A stretch of DNA of 64,000 bases from Platanthera guangdongensis (lineage: Eukaryota; Streptophyta; Magnoliopsida; Asparagales; Orchidaceae), in the NCBI GenBank assembly GCA_039583875.1, contig CM077153.1, forward strand, positions 67,650,482-67,714,481, written 5' to 3'. Below are positions 1 through 64,000 of this stretch, piece by piece. Each line of letters opens with the position of its first letter. Position 1 is the first letter of the stretch. A program made the position numbers and the translations under genes. The notes beneath the pieces are model-generated. The model saw only the letters and a program-made list of their open reading frames with translations, had not been told where the DNA came from and made no database searches.

Positions 1-609
1 ATGTTTTCAACATGTGTCTGTGCTAGATTTCAGGTGAACTCTAAGGAATCTCACTACGCTGCTGCAAAGCGGATTTTGAGATACCTTAAAGGTACACCAA
101 ATCTTGGCTTATTGTACCTAAGAAGTAATGACAGCGAACTAATTGGATTTTCAGATGCAGATTTTGCAGGTAGCAAAGACGACCGGAAAAGCACTTCAGG
201 GACTTGCCAATTCTTTGGAAGAAGGCTAATCTCCTGGAGTAGCAAGAAGCAGAACTGTGTCGCAATCTCAGCGGTCGAGTCAGAGTACATCTCTGCAGGC
301 AGTGGCTGCGCACAGTTACTTTGGATAAGGAATCAATTTAAAGATTACAACTTGAAGTTCAAGAATGTCCCACTGTTTTGCGACTCCTCCAGTGCAATTG
401 CAATAGCCAACAATCCAGTCTCGCACAGCCGGACAAAGCATATCGAGCTACGGTATCATTTCATCCGGGAGCAGGTAGAGCATGGGGACATAGATCTCCA
501 ATATGTCTCCACAGACATGCAAGTTGCAGATATCTTCACGAAGCCACTGGACGAGACCAAGTTCTCATTCTTCAAAACTAAACTTGGGATGCTCAACAAG
601 GAAGATTAG
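1..609 (+). CDS. Ty1-copia pol C-terminus (RNase H), element X, 5' end outside window
   Basis: This is the last 202 codons of a copia-type polyprotein and ends at a TAG. RNase H removes the RNA strand during reverse transcription inside the particle. The copia block YLKGTPNLGL is followed by the catalytic set: SDAD near residue 52, SEY near residue 95 and CDS near residue 128. The copia end motifs HSRTKHIELRYHFIRE and VADIFTKPL close it. No stop or frameshift is seen in this piece, so the element may be fairly young. The real start lies left of the window; the first ATG here is only where reading begins. Copia membership is clear, the lineage is not. A long extra ORF downstream on the same strand suggests the Sirevirus type, where a third ORF follows pol. 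Confidence 0.93.
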   Translation: MFSTCVCARFQVNSKESHYAAAKRILRYLKGTPNLGLLYLRSNDSELIGFSDADFAGSKDDRKSTSGTCQFFGRRLISWSSKKQNCVAISAVESEYISAGSGCAQLLWIRNQFKDYNLKFKNVPLFCDSSSAIAIANNPVSHSRTKHIELRYHFIREQVEHGDIDLQYVSTDMQVADIFTKPLDETKFSFFKTKLGMLNKED

Positions 610-699
610 AGAAGTTTGGATATCAAGGAAGCAAAGGAAATTAAAAGGTTAGTCAAAATCTGGTTTTTCAAAACTTTCTTCCTTCTATAACTCAAGTAA

Positions 700-985
700 A
701 ACCTGACCTACTCGAGTACCCAAAGTACCTACTCGAGTACTCAACAGACCTACTCGAGTAGTCCTTTAACTTACTCGAGTAAGGCAATTAAGTACTCGTG
801 TAGTATACTTCACCTACTCGAGTAAGTCAATTCTTCTACTCGAGTCATTTCAGATTTTTCTAGACCTACGCGAGTACCTCCATAGACCTACTCGAGTACC
901 TCTATAGACCTACTCGAGTAACTCTCTATATACTCGAGTACCTTCTCTAGACCTACTCGAGTAACCCCTTATGTACTCGAGTTCC
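700..985 (+). repeat. TACTCGAGTA palindrome cluster between pol and the extra ORF of X
   Basis: About eleven copies of the 10-bp palindrome TACTCGAGTA or of its CTCGAG core occur in 290 bases, with 10-25 nt spacers and a few one-base variants such as ACTCGTG and TACGCGAGTA. One more lies near 1140. The same word fills the U3 part of this element's LTR (4165-4850) and is not seen elsewhere in the window. Confidence 0.9.
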
Positions 986-1089
986 TCTTTTACCTCTCGT
1001 CTATATGCCATTTGGCTTTCAAATCCTTCCCGTGCCGCCTTTTCTTTAAATTATTTTCTTCTCGATAATTAGACTTAAACCTAGGGCTT

Positions 1090-1096
1090 TATAAAT
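1090..1096 (+). promoter_or_regulatory. Candidate internal TATA box before the extra ORF of X
   Basis: TATAAAT lies about 105 bases after the palindrome cluster and about 140 bases before the ATG of the extra ORF. The spacing repeats the layout of the LTR, where the palindrome array is followed by TATAAAAGG. The sequence after it is rich in C and T, like a plant 5' leader. The promoter role is inferred. Confidence 0.45.
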
Positions 1097-1236
1097 TCGA
1101 AATTCCAAATATCTCTCTACACGAAATCATTTCCATCCACTCGAGTACCAGTCCGCCGCTTCATCTTCACTCAAGAAATTGCAGAGCCGCGACTCTTCCT
1201 CTTCCCCGCGACAGAGTTTTTCCCATTTTCTGGATC

Positions 1237-3645
1237 ATGGCCGCCGTCTCCAAGATTGGCGTAGGATCGGAACTTGTTACCGCCGCGATTGCCGAGCTTT
1301 CAGATGATTTTCACAACTTGCTCATTCTTCTAGATACCACAGGGCTTTCCTTCATCCTGCAAGAGCCCTGTCAGATTCTCTTCACAGAAGTAGCCGAATT
1401 CTTTACAAATCTGAAGGTCAAAAGGAATGGCAAAGTCCTGAAATCCAAAGTGAAAGGTTTGAAAATCAAACTCAACAAGTCCTCTGTCTCTCAACTTCTC
1501 CGACTGCCGATAGTAGACGAAGAAGATCACTTGGTTGCTGAAGACTCTGACAGAACAGCCCTATTCTGTGGCTTTTCAACTGATGCTCAGTACTTCAAAA
1601 GATCAGACATGAATGCAGAAGGCAAATTTCTGGTTGATGTTATTGGGAAAATTTTACTGTGCAAGACCAACTCCATAAGAGACATTCCATCGTATTTCTT
1701 CGACATAATGCAAGCCATTGTCTGCCGCAAGAAATTCCAATTTGTTATGCTAATTCTGGATAAAATCAAGGATAGTTTAAAATCTCCCAAGTATGCCAGA
1801 ATAATCTCTCTGCTCCTCCATGAAATAAATCCTGAGGTATTCAACTTCTCCAAAGGGACCCCTCTTCACCACATGAAGAAGGTCTCCATTTCTTCCATTC
1901 AGAGATGAGAACTCAAGCTGAAGAATCATGCCCAAGCTGCAAAGATTTCAGAAATTCCAGCAGATCCAAAATTAGAAGACAGGACTCCATCTCCCTCTCC
2001 TCATCATGTGGCCAGCTCACTTGGTGCACCAAGTGAGGGGGAGCCTGTTCCTTCTACCTCAGTCAGGAATCCCTCTCCCCAGCCAGCAATTCCTTCCCTA
2101 CCACATACTACAAAAAGTCCAGCAACCCCCTCAGATCAGATACCTCAAGAATCTCTTCTCTCCACAGCTGCTGCCATAGATGCTATGATTGCAGAGCTCT
2201 CTGAAGAAGTGATGCCCATTCCTCCTCCATCTCCTCCAGCTCCATCCTCTGAATGTCACAAGGACTCCACTCCATCACAGTCTCCTGTACATTATCCAGC
2301 CAGAACTCCAGCCAAATCTCCAGATGCTCACAAATACCAGCAAGACACCATTCTTATTTCTGATGAGCCTTCTCCTGAGCCAGCTGAGGCCCCTCTCAGA
2401 AACCTAGATTTCTCCATCCCTCTTGATACAGAAGAAAGGGATGCTGTAATTCATACCACAAGAGCTGACAACTCTGTCATCATTGAGGAAATTGCTCCAT
2501 GGGTAGCTCCTCCTCTCCCTTCCGCTGCTCCTCCTCCTCCTGCTGCTACTGCTACAGTCTCTTCCTCCTCATATTTGCTACAACAAATTGCACTTCTTCT
2601 TCAAGAACAAAGAAATTATTTTGATACTTCTTTAAAGATAGTAACTGACAAGGTAACTGCTCTCGAGACTGAGATGAGCAGAGGCTTTGCTGAAATTCAG
2701 CATAACACTAACAAGCTCAAGTATTTATTTCAACTTGGTGGCAAAGCCCTTGACCACACTATCATTAGTTTTGGAAATATTATGGAACAAGGTGTCACCC
2801 TGGCAAATAATCAGATAGAGCTAGACAAGAGAAATGAAGCTAACAAAATGAAAATCTATGAAGAAGTTGGTATTTTCAAAGAAGACACTATAGAGAAGCT
2901 ATCTGTTGAAATCAGAAAGGGGGAGGGATTGGTCAAAGAACTCAAAGAACAAGTAGAAAAGTCAGCTGCTCAAAAGTCAGATGTATGGGAAGCTCATGTG
3001 AAGACAATTCATGATGATGTGCTAGCACAGATACAGAGTGTCAAATTTCATACCTATGACACTGCTATCTGGATGCACAATCAGATTCTGCCAGACCTTG
3101 TTGTTGACCCCAATATCATTCCTCATCATCTAAACCCTCTAGCTACAGATGCATCTGCTCCATCTGCTCCATCTGCTCCAGCTGCTCCTCTGCAACCTAC
3201 CTTCTCTCCCAGGCCTGGAGACACAATTGCCCCTCCAGACACCTATGCTCAAGGCTGGGAAGAAGATCCTGCAGATATATTCCTTCAAGCTCCTCCAGAG
3301 ATCAAAACTTCCAAGAAGAAAAGGAAGTATGGTGAAGGCCCCTCTACTAGCAGGACTGCTCCTACTAAAGCCACTGAACATGCTGAAGTTTGGTCTCCAA
3401 CCTCAAAGTCCCTGATTTTAGAAACCCTCAGATTAGTTATGGAATTCCATGAGAGCAGGAATATTCATTACAGCTCATATGAATGAGAACTGTATGAGAA
3501 GTCCATGACAAAAAGAAGGATCTATGACAGAGAGTATGGGAGGAACAACCCTGCAGCCTCTCCTAGGCCTCCCAAGTACTACCCGAAACCCTACTGCTAC
3601 CAGAGAAGACAACAAGAGAAACTGGACAGACAGAATCAAGGCTGA
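1237..3645 (+). pseudogene. Extra (third) ORF of copia element X; two in-frame TGA codons
   Basis: One frame runs 802 codons from ATG 1237 to TGA 3643-3645, broken only by TGA at 1906-1908 and 3484-3486. Both breaks fit CGA-to-TGA changes of methylated CpG. Residues 1-220 form a globular part (LDTTGLSFILQEP, LLHEINPEVFNF) that resembles the domain often called putative plant transposon protein. Residues about 255-445 are rich in Pro and Ser, about 447-605 look like an alpha-helical coiled coil (LLQQIALLLQEQRNYF onward), about 620-720 are Ala/Pro-rich, and the tail is basic. No signal peptide or clear membrane span is seen, so an envelope role is not supported. It sits between pol and the 3' LTR on the same strand, as the env-like ORF of Sireviruses does. 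The family assignment is from memory of the pattern; function is unknown. Confidence 0.75.
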
Positions 3646-3837
3646 TCTTCTAAGATCTTTTGAGAGGGTGGAATGATTAACTGTAGAAATGAACATTTTG
3701 GATATTCTTATTTATACAATTCTAAGTTTTTGCTCTTATTATCCTTTATCATAGTCTATTGCTTGCTTGCACATTTTCTACTTAGCTTTTTTTTGTCTAT
3801 AATTCACCTTAGTGTAAAGGGTTCTGACTTCAACAAA
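3646..3837 (+). other. 3' spacer of X between extra ORF and polypurine tract
   Basis: About 190 bases of AT-rich sequence with a T-rich run and no coding signal. It leads into the polypurine tract. Confidence 0.6.
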
Positions 3838-3848
3838 TAGGGGGAGAT
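3838..3848 (+). other. Polypurine tract of X
   Basis: TAGGGGGAGAT directly precedes TGTTGGGAACC, the LTR start. GGGGGAGAT followed by TGTTGG is the usual plant copia arrangement for plus-strand priming. Confidence 0.85.
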
Positions 3849-4164
3849 TGTTGGGAACCATGTCCACAGTAACCCATATTTGATGAAGTCACCCTGGAAC
3901 TAAGATGAATTAGATTGTATTTGATGCTTTGTTTGAGTTATGTGTTTGCAGGATTCCAATAGGAAGTGTAAACCAATGTCAGTCTACAATGGGTCATCAA
4001 ACACAAGACCATACAGTGTAATCCCTCATTGTGTGTTCCAAAGTGTTGACTCATGTGTAGCCTCTCTATTGGGATACACTTCATATTCAAGCTATAGGAC
4101 TGTGTAAAGACTTGGTGCTGATTCCCTTCTAATAGAAGAAGAAAATTGCTGACAGAAATTTTTC

Positions 4165-4850
4165 TAAGTATTTCTCTCGAGTAGGTCCTTAACTACTCGA
4201 GTAGATTGCTTGAGAGATACTCGAGTAAAAAGTTCTGTATACTCGAGTAAGAAAATTTTTCTCCTCGTGAAGTTAAGTAAAACACTCGAGTAGTTCATTG
4301 ACATACTCGAGTAGCTTACTTAGCTACTCGAGTAGATCACTCTTCCTACTCGAGTTGCCCAGAATTCAGGTTCCAAATTTTTTCTAAGTCATTTAATCGA
4401 GTAGGTACTCTATATACTCGAGTAAGTCTTTCATATACTCGAGTAAGTCTTTCACATACTCGAGTAAGTCCTTCATATACTCGAGTAGATTTCTTTTGTC
4501 TCGAGTAGTTAAACCAAACTACTCGAGTAGTTGTTTTTCCCGTGTGCAGAATATTTCTAAGTACTTGTCTCGAGTAGTTCTTCTAAACCACTCGAGTAGT
4601 TTAATTCTGCCTACTCGAGTAGTACAACTTGTACTCGAGTAGCTCAACTACTTCCCGTGAGAAACTTTCTGTGTACTCGAGTAGTCCTTCTAACATACTC
4701 GAGTAGTTGAGTATACATACTCGAGTACTTGACTATACATACTCTAGTAGTATTCTTCTACATACTCGAGTAGTCTTGATTTGTATACCCGAGTAATTTC
4801 TCTATGCTTACTCGAGTAGTCCTTGACCTACTCGAGTAGTTTTATACATA
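4165..4850 (+). promoter_or_regulatory. U3 array of TACTCGAGTA palindromes
   Basis: About 24 copies of CTCGAG, mostly within TACTCGAGTA, spaced roughly 15-40 bases apart; neighbouring spacers differ in sequence, except for some repeated AAGTCTTTCATA-like spacers near 4400-4480. The array stops just before the core promoter. It is probably a set of binding sites or foldback units; which one is not known. Confidence 0.8.
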
Positions 4851-4933
4851 CTCGTGTATATGACTTCATTTTCTCTGAAATTTCTTCTAAGTCCAGATTT
4901 GACAGATTTTCAAATACCGTGATATGATTGGTC

Positions 4934-4987
4934 CACGTGTACGTCATTAAAGCCGATTATGACCGTTATTAGTACTCCTATAAAAGG
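4934..4987 (+). promoter_or_regulatory. Core promoter of X LTR: G-box, TGACG site and TATA box
   Basis: CACGTG (4934-4939) is a G-box, bound in plants by bZIP or bHLH factors. ACGTCA (4941-4946) is the reverse of the TGACGT as-1-type site. TATAAAAGG (4979-4987) is a strong plant TATA box. The order after the palindrome array fits a U3/R boundary near 5010-5020. Confidence 0.65.
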
Positions 4988-5750
4988 TCTTGTCTAATCG
5001 ACAAACCCTAATCAGAAAAACCGATCTTTCAAGAAGAAAAATTCCTCCGAGTTTTGCATCCGTCGCTTTCCAAAAGTAATCGCTATTTCCTCTCTCTCTC
5101 TCCACAGAACGAAAGACGCCGCCGCCGCTGTTCTTCTCCGGCAAGGGTGTCGATCTTCAGAGGAAATAGACAGAAAAAGCTTTCCAGATCGAGATCCATT
5201 TTCATATACTCATCTTCTGTCCGATCGTGGAAGTAAGAAGTTCAGATCTACTGATTGCCGCGAATCCTTCTTCAACTTTTCTGATAAAGCTGCACGCCAA
5301 GAAGAAGATTTCAGTTGCTGTTTCATTTTTAGATCTGAACCAGACAATATTACTATTTGTATTTTTCAATACTTGTACTTTATTTCTGTAGGAGAAATTT
5401 TCTCCGAGTGTAGGAGTTTTTCACTCCGAGTTTGTAGGAAGGTGTTTCTTCCGAGTTGTAGATCCAGTTAGATTGGATTGAGGTTGTAGGAACTTTGTTC
5501 CGAGGGTAGGATTGTTTTTCAATCCGAGATAGTGGAGTAGCCGAGTCTAGTTCGTTGCTAGATCGGTGAGGGAAAGTGGATGTACCCAAGATCGGGGAAC
5601 CACTATAAATCTTGTCTCGTCTGTGATATTTTAGTAGATATATCTGTGCTATGTTTCAAGATTTTTTATTCCGCAAAATACGCACAACTCACCTATTCAC
5701 CCCCCTCTAGGTGATTTAGGTTGACAACTATTATCTTTCATCAACTCCTC

Positions 5751-6275
5751 TTCATCTCTTAGATAATGTGAGTGAAAGGAATTTCAGATCCAGATCTTGG
5801 CGAGTTTCTTCTTCAACAATTTCTGAAAAAGCCACAAAGTTCATAAGAAGAAGATCCTGCCCGAGACTTTCATATCTGAGAAACAATTACTGTTTGTATT
5901 TTCATTATTCTCAATTTTATTCTTGTAGGATATTTCTCTCCGAGTGTAGGAGCTTTTTCTCTCCGAGTTGTAGGAAACTTTTACCTTCCGAGTGTAGATC
6001 CATGTTGTGGAACGAGATTGTAGGAACTTTATTCCGAGGCATAGGATTGGTTTTCAATCCGAGATAGTGGAGAAGCTGAGTCTAGTGATTCGCTAGATCG
6101 ATGAGGGAAAGTGGGTGTACCCAAGGTTGGGGAACCACTATAAATATTTTGTCGTCTGTGATTGCTTGGTTGATTATTGTGTGCATAGATCTCTAAATTT
6201 TTATTCCGCTAAAAGATGCACAACTCACCTATTCACCCCCTCTAGGTGATCTAGGTAGATAACTATAACACTTTC
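5751..6275 (+). repeat. Partial LTR copy related to the X LTR (3' half)
   Basis: This stretch resembles 5221-5740: the TCTCCGAGTGTAGGAG motifs, GGGAACCACTATAAAT, then CACCCCCTCTAGGTGAT and an end at CTTTCA. It is clearly diverged and lacks U3. It may be a truncated older LTR of the same family or a tandem duplication of the LTR 3' half. Confidence 0.7.
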
Positions 6276-6289
6276 AATTGGGATAACTT

Positions 6290-7555
6290 GGGTAACCAGA
6301 ACTTTACCCTCATCTTCCTTTTAGGTCTGTTGGCAGGCTAAGGACACAAAGAATATATGGTACTTGGAATCTGGGTGGTCCAAGCACATGACAGGAGATA
6401 AAGACAAGTTCCTTAGCCTGAAGAAGAAGAAGGGTGGGATGGTGACCTTTGGGGACAACAACAAAGGGCTGATTCTTGGAAGCGGCACTATAGGTAACAA
6501 GGCATTTTCTATTTCTAATGTTCTGTATGTAGATGGACTTAAGCATAATCTCATCTCTATTAGCCAATTGTGTGATAAAGGTCTAAATGTCTTATTTGAG
6601 GCATCTACAAACACTTGCAAAATTATTGAAGCCAAAACTACTAGCGTATTACTTGTAGCTCACAGAAATCATAATGTTTATATTGTTAGTTATGACGATA
6701 TATCTGCATCTAATCTGAAATGCCTAGTTACAAAGAATGAGGAATTAAATCTTTGGCATAGGAGACTACAACATTCTGGAAGTAAGCTTATTTTAAAACT
6801 ATCAAAAAATAAACTTGTTCGTGGACTTCCCAACTTAAGCGGTAGTTTAAATGTCTTATGTGCTCCTTGCCAAAAAGGAAATTTTATCAAACCCTCTTTC
6901 AAAAGCAAAACTGAAGTATCCACATCTAGACCACTCGAACTCATTCACATGAACTTGTTTGGACCTCTAAGTATGTGTAGTGTAGGTGGAAAACGATACA
7001 CCTTCGTAATCATAGTTGATTACTCATATTATTGCTAGACGATCTTTCTAGCAAATAAATCTGACAACTTTAGTGAATTCTCCAATCTCTGCTTGCGACT
7101 TCAAAATGAGAAGGAGCTAAAGATAAAATGTATTAGATCAGATCATGGAGGAGAGTTTGAGAATGAGGACTTCTCAAACCTGTGTGACACCTTAGGAATT
7201 AAGCATGAATTCTCCGCCCTTCGCACTCCATAATAGAATGGGGTAGTAGAAAGAAAAAAACTGCACTCCACAAGAATTAGCCCGCACTATGCTTGCCGAG
7301 TTCAGCTTACCACGATCTTTTTGGGCTGAAGCGATTAACATGACAAGCTACGTGACAAACCAAGTCATGCTTCACCCACTTTTAAAGCGAACTCCATACG
7401 AGCTATATTTCGAAAAGAAACCATCTGTATCATTTTTAGGGTCTTTGGTTGCCCATGCTATATTCTAAACACTAAGGATCATGTAGGAAAATTTGACAAA
7501 AAATTCGATCTAGGCATCTCCTTAGGATAGTCGAGTAAGAGTCGGGCCTATATGG
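6290..7555 (+). pseudogene. Copia B pol, first part: protease end, GAG-pre-integrase, integrase
   Basis: This segment would encode the end of the aspartic protease and most of the integrase, which inserts the cDNA. The protease motif reads ESGWSKHMTGD in place of the usual DSG, so the catalytic Asp is lost. LWHRRLQHSG and the later CAPCQKG form the HHCC finger of the GAG-pre-integrase region. The integrase core follows with HMNLFGPL and RSDHGGEFEN. A TAG at 7036-7038 cuts the core, another stop follows ALRTP near 7231, a frameshift lies near 7260, and more stops lie near 7468-7530. The frame ends where element A begins. It is clearly inactive. Confidence 0.88.
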
Positions 7556-9739
7556 TGTAATGCCAAGAAACTCGAAAGAGCAACGAGAGGCGTTTTGGGC
7601 TAAATTTGGAATTTGGCAGGGGGCACACGGCCTGGGACACGGGCGTATCCCAGGGCGTGTCGTGTTTGGGTCGACGATTTGGCCGAGTGGTCGACGAATT
7701 CTGGAGTCGACGATCGTCGAGCAGCGAACACGGTCTGATACACGGGCGTGTCTCAGGGCGTGTCGAGCTCGTGTCGATGATCTGCCATGGAAGTCTACTA
7801 TTTTCGATCGACGATATGTCGAGAGAGGGAACACGACCTAGGACACGGGCGTGTCCAAGGCCGTGTCGGGTGGTCAACGAACTGCGCTCGACGAAATGTC
7901 GAGACTGTGAACATGGCCTGGAGCCCAGGCATGTTCGGGTATGACACGGGCGTGTCAAATAGGACACGGGCGTGTCCAAGACCCGTGTGAGTCTCGGGTT
8001 GGTGTTGGTCCTGTGTTGATGGAGGAACATGCCCGGGAACACGGGCGTGTACTGTCTGACACGGGAGTGTCAGGTCGAACACGGGCATGTCAGGTGCTCA
8101 TGTATTTTTCGAGACGCGTCTATTTTGACGGCGAATGAGGGACACGGCCCTGGACACGGGCGTGTCGCAGGCCGTGTTTGGCCTAGGTTTTGCTTTTTAG
8201 CTACGGATCATGGCCGTTCGTTTCCTTATTTTGGGATCCGACGGCTGGGGGTTGTTCCTACTGGGATATACCCGGGATTGGGCCTTTGGAACCCTCATTT
8301 TACTTGAGTGGTTCTCTTTCTAAGTCTAGAGAGAGGGGAGAGCAAAGGAGGTAGAAGAAGCCTAGATCCGGTCACCGGCGGAGCTTCAGAGCTCCAAATC
8401 GCGAACCGAATTCGGATCTACGGAGGCAAGGACAGTGCGGTGCTTTTCATCAGCGTACATTTTCATGGCGCCATGGAAAAATGCTAGGATAACGATTCTC
8501 TACTTGAGCATGTGAAACTCTTCTTTTCCCTTGCATAGGAAGCCCGCACTCGCGAGTTTGCGGTGTGTTGAGGCGTTCCTTCGGGTAGACATGAATAGTC
8601 CCTATTGTGTACATGTAGAGTCCATAATCGAGACTGGATATAGGCATGATGTGTGAATCCTACCCGGACAAGTTGGTCTAGATCGGTGATGTTGCATTGC
8701 ATGAATGGCCGGAGAAGGCTCCGCGCGAATGTTTGTTTTTCGGGTTTTCTACGCGGTAGATTGCAACAGAGAGCCTTGGGGATTAACTCCAAGGTGCACC
8801 CGAAAAACTGGGCAGATGCGTGATTCTGCCAACATGGTGGCCTGGGAGCCAACCTAAACATAACTGAGTTATGTGATATGTGTAGGAGATACGGGACTCG
8901 GGGAAGCTTGACCCGCGCAGACGACTTAATTTACGTTGCGGTGTGAGCAACGGGTCAGGCAGAACCGTACCCGATCTATGTGGTTCGGTTAGAGAGACCT
9001 AAGGTACATGGTACTCGCCGTTGGCATAGATGGAGGGTCTTATGCAGTGGCCAGAAAGACCAGATGCTCACGAGATATTGCCGTCCTAGGGGCGGTGGTG
9101 AGTCAGCGGACTTGGACCGTGTTCACCGAGAATGTACCCTGAGAGCATGAGGTGTGTGGCCGTGCGTGCCTATGCCTGTGTTGATGTGTTGTTACACTAT
9201 ACTATTTTTTATGCTAACAAAGTGCAGGGAAGGAGCATCGCTGCCCCGGGTTGGGGGCGGGATCGTTATAATTTGGTCAGCATATCTGACCGTTGCCTTT
9301 GTTTGCCACAATGCGGTGGATTGTTGCTTGTAGGTGCTGCGGAGCCGAGTGCTAAATAGTGTGCTAAAGCCAAAGTTGCTGAACTAGCCCTCGAAGGCCT
9401 AATTTGAGTGTTTACTTATATTACTCATGTATGACCGGCCTGCATGCCGAGGTTTGGAAAACATTTTATGTTGAGCAAAATATTGTAAGGCCTTAAGGCC
9501 AGTACTTGTGTATTTGTACGATCATTCCTGTTGGCTTTGTAGTGGACATTCATGCTAGTAGCTGGGTTCTTTTATTTGCAACTATGAAAATTGCTTCCGC
9601 TAGAATAACTCTGTGTAGGACGTTGTACATTGGTTGGATGGTTTCCATTGAGTAACCGCCTGATATGTCAGTGGTATATGGCGTCGGGCCCCGGCTGGAC
9701 CTACTGTTATATGCTATGTGACGGATAGGGGGTGTTACA
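7556..9739 (+). repeat. 5' LTR of gypsy A
   Basis: It starts TGTAATGCC (the other copy has TGTAACGCC) and ends GGGTGTTACA. U3 (about 7610-8175) is filled with GACACGGGCGTGTC-type palindromes and GTCGA words. GATATACCCGG at 8265-8275 sits where a TATA box is expected. Long open frames here on both strands come from the palindromic composition and are not genes. Confidence 0.9.
7610..8175 (+). promoter_or_regulatory. U3 array of GACACGGGCGTGTC palindromes (A, 5' LTR)
   Basis: Repeated half-sites ACACGG and CGTGTC pair as GACACG-GG-CGTGTC or with longer gaps (GGACACGGGCGTGTCC-like), about a dozen times. TGTCGA and GTCGACGA words lie between them. The same array is in the second LTR (14665-15215) and, in other orientation, in D (58020-58540). 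Confidence 0.75.
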
Positions 9740-9740
9740 A

Positions 9741-9752
9741 TTTGGTATCAGA
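9741..9752 (+). other. Primer binding site of gypsy A
   Basis: TTTGGTATCAGA follows the LTR end directly. TGGTATCAGA matches the 3' end complement of plant initiator tRNA-Met, the usual primer of chromoviruses. Confidence 0.85.
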
Positions 9753-9777
9753 CTACTGGTTTCAGTCAGGCTTAAAT

Positions 9778-9795
9778 GAATTTGCGGGCAAATTC
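9778..9795 (+). other. Leader hairpin after the primer site of A
   Basis: Perfect 7-bp arms GAATTTG and CAAATTC enclose the loop CGGG. The hairpin plus the following CTTTTAAG nearly repeats the block before the polypurine tract at 14563-14588. Similar TTTG-loop-CAAA hairpins lie at this place in C and E. Confidence 0.6.
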
Positions 9796-9933
9796 TTTTA
9801 AGTTATAACATCAAAAGAACCCATGAATGTCCACTTAGGAATGAAAATACACGTGTTTGAGGAACCTGCGTGTTCCTATAATTGTTTTTTGCAATTTTGT
9901 ATGGTCGCTTAACAGTGTTTTGTACCACTATAG

Positions 9934-11080
9934 GTGACCAGAAGCGGTGCTGGCCCATCAGAATGCTGAGTTTCTGAGGCTAGTAGTGCACCAAATGATG
10001 CTCCTACAACACCTCCATCGGTTGAAACCATACGATTGGTTGCCAAAGCAGTGTTTGCCATGATCAATGCACAACCTGCAAGGCAGATGCAGCAGCCCGC
10101 TCCTGCGATGGATCAAGTACCTCTTCTAGAGGTTGAGCGAAGAAGAGTGGAGCAGGTAGTAGTGGAGCCTTTGGTGCCCAGAAGAGCAACTGAGAGACAG
10201 CTCAAACATGTCATGAGCTTTAATCCTCCGGTATTCTCGGGGTTGGGAACCCCATCTCAAGCTGAAGACTAGCTCTCCCGTGTGAAGAGAGTCTTGATAG
10301 CGACAGAGACAGAGGAGTGGCAGATGACCACTCTAGCTACGTTCTTGTTGGATGGAGACGCTAGGCTGTGGTGGGAGGGTTTGAAGCTACATCTATTGAG
10401 AGGAAGACAACTTACAGACGTCTCGATGGAGGAGTTCTCGAGACTATTCTTGGCAAGGTACCTTCCTTCGGCGTAGAGGATAGCTTTGGAGAATGAGTTC
10501 CTAAGGTTGGTATAAGGAGAGAGTAGCGTGGATGAGTATCTCCATGAGTTTACTCGGTTGTGTCGATATGCTAGCTCCACATTCACGGATGAGGAGCGCA
10601 AAACGAACCGTTTCTATGAAGGACTGAGAGATGACTTGAGGCTACTGCTCTCGGGGCCTATGACGCAGGGCTTCTTGACCCAGGTCAACACGACCCGCTC
10701 TTTGGAGAAGGACATGAAGAATGTTCAAGCAAAGAAAAGCTTTGGGGATAAGAAGTCTGAGTTCAAGGTGCCGACCACCTCAAAGTCTGGGTACCGTAAG
10801 TTCTTTAAGAAGGCTAGGATGTCGGGTCCAGCTCCTTCTTCCGGTGTTTCTGGGGCGACTACGGGTCGGACCCCGGGTGCATGTTTTACTTGTGGAAAGT
10901 CGGGGCACTTAGCCCGTGACTGCTGGAGCGGACGTCCCAAGTCCGAAAGGAAGCCGGGAGCAACATATGAAGAGAAGGGCAAGGTGGTGGAGTCAACCGC
11001 ATCCCATTATGCTCCGGCTCAACCGAGGGTTTATAATCTTGGCCAGCAGGAGGCCATTAAACAAGCCGATGTGGTGACAT
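9934..11080 (+). pseudogene. gag: gag of gypsy A (capsid and zinc knuckle)
   Basis: Gag builds the cytoplasmic particle and packs the RNA. One frame runs from a GTG at 9934, perhaps a mutated ATG before TRSGAGPSE, to the probable splice donor. The capsid part has MSFNPPVFSGLG, LLDGDARLWWEG and VDEYLHEFTRLCRYA, typical of the retrotransposon gag family. The zinc knuckle CFTCGKSGHLARDC (CX2CX4HX4C) is at 10882-10923 and is intact. In-frame stops lie at about 9967, at 10270-10272, at 10474-10476 and near 10513. No frameshift is seen. Without splicing, Gag would end at TAA 11089-11091, four codons into the intron. Confidence 0.88.
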
Positions 11081-11156
11081 GTATGGTTTAAATTTATAGC
11101 AAGTCAAATTGTTTTATACTTGTTATGTGCGTGTTACCTTACCACTGCTTGTTTAG
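11081..11156 (+). other. Probable spliceosomal intron at the gag-protease junction of A
   Basis: It starts GTATGG, ends in the T-rich TTGTTTAG, and is 76 nt long. Gag is in frame 1 and every pol piece is in frame 2; removing 76 bases joins them exactly. The intron interrupts a codon after its first base, the same phase as in C and D. The last exon base is T where C and D have G, which weakens the donor. The retained intron carries an in-frame TAA. Confidence 0.72.
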
Positions 11157-14100
11157 GATTTGTTTTGATTTGTGAGAATCTGACAAGAGCACTCTTTGAT
11201 ACAGGAGCTTCACACTCCTTCTTGTCTGAAGGATTCATATCGTGCATCAGAGTACCTTCTTCGATGGAGAAGGACAAGTTGGATGTGTTGTTACCGAATT
11301 AGTGTTCTATGCACGCGGATAAAATTTGCGGCGTTAAGATTCGTATTGGGAATCAAGAGTTCGATCTGCAAGAGTCATTACTACTGCTGGTGGAGTTCGA
11401 CATTATATTTGGCATGGACTAGCTCTCGGCGCAGCAAGCCTATATTGATTGCGGTCGCAAGGAAGTCAAGTTGGGTGTACGTCGTGAGACGACTTTTACG
11501 GGCTTGAAAGGGTCGAGTAAGACATTGATGTCTGCCCTTCAAGTGGTGAAGGCGGTTCGTGCTGGAGCAGAGCTGTTCTTTACGGTAGTGGAGGTTGCAA
11601 AGCCAAAGCCTACGTTGGATAGTATTTCAGTGGTATCGGAGTACCCTGATGTGTTCCCTAGTGATCTTCCTGGAGCCCCGCCGCAGCAGGAGATAGATTT
11701 CACGATTGAGCTAGTGCCAGTTGCGAAGGCTGTGTAACGATCTCCATATCGCCTAGCGCCTAAGGAAATGACGGAGCTGAAGGTGCAACTTCAAGAGTTG
11801 TTGGAGCAAGGATATGTGCGTCCAAGTTCTTCGCCTTGGAGCGCACCGGTCCTCTTTGTTAAGAAGAAGGATGCAAGCTTGAGGCTATGTATCGATTATC
11901 GAGAGCTAAACAAGCTAACAGAAAAGAACAAGTACCCGATCCCAAGGATTGATGATCTCTTTGATCAGTTAGTCGGGTCGACGGTGTACTCAAAGTTGGA
12001 CCTCAAGTCCGGTTATTATTAGCTGAGAATAAGGGAGAGTGATATCCCTAAGATAGCATTCAGTACGAGATATGAGCATTACGAGTTTACAGACATTCCG
12101 TTTGGGCTGACCAATGCGTCGTCGGTATTCATGGATTTGATGAACAGGACTTTCAGGGAGTACTTGGAACATTTTGTGATCGTCTTCATCGACGACATTT
12201 TGGTGTACTCACAGAGTGAGGAAGATCACTTCGGGCATCTTCACTTGGTATTGGAGACGCTGAGGAGGAATCAGTTGTACGCCAAGTTCTCTAAATATGA
12301 GTTTTGGTTGTCCTCAGTTGCAATCCTTGGTCACATAGTGAGTGGAGAGGGTATTGCAGTGGATCCAACAAAGATTGTTGCGATACAAGAGTGGCCTGTG
12401 CTTGCTACGGTAGCGGAAGTCCGGAGTTTTCAGGGGCTTGCCGGCTATTACAGGCGCTTCGTGGAGAACTTCTCGCAGATAGCGTTACCTATCATTACTT
12501 TGACGAGGAAGGAGCAGAAGTTCGTTTGGACGCCGGAGTGCGCACATGCTTTTGAGGAGTTGAAGTGTCGGTTGACCACGACGCCTGTGCTGAGTTCGCC
12601 GAGTGGGACTGAAGGCTTTGAGATTTATAGCGATGCTTAGGGCAGTGGTTTGGGTTGCGTGCTACTACAGCATGGAAGCTTTATAGCGTATGGCTCGAGA
12701 CAACTGAAAGTGCACGAGAGGAATTATCCGGTCCATGACTTGGAGTTAGCGGCCGTGATTTTTACCTTGAAGCTGTGGAGACATTATTTATACGGTGTGA
12801 AGATTGATATCTACACCGATCACAAGTGCCTGAAATATTTGCTGGATCAGAAAGATCTGAACATGCAGAAGCGTAGGTGGATGGAGTTCCTAGGGGACTA
12901 TACATTCAAGATCCACTACGTGCCTGGTAAAGGCAATGCGGTTGCGGACGCATTGAGTGGTCGGGCCCCAGCTCAAGCCAATTGGCTGTCGCTCCATGAC
13001 GAGCGGTTGGTTCAGGAGTTGGAGGCGTTGGAGATCTATTGCGTGGATAAGCAGTCAAGTGCTGAAGCATTGTTGAATTGGACTGAAGTCCAGTATGACC
13101 TGGCTGATCGGATTCGGCAGGCTTTGTATTTGGATGGCCACATGAAGCAGATCATGGTTGAAGCTCTGGATGGGTCAAATTCCCAATTCGTTGTTGAGAA
13201 TGGATTGCTTTGGAAGGACGATCATCTGTGCGTCCCAAACGTGGGCAATTTGCGGGTGGAATTGTTGTACGAGGCGCATCATACCAAGTACTCAATTCAC
13301 CCGGGGAGCACGAAGATGTACCGCGATGTTAAGAAATTGTTCTGGTGGCCAGGACTGAAAAAGGATGTGGCGCTCTACGTAGCGAAGTGTCAAACTTGCG
13401 CCTTGGTGAAAGCGGAGTGCCAAAAGCCGGGAGGATTCTTTAAATCCTTGCCTATTCCGGAGTGGAAGTTCGACGACATTACTATGGACTTTGTGCACGG
13501 GTTGACAAGGTCGCAAAAGGGGAACGACGCCATTTGGGTGGTCGTAGATCGTCTAACAAAGGTGTCGCACTTCATTCCACATAGGAAGGATGATCCGGTT
13601 GAGAAATTGGCAAAGTTGTATGTGGATAATATTGTGCGGCTTCATGGTGTGCCCCGCAGCATCGTGAGTGACCGAGATGGGTGGTTCACGTCCCATGATT
13701 GGAGGCTGGTGCAGTAGATGTTGGGGACAAAGCTGAGTTTTTGCACAGCCTTTCATCCACAAATGGATGGGCAGACCGAGAGGGTCAATAGGACGATGGA
13801 AGACATGCTTCACATGTGCGTCCTGGATTTCGGAAAACAGTGGTAATACCACATATACTTGGTGGAGTTCGCATACAACAATAGCTACCAGGCAAGTATA
13901 CAAATTGTGCCCTTCGAGGCCCTTTATGGTAGAAGATGTCGCACGCCGTTGTCTTGGTTGGAAACGGGCGAGTCAAAATTATACAAGCGACAAGAGGTGG
14001 AGGATGCTACTTCTTTGGTAAGAACCATTCGTGAGTGGTTGCTTTTCGCTCATTTTCTCCAGGCTAATTACTATAATGCCAAGCACAGGAACGTGGAGTT

Positions 14101-14536
14101 CGCTATTGGCGATTGGGTGTACTTGAAGATCAAGCAGTTCAAGGGTGTCTCGCGTGTGCGGCGCTTGAAGAAGCTAAGCCCGAGGTACCTTGGGCCGTTT
14201 GAGGTTCTGGAGCAGATTGGTGAAGCAGCGTACCGGTTGAAGCTATCAGTGGAGTTTAGTGGCCTACATGATGTATTCCATATATCGGTGCTACGGAAGG
14301 CAGTGTAAGAGCCTACGCAAGTGATCGCGGTCGATCAGGTGCCAGTCGATAGTGGATTGATGACGAAGGTCAAGCCCGTATGCATTGAGGACTCGGAAGT
14401 CAAGCGGCTACGCAATAAAGAGATCAGGATGGTCAAGGTCCGTTGGGACAATTGCGGTCGGGAGGAGCTCTCTTGTGAGCGAGAGCAGGCTATGCTTGAG
14501 GAGTACCCGGAGTTATTTTGCTCAGGTACCGTTTAA
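11157..14536 (+). pseudogene. pol: pol of gypsy A: protease, RT, RNase H, integrase
   Basis: The order is protease ([11 protein letters not shown]), reverse transcriptase ([38 protein letters not shown] near 12184), RNase H (YTDHKCLKYLL), integrase zinc part (EAHHTKYSIHPGSTKMY, CQTC) and core (MDFVHGLTRSQKG, IVSDRDG, VEFAYNNSYQASI). The C-terminal tail RNKEIRMVKVRWDNCGREE with EEYPELF resembles the reduced chromodomain of Del/Tekay chromoviruses. The whole of pol stays in one frame, with at least eight substitution stops: 11300-11302, about 11420, 11735-11737, 12020-12022, 12638-12640, 13715-13717, about 13845 and 14306-14308. The catalytic RT pair DD is kept. It is dead by point mutation only. 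Integration and cDNA synthesis are the family roles. Confidence 0.92.
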
Positions 14537-14562
14537 GTTTTATGCTTATCTTTCCTTTATGT

Positions 14563-14599
14563 AATTTCGCGGACAAAATTCTTTTAAGAGGGAGAGAGT
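14563..14599 (+). other. Polypurine tract of A with preceding short hairpin
   Basis: AAGAGGGAGAGAGT (14586-14599) sits right before the 3' LTR start. Just upstream, AATTT and AAATT (14563-14567 and 14576-14580) flank CGCGGACA, the counterpart of clearer hairpins before the tracts of D, C and E. Confidence 0.8.
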
Positions 14600-16097
14600 T
14601 GTAACGCCCCGAAACTCAAAAGAGCGATGGGAGGCATTCTGGGCCAAATTTAGAATTTGGCAGGGGGCACGCGGCCTGGGACACGGGCATGTCCCAGGGC
14701 GTGTCGTGTTTGGGTCGACGATTTGTCCGAGAGGTCGACGAATTCTGGAGTCGATGATCGTCGAGCAGCGAACACAGCCTGAGACACAGGCGTGTCTCAG
14801 GGCGTGTCGAGCTCGTGTCGACGATCTGCCAGGGAAGTCGATGATTTTCGCTCGACAATATATTGAGAGAGGGAACACGGCCTAGGATACGGGCGTGTCC
14901 AAGGCCGTGTCGGGTAGTCGACAAACTGCGCTCGACGAAATGTCGAGACTATGAACACGGCCTGGAGCCCAGGCGTGTTTGGGTATGACACGGGCGTGTC
15001 AAATAGGACACAGGCGTGTCCAAGACCCGTGTGAGTCTCGGGTTGGTGTTGGTCCTGTGTTGATGGAGGAACACGCCCGGGAACACGGGCGTGTACTGGA
15101 TGACACGGGCATGTCAGGTCGAACACGGGCGTGTCGGGTGCCCGTGTGTTTTTCGAGACGCGTCGATTTTGACGGCGAATGAGGAGACACGGCCCTGGAC
15201 ACGGGCGTGTCGCAGGCTGTGTTCGGCCCAGGTTTTGCTTTTAAGCTACGAAGCGTGGTCGTTCGTTTCCTTATTTTGGGATCCGACGGCTAGGGTTTAT
15301 TCCTACTGGGATATACCCGGTATTAGGCCTTTGAAACCCTCATTTTACTTCAGTGGTTCTCTTTCTAAGTCTAGAGAGAGGGGAGAGCAAAGGAGGAAAA
15401 AGAAGCCTAGATCCGGTCACCGACGGAGCTTCAGAGCCCCAAATCGCGAACCGACTTCGGATCTACGGAGGCAAGGAGAGTGCGGTGCTTTTCATCCGCG
15501 TACATTTTCATGGCACCAAGGAAAAATGCTAGGATAACGATTCTCTACTTGAGCATGTGAAGCTCTTCTTGTTCCCTTGCATAAGAAGCCCGCTCTCGCG
15601 AGTTTGTGGTGAGTTGAGGCATTCCTTCGGGTAGACATGAATATTCCCCATTGTGTACATGTAGAGTCCATAATCGAGAACGGATATAGGCATGATGTGT
15701 GAAGCCTACCCGGACAAGTTGGTCTGGATCGGTGATGTTGCATTGCATGAATCGCCGGAGAAGGCTCCGCACGAATGTTTGTTTTTTGGGTTTTCTATGC
15801 GGTAGATTGCAACAGGGAGCCTTGGGGATTAACTCCAAGGTGCACCCGAAAAACTAGGTAGATGCGTGATTCTGCCAACATGGTGGCCTCAGAGCGAACC
15901 TGAACATAACTGGGTTATGTGATATGTGTAGGAGATATGGGACTCGGGGAAGCTTGACCCGCGCAGATGACTTAATTGATGTTGTGTTGTGAGCAACATG
16001 TCAGGAGGAACTGTACCCGATCTATGTGGTTCGGTTAGAGAGACCTAAGGTACGTGGTACTCACCGTTGGCATAGATGGAGTGTCTTAGGCAGTGGC
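14600..16097 (+). repeat. 3' LTR of gypsy A, first part
   Basis: TGTAACGCCCCGAAACTC starts the LTR. It follows 7556 onward closely, including the palindrome array and GGATATACCCGG near 15308. It breaks at GTGGC (16093-16097), the target duplicated by G, and goes on at 24075. Confidence 0.92.
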
Positions 16098-17621
16098 TGA
16101 TGCGTGTAATACGGCAAGCGCACCGGTCGCACAAGTAATAAAGTTTTGGGAGTAAATCCCCAAGTGTCGGTCTCTTGAGGAATGCAATTAGCGTAGAACG
16201 GCAACAGTAATGAGAATATCATTATGAGAGTTAAAAATAGAACAAAAAGAAAATAGCGGACTCGGGAGATTGTGGATGTTTGATCTACTGAACTAGTAAA
16301 AGCTATGCAGGTCGACGGCACCGCTTCGCAAGGTGAAATGGGTTTGTCGGCCGCTATGCCGAACTTCAGTTGGGCGAGTGGAAGGGAAACTAATGGATTG
16401 CAACGTTCTTGTGTGGATTGCAATCGGACAAGGCACAGGAATGAAGTGGATGTGGGGTGAGTGAGGCGCATTCACAGACAGAACTCACAAGCATAAGAAG
16501 AAACTAACATTCCATTAACTAGAAAGTAAACTTGATATTCAGGGATGGAAATGTTCATTACACTGCTCAAAACAGTCATAACACAGAGGAAGGGGAAGAG
16601 GAGTAAACCAAAAGATAATGAAGATCCACCGCGGGTCGTGGCCGGAGTAGCGAGTTGTCAATCCGCTTCTGGGCTCAGTCCAAGGAGGCTTCCGGTACCA
16701 ACGATCTGTCACCTCGAAGGCCTTTAAGTCCGTTCTCTAGGTTATCTACTTCACCAACTCTGCATGAAAGCTTGGAGTTGAAGTCATCAATGGCCGAGGG
16801 CTTCGCCGGAGTGTTGGAAAGCTTCAGAGTAAGTGGAAATGGCTTCCCGACGAAGGTGGAAGTGATGGAGCAGCTGGAGAGGTGAAAAGGCGATTCCCGC
16901 GCACTCTCCGATCGCAGCAAATGACAGGCGTTGACCTAAAATGCGGAGCAAGGCCTTTTATACGGAGACAGCAGAAGCAGTGCGCACGCTCAGTGGCGCA
17001 CGACCAGTGGTCGTGCGCACTGTAGGTCAATGATCGTGCGGCTTTTCCAAATAAACCTTCAACCTGGACAAGAAGCATCAGCATATACGCGCACGAGCAG
17101 TGGCACACGACCAGTGGTCGTGCGCACTATGGCCAGTGCTCGTGCGATTACCGAGACAGGGTTATGAAAAAGGGGGTGTAATGCGCACGAACAGTGGCGC
17201 ACGACCAGTGGTCGTGCGCAGGAAGTCCAGTGGTCGTGCGCTTACCCCAGGCTGATTCAATAGAAAACGTAGAGTAGTGCACACGATCGGGGGCGCACGA
17301 CCAGTGGTCGTGCGCATTAGATCCCCTGATCGTGCGCAGTATTCCTGTTTCACAATCATCCCGGAACACGCACACGACCCCTGTACCAGCAGAAGGGGCA
17401 GAAAGGCCACCAGAACGTGCACACCACATCCCCGAGATAGGGCTAGAGAATAACACAAAAAATGGAAACACAGAAAGCACACAGAAGCGGGTCTACAGTG
17501 CACTTACTCGTGAAATAGGTACATAAACACAAATAAGCAATAAAGGCTCTCAAGTGTAGTGCTAAGATGATAAAACTAGCCCAGATGAGTCCAAAAATCA
17601 GTGTAAAATGTGGACTCATCA
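16098..17621 (-). repeat. 3' LTR of G (left copy)
   Basis: Read on the minus strand it runs from TGATGAGTCC (17621) to GCATCA (16098). U3 (about 17340-16985) holds at least five palindromes with arms GCGCACGACCA and TGGTCGTGCGC around one central base, plus half-sites. TATAAAAGG on the minus strand (16954-16962) follows. Open frames across this stretch are products of the palindromes. Confidence 0.92.
16954..16962 (-). promoter_or_regulatory. TATA box of the left G LTR
   Basis: TATAAAAGG on the minus strand follows the palindrome array by about 25 bases. The copy in the other LTR is at 23402-23410. Confidence 0.7.
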
Positions 17622-17623
17622 CA

Positions 17624-17635
17624 CCCCCAGACTTA
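17624..17635 (-). other. Polypurine tract of G
   Basis: On the minus strand TAAGTCTGGGGG, then TG, precedes the LTR start TGATGAG. The same 12-mer occurs twice more inside the element, at 18128-18139 and 19057-19068. Confidence 0.75.
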
Positions 17636-19646
17636 ACCATTTGCACGTCTCGAGCAAATCATCACTCCATGGACTCGAAGATAGCTAACTGGCTCAACAA
17701 TTTCAGAAAGAAGTAAGACGAGAAATCAAATATATCATGAGTATAGAAGATATAATAGAAAAACTTTTTAATTATACAACGTAGTTTAAACTATTCGACA
17801 GACGTAAATAGATATTGTAATTGATCAAAATTAGAATTCTGGAAAATCGTGCGATCATGTGCAGGAAGAAAGTAGGCAGGCCACTAAGGTGAGCATTGCC
17901 AAAGTTCGGGACTCAGGATCACCTCCAAAGGAATCCACCAATGTCGGGGACCATACGCTTGCACGTTCACACTCTCTCCACGACACGGGTTAGACTCAAG
18001 CGTGAATCAGTAGGACTTGTAGGAGGAAATGGGGCTTAGGCAGCGGCTTGGTGGTCAAAGATAAACATGAAGGCTCTATGCAACCAAAGCGAGCGAAAAC
18101 AACCCGAACCAAAACAACCACTTAACGCCCCCAGACTTAGCTTGAAATCCGGGTGTGAACACGGCTGAACCCGACCAAATTCAATAAAGAGGATGGGGAT
18201 CGAAATCTCAAAGCAATTCTTTCACATAAATATTTGTTTTTTCGATTGCGCGAATCAGCTTTTTATTTTCATAAATTGTTGTTTTCTTTTCTGCGCTAGC
18301 AATCCCCAAAACGAAGCAATCAAAACGGGAATAAAATCAGCACCCCCAAAAACAATGTCCACTAATCACAACCTCGGTAAAACAGGAATTACAAATCAGC
18401 TCAAGCATTTGATTGCGAAGGTGGGTTTAGCTTCAGGCCTTGGTGAAAGTGAGTGGAGCTGGATCAAAGGAAGGGTAGGCACAAATTTGGCATGCAATGG
18501 TTAACAGGTAGGAAGGGCTAAACAAGGCTCAAACTAGCCAAAAAGAAGGCCTACGTCATGCTCATGCTTAACTAACCGTGCACCAATGCTTCGAGAGTAG
18601 CTTAGGGCAAGTGCTTAGCCACCGAGAAAGATGATCCTTCCCCCCGACTCGAGCAATACGAGTCTAGTGGCAGCTACACACATTCCTACACTATCGTTTG
18701 ATTATCCTAGATTCATATTTTGAGCAGTACAAACAATATTGACGTGAGCAGAAAAGAATAATTCTACGAGCATAAAGAAAAATTAGTTCTATCCTAACTC
18801 TCCACAAACCATGAGTATTCGATTAGGAGCACTGCATGAGTTTCGAATGACTCAATCCTGAAATCCTAAGCCAGTACCACTATTTTAAAGTGTACACAAA
18901 AGCAATAAATTTAACTCGGGTTGTGCGCGTGGGTAAGAGCGCACTCGTGTGGGTGATTCAGTGTGTGCAACCAAAAAAAAAACAAGAAAGAAGTAAATAA
19001 GAAACTGGAATGCAACAGAAGGTGCGGTGTAGTGACCACAGGCAGACTACCCCCCCCCCCCAGACTTAAAGTTGACAACGAATAAAAATAAACATTCCAA
19101 AGAGGAGAAATAGCTAGGGTAGGAAGTTACCTATGCTCAAAATTGAGCATACCAGTCGGGAAATGAGATGTCCAAGTGCGGCCAAGTTGCCGCGTCTCTA
19201 ATATTCCTGCACCTGCGATTAAAGGAGGCAAGCCAAACAAAATCTGGACACATATATATATATATATATGAAGAAATAAACAGAACTCAAAACACAGCAT
19301 AGGACCGAACGGTCCAACTTGGGTTGTCTCCCGAAAGCCCTTTTGTTTACCGTCCTTAAGGTGGACCAAATACCTGTATTAGCAGTTCAAATAGAGAGTT
19401 AGATACATAAAAAAAAAGAAAAGACAACAGTCGGCTCCCAGATGGGCGCTCACAAAAATATAGTAGCTGTCTTGCTCAGAAAATAAAAACAAAAGAAAAG
19501 AAACAGAAGGCGTGGTAGACTAGCTCTGTGGTGAGTTCCACTCACTCCCCCTCACTATCACTGTCGTGAATCTCGATGGGCGACGGACGTGGACCAGGTG
19601 CTGATGGGGCGACACGAGTGGGCGGTGGTTGAATGTTCATCCCGCC
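17636..19646 (-). other. 3' non-coding region of G with two extra polypurine-like boxes
   Basis: About 2 kb between the second ORF and the polypurine tract. I see no supported gene. It holds two further TAAGTCTGGGGG boxes (18128-18139 and 19057-19068, the latter in a longer run of C on the plus strand) and a short TA run near 19253-19270. Such long 3' regions occur in Athila-type elements. Confidence 0.6.
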
Positions 19647-20841
19647 TCATACTGCTTGCTGATAAATAAAATCCTGCATCCAAAACTGGGAAGCTTCCAA
19701 ATCAGCAAGGCGCTCGGACAAATACGGGACTCCCCTCTCTTGAACTGAGCTGGACTGGCGGCTAGATTGCCCCTCATGCTTAATGGGCGGCCTCAGTTGT
19801 TGTTGACTCTGCTGCGGTGGCACTCCTGCACTTCGCATACCCATAGCGGAAGATTCACCCGGCTCTCCTTCATCTTCCGCTTCATCTCTACCCGCAGGCG
19901 CATCACCAGGCATGCAGACAATAAACTGCCGGCCACCTTTTATCCCTACCACACGTAGCAAATGGCAACTCACCAGGTTGGCCCTGGAGATCATGGATGG
20001 AGCAGTGACCTGCACCATCGGAGGTAGCTGGCTCCAAACTCCCAAACTTTTGGCAATGCGGGTAATGTAATAAGCACCCCCGATCGCGCCCGCGAGACCA
20101 TAAGTGGCCTCGTGGTGGAAGAAATAGGCCAGCATATACCCCAAATGGAGGGGGTACTGCTGCTGCATGCTAGATAAGGAGATCAAATCCTGCCACCCGA
20201 CCACATTCTTGCTCAGGACCCTAGCGGTGAGTGAATGACTAAGCAAATGCTGCATAAACCTAAGAGCGGGGGAGACAATTTTTTGTTGACTTGGCACGAC
20301 GGGCAACATACTCCTCGTGCCCTGCGGTCAGAGAATGCCAAGCGGACCGCGGAGTCACACCCTCTGGAAAATCAATGCACAATGCGGGGAAATTAATCTG
20401 GGATGCCTCTGCCTCGGAATAAACACCTGCATGGATGGCAAGCTCGGGCAGTGTGACCGTGAAGACATTTCCCATTATCCGAAAGGAACAAGTGGGGAGA
20501 AACTGGTTGTCCGCCGTTGTCTCCCAAGTGAATGTGGAAAGGAATTCCAATGTCAATTCCCAGAAGCCAAGCTCGTCGCACTCGAATAACTTGCTCCAAA
20601 AATCAAAAGAGTAGAGAATGAGCACGGCCTCTGCTAATGCACCGTCATCCCCAATGGAACGCAGCTCGTTCCAGTCAACAAGCCGCTGAGAGAGGAATGG
20701 CTTGTCCTTCAGGGAATTATAGCATTGAGTATGCTCTGCCTTAGCAAAAGTTCCCATTCTTCCCAAAATCTACGCAGGACTTGCTGAAGCACGACCGGAT
20801 CTCTGATAGGCCTTGACTATAGGGAGGCGTCTAGGTTCCAT
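19647..20841 (-). pseudogene. G second ORF: Athila ORF1-like protein, one stop and one frameshift
   Basis: Reading starts at ATG 20841 (MEPRRLPIV). An in-frame TAG at 20770-20772 interrupts it, and a one-base slip in a run of six A (plus-strand T run near 20280-20285) moves it to the next frame, which ends at 19647. The product would be about 398 residues. LTLEFLSTFTW, FRIMGNVFTVTLPELAIHAGVY and the later GGAYYITRIAKSLGVW recall the Arabidopsis retrotransposon ORF1 (Athila) family and related plant gag-like proteins. The C-terminus is acidic then Gln/Ser-rich. A structural role with element RNA is likely but not shown. The palindrome copy about 180 bases upstream is noted separately. Confidence 0.72.
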
Positions 20842-21246
20842 TACAGCAAAGTAAGGAAGGGAGAAAAGAAGTTGAGGGATCCTACCGGAGGAGAGAGAGA
20901 CGAACCACCGGGGAGGAATCGGAAGAAGATGAGCGCCGACAACGCACGCGCAGCGGACCAAGCGGGAGATTAGGGCGCACGCACAGTGGACAGCGGCTGG
21001 AAAATAAAAAGAAACCAGGCATGCACACGACCAGTGGTCGTGCGCCGTGAAATTTTTCGCACGCCTGAGTTTTCAGTCTATTTCACACTGCTGACCACTT
21101 GGTGCAACAAAGAGCTCAACACACAGCTGGGCTACCACACCCAAATAATGAAATACAAACAAAAATTTTAACAAAAGAAACACTATCCTAGATAACTGTT
21201 GGGTTTATTATCTCCCAACAGGACTTATACAAAATCTGAGCATCTC
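20842..21246 (-). promoter_or_regulatory. Inter-ORF region of G with one copy of the LTR palindrome
   Basis: A near-complete copy of the U3 palindrome (arms CACACGACCA and TGGTCGTGCG) lies at 21023-21045. On the minus strand it is followed by TTTTTATTTT and a C/T-rich stretch leading to the ATG at 20841. This could be an internal promoter for the second ORF. The evidence is only the shared word and layout. Confidence 0.4.
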
Positions 21247-22356
21247 CTAACTGATGGGCGAATGAAACTGGAAATGCTCAGGCAGAGGTTCATGGTCACG
21301 CTGCGGTAGCGGGTACCGGAACGGAGATAGAACATACGCCCCAATACCTGTATACGTATACCTATCGGAAGTTTCAGGCATGGGCATAAAGTCACTTGGG
21401 AAGCTCATCGGCTCCAACTCCATCTGCATCTGGTTACAATAAGTCCGAGGCCGCATTACATGCCCTTGTACTGATTGGACCAATTCCACAATGTGGTCCT
21501 GCATGGGAGTAGACACGAGAGCAGGGTCAAGAAATAAACTAGAAGAATAACATAAACGGACCTCGATCTTTGGGATGATCCCGGAGTCATCCCCCGTCGG
21601 CGGAATTGTGAATGCTTCCAAACAGCTGTCTACGCTAGTGCAGGAATGTTCTGAAGCTGCGTCTGCCTTGTCCATGCCTCGGGCATCCTCACATGGGATG
21701 GAGGTCACAACCTCTGCCACGGAGTCGTCCTTCTCGACTGGATCTAACAGAACGCGGGAAATGCTAATTTCCACCTGCGATTCAATCTCAACAGCACTGT
21801 CAGAAGAAGAAAGAATGCTATGCAAAGAGGAAGGTGAAGACACGAAGCTTGGTAGGACGTTGAGCGCTAGCTCTTCACAACTAAAAGAGTCTATGCAAGG
21901 TGAAGTATGCACTTCAGGAGTATAAATAGCAGTGTCGGAATGGGGATAAGCGCATGTATCGGTGCACATACCTGGGATGTCTTCCGCATAACATAGAGAT
22001 GGCAATGGTACATACCATGATACAGAAGGGGTGCTGCCCAAGGTTGAAGTGGAGACAATCCGAAAATCCGGATCGTCATCCACCGCTAGCTCAGCTAGGT
22101 ACGCGGCGCAATCCTTCAATGCATGATCCCAGCTTCGACAAAAAAGGCACTTCTTAGCTGGCTTTGGCGGTGCAACGGGTGCTGAAGCTGAATAAAAGTA
22201 GTGCGACAATGGCTCCGCAGGTCGGTAGCTAACCGGCTTATGTCGACGATATGTCGATTCATAAATTTCCTGGCTACTATACTTCTGAGGGCATCTGTCG
22301 CTAGCATGAGAGATGTCTCCACAATGACAGCAATTGATATTGAAATTGGCCCACAT
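21247..22356 (-). CDS. G first ORF: protein with two N-terminal zinc knuckles
   Basis: An open frame of 369 codons with no stop or frameshift begins about 190 bases after the primer site. Two CX2CX4HX4C knuckles are complete: C9, C12, H17, C22 and C70, C73, H78, C83. Such knuckles bind RNA in retroelement Gag proteins, where they usually lie near the C-terminus; here they are at the N-terminus. The rest (residues about 90-369) is acidic and Ser/Pro-rich, and I recognise no further domain. Being intact in an element with 2% LTR divergence suggests the protein was useful until recently, perhaps for packing RNA into another element's particles. The start at 22356 is the first ATG before the knuckles; an upstream in-frame extension cannot be excluded. 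Confidence 0.7.
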   Translation of the reverse strand: MWANFNINCCHCGDISHASDRCPQKYSSQEIYESTYRRHKPVSYRPAEPLSHYFYSASAPVAPPKPAKKCLFCRSWDHALKDCAAYLAELAVDDDPDFRIVSTSTLGSTPSVSWYVPLPSLCYAEDIPGMCTDTCAYPHSDTAIYTPEVHTSPCIDSFSCEELALNVLPSFVSSPSSLHSILSSSDSAVEIESQVEISISRVLLDPVEKDDSVAEVVTSIPCEDARGMDKADAASEHSCTSVDSCLEAFTIPPTGDDSGIIPKIEVRLCYSSSLFLDPALVSTPMQDHIVELVQSVQGHVMRPRTYCNQMQMELEPMSFPSDFMPMPETSDRYTYTGIGAYVLSPFRYPLPQRDHEPLPEHFQFHSPIS

Positions 22357-22522
22357 TGCAGTGATTTCAAATATCAGGGATACAACTACTTGGCATAGAT
22401 TCTGCGAATAAAACTAACACTTCCATCTGACAGAATAACAACACAAGAGGAAAGGGATCAAAAACAACAAAACAACTCGCATCACGAAATTCCAGTCATC
22501 TGGAGTCGCTCTACAGTTGCAT

Positions 22523-22540
22523 TCCCCGGCAACGGCGCCA
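22523..22540 (-). other. Primer binding site of G (tRNA-Asp type)
   Basis: On the minus strand TGGCGCCGTTGCCGGGGA follows the LTR end by six bases. Its complement is the 3' end of plant tRNA-Asp, the primer known for Athila-type gypsy elements. It is only the primer match, not a tRNA gene. Confidence 0.9.
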
Positions 22541-22546
22541 AAAACT

Positions 22547-24069
22547 TGATGCGTGTAATACGGCAAGCGCACCGGTCGCACAAATAATAAAGTTTTGGGA
22601 GTAATTCCCCAAGTGTCGGTCTCTTGAGGAATGCAATTAGCGTAGAACGACAACAGTAATGAGAATATCGTTATGAGAGTTAAAAATAGAACAAAAAGAA
22701 AATAGCGGACTCGGGAGATTGTGGATGTTTGATCTACTGAACTAGTAAAAGCTATGCGGGTCGACGGCACCGCTTCGCAAGGTGAAATGGGTTTGTCGGC
22801 CGCTATGCCGAACTTCAGTTGGGCGAGTGGAAGGGAAACTAATGGATTGCAACGTTCTTGTGTGGATTGCAATCGACAAGGCACAGGAATGAAGTGGATG
22901 TGGGGTGAGTGAGGCGCATTCACAGACAGAACTCACAAGCATAAGAAGAAACTAACATTCCATTAACTAGAAAGTAAACTTGATATTCAGGGATGGAAAT
23001 GTTCATTACACTGCTCAAAACAGTCATAACACAGAGGAAGGGGAAGAGGAGTAAACCAAAAGAGAATGAAGATCCACCGCGGGTCGTGGCCGGAGTAGCG
23101 AGTTGTCAATCCGCTTCCGGGCTCAGTCCAAGGAGGCTTCCGGTACCAACGATCTGTCACCTCGAAGGCCTTTAAGTCCGTTCTCTAGGTTATCTACTTC
23201 ACCAACTCTGCAGGAAAGCTTGGAGTTGAAGTCATCAATGGCCGAGGGCTTCGCCGGAGTGTTGGAAAGCTTCAGAGTAAGTGGAAATGGCTTCCCGGCG
23301 AAGGTGGAAGTGATGGAGCAGCTGGAGAGGTGAAAAGGCGATTCCCGCGCACTCTCCGATCGCAGCAAATGACAGGCGTTGACCTAAAATGCGGAACAGG
23401 GCCTTTTATACGGAGACAACAGAAGCAGTGCGCACGCTCAGTGGCGCACGACCAGTGGTCGTGCGCACTGTAGGTCGATGATCGTGTGGCTTTTCCAAAT
23501 AAACCTGCAACCTGGACAAGAAGCATCAGCATATACGCGCATGAGCAGTGGCGCACGACCAGTGGTCGTGTGCACTATGGCCAGTGCTCGTGCGATTACC
23601 GAGACAGGGTTATGAAAAAGGTGGTGTAATGCGCACGAATAGTGGCGCACGACCAGTGGTCATGCGCAGGAAGTCTAGTGGTCGTGCGCTTACCCCAGGA
23701 TGATTCAATAGAAAACGTAGAGTAGTGCGCACGATCGGGGGCGCACGACCAGTGGTCGTGCGCATTAGATCCCCTGATCGTGCGCAGTATTCCTGTTTCA
23801 CAATCATCCCGGAATACGCACACGACCCATGTACCAGCAGAAGGGGCAGAAAGGCCACCAGAATGTGCACACCACATCCCCGAGATAGGGCTAGAGAATA
23901 ACACAAAAAATGGAAACACAGAAAGCACACAGAAGCTGGCCTACAGTGCACTTACTCGTGAAATAGGTACATAAACACAAATAAGCAATAAAGGCTCTCA
24001 AGTGTAGTGCTAAGACGATAAAACTAGCCCAGATGAGTCCAAAAATCAGTGTAAAATGTGGACTCATCA
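22547..24069 (-). repeat. 5' LTR of G (right copy)
   Basis: It matches 16098-17621 over its full length with about thirty differences. The palindrome array lies at about 23430-23790 and the TATA box at 23402-23410. It ends at TGATGAG on the minus strand next to the TSD GTGGC. Confidence 0.92.
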
Positions 24070-24074
24070 GTGGC

Positions 24075-24763
24075 CAGAAATTACGAGATGCTCACGAGAT
24101 ATTGCCATCCTGGGGGCGGTGGTGAGTCAGCGGACTTGGACCGTGTTCACCGAGAATGTGCCCTGAGGGCACGGGGTGTGTGGCCATGTGTGCCTACGCC
24201 TGTGTTGATGTATTGTTACACTATATTGCTGTTTATGCTAACAAAGTGCAGGGAAGGAGCCTCGCCGCCCCGGGTTGGGGGCGGGATCGTTATAATTTAG
24301 TTTGCATAGCTGACCGTTGCCTTTGTTTGCGACCTTGCGGTGGATTGTTGCTTGCAGGTGCTGTGGAGCCGAGTGCTAAATAGTAGGCTAAAGCCCAAGT
24401 TGCTGAGCCAGCCCTCAAAGGCCTAATTTGAGTGTTTACTTGTTTTACTCATGTATGACCGGCCCGCGTGCCGAGGTTTGGAAAACATTTTATGTTGGAG
24501 CAAAATATTGTAAGTCCTTAAGGCCAGTACTTGTGTATTTGTACGATCATTCCTATTGGCTTTGTAGTGGACATTCATGCTGGTAGCTGGGTTCTTTTAT
24601 TTGCAACTATTAAAATTGCTTCCGCTAGAATTACTCTGTGTAGGATGTTGTACATTGGTTGGATGGTTTCCATTGAGTAACCGCCCGGTCTGTCTGTGGT
24701 ATATGGCGCCGGGCCCCGGCCGGACATACTGCTATATGCTATGCGACAGATAGGGGTGTTATA
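24075..24763 (+). repeat. 3' LTR of gypsy A, second part
   Basis: The sequence picks up CAGAAATTACGAGATG and follows 9048-9739 of the 5' LTR to its end, GGGTGTTATA, where the usual CA has mutated to TA. Confidence 0.9.
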
Positions 24764-26540
24764 TAGGATCTACAATAAGAGGACTCTACTGGTTGGAGAA
24801 TCGGCTCATGTTCATTTCGATGAAAATTCCCCATCTAACGAGCCCAAGCCGAATGAAGAGGAGGTTGAAGAGAGTGTACTGATAGGGTATGAAGGTGAGG
24901 AGAGAATCGTGTAGAGTGAAACTAAAATTCTTGAACAAGGATATAGGCCTTATAACAACTTAACTTTTTCAAAGCAACATCCTCGTGATCTAGTCATATA
25001 AGAGCCATCTCATGGAGTTAGAACTCAGTCCGCACTTCATGAGTCATTCTCAAACTTGTGTTTCCTATCTAATATTGAACCCAAGAATGTTTCAGAATAC
25101 TTAAAAGATGAATAATGGTTCTTGGTGATGAATGAGGAGCTAAGCCAATTTGAGCGAAGTAAGGTATGGGTTTTAGTGGAGCGTCCAAATAACCATCCAG
25201 TCATAGGCTTAAAATGGGTTTTCAAAAATAAACTTGATGGTGAGTCTAGGATAACAAGAAACGAAGCTACGTTGGTGGCTCAAGGGTTTTGTCCCGGTTG
25301 CTCGTCTTGAGTCCATCTCTATGTTTTTGGCATTTGCCAGTTATAAGCAAATTAGATTGTACCAAATGGATGTTAAGAGTGCTTTCCTAAACAGATATAT
25401 TAAGGAAGAGGTATATGTCCAGCAACCACCCGGTTTCATAAATGTCGCCTACCCAAACCACGTATACAAGTTGGTGAAGGCTTTGTATGGACTGAATCAA
25501 GCACCCCATGCTTGGTATGATAGGCTCACCACCTTTCTCTTAGATCATGGCTTTAGAATGAGTAGTGCGGACACCACGTTATTTGTAAAGAACAAGCTCT
25601 CATATCTAATTATACTACAAATCTATGTGGATGATATCATTTTTGGGGACACTAATGAAAAGTTATGTGAAGAAATTGTCACCCTAATGAAATCCGAACT
25701 CGAAATGAGCCTAGTAGGAGAACTTATCTATTTCTTTGGATTTCAGATTTCTCAATGCAAAGATGGGATTTTTATAAGTCAATCAAAATATATCAAAGAT
25801 ATGCTTGTGCGTTTTGGGTATGAGAATCTGAAACAAGTAAAAACTCCTATGAGTGCCTCTCTTAAATTAGGAAAAGTTGAAAGTGGTATTTTCGTCGATC
25901 AGACTATGTTTAGAGATATGATAGGATCATTATTGTATTTGTGTGACTCTAGGCCAGATATCACATTTGCGGTAGGTATGTGTGCTAGGTACCAAGCCGA
26001 CCCTAGAGTGTCACATTTGAAAGCAGTAAAGCATATTTTTGGGTACCTTATAGGAACACAGAACCTTGGACTCTGGTACCCACATACCACCGATTTCACA
26101 CTACACGAGTACTCTGACTCTGACTATGCAGGGTGTTCACTTGATCGCAAGAGCATAAGTGGTACATGTCATTTCCTAGGACCTACACTAGTCTCTTGAT
26201 CAAGCCACAAACAAAACTCAGTTACACTATCCACCGCTAAAGCCGAGTATATCGCCTTAGGAAGCTGTTGCGCTCAAGCACTATGGATGTCTCAAACGTT
26301 AGAAGACTTTTGCTTAACTTGTAGGAATGTTACACTTAGGTGCGACAACAAGAGTGCCATAGACTTGGCATATAATCCAGTGAACCATTCTAGATCAAAA
26401 TATATTGACGTGCGTCACCACTTTATTCGAGATCATATAAAAAATGAGAACGTGAGTGCAAGTTTCATTGGCACTAATGACCAACTAGCGGACATATTCA
26501 CTAAACCACTCCAGATTCACGTTTCTGACTACTTCGACTC
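24764..26540 (+). pseudogene. Copia B pol, second part: reverse transcriptase and RNase H
   Basis: Reading resumes with YNKRTLLVGESAHVHFDE, the linker before copia RT. The RT is clear: ELSQFERSKVWVLVERP, GLKWVFKNKLDG, YQMDVKSAFLN, YVDDIIFG near 25624 (catalytic pair intact), and GSLLYLCDSRPDITFAVG. RNase H follows with SDSDYAGCSLDRKSISGTCHF, AEYIALGSCC, CDNKSA and HSRSKYIDVRHHFIRD, closing at LADIFTKPL. Breaks are a TAG at 24912-24914, stops near 25000 and 25110, a deletion with frameshift near 25290-25310 that removes the segment before PVARLES, and a TGA replacing Trp near 26199. The 3' tail after KPL is unlike the usual copia end. Confidence 0.9.
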
Positions 26541-27275
26541 GATCTTGGTGTTCTGGACCTCTCATCCTAGTCATCGTTTTGTGTCTCTAATTGCTCTTTT
26601 GTTTGTAGCTTGTTATGTTTCATATTCTTCGCGTATTTGCTTATGAGTTGTTTTTACTTGAGTTTCCTTGTCATTGTTTTCCTTTAATAAAAATAATAAT
26701 AATAAAATATATATAAAAAGAAATAAAAACAAAAACTGATGTTAATTTATAATGCTAACGGCTCACGTGACTGTGAATTAGTCCAAAACGTGTACGTATA
26801 ATTTTTGAGTTTAGTCTCATAGTCTATGTAAACATTGTCCTCCGGTCATAGTGAGCTGAATATATAGATGCTTAGCTATTGAGTGCGACAAGACAAGGTC
26901 GTGTTTGTTGCCTATGCCTCTAGGTATGTGTGAGGATTTAGATAGGGGAATGACTTCACATGATAGATCCCTAGCCGGTGCACTCAAGACGAAAAAGATT
27001 CTATACGTACATGCTATAACTCGTGACACTATACTCTAACACACTAGAAATATGTTGAATAATCAATGTCACGATACATCTGTGATTATACTAGGTGTGA
27101 AACTTTGGGCCAAAACTCTAGTACAAAAGTCGTATGTATACAAGTTAAAGTGTATCTATCTAGGTGGATAGATTTCGATTGACTTGGGGCTCCGTGAATC
27201 TTAAAAAAATGATCAAAGTGATATATCTACGCTAAAAAAAATAATTCTATGCAAACTATCACATGTCTTGTCACG
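26541..27275 (+). other. 3' spacer of copia B, left part
   Basis: AT-rich sequence after the RNase H end. I see no coding domain. It stops at TCACG, the TSD of element C, and continues at 39147. Confidence 0.65.
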
Positions 27276-27955
27276 TGTAAGACCCCCCTCCCGGATCCCA
27301 AAACACGGCACGAAGGGGGGTCTTATGCCCAGAACAGCCGCCTTGCGGAAGTATTAGCACACGGGCTAACCTGTACCACAAGACGCCTATTCCGCCGGCT
27401 ACAACCAATATCAATATAAACATGCCAACACAACCAAATTATAAGCAAGGAGAAGTCAAATCCACACTAAGTATATATGTCCAAATGCATCAGATATGAG
27501 AAGCTAAAACAAGCTTTTGCAATATCAGAGTACAGCTATAAAGTTGCCCAAATAGGCTACATCAGAATCTCACAACACTCACATCCGTAACCGACGGTTG
27601 GGATGGTACCGTCACTTCAGGCCATATCGTCCTGGCCTGGCTGTCCTGATGCAAAGTTTGCGGCTGCTCTACCTGCGGGGTGACCTCCTAAAAAGGAAGA
27701 CGTAGCAACCGTTAGTCGAAAAGACTAAGTGGCTTCACATCCGCTCCCCCGGCGACTGCTCGGCACCGGGCGGAGAAAAGAGCAAGGGTAATATATATAT
27801 ACAAGTAGTAATGCAAGTACAAGCAGGTGGTAATAGTACATGAATAACAATATTAAAAACTAGCAGTTCTACTTGAATAACAATATTATAAAATAACAGT
27901 TCTACTTGAGCAATTAGTAAATCAACAAGTACAAATAACTACAGCAGTAAAGTAA

Positions 27956-28056
27956 CTTAACTTATAAGTATGCACATACAAGCTTATAAGTTAAGGATCA
28001 GGTTACATAAAAGTAACTCATCGTATAATAGTGCCCATACAAACTTATACGATGAG
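27956..28056 (-). other. Tandem pair of hairpins in the left C LTR
   Basis: Hairpin 1 has perfect 13-bp arms (27956-27968 and 27983-27995, CTTAACTTATAAG type). Hairpin 2 has perfect 12-bp arms (28017-28028 and 28045-28056, CTCATCGTATAA type). Both loops hold CATACAA. The pair is repeated in the other LTR (36355-36455) and, with base changes on both arms, in element E (46429-46525). Confidence 0.75.
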
Positions 28057-30017
28057 GATCTTGTTGTGCAATGTTATGAAATGATATGTATGCTATGCAG
28101 AGACTCACCCATGATCACACACATGCAATTGCTATGTCGATACAGACTATAGTTCTCACTATTCGAGCAGGTAGCTAACCTCTCAGGCATCAGCCGCCAT
28201 GGCTAGGCGGTGACAGTAGAGCGGACATCTCTACTACTAGGCGGGTATCCACACTACTTCACCTAGGCCTCCATACGCCTCAATGCTAAGAACACAACAA
28301 CGGAGCCCTTGCGTATTGTGGCCTAGCGGGGTCTCGGGTAGATGTGCACCGAGAACACAGCCCGAACTGGCCTGGTGTGACCCGGAAGGTGCCCCGGAAG
28401 AAAGCACGAGGACACAACCCAACCGTTCACTTGGCACGGAAGGGGCCTCGGGACGTGAACATCGAGGACACAGCCCAAATGCCCAAAGTCTAACTGTCAA
28501 CTCCCATCGGTATGACGATCGGCGAGCCTGCAGACCTGCCACACTATCCTTAACCCAGGATTACGACACCGCGTGTTGACTCACACCGCATGCAAATTCC
28601 ACATCACCGTGATATGGAAGGGGCCTCAGAAGTAAGCACGAGTACACAGCCCAACCATCCATCTATACCTCATCTCAACTCGAACCCAACTAGTGATGGT
28701 CAACACCGCACTTACATCCATCCACAATACTACCCGTAGGGAGACTACTCTCTAAGTATTGGACTACTACATTTCATTCTAAACATCATACATACTCATG
28801 TCCATGGTTTATCCTTTTATTTGTCATTCCAAATGGTTTCAACATATTACAAACATGATGCGCCTTAATAATAATCTACCAATTTATATCTAGTCATTTC
28901 ATTCATCATATTATAAACATGATGCACATTTATAATAATCTATCAATTTTAGCAAGTCATATCATGCAATAAAGCTTGCTTCACAATTAAGTTTTATGAA
29001 ATCTAATTAACAAGATTTATCATTCATAGCACTACGGTGGTCAGCATAAAATAGTTCATCAAAATCTCGAGTTAATTTGCAACATCAATTCTACCGAATT
29101 CAAATTCATATTATACAAACCCCAGAATTTAAGTGCTGAATAAATCTGGACAACAACTTCGACCGGAGATTCCCGAAGCTACATGAAACTGGTGAAGACG
29201 TGTAACCACTCGATGGGAAGGTCTTTCCATGGGCTACAACGTTTAAGTTCAGACCACAACCCAGATTCAAAAGTATCAACCTTGAAAATAGCCTTGAAGT
29301 CCGCTGTGTATAGAACACAATTTCTGCATGCAAGATTTATCGGACGTCATTTTCGTTCAAGCTTTCCCGTGGATACAGACTTCGCCTGAAGTTGTGCAAC
29401 CATTCGTTGGAAAGGTATTTTCAAGGGCTTCAACTTTTGTGTTTATTCAAAAGCCCAGATCTGGCCAAGCTTACATGAAAACGACCAAGAAGATCACTGC
29501 ACGCAGAATACAGATTCTGCACGTATCTTAAAGAGGGATTAACGACATCAGTTCATCATCCTCTTCAAGTCGGTCTTCCAAAATCACATCAGAAATTACT
29601 CCTCCATTATTCACCCTCAAGAGGCCATGACTCTTCATGAAACCATCCCCCATCTTCACATAAAAGGTTGGAGAGGTTGAAGACACCACTAACCTTAGAG
29701 CACAAGCCCTAAAACGTGACCTCTTCCTAGAGAAATCACCATATCGCAAGTCTAGAATCTTTTGAGTCGACATCTCGCCTCGATAACTACAGATATAGCA
29801 CCAAGGGAGAGGGGAGGAAGCTCACCTCATTTCCAGCATTTCCACTATTTCCAGCCTTGGATCGTGTAACTCTTCTCGGTGGCATCTTCTCCTTCACGGC
29901 CTCGGCGGATCTCCTCCTCTAGAATTGGCTACAACAACTTCCTTCTCTCAGCAGGAGTTTCTCTCAGAAAATAGGGGATGGAGTGAGCATGGAAACGACT
30001 AGGGTTTTCACTTCCCC

Positions 30018-30027
30018 TTATATATAA
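30018..30027 (-). promoter_or_regulatory. TATA box of the left C LTR
   Basis: TTATATATAA reads as TATATATAAG on the minus strand. It follows the palindrome arrays on that strand. The other LTR has it at 38416-38425. Confidence 0.65.
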
Positions 30028-30354
30028 AAACTGACACGGGTAGGGACACGCCCGTGTCCTTACCCGTGTCCTGCTTCGGGCGAAGCATTACAGATGGTTT
30101 CAGTGTCGGTTCAATATTCGACACGGGTAGGGACATGCCCATGTCCCAACCCGTGTCAACATGACACGGTCGTGTTCCCTGGCCGTGTCCTCCTTTGGAT
30201 ACATCTCGACGAACTTAACTCGACACAACGACACACGGGTAGGGACACGCCCGTGTCTCTACCCGTGTCATACATTTCATCGATCTCGACACGTTCTGTC
30301 GAGTTAAACTTGTCTCACACATACACACACGGGTAGGCCCGTGTATTACCTCAT

Positions 30355-30610
30355 TGTGTCGACACCTCAACATCTGGGTGTCGACACACTGTGTTGACAC
30401 CTGGTTCCAGTGTGTCGACACAGCATGTGTCGACACACGGTGTCGACACTGGTGTGTCGACACCTCAACCCCAGGGTGTCGACACCTAGTTCCAGTGTGT
30501 CGACACAGTGAGTGTCGACACACGGTGTCGACACAGTGAGTGTCGACACACGGTGTCGACACCAGTGTGTTGACACCTCAACCTGAGTGTCGGCACACTG
30601 TGTCGACACC
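30355..30610 (-). promoter_or_regulatory. U3 array of GTGTCGACAC palindromes (C, left LTR)
   Basis: Thirteen perfect copies of GTGTCGACAC or its 8-10 bp core plus several one-base variants lie in 256 bases. The right LTR has a shorter, more mutated version (38770-39005). Confidence 0.85.
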
Positions 30611-30862
30611 TTGACCCAATGTGTCAACACCTCGACACCAAAGTGTTGACCAATGACTCGGGTGATGCAAATCCTATTCACATGTGCTGCCCAGTTGTCA
30701 GCACCCCCAAACACAAGTCAGCTCTCCCGACTCAAAAACACGCACGAGGTGCCTAGCGCGATTCAGGACGTTACAAATCCTATAATTAAAATAAAAGATT
30801 TCGTCCCTGAAATCAGGCTTAAGCTATGGGGAGAAAAGCATAACAAAATATACAATATGCTT

Positions 30863-33800
30863 TTAAATAAAATTACTTTGAGCAAACAACTCCGGATAGC
30901 ATTTTTGCATCAAATCCATTGGCTCCCATGTATATTCCTCCTTCCCGTGATTAGACCATAGCACCTTCACCAAGGGAACACTTTTGCGGCGTAACTTTCT
31001 TGTCTCGCTATCTACGATCCGCACCAGCTCTTGTCGCACAGACCTATCAGACTCCACAACACCATCAGTTATGGGGATGTATTGATCGGGCCGCAACAGC
31101 GCCTTCCGAAGCGATGACACATGGAACACGTCGTGGAGGTTCTCTAGCTCGGGCGGTAACTCCAACCGATAGGCCAATGGGACAATCCTTTCCAATATAG
31201 TATAAGGCCCAACATACCTTGGGATGAGCTTTTTCACACCACGCACACGTGACACTCCATGCATCAGTCGGATTTTCAGGAACACCTTATCACCCACTTA
31301 AAACTCCACCATCCGGTGCCTTGCATTATAATACTTAGCCTGCCGACTTTGAGCTTCCAACATGCGATCCCGAATTAGTCTAACCGCCGCATCGGTATCC
31401 TCAATATATTCAACACCCAAAGCCTTCGGGTCTTCATCTTGCACCCAAGACAAGGGGGTTCTACACCTTCCATAAAGAGCTTCATGAGGAGCCATGCCGA
31501 TGCTAGCCTGGCGGCTGTTGTTGTAGGAGAATTCCACCAACGGTAAGAGCCTTTCCCACGGCTCTCCTCTATCCATTACACATAATCTCAACAAATCTTC
31601 CAATGTCCGAATGGTCCTTTCAGGTTCCCGTCCGTCTGAGGATGAAACGCGGTACTGAAGGTAAGGCGCGAGCCCAAATACGCCTGTACCACTTTCCACT
31701 CCTTGGAGGTAAATTGACCATCACGATCAGACACGATCGTCTTAGGCACGCCATGATACCGTACAAATTGCTCCACAAAGAGGCGTACTAAGACATCCAC
31801 ATGAGCTTCTTTCTTCATTGGGATAAACCGAGCTACTTTCGTCAGGCGATCAACTATCACCCACACCGAATAATTTCCTGTGCGTGAGCGAGGTAACCCA
31901 TGGACAAAGTCCATGGAGATATCCTCAAACTTCCACTCGGGGATGGGCAACGATTGTAGCAAACCACCAGGACTCTTGCATTCCGCCTTCACCCTTTGAC
32001 AAGCTTCGTAATGTGTAGCAAAATATCGGACATCCTTTTTCATTCCCGACCAACACATGGTCTTCCCTAAGCCGGCGTACATCTTAGCAATGCCCGGGTG
32101 CACTGAATATTGAGAGCAATGAGCGTCTCGCAAGATATCCTCCCGGATTTTACAGCCTTTGGGAATGTAGAGCCGTCCACGAAAATAAACGAGGCCGTCT
32201 TTTAGCGTATACTCATCTGTATTCCCATCTTCGATTGACTTGATTGCCGGGGCCAAAGCCGCATCCATTCCTTAATCCACTCTGATTCGGTCCCAGATAT
32301 CACAAACTATGCTCATGCTTACCAAGTACTCCATATATTCTGCCGAAGGAGCCTTAAATATCAATGTAATATTCATCTCTTCAATCATCCGAGACAACTC
32401 CATACTCATCAATCGAGACTCTGGACTAGAACCTGGTACCTTTCTACTCAATGCATCGGCCACCGAGTTCGCCTTTCCGAGGTGCTAGTTCATGGTGAAC
32501 TCGTAGTCGCATAGAAATTCTAACCACCGCCGTTGTCTCAAGTTCAACTCCTTCTTAGTATGAACATACTTCAAGTTTTTGTGATCCGAAAAGATCTCGC
32601 AGTGGAAGCCGTATAGATAATGCCTCCAAATGTTCAAGGCAAACACCACTGCACCAAGCTCCAAATCATGAACCAGGTAATTGATTTCATGTTTCTTCAA
32701 CTGTCTTGAAGCATAGGCAATCATGTGTCCGTGCTGCATCAACACCGCTCCCATCCTTTGATATGATGCGTCAGTGTAAACTTGAAATCCTTCCTTCCCA
32801 AACGAAAGTGCAAGGATGGGGGCGGAGGTAAGTTTATCCTTCAGCTCCTGGAACGCCGCTTCACATTGGGGTGTCCACTCAAATGGCACACCTTTCTTCG
32901 TCAATGAAGTAAGAGGAAGAGCAATCTTTGAAAATCCTTTTACGAACTTGCGGTAGTACCCAGCAAGTCCAAGGAAACTACTCACATCGGCCACCGACTT
33001 CAAGGGCGACCACTCCTTCATGGCACGCACCTTGGTCAGATCCACCGCTAGTCCTACTCCACTGATCACATGCCCCAAGAAAGCAACCTCTTTAAGCCAG
33101 AATTCACACTTGCTGAACTTGGCGAACAAGGCGCACTCTTTTAATTTCTTCAGTACCAAGGTCAAGTGCTCAACATGCTCCTCCTCCGTCTTTGAGTAGA
33201 CCAAGATGTCGCCGATGAAAACAATGACGAAGACATCCAAATAAGGTTCAAACACCTTGTTCATCAGGCTCATAAAGGCCGAATGAGCATTTGTGAGCCC
33301 AAACAGCATTACCGTTAACTCGTACAGTCCATATCTTGAAGTAAAGGCCGTTTTCTGGATGTCACCTTCTTGTATTCTCAACTAATAATACCCTGAGCGC
33401 AATTCCAACTTAGAAAACCAATGCGCTCCCACTAGTTGATCGAACAACTCGTCGATCCGAGGTAGTGGATAAGTGTTCCGCACCGTCAGCCGATTGAGTT
33501 ACCGATAGTCTATACACAAATGCAGGGTTCCATCCTTCTTCTTCACGAACAATACAGGGGCTCCCCAGGGTGACGAACTGGGGAGAACGAACCCTGAATC
33601 CACCAGTTCTTACAATTGAACTCTAAACTCCGCGAGTTCCTTCGGGGCCATTCGGTAAGGGGCCTTGTATACCGGCTTGGCACCCGGTACTAGATTAATC
33701 TGGAAGTTAACCTCTCTATGCGGGGGTAATCCTGAAAGTTTCTCAGGAAATACCTCGGGGAAGTCCCGCACTACCCGTACGTCTTTTATATCCATTGCTA

Positions 33801-34251
33801 TCTCGTTCAACTCAAACCAGATCATGAAGACTTCATCCACCTTCATATGTGCTTTTACTGTCTGAACTGAAGATAGCAACATGCGAGGTGCGAAGCTAAT
33901 ACCTTGGAAGATGACGTCGGAGTCTCCATGTCTCAAGTAGATTCATTTCTCTGCACAATCAATCCTTGCAAAGTGCCAGTCCAACCACGCCATGCCCAAA
34001 AATGATGTCAAACTCCGGCATTCACAAGACCGTGGCAGGTATATCAAAGGCCTTTCCTTCAATAAATATCTCAAACTCGCACTTAGCGGTTGCAATCATC
34101 TCTGAGCCGTCCGGTAGGCGCACTCGTCGGGCTATACCAGTAAAGCATTGCACACCCTCCATGTACTTAATGAAATCCTCAGACACAAAGGAGTGTGAGG
34201 CACCGGTATCGAACAGCGCATAGGCCGTCTTCCCGCCAACTATCACGGTGC
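30863..34251 (-). pseudogene. pol: pol of gypsy C: protease, RT, RNase H, integrase
   Basis: On the minus strand: protease [18 protein letters not shown] ([27 protein letters not shown]), RNase H ([10 protein letters not shown]), integrase (HCSQYSVHPGIAKMY, MDFVHGLPRSRTGN, IVSDRDGQFTSKEW, VEFSYNNSRQASIG) and a chromodomain-like tail (KSVPLVKVLWSNHGKEE, MQKCYPELFA). The RT site reads FIGD, with Gly (codon 33211-33213) where the first catalytic Asp belongs. Frameshifts lie near 33990 and 31640, and stops near 34020, 33608, 33560, 33500, 33380, 32485, 32272 and 31297. It cannot be active. The LTR-proximal end lacks a clean polypurine tract. Confidence 0.92.
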
Positions 34252-34348
34252 CTAAGTACCAATAACCAAAACTTATTGCTAAGTGTCTAGTATGTCTCAA
34301 GCAACTTTAAGTTAGACAATGAGAACATGATAATCAATTAAATCATAC
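34252..34348 (-). other. Probable intron at the gag-protease junction of C
   Basis: On the minus strand GCAG is followed by GTATGATTTAA and the stretch ends in TTGGTACTTAG, 97 nt later. The cut falls after the first base of a codon, as in A and D, and joins gag to the protease frame with no stop. If kept, Gag ends at TAA after three codons. TACTAGA near 34293 could serve as a branch site. Confidence 0.72.
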
Positions 34349-35471
34349 CTGCAATCACATCTTGGGGATTCCGTTCTTGCTCCACGTCCAGCGCGTACAC
34401 TTGATCCCGAGCAGGGCCGTGGTTTCCTCCTCGCAGTCCTCATCCTCGACCACTCATATAACCACGCCCCCGCGGAGCTGCCGGAGGGAGAGCAGGAGGG
34501 ACATTCCCATAAAACTATGGGAAGAAATGTCGAATGTGGCCCGGCTGGTTGCATTCAAAACACACCAGACCACGACACCCTTTATGTTGCTGAAATTGTT
34601 GATGCTGAGGCGGTGGAGGCAACGCAGGCGACTACTGAACCGGATGCTCCACCCTAAGGTCTCGGTGGAAACGTCCTCCACCTCTTTGATGTCCTCTTCC
34701 TCCTCTGAAGTCCCGCATCCTTCTATTACTTGGACCCGCTTCCATCACATCTTCCGCAGGCCTCTTACCACTACTCAAGTGATCCTCCTCCAATCTCTTC
34801 ACCATGTCGATAATCTCTGCCAAGCTAGCGTCTGCTATAAGCAAAAGGGCCTGCCTTAGGGGATCTCGCAGCCCTTTGTATAAACGCTTGTCGTATCCTC
34901 TATCATCTAGTTCATATGAGTCTGCGAACCTTGCGAGATGCTGGAACTCTCGCTGGTTTTCTTTAACCGATTTTGATCCCTACTTCAGTAGTAGAAACCT
35001 CTACTCGAGCTCGTCTCGAGCCGATGTAGGAATGAAGTGTTGCAAGAAGACAACCGAGAACTCGCTCCAACTTATCTCGGTATACACTCGTCCTTGGAAC
35101 CTGGAGCCCATGAGTGACTTCCACCACCTCTTATCATGTAGATCCAAGACGGACACCGCCGACGATACAGCCATGTTGGCCTGGCAACGAATCCCCGCCA
35201 ATAGCTGTTGCACCATGTCAAGCCATTCCTCCATGCGTATAGCCGACTCCGTCCTGATGTAGGCGGGAGGGGAGAGATCCTGAAAGGTGCTCAGCCAGTT
35301 AGAGCCCGGAGCCTGCTGTTGAACCGGAGGCTGTTGCGCCCTAAAGGCATCCAGGATGGCGGTGAGCGTCTGCTCCAACTCGGATTGTTGAAACTAAGTG
35401 GGTATGGAAGGGGTAGGAGTGCCCCCATCAGCTCAGCATTTACTGGAATCTACACGTAAAACAAAACGCAT
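34349..35471 (-). pseudogene. gag: gag of gypsy C
   Basis: One frame from an ATG at 35471 (MRFVLRVDSS) to the splice donor. LSPPAYIRTESAIRMEEWLDMVQQLL and the SWSEFSVVFLQHFIP segment are the retrotransposon gag core. The later part has EIIDMVKRLEED and an Arg/Gly-rich stretch (RDFRGGRGHQRGGG). The zinc knuckle near 34522-34565 reads CFECNQPGHIRHFF, with the last Cys changed to Phe. Stops lie at about codons 13 and 26, at 35001-35003, near 34980, at 34632-34634 and near 34516. The true start is uncertain because two stops lie close to the ATG. Confidence 0.82.
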
Positions 35472-35549
35472 GGTCAGATTGGCTAATATTGAGGTCAAAG
35501 TTGGACAACTTAATGTGAATTATATATGGGCACACCATTGCTTCCGCTA

Positions 35550-35573
35550 AGTCAGTTTGTCCGCAAACTGACT
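35550..35573 (-). other. Leader hairpin after the primer site of C
   Basis: Perfect 10-bp arms AGTCAGTTTG and CAAACTGACT around a 4-base loop (CGGA on the minus strand). It lies about 60 bases after the primer site in the sense direction. Element E has the counterpart with one compensated base pair. Confidence 0.7.
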
Positions 35574-35632
35574 AATCGAACGGGGGTGGTACCATTGTTG
35601 AATGACTTCTTTAGTTGAGGATCGTGGAAAAC

Positions 35633-35641
35633 TGATACCAT
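35633..35641 (-). other. Primer binding site of C
   Basis: On the minus strand TGGTATCAG follows the LTR end TCTTACA by two bases, fitting initiator tRNA-Met. Confidence 0.85.
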
Positions 35642-35642
35642 T

Positions 35643-38600
35643 TGTAAGACCCCCCTCCAGGATCCAAAAACACGGCACGAAGGGGGTCTTATGCCCAGAA
35701 CAGATGCCTTGCGGTAGCATTAACACACGGTCAAACTTGTACCACAAGACCCCTATTCCGCCGGCTACAACCAATATCAATATAAACATGCCAACCCAAC
35801 CAAATTATAAGCAAGGAGAAGTCAAATCCACACTAAGTATATATGTCCAAATGCATCAAATAAGAGAAGCTAAAACATGCTTCTACAATATCAGAGTATA
35901 GCTATAAAGTTGCCCAAACGGGCTGCATCATAATTTCACAACACTCACATCCGTAACCGACGGTAGGGGCGGTACCGTCACTTCAGGCCCTGTCGTCCTG
36001 GCCTGGCTGTCCTGCTGCAAAGTCTGCGGCTGCTCTACCTGCGGGGTGACCTCCTAAAAAGGAAGACGTAGTAACTGTTTGTCGAAAATACTAAGTGGCT
36101 TCACATCTGCTCCCCCGGCGACTCCTCGGCACCGGGCGGAGAAAAGAGCAAGTGTAATATATATATACAAGTAGTAAAGCAGGTACAAGTAGGTGGTAAT
36201 AGTACATGAATAACAATATTAAAAACTAGCAGTTCTACTTGAATGACAATATTATAAACTAGCAGTTCTACTTGAATGACAATATTATAAACTAGCAGTT
36301 CTACTTGAGCAATTAGTAAATCAACAAGTACAAGTAACTACAGCAGGAAAGTAACTTAACTTATAAGGATGCCCATACAAGCTTATAAGTTAAGGATCGG
36401 GTTACATAAAAGTAATTCATCGTATAAGAGTGCCCATACAAACTTATACGATGAGGATCTTATTGTGCAATGTTATGAAATGATATGTATGCTATGCAAT
36501 GACTTACCCATGATCACATACATGTAATTGCTATGTCGACATAGACTATAGTTCCCACTATTCGAGCAGGTAGCTAACCTCTCAGGCATCATCCGCCGTG
36601 GCCAGGCGGTGACAGTAGAGCGGGCATATCTACTACTAGGCGGGTATCCACACTACTTCACCTAGGCCTCCATACACCTCAACGCTAAGAACACATCAGC
36701 GGAGCCCATACGTATTGTGGCCCAGCGAGGTCTCGGGTAGATGTGCACCGAGAACACAGCCCGAACTGGCCTGGTGTTACCCGGAAGGGGCCCCGGAAGA
36801 AAGCATGAGGACACAGCCCAACCATTCACTTGGTACGGAAGGGGCCTCAGGACGTGAACACCGAGGACACAGCCCAACCGCCCAAAGTCTAATTATCAAC
36901 TCCCGTCGGTCTGACGATCGGCGAGCCCGTAGACCTGCCACACTATCCTTAACCAAGGATTACGACACCGCGTGTTGACTCACACCGTATGCAAATTCCA
37001 CATCACCGTGGAATGAGAGGGGCCTCAAAAGTAAGCACGAGGACACAACCCTACCATCCATCTATACCTCATATCAACTCGAACCCAACTAGTGACGGTC
37101 AACACCGCACTTACATCCATCCACAATACTACCTGTAGGGAGACTACACTCTAAGTATTGGACTACTACATTTCATTCTAACCATCATACATACTCATGG
37201 CCATGGTTTATCCTTCTATTTGTCATTCCAAATGGTTTCAACATATCACAAACATGATGCGCCTTAATAATAATCTACCAATTTGTATCTAGTCATTTCA
37301 TTCATCATATTATAAACATGATGCACATTTATAATAATCTATCAATTTTAGCAAGTCATATCATGCAATAAAGCTTGCTTCACAATTCAGTTTTATGGAA
37401 TCTAATTAACAAGATTTATCATTCATAGCACTATGGTGGTCAGCATAAAATAGTTCATCAAAATCTCGAGTTAATTTTCAACATCGATTCCATAGAATTC
37501 AAATTCATATTATACAAACCCCAGAATTTAAGTGCTGAATAAATCTAGACAGCAACTTCGACTGGATATTCCTGAAGCTAAAGGAATCCAGTGAAGACGT
37601 GTAATCCATCGATGGAAAGGTCTTTCCATGGGCTACAACTTTTAAGTTTAGACCACAACCCAGATACAATAGTATCAATCTTGAAATCAGCCTTGAAGTC
37701 CGCTGCGTACAAAACACAATTTCTGCATGAAGGATTTATCGGATGTCATTTTCGTTCAGGCTTTCCTATGGCTACACACTTCGCTTGAAGTCGTGCAACC
37801 ATTCTTTAGAAAGGTATTTTCAAGGGCTTCAACTTTCATGTTTAGACAAAAGCCCAGATCTGACCACAACCTACATGAAAATGGCCAAGCAGATCACTGC
37901 GCGCAGAATACAGATTCTGCACGTATCTTAAAGTGGGATGACCGGCATCGGTTCATCATCCTCTTCAAGTCGGTCTTCCAAAATCACATCAGAAATTCCT
38001 CCTCCCTTATTCACCCTCAAGAGGCCATGACTCTTCACGTAATCATCCCCCATCTTCACGTAGAAGGTTGGAGAGGTTGAAGACACCACTAACCTTAGAG
38101 CACAAGCCCTAAAACGGCCTCTTCCTAGAGAAATCACCATCTCGCAAGTCTAGACTCTTTTGAGTTGACATCTCGCTTAGATAACTACAGATCTAGCACC
38201 AAGGGAGAGGGGAGGAAGCTCACATCATTTCCGGCATTTCCACTATTTCTGGCCATGGATCGTGTAACTCTTCTCGGTGGCATCTTCTCCTTCACGGCGG
38301 CGGTGGATCTCCTCCTCTAGAATTGGCTACAACAACTTCCTTCTCTCAACATGAGTTTCTCTCATAAAATAGGGGATGAAGTGAGCATGGAAATGGCTAG
38401 GGTTTTCACTTCCCCTTATATATAAAAACTGACACGGGTAGGGACACGCCCGTATCCTTACCCGTGTCCTTCTTCGGGCGAAGCGTTAAAGACGGTTTCA
38501 GTGTCGGTTCATTATTCGACACGGGTAGGGACACACCCGTGTCCCAACCCGTGTCCACATGACACAACCGTGTTCCCTAGCTGTGTACTTCTCTGGATAC

Positions 38601-38710
38601 ATCTCAAAGAACTTAACTCGACACAATGATATACGGGTAGGGACACGCCCGTGTCTCTACCCGTGTCATACATTTCATCGATCTCGACACGTTCTGTCGA
38701 GTTAAACTTG

Positions 38711-38745
<35 letters not shown>

Positions 38746-39141
38746 TGTAGGCCCGCGTCTTACCTCATTGTGTCGACACGAGAGTGTGGACACCTCAACA
38801 TCTGGGTGTCGACACACTGTGTCGACACGTGGTTCCAGTGTGTCGACACAACATGTGTCGATACACTGTGTCGACACCGGTGTGTTGACACCTCAACCCC
38901 AGGGTGTAGACATACTATGTCGACACCTGGTTCCAGTGTGTTGACACAGCGAGTGTCGACACACGGTGTCGATACCTTGACCCAATGCGTCAACACCTCG
39001 ACACCAAAGTGTTGACCAATGACTCGGGTGATACAAATCCTATTCACATGTGTTGCCTAGTTGTCAGCACCCCCGAACCCAAGTCAGCTCTCCTGACTCA
39101 AAAACACGCATGAGGGGCCTAGCGTGATTCGGGTCATTACA
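35643..39141 (-). repeat. 5' LTR of C (right copy)
   Basis: It matches 27276-30775 along its length. The hairpin pair is at 36355-36455, TATA at 38416-38425, nested inverted repeats at about 38432, 38518 and 38632, and the GTGTCGACAC array at 38770-39005. A CT/CA microsatellite at 38712-38745 is specific to this copy. Confidence 0.92.
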
Positions 39142-39146
39142 TCACG

Positions 39147-40100
39147 GCCCCCCAAGCACTACTCAGTTCTCCTGATAAGTCCTCACGAGCATTGTAAGGA
39201 TGAGCACCTTGGTTAAAGAGTCACGTTGATCTTGTGCATCGACTCTATCTTTAGCTTAGTGCCCCTAGTTTTTGCCTATATATGACATAGAATGACATGT
39301 AAGGTGATTATTCACCTTATTTCTCTTATGTTAGGTTCCTAGGCGATCGAGATATCCATGGACAATATGCTATCTTTCCCTTGGTGTCATCTCGCTTTCT
39401 ATGCTACACAAATACATGTCATTGCCATGTCTAATACTTCCGCACATAAGAATTGGACTGAAACTATACTATCACTTTTTAGCACAATACGTACTAGCAC
39501 ACGATTTACACTCAAGACGTTCTCAATGTTTATTCAACTTGATTATTTCCACACTCTTATAGAATTGTAGATGTACCCGTTGTGTGCTTAGTTTAGTCTG
39601 TACTGTCCAATTCATATTCTCTCTTAAAAATTGAATCTCTTTGTCTGTGTTCCTTGCTCCATTTTGTGACCCATGTGCTTACAATTTACTGATATGTATT
39701 CCATTTTGAGTCACCTCTATGATTATTATCTCTAACTTTACTTTGTGTGTGCACTATTTGCTATTTGTCTCAACGCTCATCATTTCTACTATTTTTTATC
39801 CCGCATGTCTGGTTGGCCTTTCACACCCTTTTGATATTATCAAAGGGGGAGAATAAATTGTTCATGAGTATGCTCATGAGAATGAGTCACGGGTTTGAAG
39901 AGAGGTCACATATAGGGGGAGCATGTTAACAATATGTGTGCATATAGATAGGGGGAGCATGTCAAACATGTAAATAGGGTGAGCGTGCGTGTAGGGGAGC
40001 CATATAGAGAACCTGAAACCTAATGTTAGCCTATAACTCTTATTCTTTATATATGCACTCTATCCCATTGTTATTGCTCATGAACGGAAGTTGATATTAT
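39147..40100 (+). other. 3' spacer of copia B, right part, with several purine tracts
   Basis: It continues the spacer across element C. TATCAAAGGGGGAGA (about 39836-39850) and three GGGGGAGC boxes near 39916, 39950 and 39978 resemble polypurine tracts before the real one. No coding domain is seen. Confidence 0.65.
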
Positions 40101-40114
40101 CAAAAGGGAGAGTT
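40101..40114 (+). other. Polypurine tract of copia B
   Basis: CAAAAGGGAGAGTT directly precedes the LTR start TGTTGGAACGG. Confidence 0.8.
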
Positions 40115-41575
40115 TGTTGGAACGGATGTTTCATATTCCCTGAGTTTGAGAATATCAAATCCCAGGTTGTATTTGATCACGTCTTCTATTGATAGAGTGT
40201 GCAGGTTGACAGGTGCAAGCGAAGAAGAAGTTTCTTATGGCCACTAACGCCGAGCGGTAGAAGTTACCGCCGAGCGGTAGCCGTGAATTAAATGGACTGA
40301 GCTCTCAGTAAACTACCGCTCCGCGCTAGTCCTACCACTCATGCTAACACAATGGATTATTTTTGCCAGGCTCTCGAGAAATTACCGGCATGCGGTAGTG
40401 CCACCGCGTCGTGTTAGTCTCTCGACGAGTATCTAGATGAATTTCTCAAAAAAACAAATTACCGTAGGCGATAGCATTTACCGCGCCGTGCTAGCCTCTC
40501 ACAAATATCGACACGACTGTTATGCATCGTCATGCCCAATATTACTGCGCGGCGCTAGCAACGATAAAATGACAAATATTCACTTTTAAATATTATTCTA
40601 GATTTGGACGAAACCTGGAACAACAAGCACGTGAACCTACCGCCGGGAGCTAGTCTTACCGCAGACGGTAGCTTATTTTCATTAAGACATATAAAAGGCC
40701 CCCTTGGCTTCTATGCCTGATGATTTGAGTGAAAGAAAGGATAGGAGTTCGTGAATTCTAGGGCTCAGCCTCTATTTCTTGCGCTCCGTTCCACAAGTCT
40801 CCATCGAATAAGAAGATCGTCATCTCTCTCCCGCTCATGACCGAAAGACTCCGACGATCCAAGATCTACATCGAATATGAAGAGCTGACCGGTTTCCAGC
40901 AAATGGAGATCTCAAGCACCGGCCGCAGATCGCTCTACAGAGAAGACTTCAAGAGGGAGAACTTCATCTTTAAAATCTTTACATCTTTTACTCTTGTAAT
41001 CTTTCTTTTTCTAAATCTTGTAGAGAGGAAAATCAACCGGTAAGGGTCGTCAGAATCTTGGTAGGACTCCATGGGAAATCGTCGTGGGGATAAGGATGTT
41101 TAGATCAGGAGGATGCAGTGGGGCTCTAAGACTATTCCTTGTGTGGAGGTGAAGAGCCGGCTCGAAGACTTTTTCTGGAGGGAAAAGGAGAGAGCCAACC
41201 GGTCCGTGGAGTGGATCTGTATAGAAACCAAAATAGTGTTTATATCTCATCGCCTTCGATCTCCGGCATCATGGAGATCACGATTTTGTAATCATCTTGA
41301 ACAATTGTTATTTTAATTCATGAAATGGAATTTGTTTTTCTCCTCTAATTGATTCTGTGATTGTTCTAGTTTTGTTAAGTGTGTGCGTGTGCTGTGGGGC
41401 TAGCAAATGAAGTTGCATAGGAAAATGAGTTCATAGACTTACAGCCATGTGATAGATACCTAACATGTCGCGGTAGCTTCCAGAACTCGATTTCCTGGGA
41501 CGAAGAACTTTAAAATTCCAGTTAACGCATTAAACCTTATTCACCCCCCTCTAATGTTGGCCAATATATCCAATA
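40115..41575 (+). repeat. 3' LTR of copia B
   Basis: It starts TGTTGGAACGG and ends TCCAATA, a mutated partner of TGTTGGA, after the block CACCCCCCTCTAATG. It is 1461 bp. U3 has iterated TACCGC-N3-GCGGTA words (40240-40675), then TATAAAAGG at 40690-40698. The next bases ATATTCTCATCC match E's LTR at GTATTCTCATCC (49753), which suggests B inserted there. Confidence 0.82.
40240..40698 (+). promoter_or_regulatory. U3 palindromes and TATA box of the B LTR
   Basis: ACCGCCGAGCGGTAG appears twice near 40250-40280. Looser versions follow (ACCGCTCCGCGCTAG, TACCGGCATGCGGTA, TACCGCAGACGGTA near 40659). The array is older and more decayed than those of X, C and G. TATAAAAGG follows at 40690-40698. Confidence 0.65.
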
Positions 41576-42459
41576 ATATTCTCATCCCAAGAGTCAAGGG
41601 AGATGAGGGGGAAATGGGGAGATGATTGGGGTGGACCATGGTCTCCCTCCATAACTCCTCTCTCTCTTTTTCTTCTTTCTCCCTCCTCCATTAAAGGGGA
41701 ACTTGAGGTTTCTCTCTCCTAGTCACCATTTCCAGAATTAAGTTGGCATTCCATGTAAATATCAACCTCCTAAAGCTTGTAGACCACTCAAATTGGGCTT
41801 AGCCCAAGTGGATTGGGCTAGGTTAGGTCAACTTGAGTTTATTTGACCAACTTTAGTGTTGTGTTGATTTGATCAATTTGACCTTTTGGGTTAACCCCAA
41901 TGGGTCCTTAGTGACCCATTGGCCTCTCCTAAGGTTGAGGGAGACTTGGGTAGGGTTGGTTTGACACCTTGGTGGTCACTCAACCCTTATTAGGATACTT
42001 TGACCATTTACGGTTTAGGTTGACTTTGGTCAACTTGACCTATTTGGTTGACCCTAATAGGTGGTTAGTGACCCATTGGACTCCCCAAAGGGTTAGGAGG
42101 ACTTGGTTAGGGTTGGTTTGAGACCTTGGTGGTCACTGGACCCTTATTAGGGTACTTTGACCATTTTAGGGTTTAGGTTGACTTATGTCAACTTGACCTC
42201 TTGGGTTGAACCCAATGGGCCCTTAGTGGCCCAATGAACCTCCTAAAGGGTTAGGAAGATTCAGGTGGGTTCAAGGAGTCAAGGTGAAGCCCTAAAGTCA
42301 AACCCTAGATTTAGTGATTGGGTCGTGCTATTTGCAGACCAGAGTGATTCTAACTTCATGCCCCAGTTCACCTAGTCTACTTGAGCTTCCTAGGGTTTTG
42401 TCTTAACCTAGTCATGACAAAACCACTCCTAGGGGTCTAGTTGTTTGAGGGATGTTACA
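41576..42459 (-). repeat. 3' LTR of E, U3 portion
   Basis: On the minus strand it starts TGTAACATCCC (42459). It contains three tandem units of about 158 bp, each opening with a GGTCAACTTGACC-type word (41871, 42028, 42186). It aligns with 49753-50643. Confidence 0.85.
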
Positions 42460-42499
42460 AATTCCAATAAACAAAAATAATAATTTCGTCCCCCAAATT

Positions 42500-43745
42500 C
42501 AGGTTAGGCCTACATAGTTTCTATTGAGAGTAAATGAATGTAACATCCCTCAAGAATTGACGTTATTCCTAACGCAAAGAGATTTGGGTACTTCTGCTGC
42601 ATCAGATCCAGTGGTTCCCAGGTATTCTCATCCTGTCCATGATTTACCCATATGATGTTGACCACCGGAACCTTCTCACGCTGTAAGACTCGCATTGACG
42701 TATCATCTATCCTGACCGGCTCTAAGAGGATCGATCGATCAGAAGCTGTCGAGCCATTTATACTAGGAACCTGCTACTTTGGCCGTAGTAGAGCCTTCCT
42801 AAGAGTAGATATGTGGAAGATGTCGAGCAAACCTGCTAACTCCTATGGTAGCTCCAGTCTGTAAGCCAATGGATTGATTCGCTCCAGGATCCTATAGGGC
42901 CCCATATTCCTCGGACAGCTTCTTCCGCCCACGTACCCGCAAGACTCCATGCATTGGATGTATCTTCAGGAACCCACTGTCTCCATCCTGAAACTCTACT
43001 TAACAATGTCGCACATCGTAATACTTGGCCAGTCTGCTCTAGGCCTCAAGCATGCTATCTTGAGTCAGTCACACCCAGTATCTGTGTCCTCCAAGAACTT
43101 TGGGTGCCTTTGGATCCTCATCCTGGTTCCAAGATAGTGGGGTCCTGAACCTCCGTCCGTATAATGTATCATGAGTGCCATTCCTATACTGGACTGATGA
43201 CTGTTGTTATAATAAAGCTCGATCAGCGGCAACAATCTCTCCCATGGTTCTCCACGGTCCAGAATGCATAAGAGTAAAAGATCATCCAGTGTCCGGATGG
43301 TACGATTCGTCTGCCCGTCTATCTGGGGGTGGAGAGCTGTGCTAAATATCGACCGAGAGCCCAGCTAATCCTGGATTGATCTTCTCTCCTTGGACGTAAA
43401 CCATCCTTCCTGATCCGACACGATCGTTTTGAGCACACCATGATAACAAACAACTACTCACAAATCTCATGAAACACTAACGAGAGCTTTCTTCCAGATC
43501 GGGGTGATGCCAACTACCTCGGTCAATCTACCCTCGATGTTCCAATTATAATTGTGCCCAGAGTGGGGATGTGGTAACCTGTGTAAGAGATCCATAATTA
43601 TATCTTCGAACTTCCACTCTAACTCGGGCAGTGACTGTAGTGGTTCCCCAAAACCCTTGCACTGACCTTCACCAGCCGACAATCCTCACCGTGCGTCACA
43701 AAATCCATGACGTCTTTCTTTATTCCGGGGAAATACACGTTCTGA
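42500..43745 (-). pseudogene. Integrase and C-terminal remnant of E pol
   Basis: On the minus strand, pieces in changing frames match gypsy integrase: ELEWKFEDIIMDLLHRLP, a stretch fitting the TAFHPQ-DGQT region near 43340, YYNNSHQSSIGMA near 43195, PLSWNQDED near 43130 and YRLELP near 42850. The tail VPVVNIIWVNHGQDENTWEP with QQKYPNLFA (42510-42695) is the chromodomain-like end. Stops and frameshifts are frequent. Protease, RT and RNase H are missing. Confidence 0.82.
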
Positions 43746-45530
43746 TAAACAAAATTTTCTTTTGGTAAATTGAGTTCTCGTTTGTAAGTGTAGACGACGA
43801 CTCTATAACCTTCCTCTACACGATCAGGTTTTTATTCCTTTGAGTACACCCGAGTAATTAATCAACTTAACTTTATGATTTATCCAACTCTTATCATTTA
43901 ATGGATCTGCTCACATCGTCATGCATCCCATCATTCTCAAAATTTAAGTGGGTGTATTTGTGAATCTTTGGAGATTATCATTAATACCCTTTAATTTTCA
44001 TGCCATTTTGTCGTAATTACAATTGATAATCCAAAATCCATTTTTCATAGTCATGAATCTTGCTAACCGTGACTATAATGTTATCAAACGTATATATTCT
44101 GTTCCTTGATGCTATCTGAATCAAGTCTGCAGAGTCATACCTAAGGTATACATCTTAAATATATTGTCTGCTAATTTCTTTCAAATTTCCTAAAGTAATC
44201 ATACTTCCGATGTTACAACATAGCGATTTAATCTTATTTTCCCAAATATCTTGAATCATACTACCCATCATCAAATTCACATGATATCTTGTAATAGTTA
44301 AGTCTCGTAATTACTCCTCCTTATTACCATGACATCTCTCTATCCCAAACAACAAGTTTTCAACCTAATGACTTGAGTATTTCTGGTAAGCATGGATAGT
44401 AGTGATCAATCAATCTTCATGTTTAATTCATCAATTCCCAAAATTTTAAAATATGATGGGCTTGGTCACTTTTGTACGACCGAAGTAATATAGGATTAAG
44501 TCATTCTAACCATAATAAACTTAAACATTATACTCTAAATTCAATAGGTCCTCATCTAGGATATCCTATTAGTCATCAACTAGCTCGCGAGGTATAAAGA
44601 ATATTATTGTAGTATAAATTATTCAACAGATAGTTAGTTAACAACTTCTAAATGCCCTGAATCACTTGAAATTCCAAATATAATTCTAACTTGCAGGACC
44701 TAATTACAATCCAAAATTCCAATGGTTTAACTAATGTCAAGTATTTGTCCGATCAACGATGTCTAATCATTGTCCTGGTAACTTAACCCAAGTAACGTCA
44801 AATATGGCCAATTTCAACATCACTATGTTTGTGACACCACATTTTCTAAATTAGGCCTAAGGAAACCCAAGTCAGTAACTAATTTTCCCAATAAACAAAA
44901 GATAAGCCCCCAATAAACAAAAGATATGCTCCTGCCTATGTTGGGTTAAGTATCTTTGATATCACTGCTTATATTCGTCCTGGATATCCACACAATCCTT
45001 AGGGCACACAACCTTAGACTTGGGATTCCATCCTGAAACTTATTGATATACTCCATACTTTTAAACTCTTCAAGATACAATTAATGACAACCTTATCAGG
45101 GTCAACATGTGACCCAATCCCAAATGGGTCTCTTCTGATCTTGATTTGTTATCAACCCTTGGTATTTGGTATCATATCATTGGTATAAAGGCTGAGTCTA
45201 CGAATCCCCTAGTATTCTGCTAATGAATTATAGGAGTCAATTCTTCTTAAGGTGGTCCTATCAGTTTGGGTATCAAGCGACAGTACTACTTGATAAGTAA
45301 AGTTGGGACATCAGAGTTTAAGCCTTAAGTAGCTTCTTTCGCGTTAGACTCTTCCTCTAGTCATTTCAGGTATCCTCGTTCCTTCACTGAATTTATACCT
45401 AAGGTCACTTTTGACCAGGATACACTAAGAATAGTCTTGGTACGTCGAGTTTACTAGTTGGGTTGGCCTAACACATTGATTTAAGGACTATATATTGTGA
45501 TCTTTACACTAGGCACACCACAACTTCCGC
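43746..45530. other. Unidentified AT-rich segment inside E
   Basis: About 1.8 kb between the integrase remnant and the leader, where gag and most of pol should be. No frame on either strand gives a domain I recognise. It may be an old insertion, or badly decayed gag-pol sequence after a deletion. The last 300 bases contain CACCTTAAG- and TACTTGATAAG-like words but nothing diagnostic. Confidence 0.5.
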
Positions 45531-45533
45531 TGC

Positions 45534-45619
45534 TTAGTTTGTCCCCAAACTAATGCTCGTGCGGGGTGACTCAGTGTTGTGGACTTACTTCTTTATGATC
45601 GTGGTCTCCTCTGATACCA
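45534..45619 (-). other. Leader hairpin and primer site of E
   Basis: Arms TTAGTTTG and CAAACTAA (45534-45541 and 45546-45553) enclose a 4-base loop. On the minus strand this lies about 57 bases after the primer site TGGTATCAG (45611-45619). Confidence 0.7.
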
Positions 45620-46428
45620 GTTTGTAAAACCCCATTTTTTTGTGCTTCACCACCGGGTATTACAACCATAACCGCCACCTTACGGTGACTCCTACTACCA
45701 AGTTAGATGCCAATGCACGATGCCAATCCTGCCAGCTAAAATGTTCACATCACTGTGTATCAATAAAAGAGAAGTAAGTAATATAAGTCCACAGATCACC
45801 GCTCACTAACAATATATATATAAGAGCAATAGTCCACAATGAGTACAAAGTATGAAAGAGAGTAGAAAAATGGGCTTAAGCCCGGTACATGTCTAATACA
45901 AATGATCTCTCTCTCACAACTCACAACATCTAAGCGGAAGAAAACTGGAACCCATCCTCGACCTATCACCATATAATAGCTGTAGTGCGCAGAAACATCT
46001 CCTCATGTCCTGCCTCATTGTCCTGTCAATGTTGATGCTCCTTCTGCTCAGTCCCCTAAAATGATGTGGTCCACCGACTGTTAGTCAAAAGACTAAGCCA
46101 CTATCGTCCTCGCCTCACCCCCGTGACTCCTAGGACCCGTGCGGGGAGGAGAAAGGCAGAGGACAACAAAACAGAGTAGAACAAGTAGGTGATAACTACC
46201 ATAGCAGGAGTATGTATAAGAGAACAATTGCAATGAAACAGTAATGTAAACAAAGTAAAGTACAGAGCAGTAAGCGCATGCTACACTATAAGTAATAAAA
46301 GTACAAGTAAAGAACAACAGCTACCTTCTACAATAGATAAAGTAAATTAAAGTAAAGTACAAGGAAAGAACAACTACTACATTATACCGTAGATAAATTA
46401 AAGTAAAGTAAACTATAGAATAAGTAAC

Positions 46429-46525
46429 CTTAACTTATAAGAATGTCGTTACAAAACTCATAAGTTAAGGGGTCGTTTTGCAAGGCCTATCATATAAAAA
46501 GTCTCATACCAATTTATATGATAGG
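46429..46525 (-). other. Tandem pair of hairpins in the E LTR
   Basis: Hairpin 1 has 13-bp arms with one mismatch (46429-46441 and 46457-46469). Hairpin 2 has perfect 13-bp arms (46486-46498 and 46513-46525, CCTATCATATAAA type). Position and order match those in C. Confidence 0.75.
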
Positions 46526-49116
46526 GGTAGGGGTTTAAATGCAATGATGACATGATATGCTATGTTATGCTGGTTTAATGCTATGTTCATACAAGTTCAA
46601 TATAGGCACACGATTCTATGCACACAGACCTTTAGTTCCCCGGTTTTGGAAGCTATCTTCACTCCCAGGAGCCTCCGTAAACTCGAACGGAGACAGTGGG
46701 TTAGGCCACCCCACTCCTAGTAGGGTAACCACACTACCAGGCCTAGCCCTTTCGTATGCCTCTGAAAGATACACTAGAGTCATCACATACTAATGCTAGC
46801 AAACCGGCCAGTCTTTCATGGTCAAGTGTAGGGTCACTAGGTAAGCATCTCCACAGACACTAGCAAGCCAGTCCCAACCATTACACTCTCAGAGTCATCA
46901 TTCCACTATCAGTGCGACGACTAGAGTGAACTGAAGACCCGCCACTTTTATGCACATGAAATTATGATAAATATAAATCTATGAGCCATTGGCTCCCCGA
47001 ACTAACTCATCCGTCACAACAACCTTCTAGGCCACTGGCTCCCCGGATTAACCTGTCCATACCACCGCCGAGCCTACCGGTCGTGAGTCTAAACCAAACT
47101 AGTCTCCCGTGACTATGAGGTGAGTGAAAGTGATGTACTTAGAATTAATCTTGCACTAACTATTTAGCCTTACAGTTTAGGGTTAACCTTGGACTGCCCA
47201 GGGCAATCTCTGTGAAGGGCTCTCGAGGGCACTAGGAACTACGATGGTCTGAAGCCCAAAGCTCCCTTTCTCAAGATACATATTATTATTGGTATCTACC
47301 CATGTCCCGACTCTATTGATCTTACACTTGATCTTTCTTAAAGGGAAAGACGATCAACTGTCGATCCCGAGAACAACCTTGCCCCTAGTCAACCCGACTC
47401 TCACAATTGCCTTCCATTGGTGACCTCATTCATACTCACCCGATTAAGTCCACCAACTATCTCCTTTATCCCATACCGAGGTTCACATAATTCCTTCGTT
47501 CTGCAGTTTTTACTATGTGTAGACCTAATGAGCTATATGGTGTGCATGAAAGGTGACCCCTTCAAATATTCATCCAAATGACCTAAGATTATTACTGGGG
47601 GTCAATCATGATATTTTAAGATTAAATCCAGAAGATAATATTTTTCCTAATTTATTTGGCATTTATTATATTTTCTGCAAAATCAGGCCACTTAGGCTTT
47701 TGAACACCAAGTATAATTTTCTAACAAGATATGCCCTCAAAAAAATTATTACAAGTGTATCTCATCAAAATAATAGTAAATACTGGAATACTCAATTTTC
47801 GAAAATATTTTGACCCCAAACAAATTATTGTTTAATTATCCACAAGCTTAGGGTAAAACAGGAAATATTAGAATTAATCATCCAAAAATTATAGGAAAAT
47901 TACAAGATGTTAGAAGTGACCAGAAAAGTCTACTGACCAAAAATCATTATTTCCTAAGCAAATCTGTTCTATCAAATAAATCATTTTAAAATATTTAGAA
48001 CTAGGCACCTTGTGAAGCATCCTATATGAGAAGACTTTCAATAATTTTATAAACATTCACAGTGCATAATGAAACCTTAAAATGTCTTCTAACCAAGTTT
48101 CATAATTTTCCAGTGGGTAATCATCTCATAATAAATTTTCTTTCAAATAAGGCAAGTACTAGGTTTGTGAATGAAGTACTATAAATGTAATCCAAAAATT
48201 CATACGATAATTTCTAGAGATTAATAACAACTTCATAAGATCACTACCTAAGTTTCATGAACATCTAAGGTATTATAATCATGCAATAAAATTATGAGTA
48301 GAAGTGCCCTAATTGGTCCTTAATTATTTCAGAGGGCTTAAATGCTCCTAAAAATTCTAATAACATTTTTTAAGACTTATTTCCATCCTATGAACTCATC
48401 TACCAATTTCCAAGACATTTCAAGGACATATGTTCCCATGTCCTTCATTGGGCTCAAAGCTCAACCCTAGGGTTAACACTAGGGTTCTAGGGCACACCAA
48501 CCTTAAACCACCCAAAATCTCCTGTAAGGGTATTTTGTATGACAATAAATCAGTGCCCAAAGATCTATCCCTTTTGTATGAGGATTGGCCACACAACCCA
48601 TTAAACACCATTTGCCCTAATTTGCCCCCTTAGGGACCAAACTTTGGTCACACAAATACCTATTCAAATCAACTCCAAATGGGCTGATATTTTTACTAGT
48701 GACCTATCATAACCCTAAGGGTCATCTACCAATATTTTGGGGAATTGTGGGGTAATTAGACCCTAAAATAAAATCATACATGATTTATTAATTTTTTTTA
48801 CAAAAACCATAGAAAAGTTTCTCCAAAAATTTCCATTTTTGGATATGATGAGGAGGTCGACCTATGGTCAAAATTTCAAAGCATTTTCCTGAATGGTTTA
48901 GTGGGGGAACTCAATTTAGTCTTTGATCAATCCTATGTATAGGCTCCACCATATTGAGTGTTGTGGTTAAACCACTGATCCAAATAGGTTGAAACTAATT
49001 TTAAATTAAACTAAACTCAAAGTCCAACAACACTTGTGACTGGCTACTTTTCCTAAAACGAACTGTAAGCGCCTCATTTAACGACATTAAACAGTGCATG
49101 TTTAATGATAACAATT

Positions 49117-49153
<37 letters not shown>

Positions 49154-49660
49154 AATAATAAATTCTTTGGCACTGTTCATCTTCTCCAAATCGAACAGAA
49201 CGCCGCCTGAAATTGCCTCTTCCTGTAACTTTTTGCGATGCCAAACGCCGGCCACCCGACAACTTCCGTGGCCAGCCAATGCCACCACCACCTTCGTCGA
49301 GGTGATGGCTATAGTCTGGCGGCGACACAACCGCCGGATGTGGTGGTTTCCGGCGAACCCGCCACCATGAAAACCATGAAAATCACAATTTGTTTCTCGT
49401 CGAATCGGGCTCAGCTAAGCCCGATTTCTCTCTTAATTGATCTAGGATACTAGCACAAGGGGAGAGGAGGAGAAGTGAACCTTATTTGGGGTTCAACAAC
49501 GGCGGCAGCGGCAGTTGGCCGTGGTGTTTTTCCTCTCAGGTGAGCTTTCCCGATTCCTCGATTCTCCACCAAAACCATCGATCCAATACTTCATTTTGAC
49601 TGCTAAGAATGTTTTGAAGGTGATGGGTTGGCCAAAAGTGGGAATGGGGGTTGTATAGGG

Positions 49661-49670
49661 GGATTTATAT
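49661..49670 (-). promoter_or_regulatory. TATA box of the E LTR
   Basis: ATATAAATCC on the minus strand lies downstream, in that direction, of the tandem palindrome units. Confidence 0.5.
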
Positions 49671-50643
49671 TTTCCGTGGGAGAGGAGGTGAAGGGGTGGT
49701 CGACCATGGTGGATGGGCTCCTCCCATTAGTGTTGGCTGGCTGGAATTGATGGTATTCTCATCCAAAGAGTCAAGGGAGATGAATTGGGACAATGGGGAG
49801 ATGAATGGGGTGGCCCATGGTCTCCCTCCATAACTCCTCTCTCTCTCTCTTTCTTCTTTCTCTCTCCTCCATTAAAGGGGAAATTGATGTTTCTCTCTCC
49901 TAGTCACCATTTCGAGAATTTAGATGGCATTCCATAAAAATTTCAGCCTCCTGAAGCTTGTAGACCACTCAAATTGGGCTTAGCCCAAGTGGATTGGGCT
50001 AGGTTAGGTCAACTTGAGTTAATTTGACCCACTTTAGGGTTGAGTTGACTTTGGTCAATTTAACCTTTTGGGTTGACCCCAATTGCTCCTTAGTGACCCG
50101 TTATCCTCTCCTAAGGTCTAGGGAGACTTGGGTAGGGTTGGTTTGACATTTTGGTTGTCACTTGACACTTATTAGGGTACTTTGACCATTTTAGGGTTTA
50201 GGTTGACTTTGGTCAACTTGTCCTATTTGTTTGACCCCAATGAGTGTTTAGTGACTCATTGGACTCCTCAAAGGGTTAGGATGACTTGGGTAGGGTTAGT
50301 TTGACATCTTGGTGGTCACTTGACCCTTATTAGGGTACTTTGACCATTTTAATTTTTAGGTTGACTTCGGTCAACTTGACCTCTTGGGTTGACCCCAACG
50401 GGCCATAAGTGGCCCAATGAATCTCCTAAAGGGTTAGGAAGGTTCAGGTGGGGCTAAGGAGTCAAGGTGAATCCCTAAAGTCAAACCCTAGGATTGGTGA
50501 TTGGGTTGTGCTATTTGTAAACCAGGGTGATTTCTACCCTCATGCCCTAGTTCACCTGGTCTACTTGAGCTTCCTAGGGTTTTGTGATGACCTAGTCATG
50601 ACAAAATCACTCGTAGAGGTCTAGTTGTTTGAGGGATGTTATA

Positions 50644-52215
50644 GACACTAACCTCTCCCTAATACTAAATTGTAACACCTCCCCTATAATGATCATATAA
50701 TATGGATCTGGTAGGGGCCCCACAACATATATACACTACAGCTTGAGTATTATAAAGTGATATAAAGAACTATGCATCTCAATACATAGACAAAAAGACA
50801 GCGGAAACACAACCAACCCCGAAGTTATTCACAAACATAGGAGTCCAACATGACCTTAAGGACTTACAACATTCAAATGTTAAAAACTGATACAACTATC
50901 AAGATAGCCATGTGCCTCAGCACTCCTAGGCTACCTAGGCATGCAAGCCGGATTACAGTTCACGGAACTAAACATTCATAAGTTCATAAACTAATAGAAG
51001 AGATAACACTTTGTGAGGCTTAGGTATTTTTGGCCGGTGAGCTTGCTCTAGCGTGCAATCCTTGCCCTATAAAAGTTTTGTTGTAACGTGGGTCAGCAAA
51101 GGTTGAACTCAACTGTGTAACCAACACAACTCCTCCTAGCCATCCCTGGCGGACCCTAGAGCACTCCATCACCCTATAGGTTAGCACTTCATATGCATAT
51201 GCCATTAAAAAAGAATAAACATGAATAAATAGGTTTTGATGTCTCACACATCAAGCATGTTTCTAAGCTGAGCATTTAAAAAAAGGAGCCTGCAATGCAA
51301 CATGTATGTAAACCTGGCTTTCACACAAGATAACACGAATGAATATAATATATCATCACGCATAGTATTTCACAATCAACCATATAGGTACTTCTAATTT
51401 CCCTAACGACATTCGATACGCAACACAGAACTCTTGCATAGCCCCACCCGCTAATCGGTCTCAAAACTCGGGCTTTCCTGCAAGCTTTAACTCACAAGCC
51501 AGTTCTATCATACAAACAAACCGATTCTAAGAACCCTTGGGTGACCCTGCCTGCTCGTGGTCTTCATTGCCTGGGCTTGTACAAACACTTAGCGTTCTTG
51601 TCAGTTTCACAAATGGGGACTTGTCTTGCCGGGACACTCTCCACACTTGACTTGCAATGTAATGAGCTAGCTAACCAACCACGGAGACAAAGTCAAGCCT
51701 TCACATACCATTCAACAACCACAACATTTTCGCCCTAAATCACCATTAATTCTCATAAGAAGCAGAGGGTATTGCAAACTACGCCTTTGCCGTAATCAGA
51801 TTTCTAGCAAAAACCCGAGTGCTCATCATGCAACATCACCGCATCGGACAACCAGTCGCGATTACGACTTCATCCATAATGCCTAATCCACTAATGAAGC
51901 GGATTTCTAGTGCAACAAAATGCCGTGGATAGAGTCAATCGACCCAGTGGATCCTCTTGAATCATGACAACTCGAATTCCTCTCATTTGAGAGATCCAGT
52001 GCCTAAATACTTCAAAGAAAGCAAAAACACAGCGGATGCCATCCACGCATCCTAAGAAATGAGAGGAGAAATGTCGTTACCTTATGACTCCTCCTCCTAT
52101 CCATGAATATATTGATTTGCACAGATGAAAGTGTGCGAGTTCAAGCCCTCTCAGTGAATCCGGCTTCGGATCAATAAATGGGGCTCTGATGCTTCGTCAA
52201 TGGAGGAAGATGCAC
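50644..52215 (-). repeat. D-like remnant: decayed primer site and truncated 5' LTR
   Basis: ACCTCTCCCTAATACTAAAT (50651-50670) is a mutated form of the primer-site region seen at 63431-63449. TGTAACACCTCCCC (50671) begins an LTR that follows 56159 onward to about 52215, where similarity ends. Many differences show it is much older than D. Confidence 0.75.
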
Positions 52216-53172
52216 TTTGTCACAACCCGCATTTTCTCAACATTTAATAATGCATCATAGTAAGAGAAAACACGTGCCTTAATGCTACGCCATGTAGGGA
52301 CAACTACAGACGCTCAGGCAAGCACCAACTCCAAACAGTATTCATGAAATTCTCAAGTTTGCTATGATGAAGATATAGATTGACTTTGAGTTTTAATGGT
52401 TGTGTCCCTCAACTCAATGGATCAACTAGTGCATGGGTAAAAATATAAATATACGCAGTGGAAAATACTCGGTTTAATTCATTTATTATCTTATGCTGGT
52501 ATGAAGATCCATTAGGACTATTCATGATATGCATACCTCTAGATGTAGTATAAGTACAAAAAGAGCTTTTACATTCGTTAAAATAGAGTGATGTTTGATT
52601 TAAAGAGATGCTATGAGCGCGAGGTAAAAATATCCATCTTTTTGGACTTTTAAAGTAACTAACATGCAATCCTAACATAAAACCATCCCAGAGAGCAAGT
52701 ATGTAAGATAATCAGCAAGAAATGAGCATAGCAGTTAGCAAATAGTCTAATATCTGCAATATTTCATTGTGGGCATCAACAACCTAACACGAACCCACGA
52801 CACAAAATGTATGTCTGAACTAAAAATAAGAACAGAACTACCTCACGAAGGTGAGGGAAGGAAACCACAGCTACAAACCCATGCCAAGAACCACCAACTC
52901 TCCTGCCCAGGATGCTACTGCTCCGAGCCTGAGGCATTCAAAAGAAAGAACGCCTCAGCGAGAATTAACAAGTGGCAATATAGACCAAAAGCAAATACAC
53001 AAGAGAAGTCAAAGGGTTACCAACCCAAGAAGAAATAACTGTCAAACCACAACATAAATCCTAAAATAATAAGAAATGAAGAATTTATAGAGGTTTAAGT
53101 ATGAGAAGGTGCACCAAGGGCGATATAAAGTCATGCTTCGCTAACATTTGCAACAGTATGCATATGAATATA

Positions 53173-53262
<90 letters not shown>

Positions 53263-53560
53263 AGACTAATCAGCTCAAACGCGTGAATCATTAACAATGG
53301 TAAAAGCGGAGCTGAGTTGGTGGCCACATTGTTCAACACAAACAATCAGACCAAACATCTCAAAAAGGCATTGTGCTGGAGACCACATTGTCCAACACAA
53401 CTCGACAGTCTGTGGAATGTGCCAAGATCGCGCCCAAACAAACCTGCATGTATGTATGAAGTGGATAACGTCTCCTAGTTGGGACTGCAAGTAGAAATAC
53501 TTAGCAAGAAGATAACAGAGATGACTGCTACCTCCGCCCCTCAGGTATGAGAAACTGCAA
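52216..53560. other. Unassigned segment; TGTCACAACCC may mark an LTR start
   Basis: No gene is supported. TGTCACAACCCGC (52216) looks like the start of a gypsy LTR, but no partner copy is in the window. The segment contains the (TA)40 microsatellite and several TGTGCTGGAGACCACATTG-like repeats near 53318-53400. Confidence 0.4.
53181..53260. repeat. (TA)40 microsatellite
   Basis: Eighty bases of uninterrupted TA, preceded by a short GAATATATATATGTG run. Length is likely variable. Confidence 0.97.
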
Positions 53561-56158
53561 CTGCTGCCTCCTAACAAATTGATTATGTTGGTAATTGGCC
53601 TAGAAATGCTTTTAATAAATTTTCTGCTGCTTCTAATTTTCCTGCACCCAGTTTTGCTTTTCCGAACAATTATAATCCTGCTTTGCGTAACCACTCAAAT
53701 TTCTCGTGGAGTAATCCGACGAACGCTATTTGCCTGCCCATGCAACATGATTTTATACCACCTCCACCACTTCAAAATTTTCAAAAATCTCCATCTTTGG
53801 AGGAAATACTTTCGAAATATATAAACGCAAATGACGCAACCATTAGAAACCTCACAGGACCTATCAAAAATTTAGAGAACCAAGTAGGGCAGCTCGCAAA
53901 AATTATACCCAAGCGACCTCCCAGGTCACTTCCTGCAAATACCGAGCCCAACCTTAGAGAGCAAACGAAAACCATAACTCTTCAGAGTGGGAAGCAAGTT
54001 TCTTGTATAGTTAGCGAAGAACCCGAGGCAAGCTCCGCCCCTATTTCAAATATTCCACCCACACAAAATGAATTTATCACTCCACCACATGTATTTAAAA
54101 AAGATCCTACTCCACCATACACTCCTCAACTTAACAAAAACGAATTGATGATCAATATAATCGCTTCTTGGAAATGTTTAAGCAGATTCACATAAATTTG
54201 CCCTTCCATGAAGCGATATCTCAATTGCCCAAGTACGCTAAGTACTTGAAGGATCTTCTAACTACTAAGAAAAAGTTAGAAAATTTATCGCACGTCACTT
54301 TAAATGCTGAGCACTCCGCCATCTTAATGAATGGCTTACCAAAGATGATCAATGATCCAGGTTGTTTTTCTATCCCGTGTGTCTTTGGTGACCTATTTGT
54401 CAAGCACACGCTAGCCGACTTAGGAGGGAGCATCAATTTGATGCCATTTTGTTTATTCAAGAAGCTAGGATTGGGTATCCTTAACCCCACACATATGAGT
54501 ATTCTAGTAAAAGTCGACAAATTCATCTTCCCGGTTGATTTTGTCATTCTGGACATTGAAGAGGATGTCGAGGTTCCCCTGATCCTTGCCACCTCGAGCG
54601 CTATCATTGATGTAAGCAACAGGAAGCTCTTTTTGCGAGTCAGGGACAACGAGGTTACTTTCTCCATTACCCCGTCTATGAAAAATACCTTAGAAAATGA
54701 TGAATCGTGTTTCTTCCTTGATGTTTTAAGTGATGACACTTCCTACAGCCTTTCCGAAAATGATTTTTCTTCTTTTTATTCTTCTTCGACTAACCCGCCC
54801 CAGTGTCTGTAAGAAATGGCAATGGCGGCCGATTCGCCACATTCAAATTTTCCTTATAAGTCAAAATTATATGAAGAAATGATTTTTGAAAAAGAAAAAT
54901 CCTCCAAATCATCTTGCGAAGAACCCCCTACCCTATAAATAAAAGAACTACCTGAACATCTAAAATACGCATTCCTAGAAAAAAACTCCAAACTGCCCGT
55001 AATAGTATCGACCTATTTAACTGAATTAGAAAATTATAAACTTCTTCGAGTTTTACAAAAACATCGCCGAGCTATCGCATGGCAGATTTCTGATATCAAG
55101 GTCGTAAGCCTATCTTTCTGCACTCATAAAATTTTAATGGAAGATAATTCGCGTAGCTATCCAACCTTTGCACTGATTGAACTCAAATATGAAAGAAGTA
55201 GTAAAAGTGAGGTAATGAAACTTTTAGACTCGAGAATTATCTGCCCCATATCAGAGAGTAAGTGGGTTAGCCCTGTTCAGGTAGTGCCAAAGAAGGGAGG
55301 GATCACGATAGTCTTGAATGAGAATAACGATTTAATTCCGACATGGATGGTGACGGGGTGGCACATATGTATAGATTATCGTAAATTAAACGACGCCACC
55401 CTCAAGGACCACTTTCCCTTGTTGTTCATCAATCAAATCTTAGAACATTTATCCGGCCATAGCTTTTACTATTTTCTCGATGGACTCTCGGGCTATTTTC
55501 AAATTCCCATTTCGCCCGAGGATCAGGAGAAAAAACTTTTACTTGTCCCTTCGGCACCTTTGCCTACCGAAGAATGTCGTTTGGATTATGTAATACACCA
55601 GCATCATTCCAACGATGTATGATAGCCATATTTGACAAGTATGTTGAAAGTATAACAGATGTTTTAAGTGATGACATGTCCTGTTGCGAGTAGCTTTACG
55701 GTGGGAGCCATGTTAGGACAACACATATCAAAGAACTTCCACCCCATTTACTATGCGAGTAAAACACTCACATCCCCATAAGAAAATTACACTACGATGA
55801 AAAAAGAACTTTTAGCTGTTATTTTTGCCTTTGATAAATTCCGCCTGTATATAACACTTTCGGAAATTATAGTTTTCACAGACCACTTGGCCCTCAAGTA
55901 TTTGCTTTCTAAATCGGATGCCAAGCCACAGTTAATTTGATGGATCTAACTCCTCCAGGAGTTCGACTTGAAAATCCGAGATAAGAAGGGGGCCGAGAAT
56001 TTGGCCGCAGACCATCTCTCACACTTAGATAACCCGTATATTTAAAATTTAGACGAAAAAACTTTTAATGATTATTTTACCGATGAGAAGCTGTTTTCAA
56101 TTAACACATCCCCTAATCCTTGGTTTGAAAACTTTGTCAACTATTTAGTGGCTCGTGT
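53561..56158 (+). pseudogene. Athila-like gypsy F: gag end, protease, RT and RNase H remnants
   Basis: The order is gag C-terminus (GPIKNLENQVGQLAKII, KTITLQSGKQV), protease (TLADLGGSINLMPFCLFKKLGL, VKVDKFIFPVDFVILD), RT (VIKLLD-type start, ISESKWVSPVQVVPKKGG, CIDYRKLNDAT, FLDGLSGYFQIPI) and RNase H ([37 protein letters not shown]). Protease carries ADLGG in place of the usual D-T/L-G-A. A one-base loss near 54145 shifts the frame between gag and protease, stops lie near 54939 and 55683, and a frameshift lies near 55535-55550. An internal deletion near 55670-55690 removes the RT catalytic region, joining RT fingers to RNase H. It ends at CGTGT where D is inserted. Confidence 0.88.
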
Positions 56159-58612
56159 TGTAACACCTCCCCTGTAATGACCGTATAATATGGGTCCGGC
56201 CGGGGCCCCACAACATACGAACGCCACAGCTTTAGTATTATAAGTTGATATACTACCCACACTCAAAACACTTTGCACAACACAGCGGAAACATAAGCAA
56301 GACTAGAAGTTATCCACCACTACAAGAGTAAAAAGTTGGCCTTATGGCCTTACAACACAAGAGAGTCCAAACTCACATAATACAACAATCATGAAAGTGC
56401 ATAAGCACTCCTAGTCTACCTCGGCATGTAAGCCGGACAACATGAGTCTCAAACATGCAATATCATATAAGAAAAGACACAAAAGAAGGGAACACTTCGT
56501 GAGGCCTAGGCCTTTCTGGCCGGCGAACTAGCTCCTGCTTGCGATCCTTGCCCTGTAAAAATTATTAGTAACGTGGGTCAGCAAAGACTGACCTCAAACT
56601 GTGTAACCAACACATCTCCTCCCGGCCGCCCCTAACGGACCCCGGGGAACCCTCCAACCTGCAAGTCAGCACTTCGTATGTAATATATAAATATAAACCA
56701 GAAATGCATTAAGAACAGGCTTGGATGTCTCAAACAACATACACGTTCTCTACTGGTTGAGCATATAATAAAAAAGGGTCTACTTATGCAACATGAATGC
56801 AACACCTGGGCTTCACCCAAGGCACCCTAAAGCGTATGCATCTAGCACAACATCACATCATTTGGGTACTCACCATTTCCCCATTGGCATAAAGCCGCAA
56901 ACAAAAAGGGAAGCACAATTTCCCCCAACGGCACACAAGCCGCCACATGGAACTCTTGCCAAGGCCCCACCCGCTCAAGGTCTTAGACCCGGGCTTGCCT
57001 ACAAGCTCTGACGTCTCATGTCAGGATTCCAACAAACACAACTGACCGATTCTAAGAAGCCTTGCTGGACCCCACCCGATCATGGCCTCATTGCCCGGGC
57101 TTCCCCCATGCTTGGCATTCTCGTCAATCTCACAGAAGGGGACTAGTCTCGCCGGGACAGTCTCCACACATGACGTGTACGTCACGGGATAGTCAGCCGA
57201 CCATGGAGACATAGCCACACCTTGGCACATCACAAACCAAGACAATTCCACCCTAGTCCCTCGTTTGTACTGTAGCGTTCCGGCGCACCAAGGAAACCAT
57301 CTACCACTCATGCGGAGCTAACCTTGTCCACCAAGGAAACCATCTACCGCCATTGAGGAGCTAACCTTGTCCGGTTCCGGCTACACGTACTCACTCGAGA
57401 AAAATGGGAAAACATTACCACATCACAAACATCATCTTGTCGCAACGGATCTCTACGAATCCTTAAAGCTCGTATGCAACATCACCGAGTCGGATTAACG
57501 GTCGCGACTACGGCTTCACCCACCATGCCTAATCCACTAACGGAGCGGATCTCTAATGCAAAACATGCCGGGGACGGACTCAATCGACCCGGAGGCTCCT
57601 CTAGAACCTTGGCGACCCAAACCCCTCTCATTTGAGTGTTTGGTGCCCAAAACTAGAAAAGAAAAGATGATAGAACGTGCATCCTAAAACCGAGAGGAGA
57701 AGTGTCGTTACCTTCCGACTCCTCTTCCTAGCCATGGCAAAATAGCCGGATGAAAACCTTCGCAACGATCTAGCCTCCACGGATCCGGACTCGGCTCGCG
57801 ATTTGGAGCACCGAAGCCTCTCCGACAACCGGATCTCTACTTCACCTTCTTCCTTGCTCTCCCTTCTCTCTAGAACTTAGAAAGAGAACCACTGAAAGGA
57901 AAATGAGGGTTTCTAAGGGTCCAATCCCGAGTATATCCCATCAGGAATAACCCCCAGCCGTTGGATCCCAAAATAAAGAAACGAACGGCTTTGATTCGGG
58001 ACTGAAAAGCTAAACCTGGGCCGGACACGGCCTGGCACACGCCCGTGTCCAGGGCCGCGCCCCCCATTCACCGTCAAAACCGACACACCTGGAACAGCAC
58101 ACGGGCATCCAACACGCCCGTGTTCTACCTGATACGCCCGTGTCCCAACTGACACGGCCGTGTGGTCGGCCGTGTGCCTCTAACGGCACAGCCCCGAAAA
58201 CAACCCGAGAACTACACTGGTACTGGACACGCCCGTGTCCTTGCCGTGTCTACCTCAACACACCTGGGCTCCAGGCCATATTCACGCCTCGACACCTGAC
58301 ACGGCCTTGAACACGCCCGTATCCTAGGCCGTGTGCCTTGTCTCGACACCTCATCGAGCGATGTCTCGACACTTCGTCGAGCGAAGTTCGTCGACTGACT
58401 GACACGGCCTTGGACACGCCCGTGTCCTAGGCCGTGTGCCTTGTCTCGACACTTCGTCGAGCGATGATCGTCGACCTCTCGACCAAAACGTCGACTGGAG
58501 CCTGACACGCCCTGGGACACGCCCGTGTCCCAGGCAGTGTGCCCCCTTCCAGTAACCAATTTTCCCTCTCGACGAACCCGAAATTAAATGGTACAAATTT
58601 TGGGGCGTTACA
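56159..58612 (-). repeat. 3' LTR of D
   Basis: On the minus strand it runs from TGTAACGCCCC (58612) to GTGTTACA (56159) and is 2454 bp. U3 has GGACACGCCCGTGTCC-type palindromes and TCGA words (58020-58540), then GATATACTCGGG (57929-57940), the counterpart of the site at 8265 in A. Confidence 0.9.
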
Positions 58613-58648
58613 ACTCTCTCCCCCTTAAAAGAATTTCGTCCCGAAATT
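58613..58648 (-). other. Polypurine tract of D with preceding hairpin
   Basis: On the minus strand AAGGGGGAGAGAGT (58613-58626) precedes the LTR. Upstream, perfect 7-bp arms AATTTCG and CGAAATT (58632-58638 and 58642-58648) enclose three bases. Confidence 0.8.
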
Positions 58649-58669
58649 ACAACACAAATGGAACAAAAC

Positions 58670-61600
58670 TTAAATGGTACCTGAAATGAAGAGTTCTGGA
58701 TACTCTTCTAGCATGGCTTATTCTCGTTCCCAAGAGTGCTCCTCACGACCGCAGTTGTCCCATCGGACTTTCACGAGTTTAACCTCTTTATTCCGCAACT
58801 GCCGCGTCTCCGAATCCTCTATAGCAATTGGACGGACTCGCGTCCTCAAGTCTTCCTCTATCGGTACCGATGTCGGCTCAATCACCACACTAGCCTCCAC
58901 CAAGGCTTTCCTCAAGACGGAGACATGGAAGATGTCATGCAATCCACTCAGATCCGCGGACATCGCCAACCAATAGGGTGCTTCTCCCACCCGTTCAACA
59001 ACTTCAAAAGGCCCCAAAAACCTTGGACTCAACTTCTTGAGTCGGCGAATCCGTAAGACGCTTTGAACGTCTTGATCTTCAAATAGACCCAATCACCAAC
59101 CGCAAACTCCAACTTCCTATGACGAGCATTAAAGTATTTTGCTTGCCGGTCTTGCGCCACCTTCATATGCTCTTGAATGGTCCGTACCAACTCACAAGCG
59201 TCAACTACCACCTCCTTTCCCAAAATTTTGGTGTCTCCTGCCTCTGTCCAAGACATTGGTGTTCGACACCGCCTCCCATACAAAGCTTCGTATGGCGCCA
59301 TTTTTATACTTGCTTGATAACTATTATTGTACGCGAATTCCACCATGAAGAGGTGATCCTCCCACTTCTTGCCGAAGTCAAGAATGCACATTCTCAGCAT
59401 ATCCTCCATAGTACGATTCGTCCTTTCAGTTTGCCCGTCAGTTTGAGGATGGAATGTCGTACTGAACTTTAGCTTCATGCCCAAACTCTTCTGAACCAAT
59501 CTCCAATCCTTGGACATAAACCGTCCATCTCGATCGCTGACTATGCTCTTAGTAATCCCAAACAGTCGCACAATGTTGCGAACATACAACTCCACCAGCT
59601 TATCCACGTTGTCCTCCTTCCGATTTGGGATGAAGTGGGCCACCTTGGTTAAGCGATCCACGATCACCCAAATAGCATCATTACCCTGCTGCGATCTAGG
59701 CAGACCATGTACAAAATCCATGGAGATGTCATCAAATTTCCACTCCGGGATTGGAAGAGGCTTCAGGAACCCGCCCAGCTTCTGACATTAGGCCTTCACC
59801 AAGGCACAAGTTTGGCAACGATTCACATACAAAGCTACGTCCCGCTTCAGCCCCAGCCACCAAAAGGATTTATTCATATCCAAGTACATCTTTGTACTGC
59901 CCGGGTGAATGGAGTACTTTGTGAAGTGAGCCTCAAACATCAACTCCTCACGGAGTTTGCCGAACTGCGGTACACAAACCCTTCCGTCCTTCCTCAGAAT
60001 CCCATCAATCGTCTCCTAGACGCTGCTCTCGCCCTTTTGAGCCTCCAACACAAATGGTTGAAACTCCACATCCAATCGAATCGCTTCCCGAATGCGATCG
60101 GAAAAGTCATTCTGCACTTCAATCTAGTTCAACCGAGCCACGCTGGACTCGCCTCTCGCCATGCTGGACTCACCTCTCGCCACACATTCCAAACCAAGGG
60201 ACTCCCATTCCCGAACCAAACGCTCATCATGAGCTTCGATCCAATTCCCTTGCCCCGAGTACTTTCTACTCAAGGCATCCGCCACCACGTTGGATTTACC
60301 TGGCATATACTGAATCACCACCTCGTAGTCTCCAAGAAACTCAACCCACCTGCGTTGCCGCATGTTCAAGTCCTTTTGAGCCAAGAGATACTTCAGGCTT
60401 TTATGATCCGTGAAAATCTCCACCTTTGCACCATACACATAATGTCCCCATATTTTCAACACAAAAATTACCGCCGCCAACTACAAGTCATGGACGGGGT
60501 AATTCCTCTCATAAGGCTTCAGTTGTCTAGACCCAAAAGCTATCACCTTGCCATGTTGCACCAAAACGCAACCCAAACCGCATCCCGATGCATCACTGAA
60601 GATCTGAAATCCCTCGGTCCCTTGCGGTATACTTAGGATTGGAGCCATCATCAGTCTCTCCTTCAGTGCCTTAAATGCTTGGCTGCACTCTTGAGTCCAC
60701 ACAAACTTATGATCTTTACGAGTGAGTGAGGTGAGGGGTAGAGCTATCCGCGAAAAATTCTCCACAAATCTCCTATAATAGCCGACTAGCCCAAGAAAAC
60801 TTCGGACTTCCGCCACGGTCCTCAAAACCGGCCGATCTCTAATGGCTTCCACTTTTGTTGGATCCACTGCCACCCCATCCCCACTAATCACGTGGCCCAA
60901 AAATGCCACCTTCTCTAACCAGAACTCACACTTTGAGAACTTTGCATACAGCTGATTCTCCCTCAACACTTGCAAGACCACTCTCAAGTGGGTCTCATGC
61001 TCCACTTCCGATTTGGAATACACATAGATGTCATCGATGAAGACAACCACAAAAGAATCCAAGTATTCCCGAAATACCCGATTCATAAGGTCCATGAACA
61101 CAGATGGGGGGTTCGTCAGCCCGAACGGCATCACCGTAAACTTAAAGTGTCCATACTTTGTACCAAAAGCAGTCTTGGGTATGTCCTCGTCCCGAATTCA
61201 CAACTGATAATAGCTTGACTTCAAGTCCAATTTTGAATACACCACCGACCCCACCAATTGGTCGAACAAGTCGTCTACCCGTGGAATCAGATACTTATTC
61301 TTGACGGTCAATTTATTCAGCTCTCGGTAGTCTATGCATAGCCGCATGATACCGTCTTTATTCTTTACAAACAACACCGACGCGCTCCACGATGAAGAAC
61401 TGGGTCTAATATACCCTTGCTCCAACAGTTCCTGTAGCTGTACTTTGAGTTCAGCCAACTCCTTTGGTGCCATCCTAAATGGAGGACGTGACACCGGACT
61501 AGCCTCCGGCACTAACTCGATCGAGAAGTCGATCTCCCGCCGAGGAGGCGCTCCAGGAAGTTCATCCGGAAACACATCCTTGAACTTTGCCACTACGGGC

Positions 61601-62075
61601 ACTTCCTCAATAGATAACTGGGAGAGACGAACCTCCAATAACGCTACAAGCGCTACACCACCCTGGTTAACCGCCCACATCAATTGCATGGCCGAAATCA
61701 GGGAATAGGCCACCCCACAAAGGCCCTCAAATTTGACTTCCGCCTGCCCTTTGCTCCTTAGGGTCACTACCTTAGATATGCAGTCAATACTGGCGCGCTG
61801 CCCTGCAAGCCAGTCCATGCCCAAAATGACATCGAACTCAACCAATGGTAAAATCGCTGCTACCAAAACGAAGTCAACTCCGTCCAGCTCCCAACAGATG
61901 CGCCCTTTGGCCCCGGTGGTCATGGATGACCCATCCGGAATGCACACTTTCAACTCCGCATCCGACGAGAAAGACTCAACTCCTATTCTCCGGATGAAGC
62001 TCTCCGCGAGAAAGGAGTGCGATGCTCCCGTATCAAACAATACCCTAGCGGGGTATCTAGAAACTAAAACGAAGC
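58670..62075 (-). pseudogene. pol: pol of gypsy D: protease, RT, RNase H, integrase
   Basis: On the minus strand: protease [18 protein letters not shown] ([32 protein letters not shown] with both Asp kept), RNase H ([15 protein letters not shown]), integrase (FTKYSIHPGSTKMY, CQTC, MDFVHGLPRSQQGN, IVSDRDGRF, VEFAYNNSYQASIK) and the chromodomain-like tail (RNKEVKLVKVRWDNCGREE, EEYPELF). One frame holds from 62075 to about 59050, with stops at about 61199, 60482, 60125, 60017 and 59791. A one-base loss near 59060 shifts the frame, and a TAA near 58716 follows. Several stops fit C-to-T change. A small duplication, [13 protein letters not shown], lies near 60140. Slightly less decayed than A. Confidence 0.93.
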
Positions 62076-62147
62076 CTACAGCATAGACATCACACATAAA
62101 AGTCTAAAAGTATGTAGGACAAAATTTAAACTTAAATTTCTTCATAC
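62076..62147 (-). other. Probable intron at the gag-protease junction of D
   Basis: On the minus strand ACAG is followed by GTATGAAG and the stretch ends in TGCTGTAG, 72 nt later. Removing it leaves the frame unchanged and deletes the in-frame TAG that otherwise separates gag from protease. Phase and place are the same as in A and C. Confidence 0.75.
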
Positions 62148-63351
62148 CTGTCACCACATCGGTTTGGCAGATCGCTTCCTGCTGTCCAAGGTTGTAGGCC
62201 CTTGGTTGCACCGGCTGGAACCGAGAAGTGCTTGACTCCGCCATCTTCCCTTTCTCCGCGGCACTGGGGCCGAAGCGCACAGTCTGCTCCTGCCTTGCCT
62301 CTTGCTCCGCTCCTCCTTGAGGACAAATATGAGCTATGTGCCCCACCTTACCGCAGTTGTAGCACGTCGGAGGTCCCCTAGAGTGAGAACCTCCAGGCGT
62401 CCACTTGCTCTTCTCACCGGATCTGGCAGTGTGAGGCTTTTTCCTCCACCTACTCCCTTCAGATTTTCCCTGGGATTGGGGAGGCTTCCCTTCCCCTTGC
62501 TTGGGAGTGAAACCCTTACGACGTTGGGTTCGCTCCAGATCACTTTCCAATATCCTGGCAGCCTCAACTAATTCATTGAATCTCGCTCTCTTCATGGAGA
62601 TGAGGGGTTGCCTCAGATTCTCCCTCAGACCCTGGTAGAAGAGGTTATCCCTCTCTACATCATCTGCCATCGTCGTTCCCGCGTAACGACCCAAATGGGT
62701 GAACTCCTACACATACTCGTCCACCGTCTTGTCCCGCTGCATTAAGTGCAGAAACTGCCTCTGAAGTGCCAACCGTGTATAAACGGGAATGTACCTCTTT
62801 AGAAAAGCATCCCCAAACTCCTCCACCGACGGGGTGCATCCAGGGAACTGCCGGCCGCTATGGCTCACCCACCACAACTTGGCGTTTCCTTCCAACATGA
62901 ACGCTGCATACTCAGATTTATTTTCTTCTGGCGTCTCTGCCGCCCTAAAAAGCTCTTGAATTAGAACCCACCAATCCTCCTCATCCGTTGGCATATCAAC
63001 TCCCTTGAATGATGGGGGATGGAAGCTCAGGAAATACTTCATGTTCCGGTCTCCATGTCCGGCAACCACCCTTTCCGCCAAAGGCTCCACTCGCCTGGCT
63101 TCTCCGCCTGGCACGACCGTCGCCGTGTCCGGTGTAGCAGGGGTTGCCACCTGAGCTGCCGCTGCAGCTTGGGCTGCCACCATCACTTCTGCAAGCATGC
63201 GGAAGAAGTCGGCCAGGTTTACACCCGTACCCAAAAGACCTGGAGCAGTAGCACTGCTCGCCGAAAGCTCTTCTCTTGCTCTCGACGTACTCGCCTCGTT
63301 GCTTGCACTCTTCAAGAAAACAAGAAACAAGGGATCAGTCTCTAATCTCAA
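62148..63351 (-). pseudogene. gag: gag of gypsy D
   Basis: One frame of about 400 codons on the minus strand with a single TAG at 62707-62709, probably from CAG. An Ala-rich start is followed by YFLSFHPPSFKGVDMP, EYAAFMLEGNAKLWW and FGDAFLKRYIP, the retrotransposon gag core. A Lys/Gly/Ser-rich linker leads to the intact zinc knuckle CYNCGKVGHIAHIC (about 62320-62366) and the end motif QPRAYNLGQQEAI, shared with A. No clear ATG opens the frame; 63351 is a TTG, so the true start, or a leader splice, is unresolved. Confidence 0.88.
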
Positions 63352-63436
63352 GACTTAAACAATAGTACACTCATGGTCCAGCGTTACTCTTATGTGGATA
63401 ACTTCTCTACGCATTGACCTTGAATCTAATCCTCCC

Positions 63437-63446
63437 TCTGATACCA
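63437..63446 (-). other. Primer binding site of D
   Basis: On the minus strand TGGTATCAGA follows the LTR end by three bases, fitting initiator tRNA-Met. Confidence 0.85.
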
Positions 63447-63449
63447 AAT

Positions 63450-64000
63450 TGTAACACCTCCCCTGTAATGACCGTAAAATATGGGTCCTGCTGGGGCCCC
63501 ACAACATACGGACGCCATAGCTTTAGTATTATAAGTTGATATAACTACCCACACTCAAAACACTTTACACAACACAGCGGAAACATAAGCAAGACTAGAA
63601 GTTATCCACCACTACAAGAGTAAAAAGATGGCCTTATGGCCTTACAACACAAGAGAGTCCAAACTCACATAATACAATAATCATGAAAGTGCATAAGCAC
63701 TCCTAGTCTACCTCAGCATGCAAGCCGGATAACATGAGTCTCAAACATGCAATATCATATAAGAAAAGACACAAAAGAAGGGAACACTTCGTTAGGCTTA
63801 GGCCTTTCTGGCCGGCGAACTAGCTCCTGCTTGCGATCCTTGCCCTGTAAAAATTATTAGTAACGTGGGTCAGCAAAGGCTGACCTCAAACTGTGTAACC
63901 AACACATCTCCTCCCGGCCGACCCTAACGGACCCCGGGGAACCCTCCAACCTGCAAGTCAGCACTTCGTATGCAATATATAAATATAAACCAGAAATGCA
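63450..64000 (-). repeat. 5' LTR of D, cut by the window end
   Basis: TGTAACACCTCCCCTG onward matches 56159-56710 with few differences, so D is fairly young. Confidence 0.92.

Follow-up and report, generated by a model that had tools for sequence, protein, structure and literature searches.

Recurrent arrays of short palindromes are a real feature of the 64-kb window (the whole stretch of DNA that was analysed). The palindromes recur, are symmetric, lie for the most part upstream of a TATA or TATA-like box, and are better conserved in their cores than in their spacers. These arrays are probably promoter-proximal arrays of binding sites, that is enhancers, for sequence-specific dimeric DNA-binding proteins. 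Features are listed in table 1.

Recurrence, symmetry and position of the arrays

A motif-blind scan, from which words without G or C and words with fewer than three letter types were excluded, found at least four copies of one palindromic word per 600 bp in 39 of 318 scan windows. All 39 fall on LTR arrays listed in table 1 or on a single internal one, and none was flagged in any of eight block-shuffled controls. A non-palindromic word alone recurred at least four times in 22 further scan windows, nine of them array edges and 13 other repeats. Where one half-site was present, its mirror image came next at a single constant distance in 18 of 23 cases in X, 9 of 13 in the X linker, 13 of 24 in C, 6 of 13 in A, 6 of 11 in D and 4 of 8 in G, against at most two in shuffles; B (2 of 7) equals the shuffle maximum, and mirroring in E is weak. 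Generic dyads are in excess also in some non-array regions (internal regions of E, G and D), and the whole B LTR shows no excess in dyad count. Tandem Repeats Finder reports arrays in all families except B, E in particular, and local tandem duplication accounts for part of the recurrence.

The first-pass annotation had described unrelated families, each with a private palindrome directly upstream of a TATA or TATA-like box. Such a position holds for X, B, G and C, where the gap is 120, 37, 19 (from the outer half-site) and 5 bp, respectively; it is loose in A and D and fails in E. Private motifs stand for four independent sets (X, B, A/C/D and G) but not within A/C/D, and E is doubtful. A layout common to Copia, chromovirus and Athila-type elements is seen in Copia and Ty3-type elements (X, B, G and C, loosely A and D), the Athila label of G being based on its primer-site sequence. 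The extent that had been given was incomplete, as the X array before ENV (709-983) falls outside it.

Table 1. Arrays, promoter elements and related features (1-based window positions)
Feature	Position	Strand	Description
X internal (linker) array	709..983	+	lies between pol end and ENV-like ORF; 13 TACTCGAGTA sites when 1 mismatch is allowed
X TATAAAT, candidate internal-promoter TATA box	1090..1096	+	sequence match
X ENV-like reading frame	1237..3486	+	one in-frame stop at 1906-1908
X 3' LTR	3849..6276	+	start after PPT AGGGGGAG and AT/TG; end inferred by eye
X U3 array	4174..4858	+	28 sites, three of them with 2 mismatches and 25 with fewer
X LTR TATA box CTATAAAAGG	4979..4985	+	sequence match
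A 5' LTR array GACACGGGCGTGTC	7636..8166	+	7 sites when 1 mismatch is allowed, 9 when 2 are; outer ACACGG half-sites
A TATA-like element GATATACC, non-canonical	8266..8272	+	sequence match
A 3' LTR array GACACGGGCGTGTC	14680..15211	+	8 sites with at most 1 mismatch
G TATA box CCGTATAAAAGG	16956..16962	-	sequence match
G 3' LTR array	16996..17315	-	four 23-bp palindromes GCGCACGACCACTGGTCGTGCGC (3 exact, 1 with mismatch) and flanking half-sites
G internal cluster	20941..21065	-	23-bp palindrome (21023-21045, 1 mismatch) and three GCGTGCG words
G 5' LTR array	23444..23763	-	four palindromes, 2 exact, 2 with mismatch
C TATA box TTTTATATATAAGG	30020..30026	-	sequence match
C 3' LTR proximal array	30032..30270	-	nested GACACGGG-GACACGGGCGTGTC-CCCGTGTC units, last ends 5 bp before TATA
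C 3' LTR distal array GTGTCGACAC	30356..30630	-	17 sites when 1 mismatch is allowed
C 5' LTR arrays, proximal and distal	38430..38975	-	12 GTGTCGACAC sites with at most 1 mismatch
B LTR	40116..41576	+	right limit is E element
B U3 array TACCGC-N3-GCGGTA	40245..40652	+	7 sites when 2 mismatches are allowed, one of them exact
B TATA box	40690..40696	+	sequence match
E 3' LTR	41826..42198	-	weak; each 157-bp tandem unit has roughly one inverted GGTCAA/TTGACC pair
E 5' LTR	50007..50381	-	157/158-bp tandem units as in E 3' LTR
D TATA-like element GATATACT	57930..57936	-	sequence match
D 3' LTR array GACACGGGCGTGTC	58036..58529	-	6 sites when 1 mismatch is allowed, 8 when 2 are

Copia elements X and B

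Motif counts were taken over the whole window and compared with 100 dinucleotide shuffles. With at most one mismatch, the X palindrome TACTCGAGTA has 41 matches against 1.36 expected: 13 in the linker array, one at 1138, 25 in the 3' LTR and two strays. Of the 40 gaps between sites in LTR and linker, 35 measure 19-24 bp, close to two helical turns; in the linker alone this holds for 12 of 13 gaps of a 14-site list that adds a two-mismatch site at 689. The spacers are 0.33-0.43 identical (0.28-0.29 expected), and neighbouring ones 0.51, so some local duplication has occurred. CpG observed/expected is 1.15-1.21 in the X arrays and 0.16 in the CpG-starved ENV region; the motif itself contains a CpG.

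The TATAAAT of the linker lies 106 bp past the array, and from the box it is 147 bp to the next ATG (1237); array, box and ATG of the ENV-like frame together form a candidate internal promoter. The box is suggestive only, because TATAAAW is expected by chance in about 8% of such 253-bp gaps (from 42 matches on both strands of the 64 kb). The N-terminal part of the frame gives a weak Transposase_32 match (PF20167, E 1.1e-7, under the gathering score), and the C-terminal part is 43% identical to a Platanthera zijinensis protein. The end of X pol is 46% identical over 116 aa to the RNase H region of B; the 202 aa of X pol gave no direct Pfam match. The PPT octamer AGGGGGAG-AT/TG at 3839 abuts the 3' LTR, as in Sireviruses, and further octamers lie at 2036 and 2918 within the ENV-like frame. 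With a Ty1/copia pol, this PPT and a palindromic RM array before both TATA and ENV, X fits the Sireviruses.

B carries RVT_2 and gag_pre-integrs, which are copia pol domains. Its motif, with at most two mismatches, has eight matches against 0.96 expected, seven of them in the U3 and one exact. PPT octamers occur at 39844, 39914 and 39950, the PPT and attachment site at the LTR are degenerate, and no RM match was found in the degraded linker. With copia pol, multiple octamers and an RM with CCG/CGG halves before TATA, B likewise fits the Sireviruses.

Bousios 2010 (PMC2829016) describes the repeated motif (RM) boxes of Sireviruses as high-copy palindromes in the upper LTR half, upstream of TATA and in CpG-rich stretches, with extra copies upstream of ENV in ENV-bearing members; arrays before TATA and ENV are thus in print. 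RMs are reported there as Sirevirus-specific among Ty1/copia, a scope outside which A, C and D (chromovirus-type) and G (Ty3-type by primer site only) fall. X and B share the layout. Twelve of 13 RMs published in the same source carry a CGG-CCG signature; the B half-site GCGGTA is half of the Inga RM (AGCGGTASTACCGCT), but the B half-sites stand in the opposite order to that signature. The X core is CTCGAG, which lacks CGG-CCG; so does the published Sirevirus Tnd-1 (ACAATCGATTGT), and the signature is therefore not strictly defining. Most further octamers follow ENV in that account, whereas those of X lie inside the ENV-like frame. The octamer itself was matched to the published one by its described position, which agrees, rather than by its letters. 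Its authors report no conclusive identification of an ENV promoter, whereas X has the TATAAAT after its array.

Chromovirus-type elements A, C and D

A, C and D are not unrelated families: they are related chromovirus-type elements with one common motif, GACACGGGCGTGTC, with the same GG centre and outer half-sites at a 12-bp pitch. With at most one mismatch, GACACGNNCGTGTC has 27 matches in the window against 0.05 expected, all in the LTRs of these three. Their pol pieces are 43-70% and their gag pieces 28-42% mutually identical. C has a Chromo domain (E 9.8e-7), and A and D an SH3_Tf2-1 integrase tail with no chromodomain match. In all three, TGGTATCAG, which we take to be the Met-tRNA primer site, follows the 5' LTR, and at most about 300 bp separate the integrase-tail ORF from the LTR.

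The notion of one motif per family breaks down in C, which bears both GACACGGGCGTGTC and GTGTCGACAC. The latter, with at most one mismatch, has 32 matches in the window against 1.28 expected, 29 in the two C LTRs, which differ in copy number (17 and 12 sites), and three in D. Site spacings in C of 13-15 and 20-22 show no helical phasing. A and D have kept their spacing (103/103 and 75/20/20/75), and between them the sites, which are consensus-defined, are 83% identical (122/147), other U3 68% (308/456) and downstream LTR 77%. Both have a TATA-like GATATACY about 87 bp past the array; in the LTR parts searched, TATAWA was absent from A and matched once in D, far downstream at LTR position 1924.

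Elements G and E

With at most three mismatches, the G 23-mer has nine matches in the window against 0.00 expected, eight in the LTRs and one internal at 21023. The cluster around the latter lies upstream of the second ORF of G (ATG at 20841); the chance control there covers the 23-mer, the half-sites having been spotted by eye. Internal motif recurrence is limited to X and G, both of the elements that have an env-position ORF. The primer site of G is TGGCGCCGTTGCCGGGGA, presumably Athila-like; together with extra PPT-like AAGTCTGGGGG copies and the env-position ORF it only points towards Athila/Tat. No pol was found in G using C and D pieces as queries; G would be Ty3-type by primer site alone, and its class is uncertain. 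For the palindrome-array layout in chromovirus-type elements and in G, the G motif upstream of a second ORF, and the X linker array followed by TATAAAT and ENV-like ATG, we found no counterpart in print.

E is doubtful as a palindrome-array family. Its motif, with at most two mismatches, has 11 matches in the window against 2.95 expected, two exact, which is weak, and is carried on a 157-bp tandem repeat. TATA was looked for in the LTR and not found, no primer site was recognised, and pol is an integrase relic only (39-53% identity with C and D).

Protein sites or foldback structures

The cores have a mean pairwise identity of 0.98 in G and of 0.87-0.95 in A, D, distal C, X and its linker, with looser cores in B (0.70) and proximal C (0.71); flanks reach 0.29-0.51 (0.40 and 0.62 in G), a contrast that is partly circular because a consensus was used to gather the sites. 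Changes that arose after insertion do not avoid array positions, and selection can therefore be inferred for the active lineage only.

It is unlikely that the arrays matter mainly as hairpins in U3-containing RNA, either supplying dsRNA and siRNA or forming a structure for packaging or at the 3' end. RNAs that contain U3 would be the genomic 3' end, read-through or antisense transcripts. On the one hand, among the six arrays folded (X, C, A, G, B and E) five have z-scores of -6.7 to -17.6, and in the nested arms of A, C and D, taken as 17-pair units, 89.5% of the positions pair, with changes on both sides between C and A/D (18 units from 50 rows, picked for having outer arms). Small RNAs are also attracted by maize Sirevirus palindromes (Bousios 2016, as cited in PMC10760457 and PMC5311732). 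On the other hand, any self-complementary repeat yields high folding scores, B reaches only -1.7 (7 of 100 shuffles fold as well or better), two of five A/C/D pairing measures fail to beat shuffles, and the position before TATA and ENV follows promoter logic. In X, its linker and the C 3' LTR, 31 of 310 pair positions are changed, 30 of them on one side and none compensated, in a test limited to sites with no more than three mismatches; this is the pattern of protein sites rather than of hairpins. The foldback role offered in the first-pass annotation is possible for the long arms of A/C/D and G; X and distal C, by contrast, have gapless 10-bp palindromes, which make poor lone hairpins. The CpG-rich targets it also offered agree with the arrays of X, B, A, C, D and G (observed/expected 0.99-1.47) but not with E (0.06). 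Among its three roles, binding of a host factor fits best.

Which factor reads the arrays

The palindromes would be bound by proteins that act as symmetric dimers, and possibly by pairs of dimers in A/C/D and G. The arrays would act upstream of the LTR core promoter and, in X and G, also of the env-position ORF, so that genomic and env-type transcripts would depend on one shared factor. Since each of the four sets has its own site, each would answer to a factor of its own, which is most likely a transcription factor of the host. Copies would be gained through local duplication, and in the active lineage selection would hold the palindromic core while spacers drift. Foamy viruses place an LTR and an internal promoter under one transactivator; there too one set of sites serves the LTR and the internal promoter for 3' genes, although the elements are unrelated and this is an analogy only. 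PMC10760457, citing other work, describes repeat arrays, at times palindromic, as cis-regulatory regions of diverse TEs, LTRs among them, as here. The maize Sirevirus small-RNA hotspots (Bousios 2016, as cited in PMC10760457 and PMC5311732) are likewise clusters of palindromes in the LTR region that holds the cis-regulatory elements, but belong to other families and have other sequences.

Less likely than foldback is a factor encoded by the element itself, an activator or a VANC-like anti-silencing protein, perhaps from the ENV-like ORF. Such a factor would account for private sites in each lineage and sites at both LTR and ENV gene; X, B and G have private sites, X and G have motif copies before the extra ORF, and the ENV-like N part of X has its weak Transposase_32 match. 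However, A, C and D have arrays despite having no room for an ORF beyond gag-pol, the X and G ORFs have no DNA-binding domain above cut-off (TMF_DNA_bd at E 4.8), and the X ENV N part shows no similarity to the second-ORF pieces of G. Four of the 13 RM-bearing Sireviruses described in Bousios 2010 (PMC2829016) have no ENV. VANC targets, as PMC5735166 presents them, are motifs arrayed in tandem in the non-coding DNA of TEs and specific to each family, and in the VANDAL accounts of PMC5735166 and PMC10398659 short arrays near TE genes grow by tandem duplication, as here, but the motif quoted, YAGTATTAC, is non-palindromic and VANDALs encode transposase. DUF1985 or DUF287 had no match in the 30 ORFs scanned of 93 with at least 100 aa.

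Least probable is a neutral by-product of slippage or unequal exchange among U3 units, with palindromes favoured by pairing in replication or reverse transcription: Tandem Repeats Finder arrays and the unequal copy number of the C LTRs agree with it, but cores stay symmetric while spacers are near background identity, A and D retain their spacing, the GG-centred motif is the same across A, C and D, and the arrays adjoin TATA in X, B, G and C.

Implications

A tentative and rather doubtful generalization of dimer-bound enhancers is that plant LTR retrotransposons in general, and not Sireviruses alone, use palindrome arrays as a regulatory module, in which each lineage has a private dyad 'address' that at the LTR and at the internal promoter of the env gene (X within Copia, G outside it) is read by a matching, possibly element-encoded factor and gives family-specific activation. 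Should Ty3-type elements in general show this layout, LTR promoters could be expected to bear palindrome arrays, and DAP-seq could lead to the factor that reads each of them. The proposal of a separate ENV promoter in Sireviruses can be put to the test at the X linker array and its TATA-like box. Common to A, C and D despite the divergence of their U3, GACACGGGCGTGTC is a candidate lineage-wide chromovirus enhancer.

Composition of the window

The window consists of nested plant LTR retrotransposons, whose borders and principal parts are collected in the table. The way in which Copia domains succeed one another, taken with the borders of the elements, leads us to infer that B lies in three pieces, because it is interrupted by A and C. 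A, C and D are grouped together by Pfam and tblastn; their pol pieces are 43-70% identical, an SH3_Tf2-1 integrase tail is common to all three, and C has a chromodomain. E retains an integrase relic alone, of the same type as that of A, C and D.

Positions of the LTR elements and their parts in the window
Feature	Position	Strand	Description
X	left window edge	+	3' part of Copia element
X pol end	1-609		
X ENV-like frame	ATG 1237 to 3486		one in-frame stop
X PPT	3839		
X LTR	about 3849-6276		
B	~6310 to 7555, 24764-27275, 39142-41576		older Copia element, read as three pieces
A	7556-24763	+	itself split by G
G	16098-24069	-	target duplication GTGGC
C	27276-39142	-	3.5-kb LTRs, target duplication TCACG
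E	41577-50643	-	
D	56159 to beyond window	-	

The ENV-like region of X is a single frame from 1069 to 3486, with its sole in-frame stop at 1906-1908, and the parts on both sides of the stop were searched separately. The search with the C part, in which the 8000 candidates with the most shared words were scored, gave one relative from the orchid Platanthera zijinensis at 43% identity. Within the 3' part of the X LTR, about 390 bp are directly duplicated (5349-5740 and 5886-6276, 81% identical). A fragment at 50648-52105 is about 70-75% identical to parts of the D LTR, without the U3 array part, and a nearby ORF (54939-55622, plus strand) gives a weak reverse transcriptase match. An AT microsatellite of about 46 units occupies 53168-53260.

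Recurrence of palindromic words

A motif-blind scan determined, for each of 318 overlapping 600-bp windows, how often its most frequent palindromic word occurs (5-letter arms, a gap of 0-3 and up to one mismatch). At least four copies were present in 39 windows, all of them on the arrays of X, A, G, C, B, E and D, and eight block shuffles gave no window at four copies and one at three. In 22 more windows a non-palindromic word alone recurs at least four times (9 lie at the edges of these arrays, 13 on other repeats), and therefore palindromy is not implied by repetition alone. The half-site test, in which a palindrome is not presupposed, paired 18/23 half-sites in X, 9/13 in the X linker (the second X array, between the end of pol and the ENV-like ORF), 13/24 in C, 6/13 in A, 6/11 in D, 4/8 in G and 2/7 in B; the best single pair in the control of 300 shuffles per region reached 2. 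For E this test chose a different word, TTGGG (3/5), which is not the motif named in the first-pass annotation.

Counting all dyads with arms of at least 6 was rejected as the main statistic in favor of the recurrence of a single palindromic word, because B and the X linker do not rise above the shuffles, the count across the window is dominated by AT repeats (53168-53260 and 49120-49148), and the internal regions of E, G and D are above shuffles in the same way as the array regions of X, A, G, C, D and E. The palindrome arrays of X, A, C, D and G appear in every recurrence test, whereas those of B and E are weaker.

A motif common to A, C and D

It had been proposed that the LTR families are unrelated and that each carries private palindromes. 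This does not hold for A, C and D, which are related and share GACACGNNCGTGTC: its 27 matches at one mismatch across the window all lie within these three elements. Seven independent palindromes were accordingly rejected in favor of one motif common to A, C and D, and the independent sets are therefore X, B, A/C/D and G. On the sense strand the common motif has GG at its centre in 31 of the 36 sites with at most two mismatches. The spacing between outer ACACGG half-sites and inner ones is exactly 12 bp, with three such pairs in A and two each in D and the two C LTRs. The linkers between outer and inner half-sites, mostly CCTRG in A and D and GGTAR or GGTTG in C, differ yet are mirrored on the opposite side, which amounts to both-side changes at columns 9-11 of a 40-column alignment; the 18 units of this alignment were picked from 50 rows for having outer arms, and an element with two LTRs enters it twice. 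The nested structure was derived from the same aligned sequences that were used to score it, and on two of five measures the units do no better than shuffles (151 and 480 of 500). A second, distal array, of GTGTCGACAC, is present in C. No homologs were found for the ORF read through the A array, and no relevant paper was among the matches listed for the letters of the common motif.

Position relative to the TATA box

A position upstream of a TATA box is borne out for X, B, G and C, where the distance from array end to TATA is 120 bp, 37 bp, 19 bp (33 bp from the last full palindrome) and 5 bp, respectively; TATAWAW has three matches in the X LTR and several in that of C, and the nearest was picked knowing where the array lies. 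A and D fit loosely, having only the TATA-like GATATACC and GATATACT, about 87 bp downstream of the array within a conserved block, and no TATA candidate was found in E. D has a TATATAT at LTR position 1924, distant from the array.

Conservation, decay and CpG content

The array cores are conserved and the spacers far less so, B and the proximal C array being looser, although this comparison is partly circular, as the sites were collected by consensus. The X sites follow each other in steps of 19-24 bp in 35 of 40 gaps, with spacers near random; three two-mismatch sites of the 31-site LTR list (LTR positions 856, 878 and 1682) were dropped from this count. Helical phasing was rejected as a general rule, since it fits X and not C.

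Once an element has inserted, its arrays decay as the remaining LTR does, so that selection, if any, acts in the active lineage. Per CpG site, the frequency of CpG transitions is 0.139 in the array versus 0.175 outside it for A, 0.139 versus 0.175 for C, and 0.095 versus 0.045 for G. The CpG observed/expected ratio is 0.99-1.47 in the arrays of X, B, A, D, C and G and 0.73-0.92 in the remainder of the same LTRs. Within 1237-3848 the ENV-like region of X and the stretch before the LTR are CpG-starved (0.16 and 0.07), in contrast to the X LTR and to the X arrays, the latter standing at 1.15-1.21.

Possible function of the arrays

We consider it reasonably probable that the arrays are enhancers, each of which would bind dimeric proteins. 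Among the 310 pair positions compared in X, the X linker and the 3' LTR of C, 31 are changed, 30 of them on one side and one on both sides but unpaired, and none is compensated. One-sided, uncompensated changes of this kind are what a protein dimer site shows and a hairpin does not. Two observations speak against this reading: five of six folded arrays have strong RNA folding scores, which are expected of any self-complementary repeat, and the nested arms in A/C/D and G, being long, could serve a foldback. Foldback is considered unlikely. That the arrays are read by a factor encoded by the elements themselves seems improbable, and that they are a neutral by-product slightly more so. On the whole, the first-pass observation is partly confirmed, and its interpretation is partly supported.

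Internal arrays

The X linker array comprises 13 sites at 709-983 and is followed by TATAAAT at 1090 and by the next ATG at 1237; its distance to this TATA, 106 bp, resembles the 120 bp in the LTR. TATAAAW would occur by chance in such a gap in about 8% of cases, and TATAAAT at 1090 is therefore a candidate only; together with the array it marks a concrete site where a Sirevirus may have an internal promoter. No internal array was found in A, C and D, which have no room for an ORF in env position. In the B linker, which is cut by C and degraded, neither an internal array nor ENV was seen, and ENV could have decayed.

The 23-bp palindrome of G occurs once inside the element (21023-21045, one mismatch; expected 0.00), just upstream of the second ORF, whose frame is broken. 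Three GCGTGCG words lie beside it, and the same place also has a sequence like that of a 3' splice site, both noted by eye; splicing is therefore an alternative for expression of the second ORF. The internal part of G (17622-22546) holds a gag-position ORF, for which no homologs were found, and the broken env-position ORF; no pol was found with C and D queries. PPT-like copies of AAGTCTGGGGG stand at 19067, 18138 and 17634. G is perhaps a non-autonomous Athila-like element. No similarity was found between the N part of the X ENV and the pieces of the G second ORF.

Relation to published systems

X and B are further cases of the layout of the repeated palindromic motif (RM) of Sireviruses described by Bousios et al. 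2010 (PMC2829016), the X core being unusual. The general idea that transposable elements have cis-regions built as arrays of repeats, which are sometimes palindromic, appears with references in PMC10760457. In IMG/VR, four phage contigs have a near-identical stretch in common, in which two TACTCGAGTA words stand 21 bp apart; this is read as one phage lineage and a coincidence.

In the open-licence PMC literature, represented mostly by titles and abstract openings, no account of palindromic arrays in Ty3/gypsy plant LTRs was among the papers listed. The extension of the palindrome-array layout to elements of chromovirus type and to G was likewise not met with there, which does not establish its absence from print. 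Chromovirus-type elements and G show, within one genome, a promoter architecture in the style of Sireviruses, and X adds a candidate for an internal promoter of a Sirevirus.
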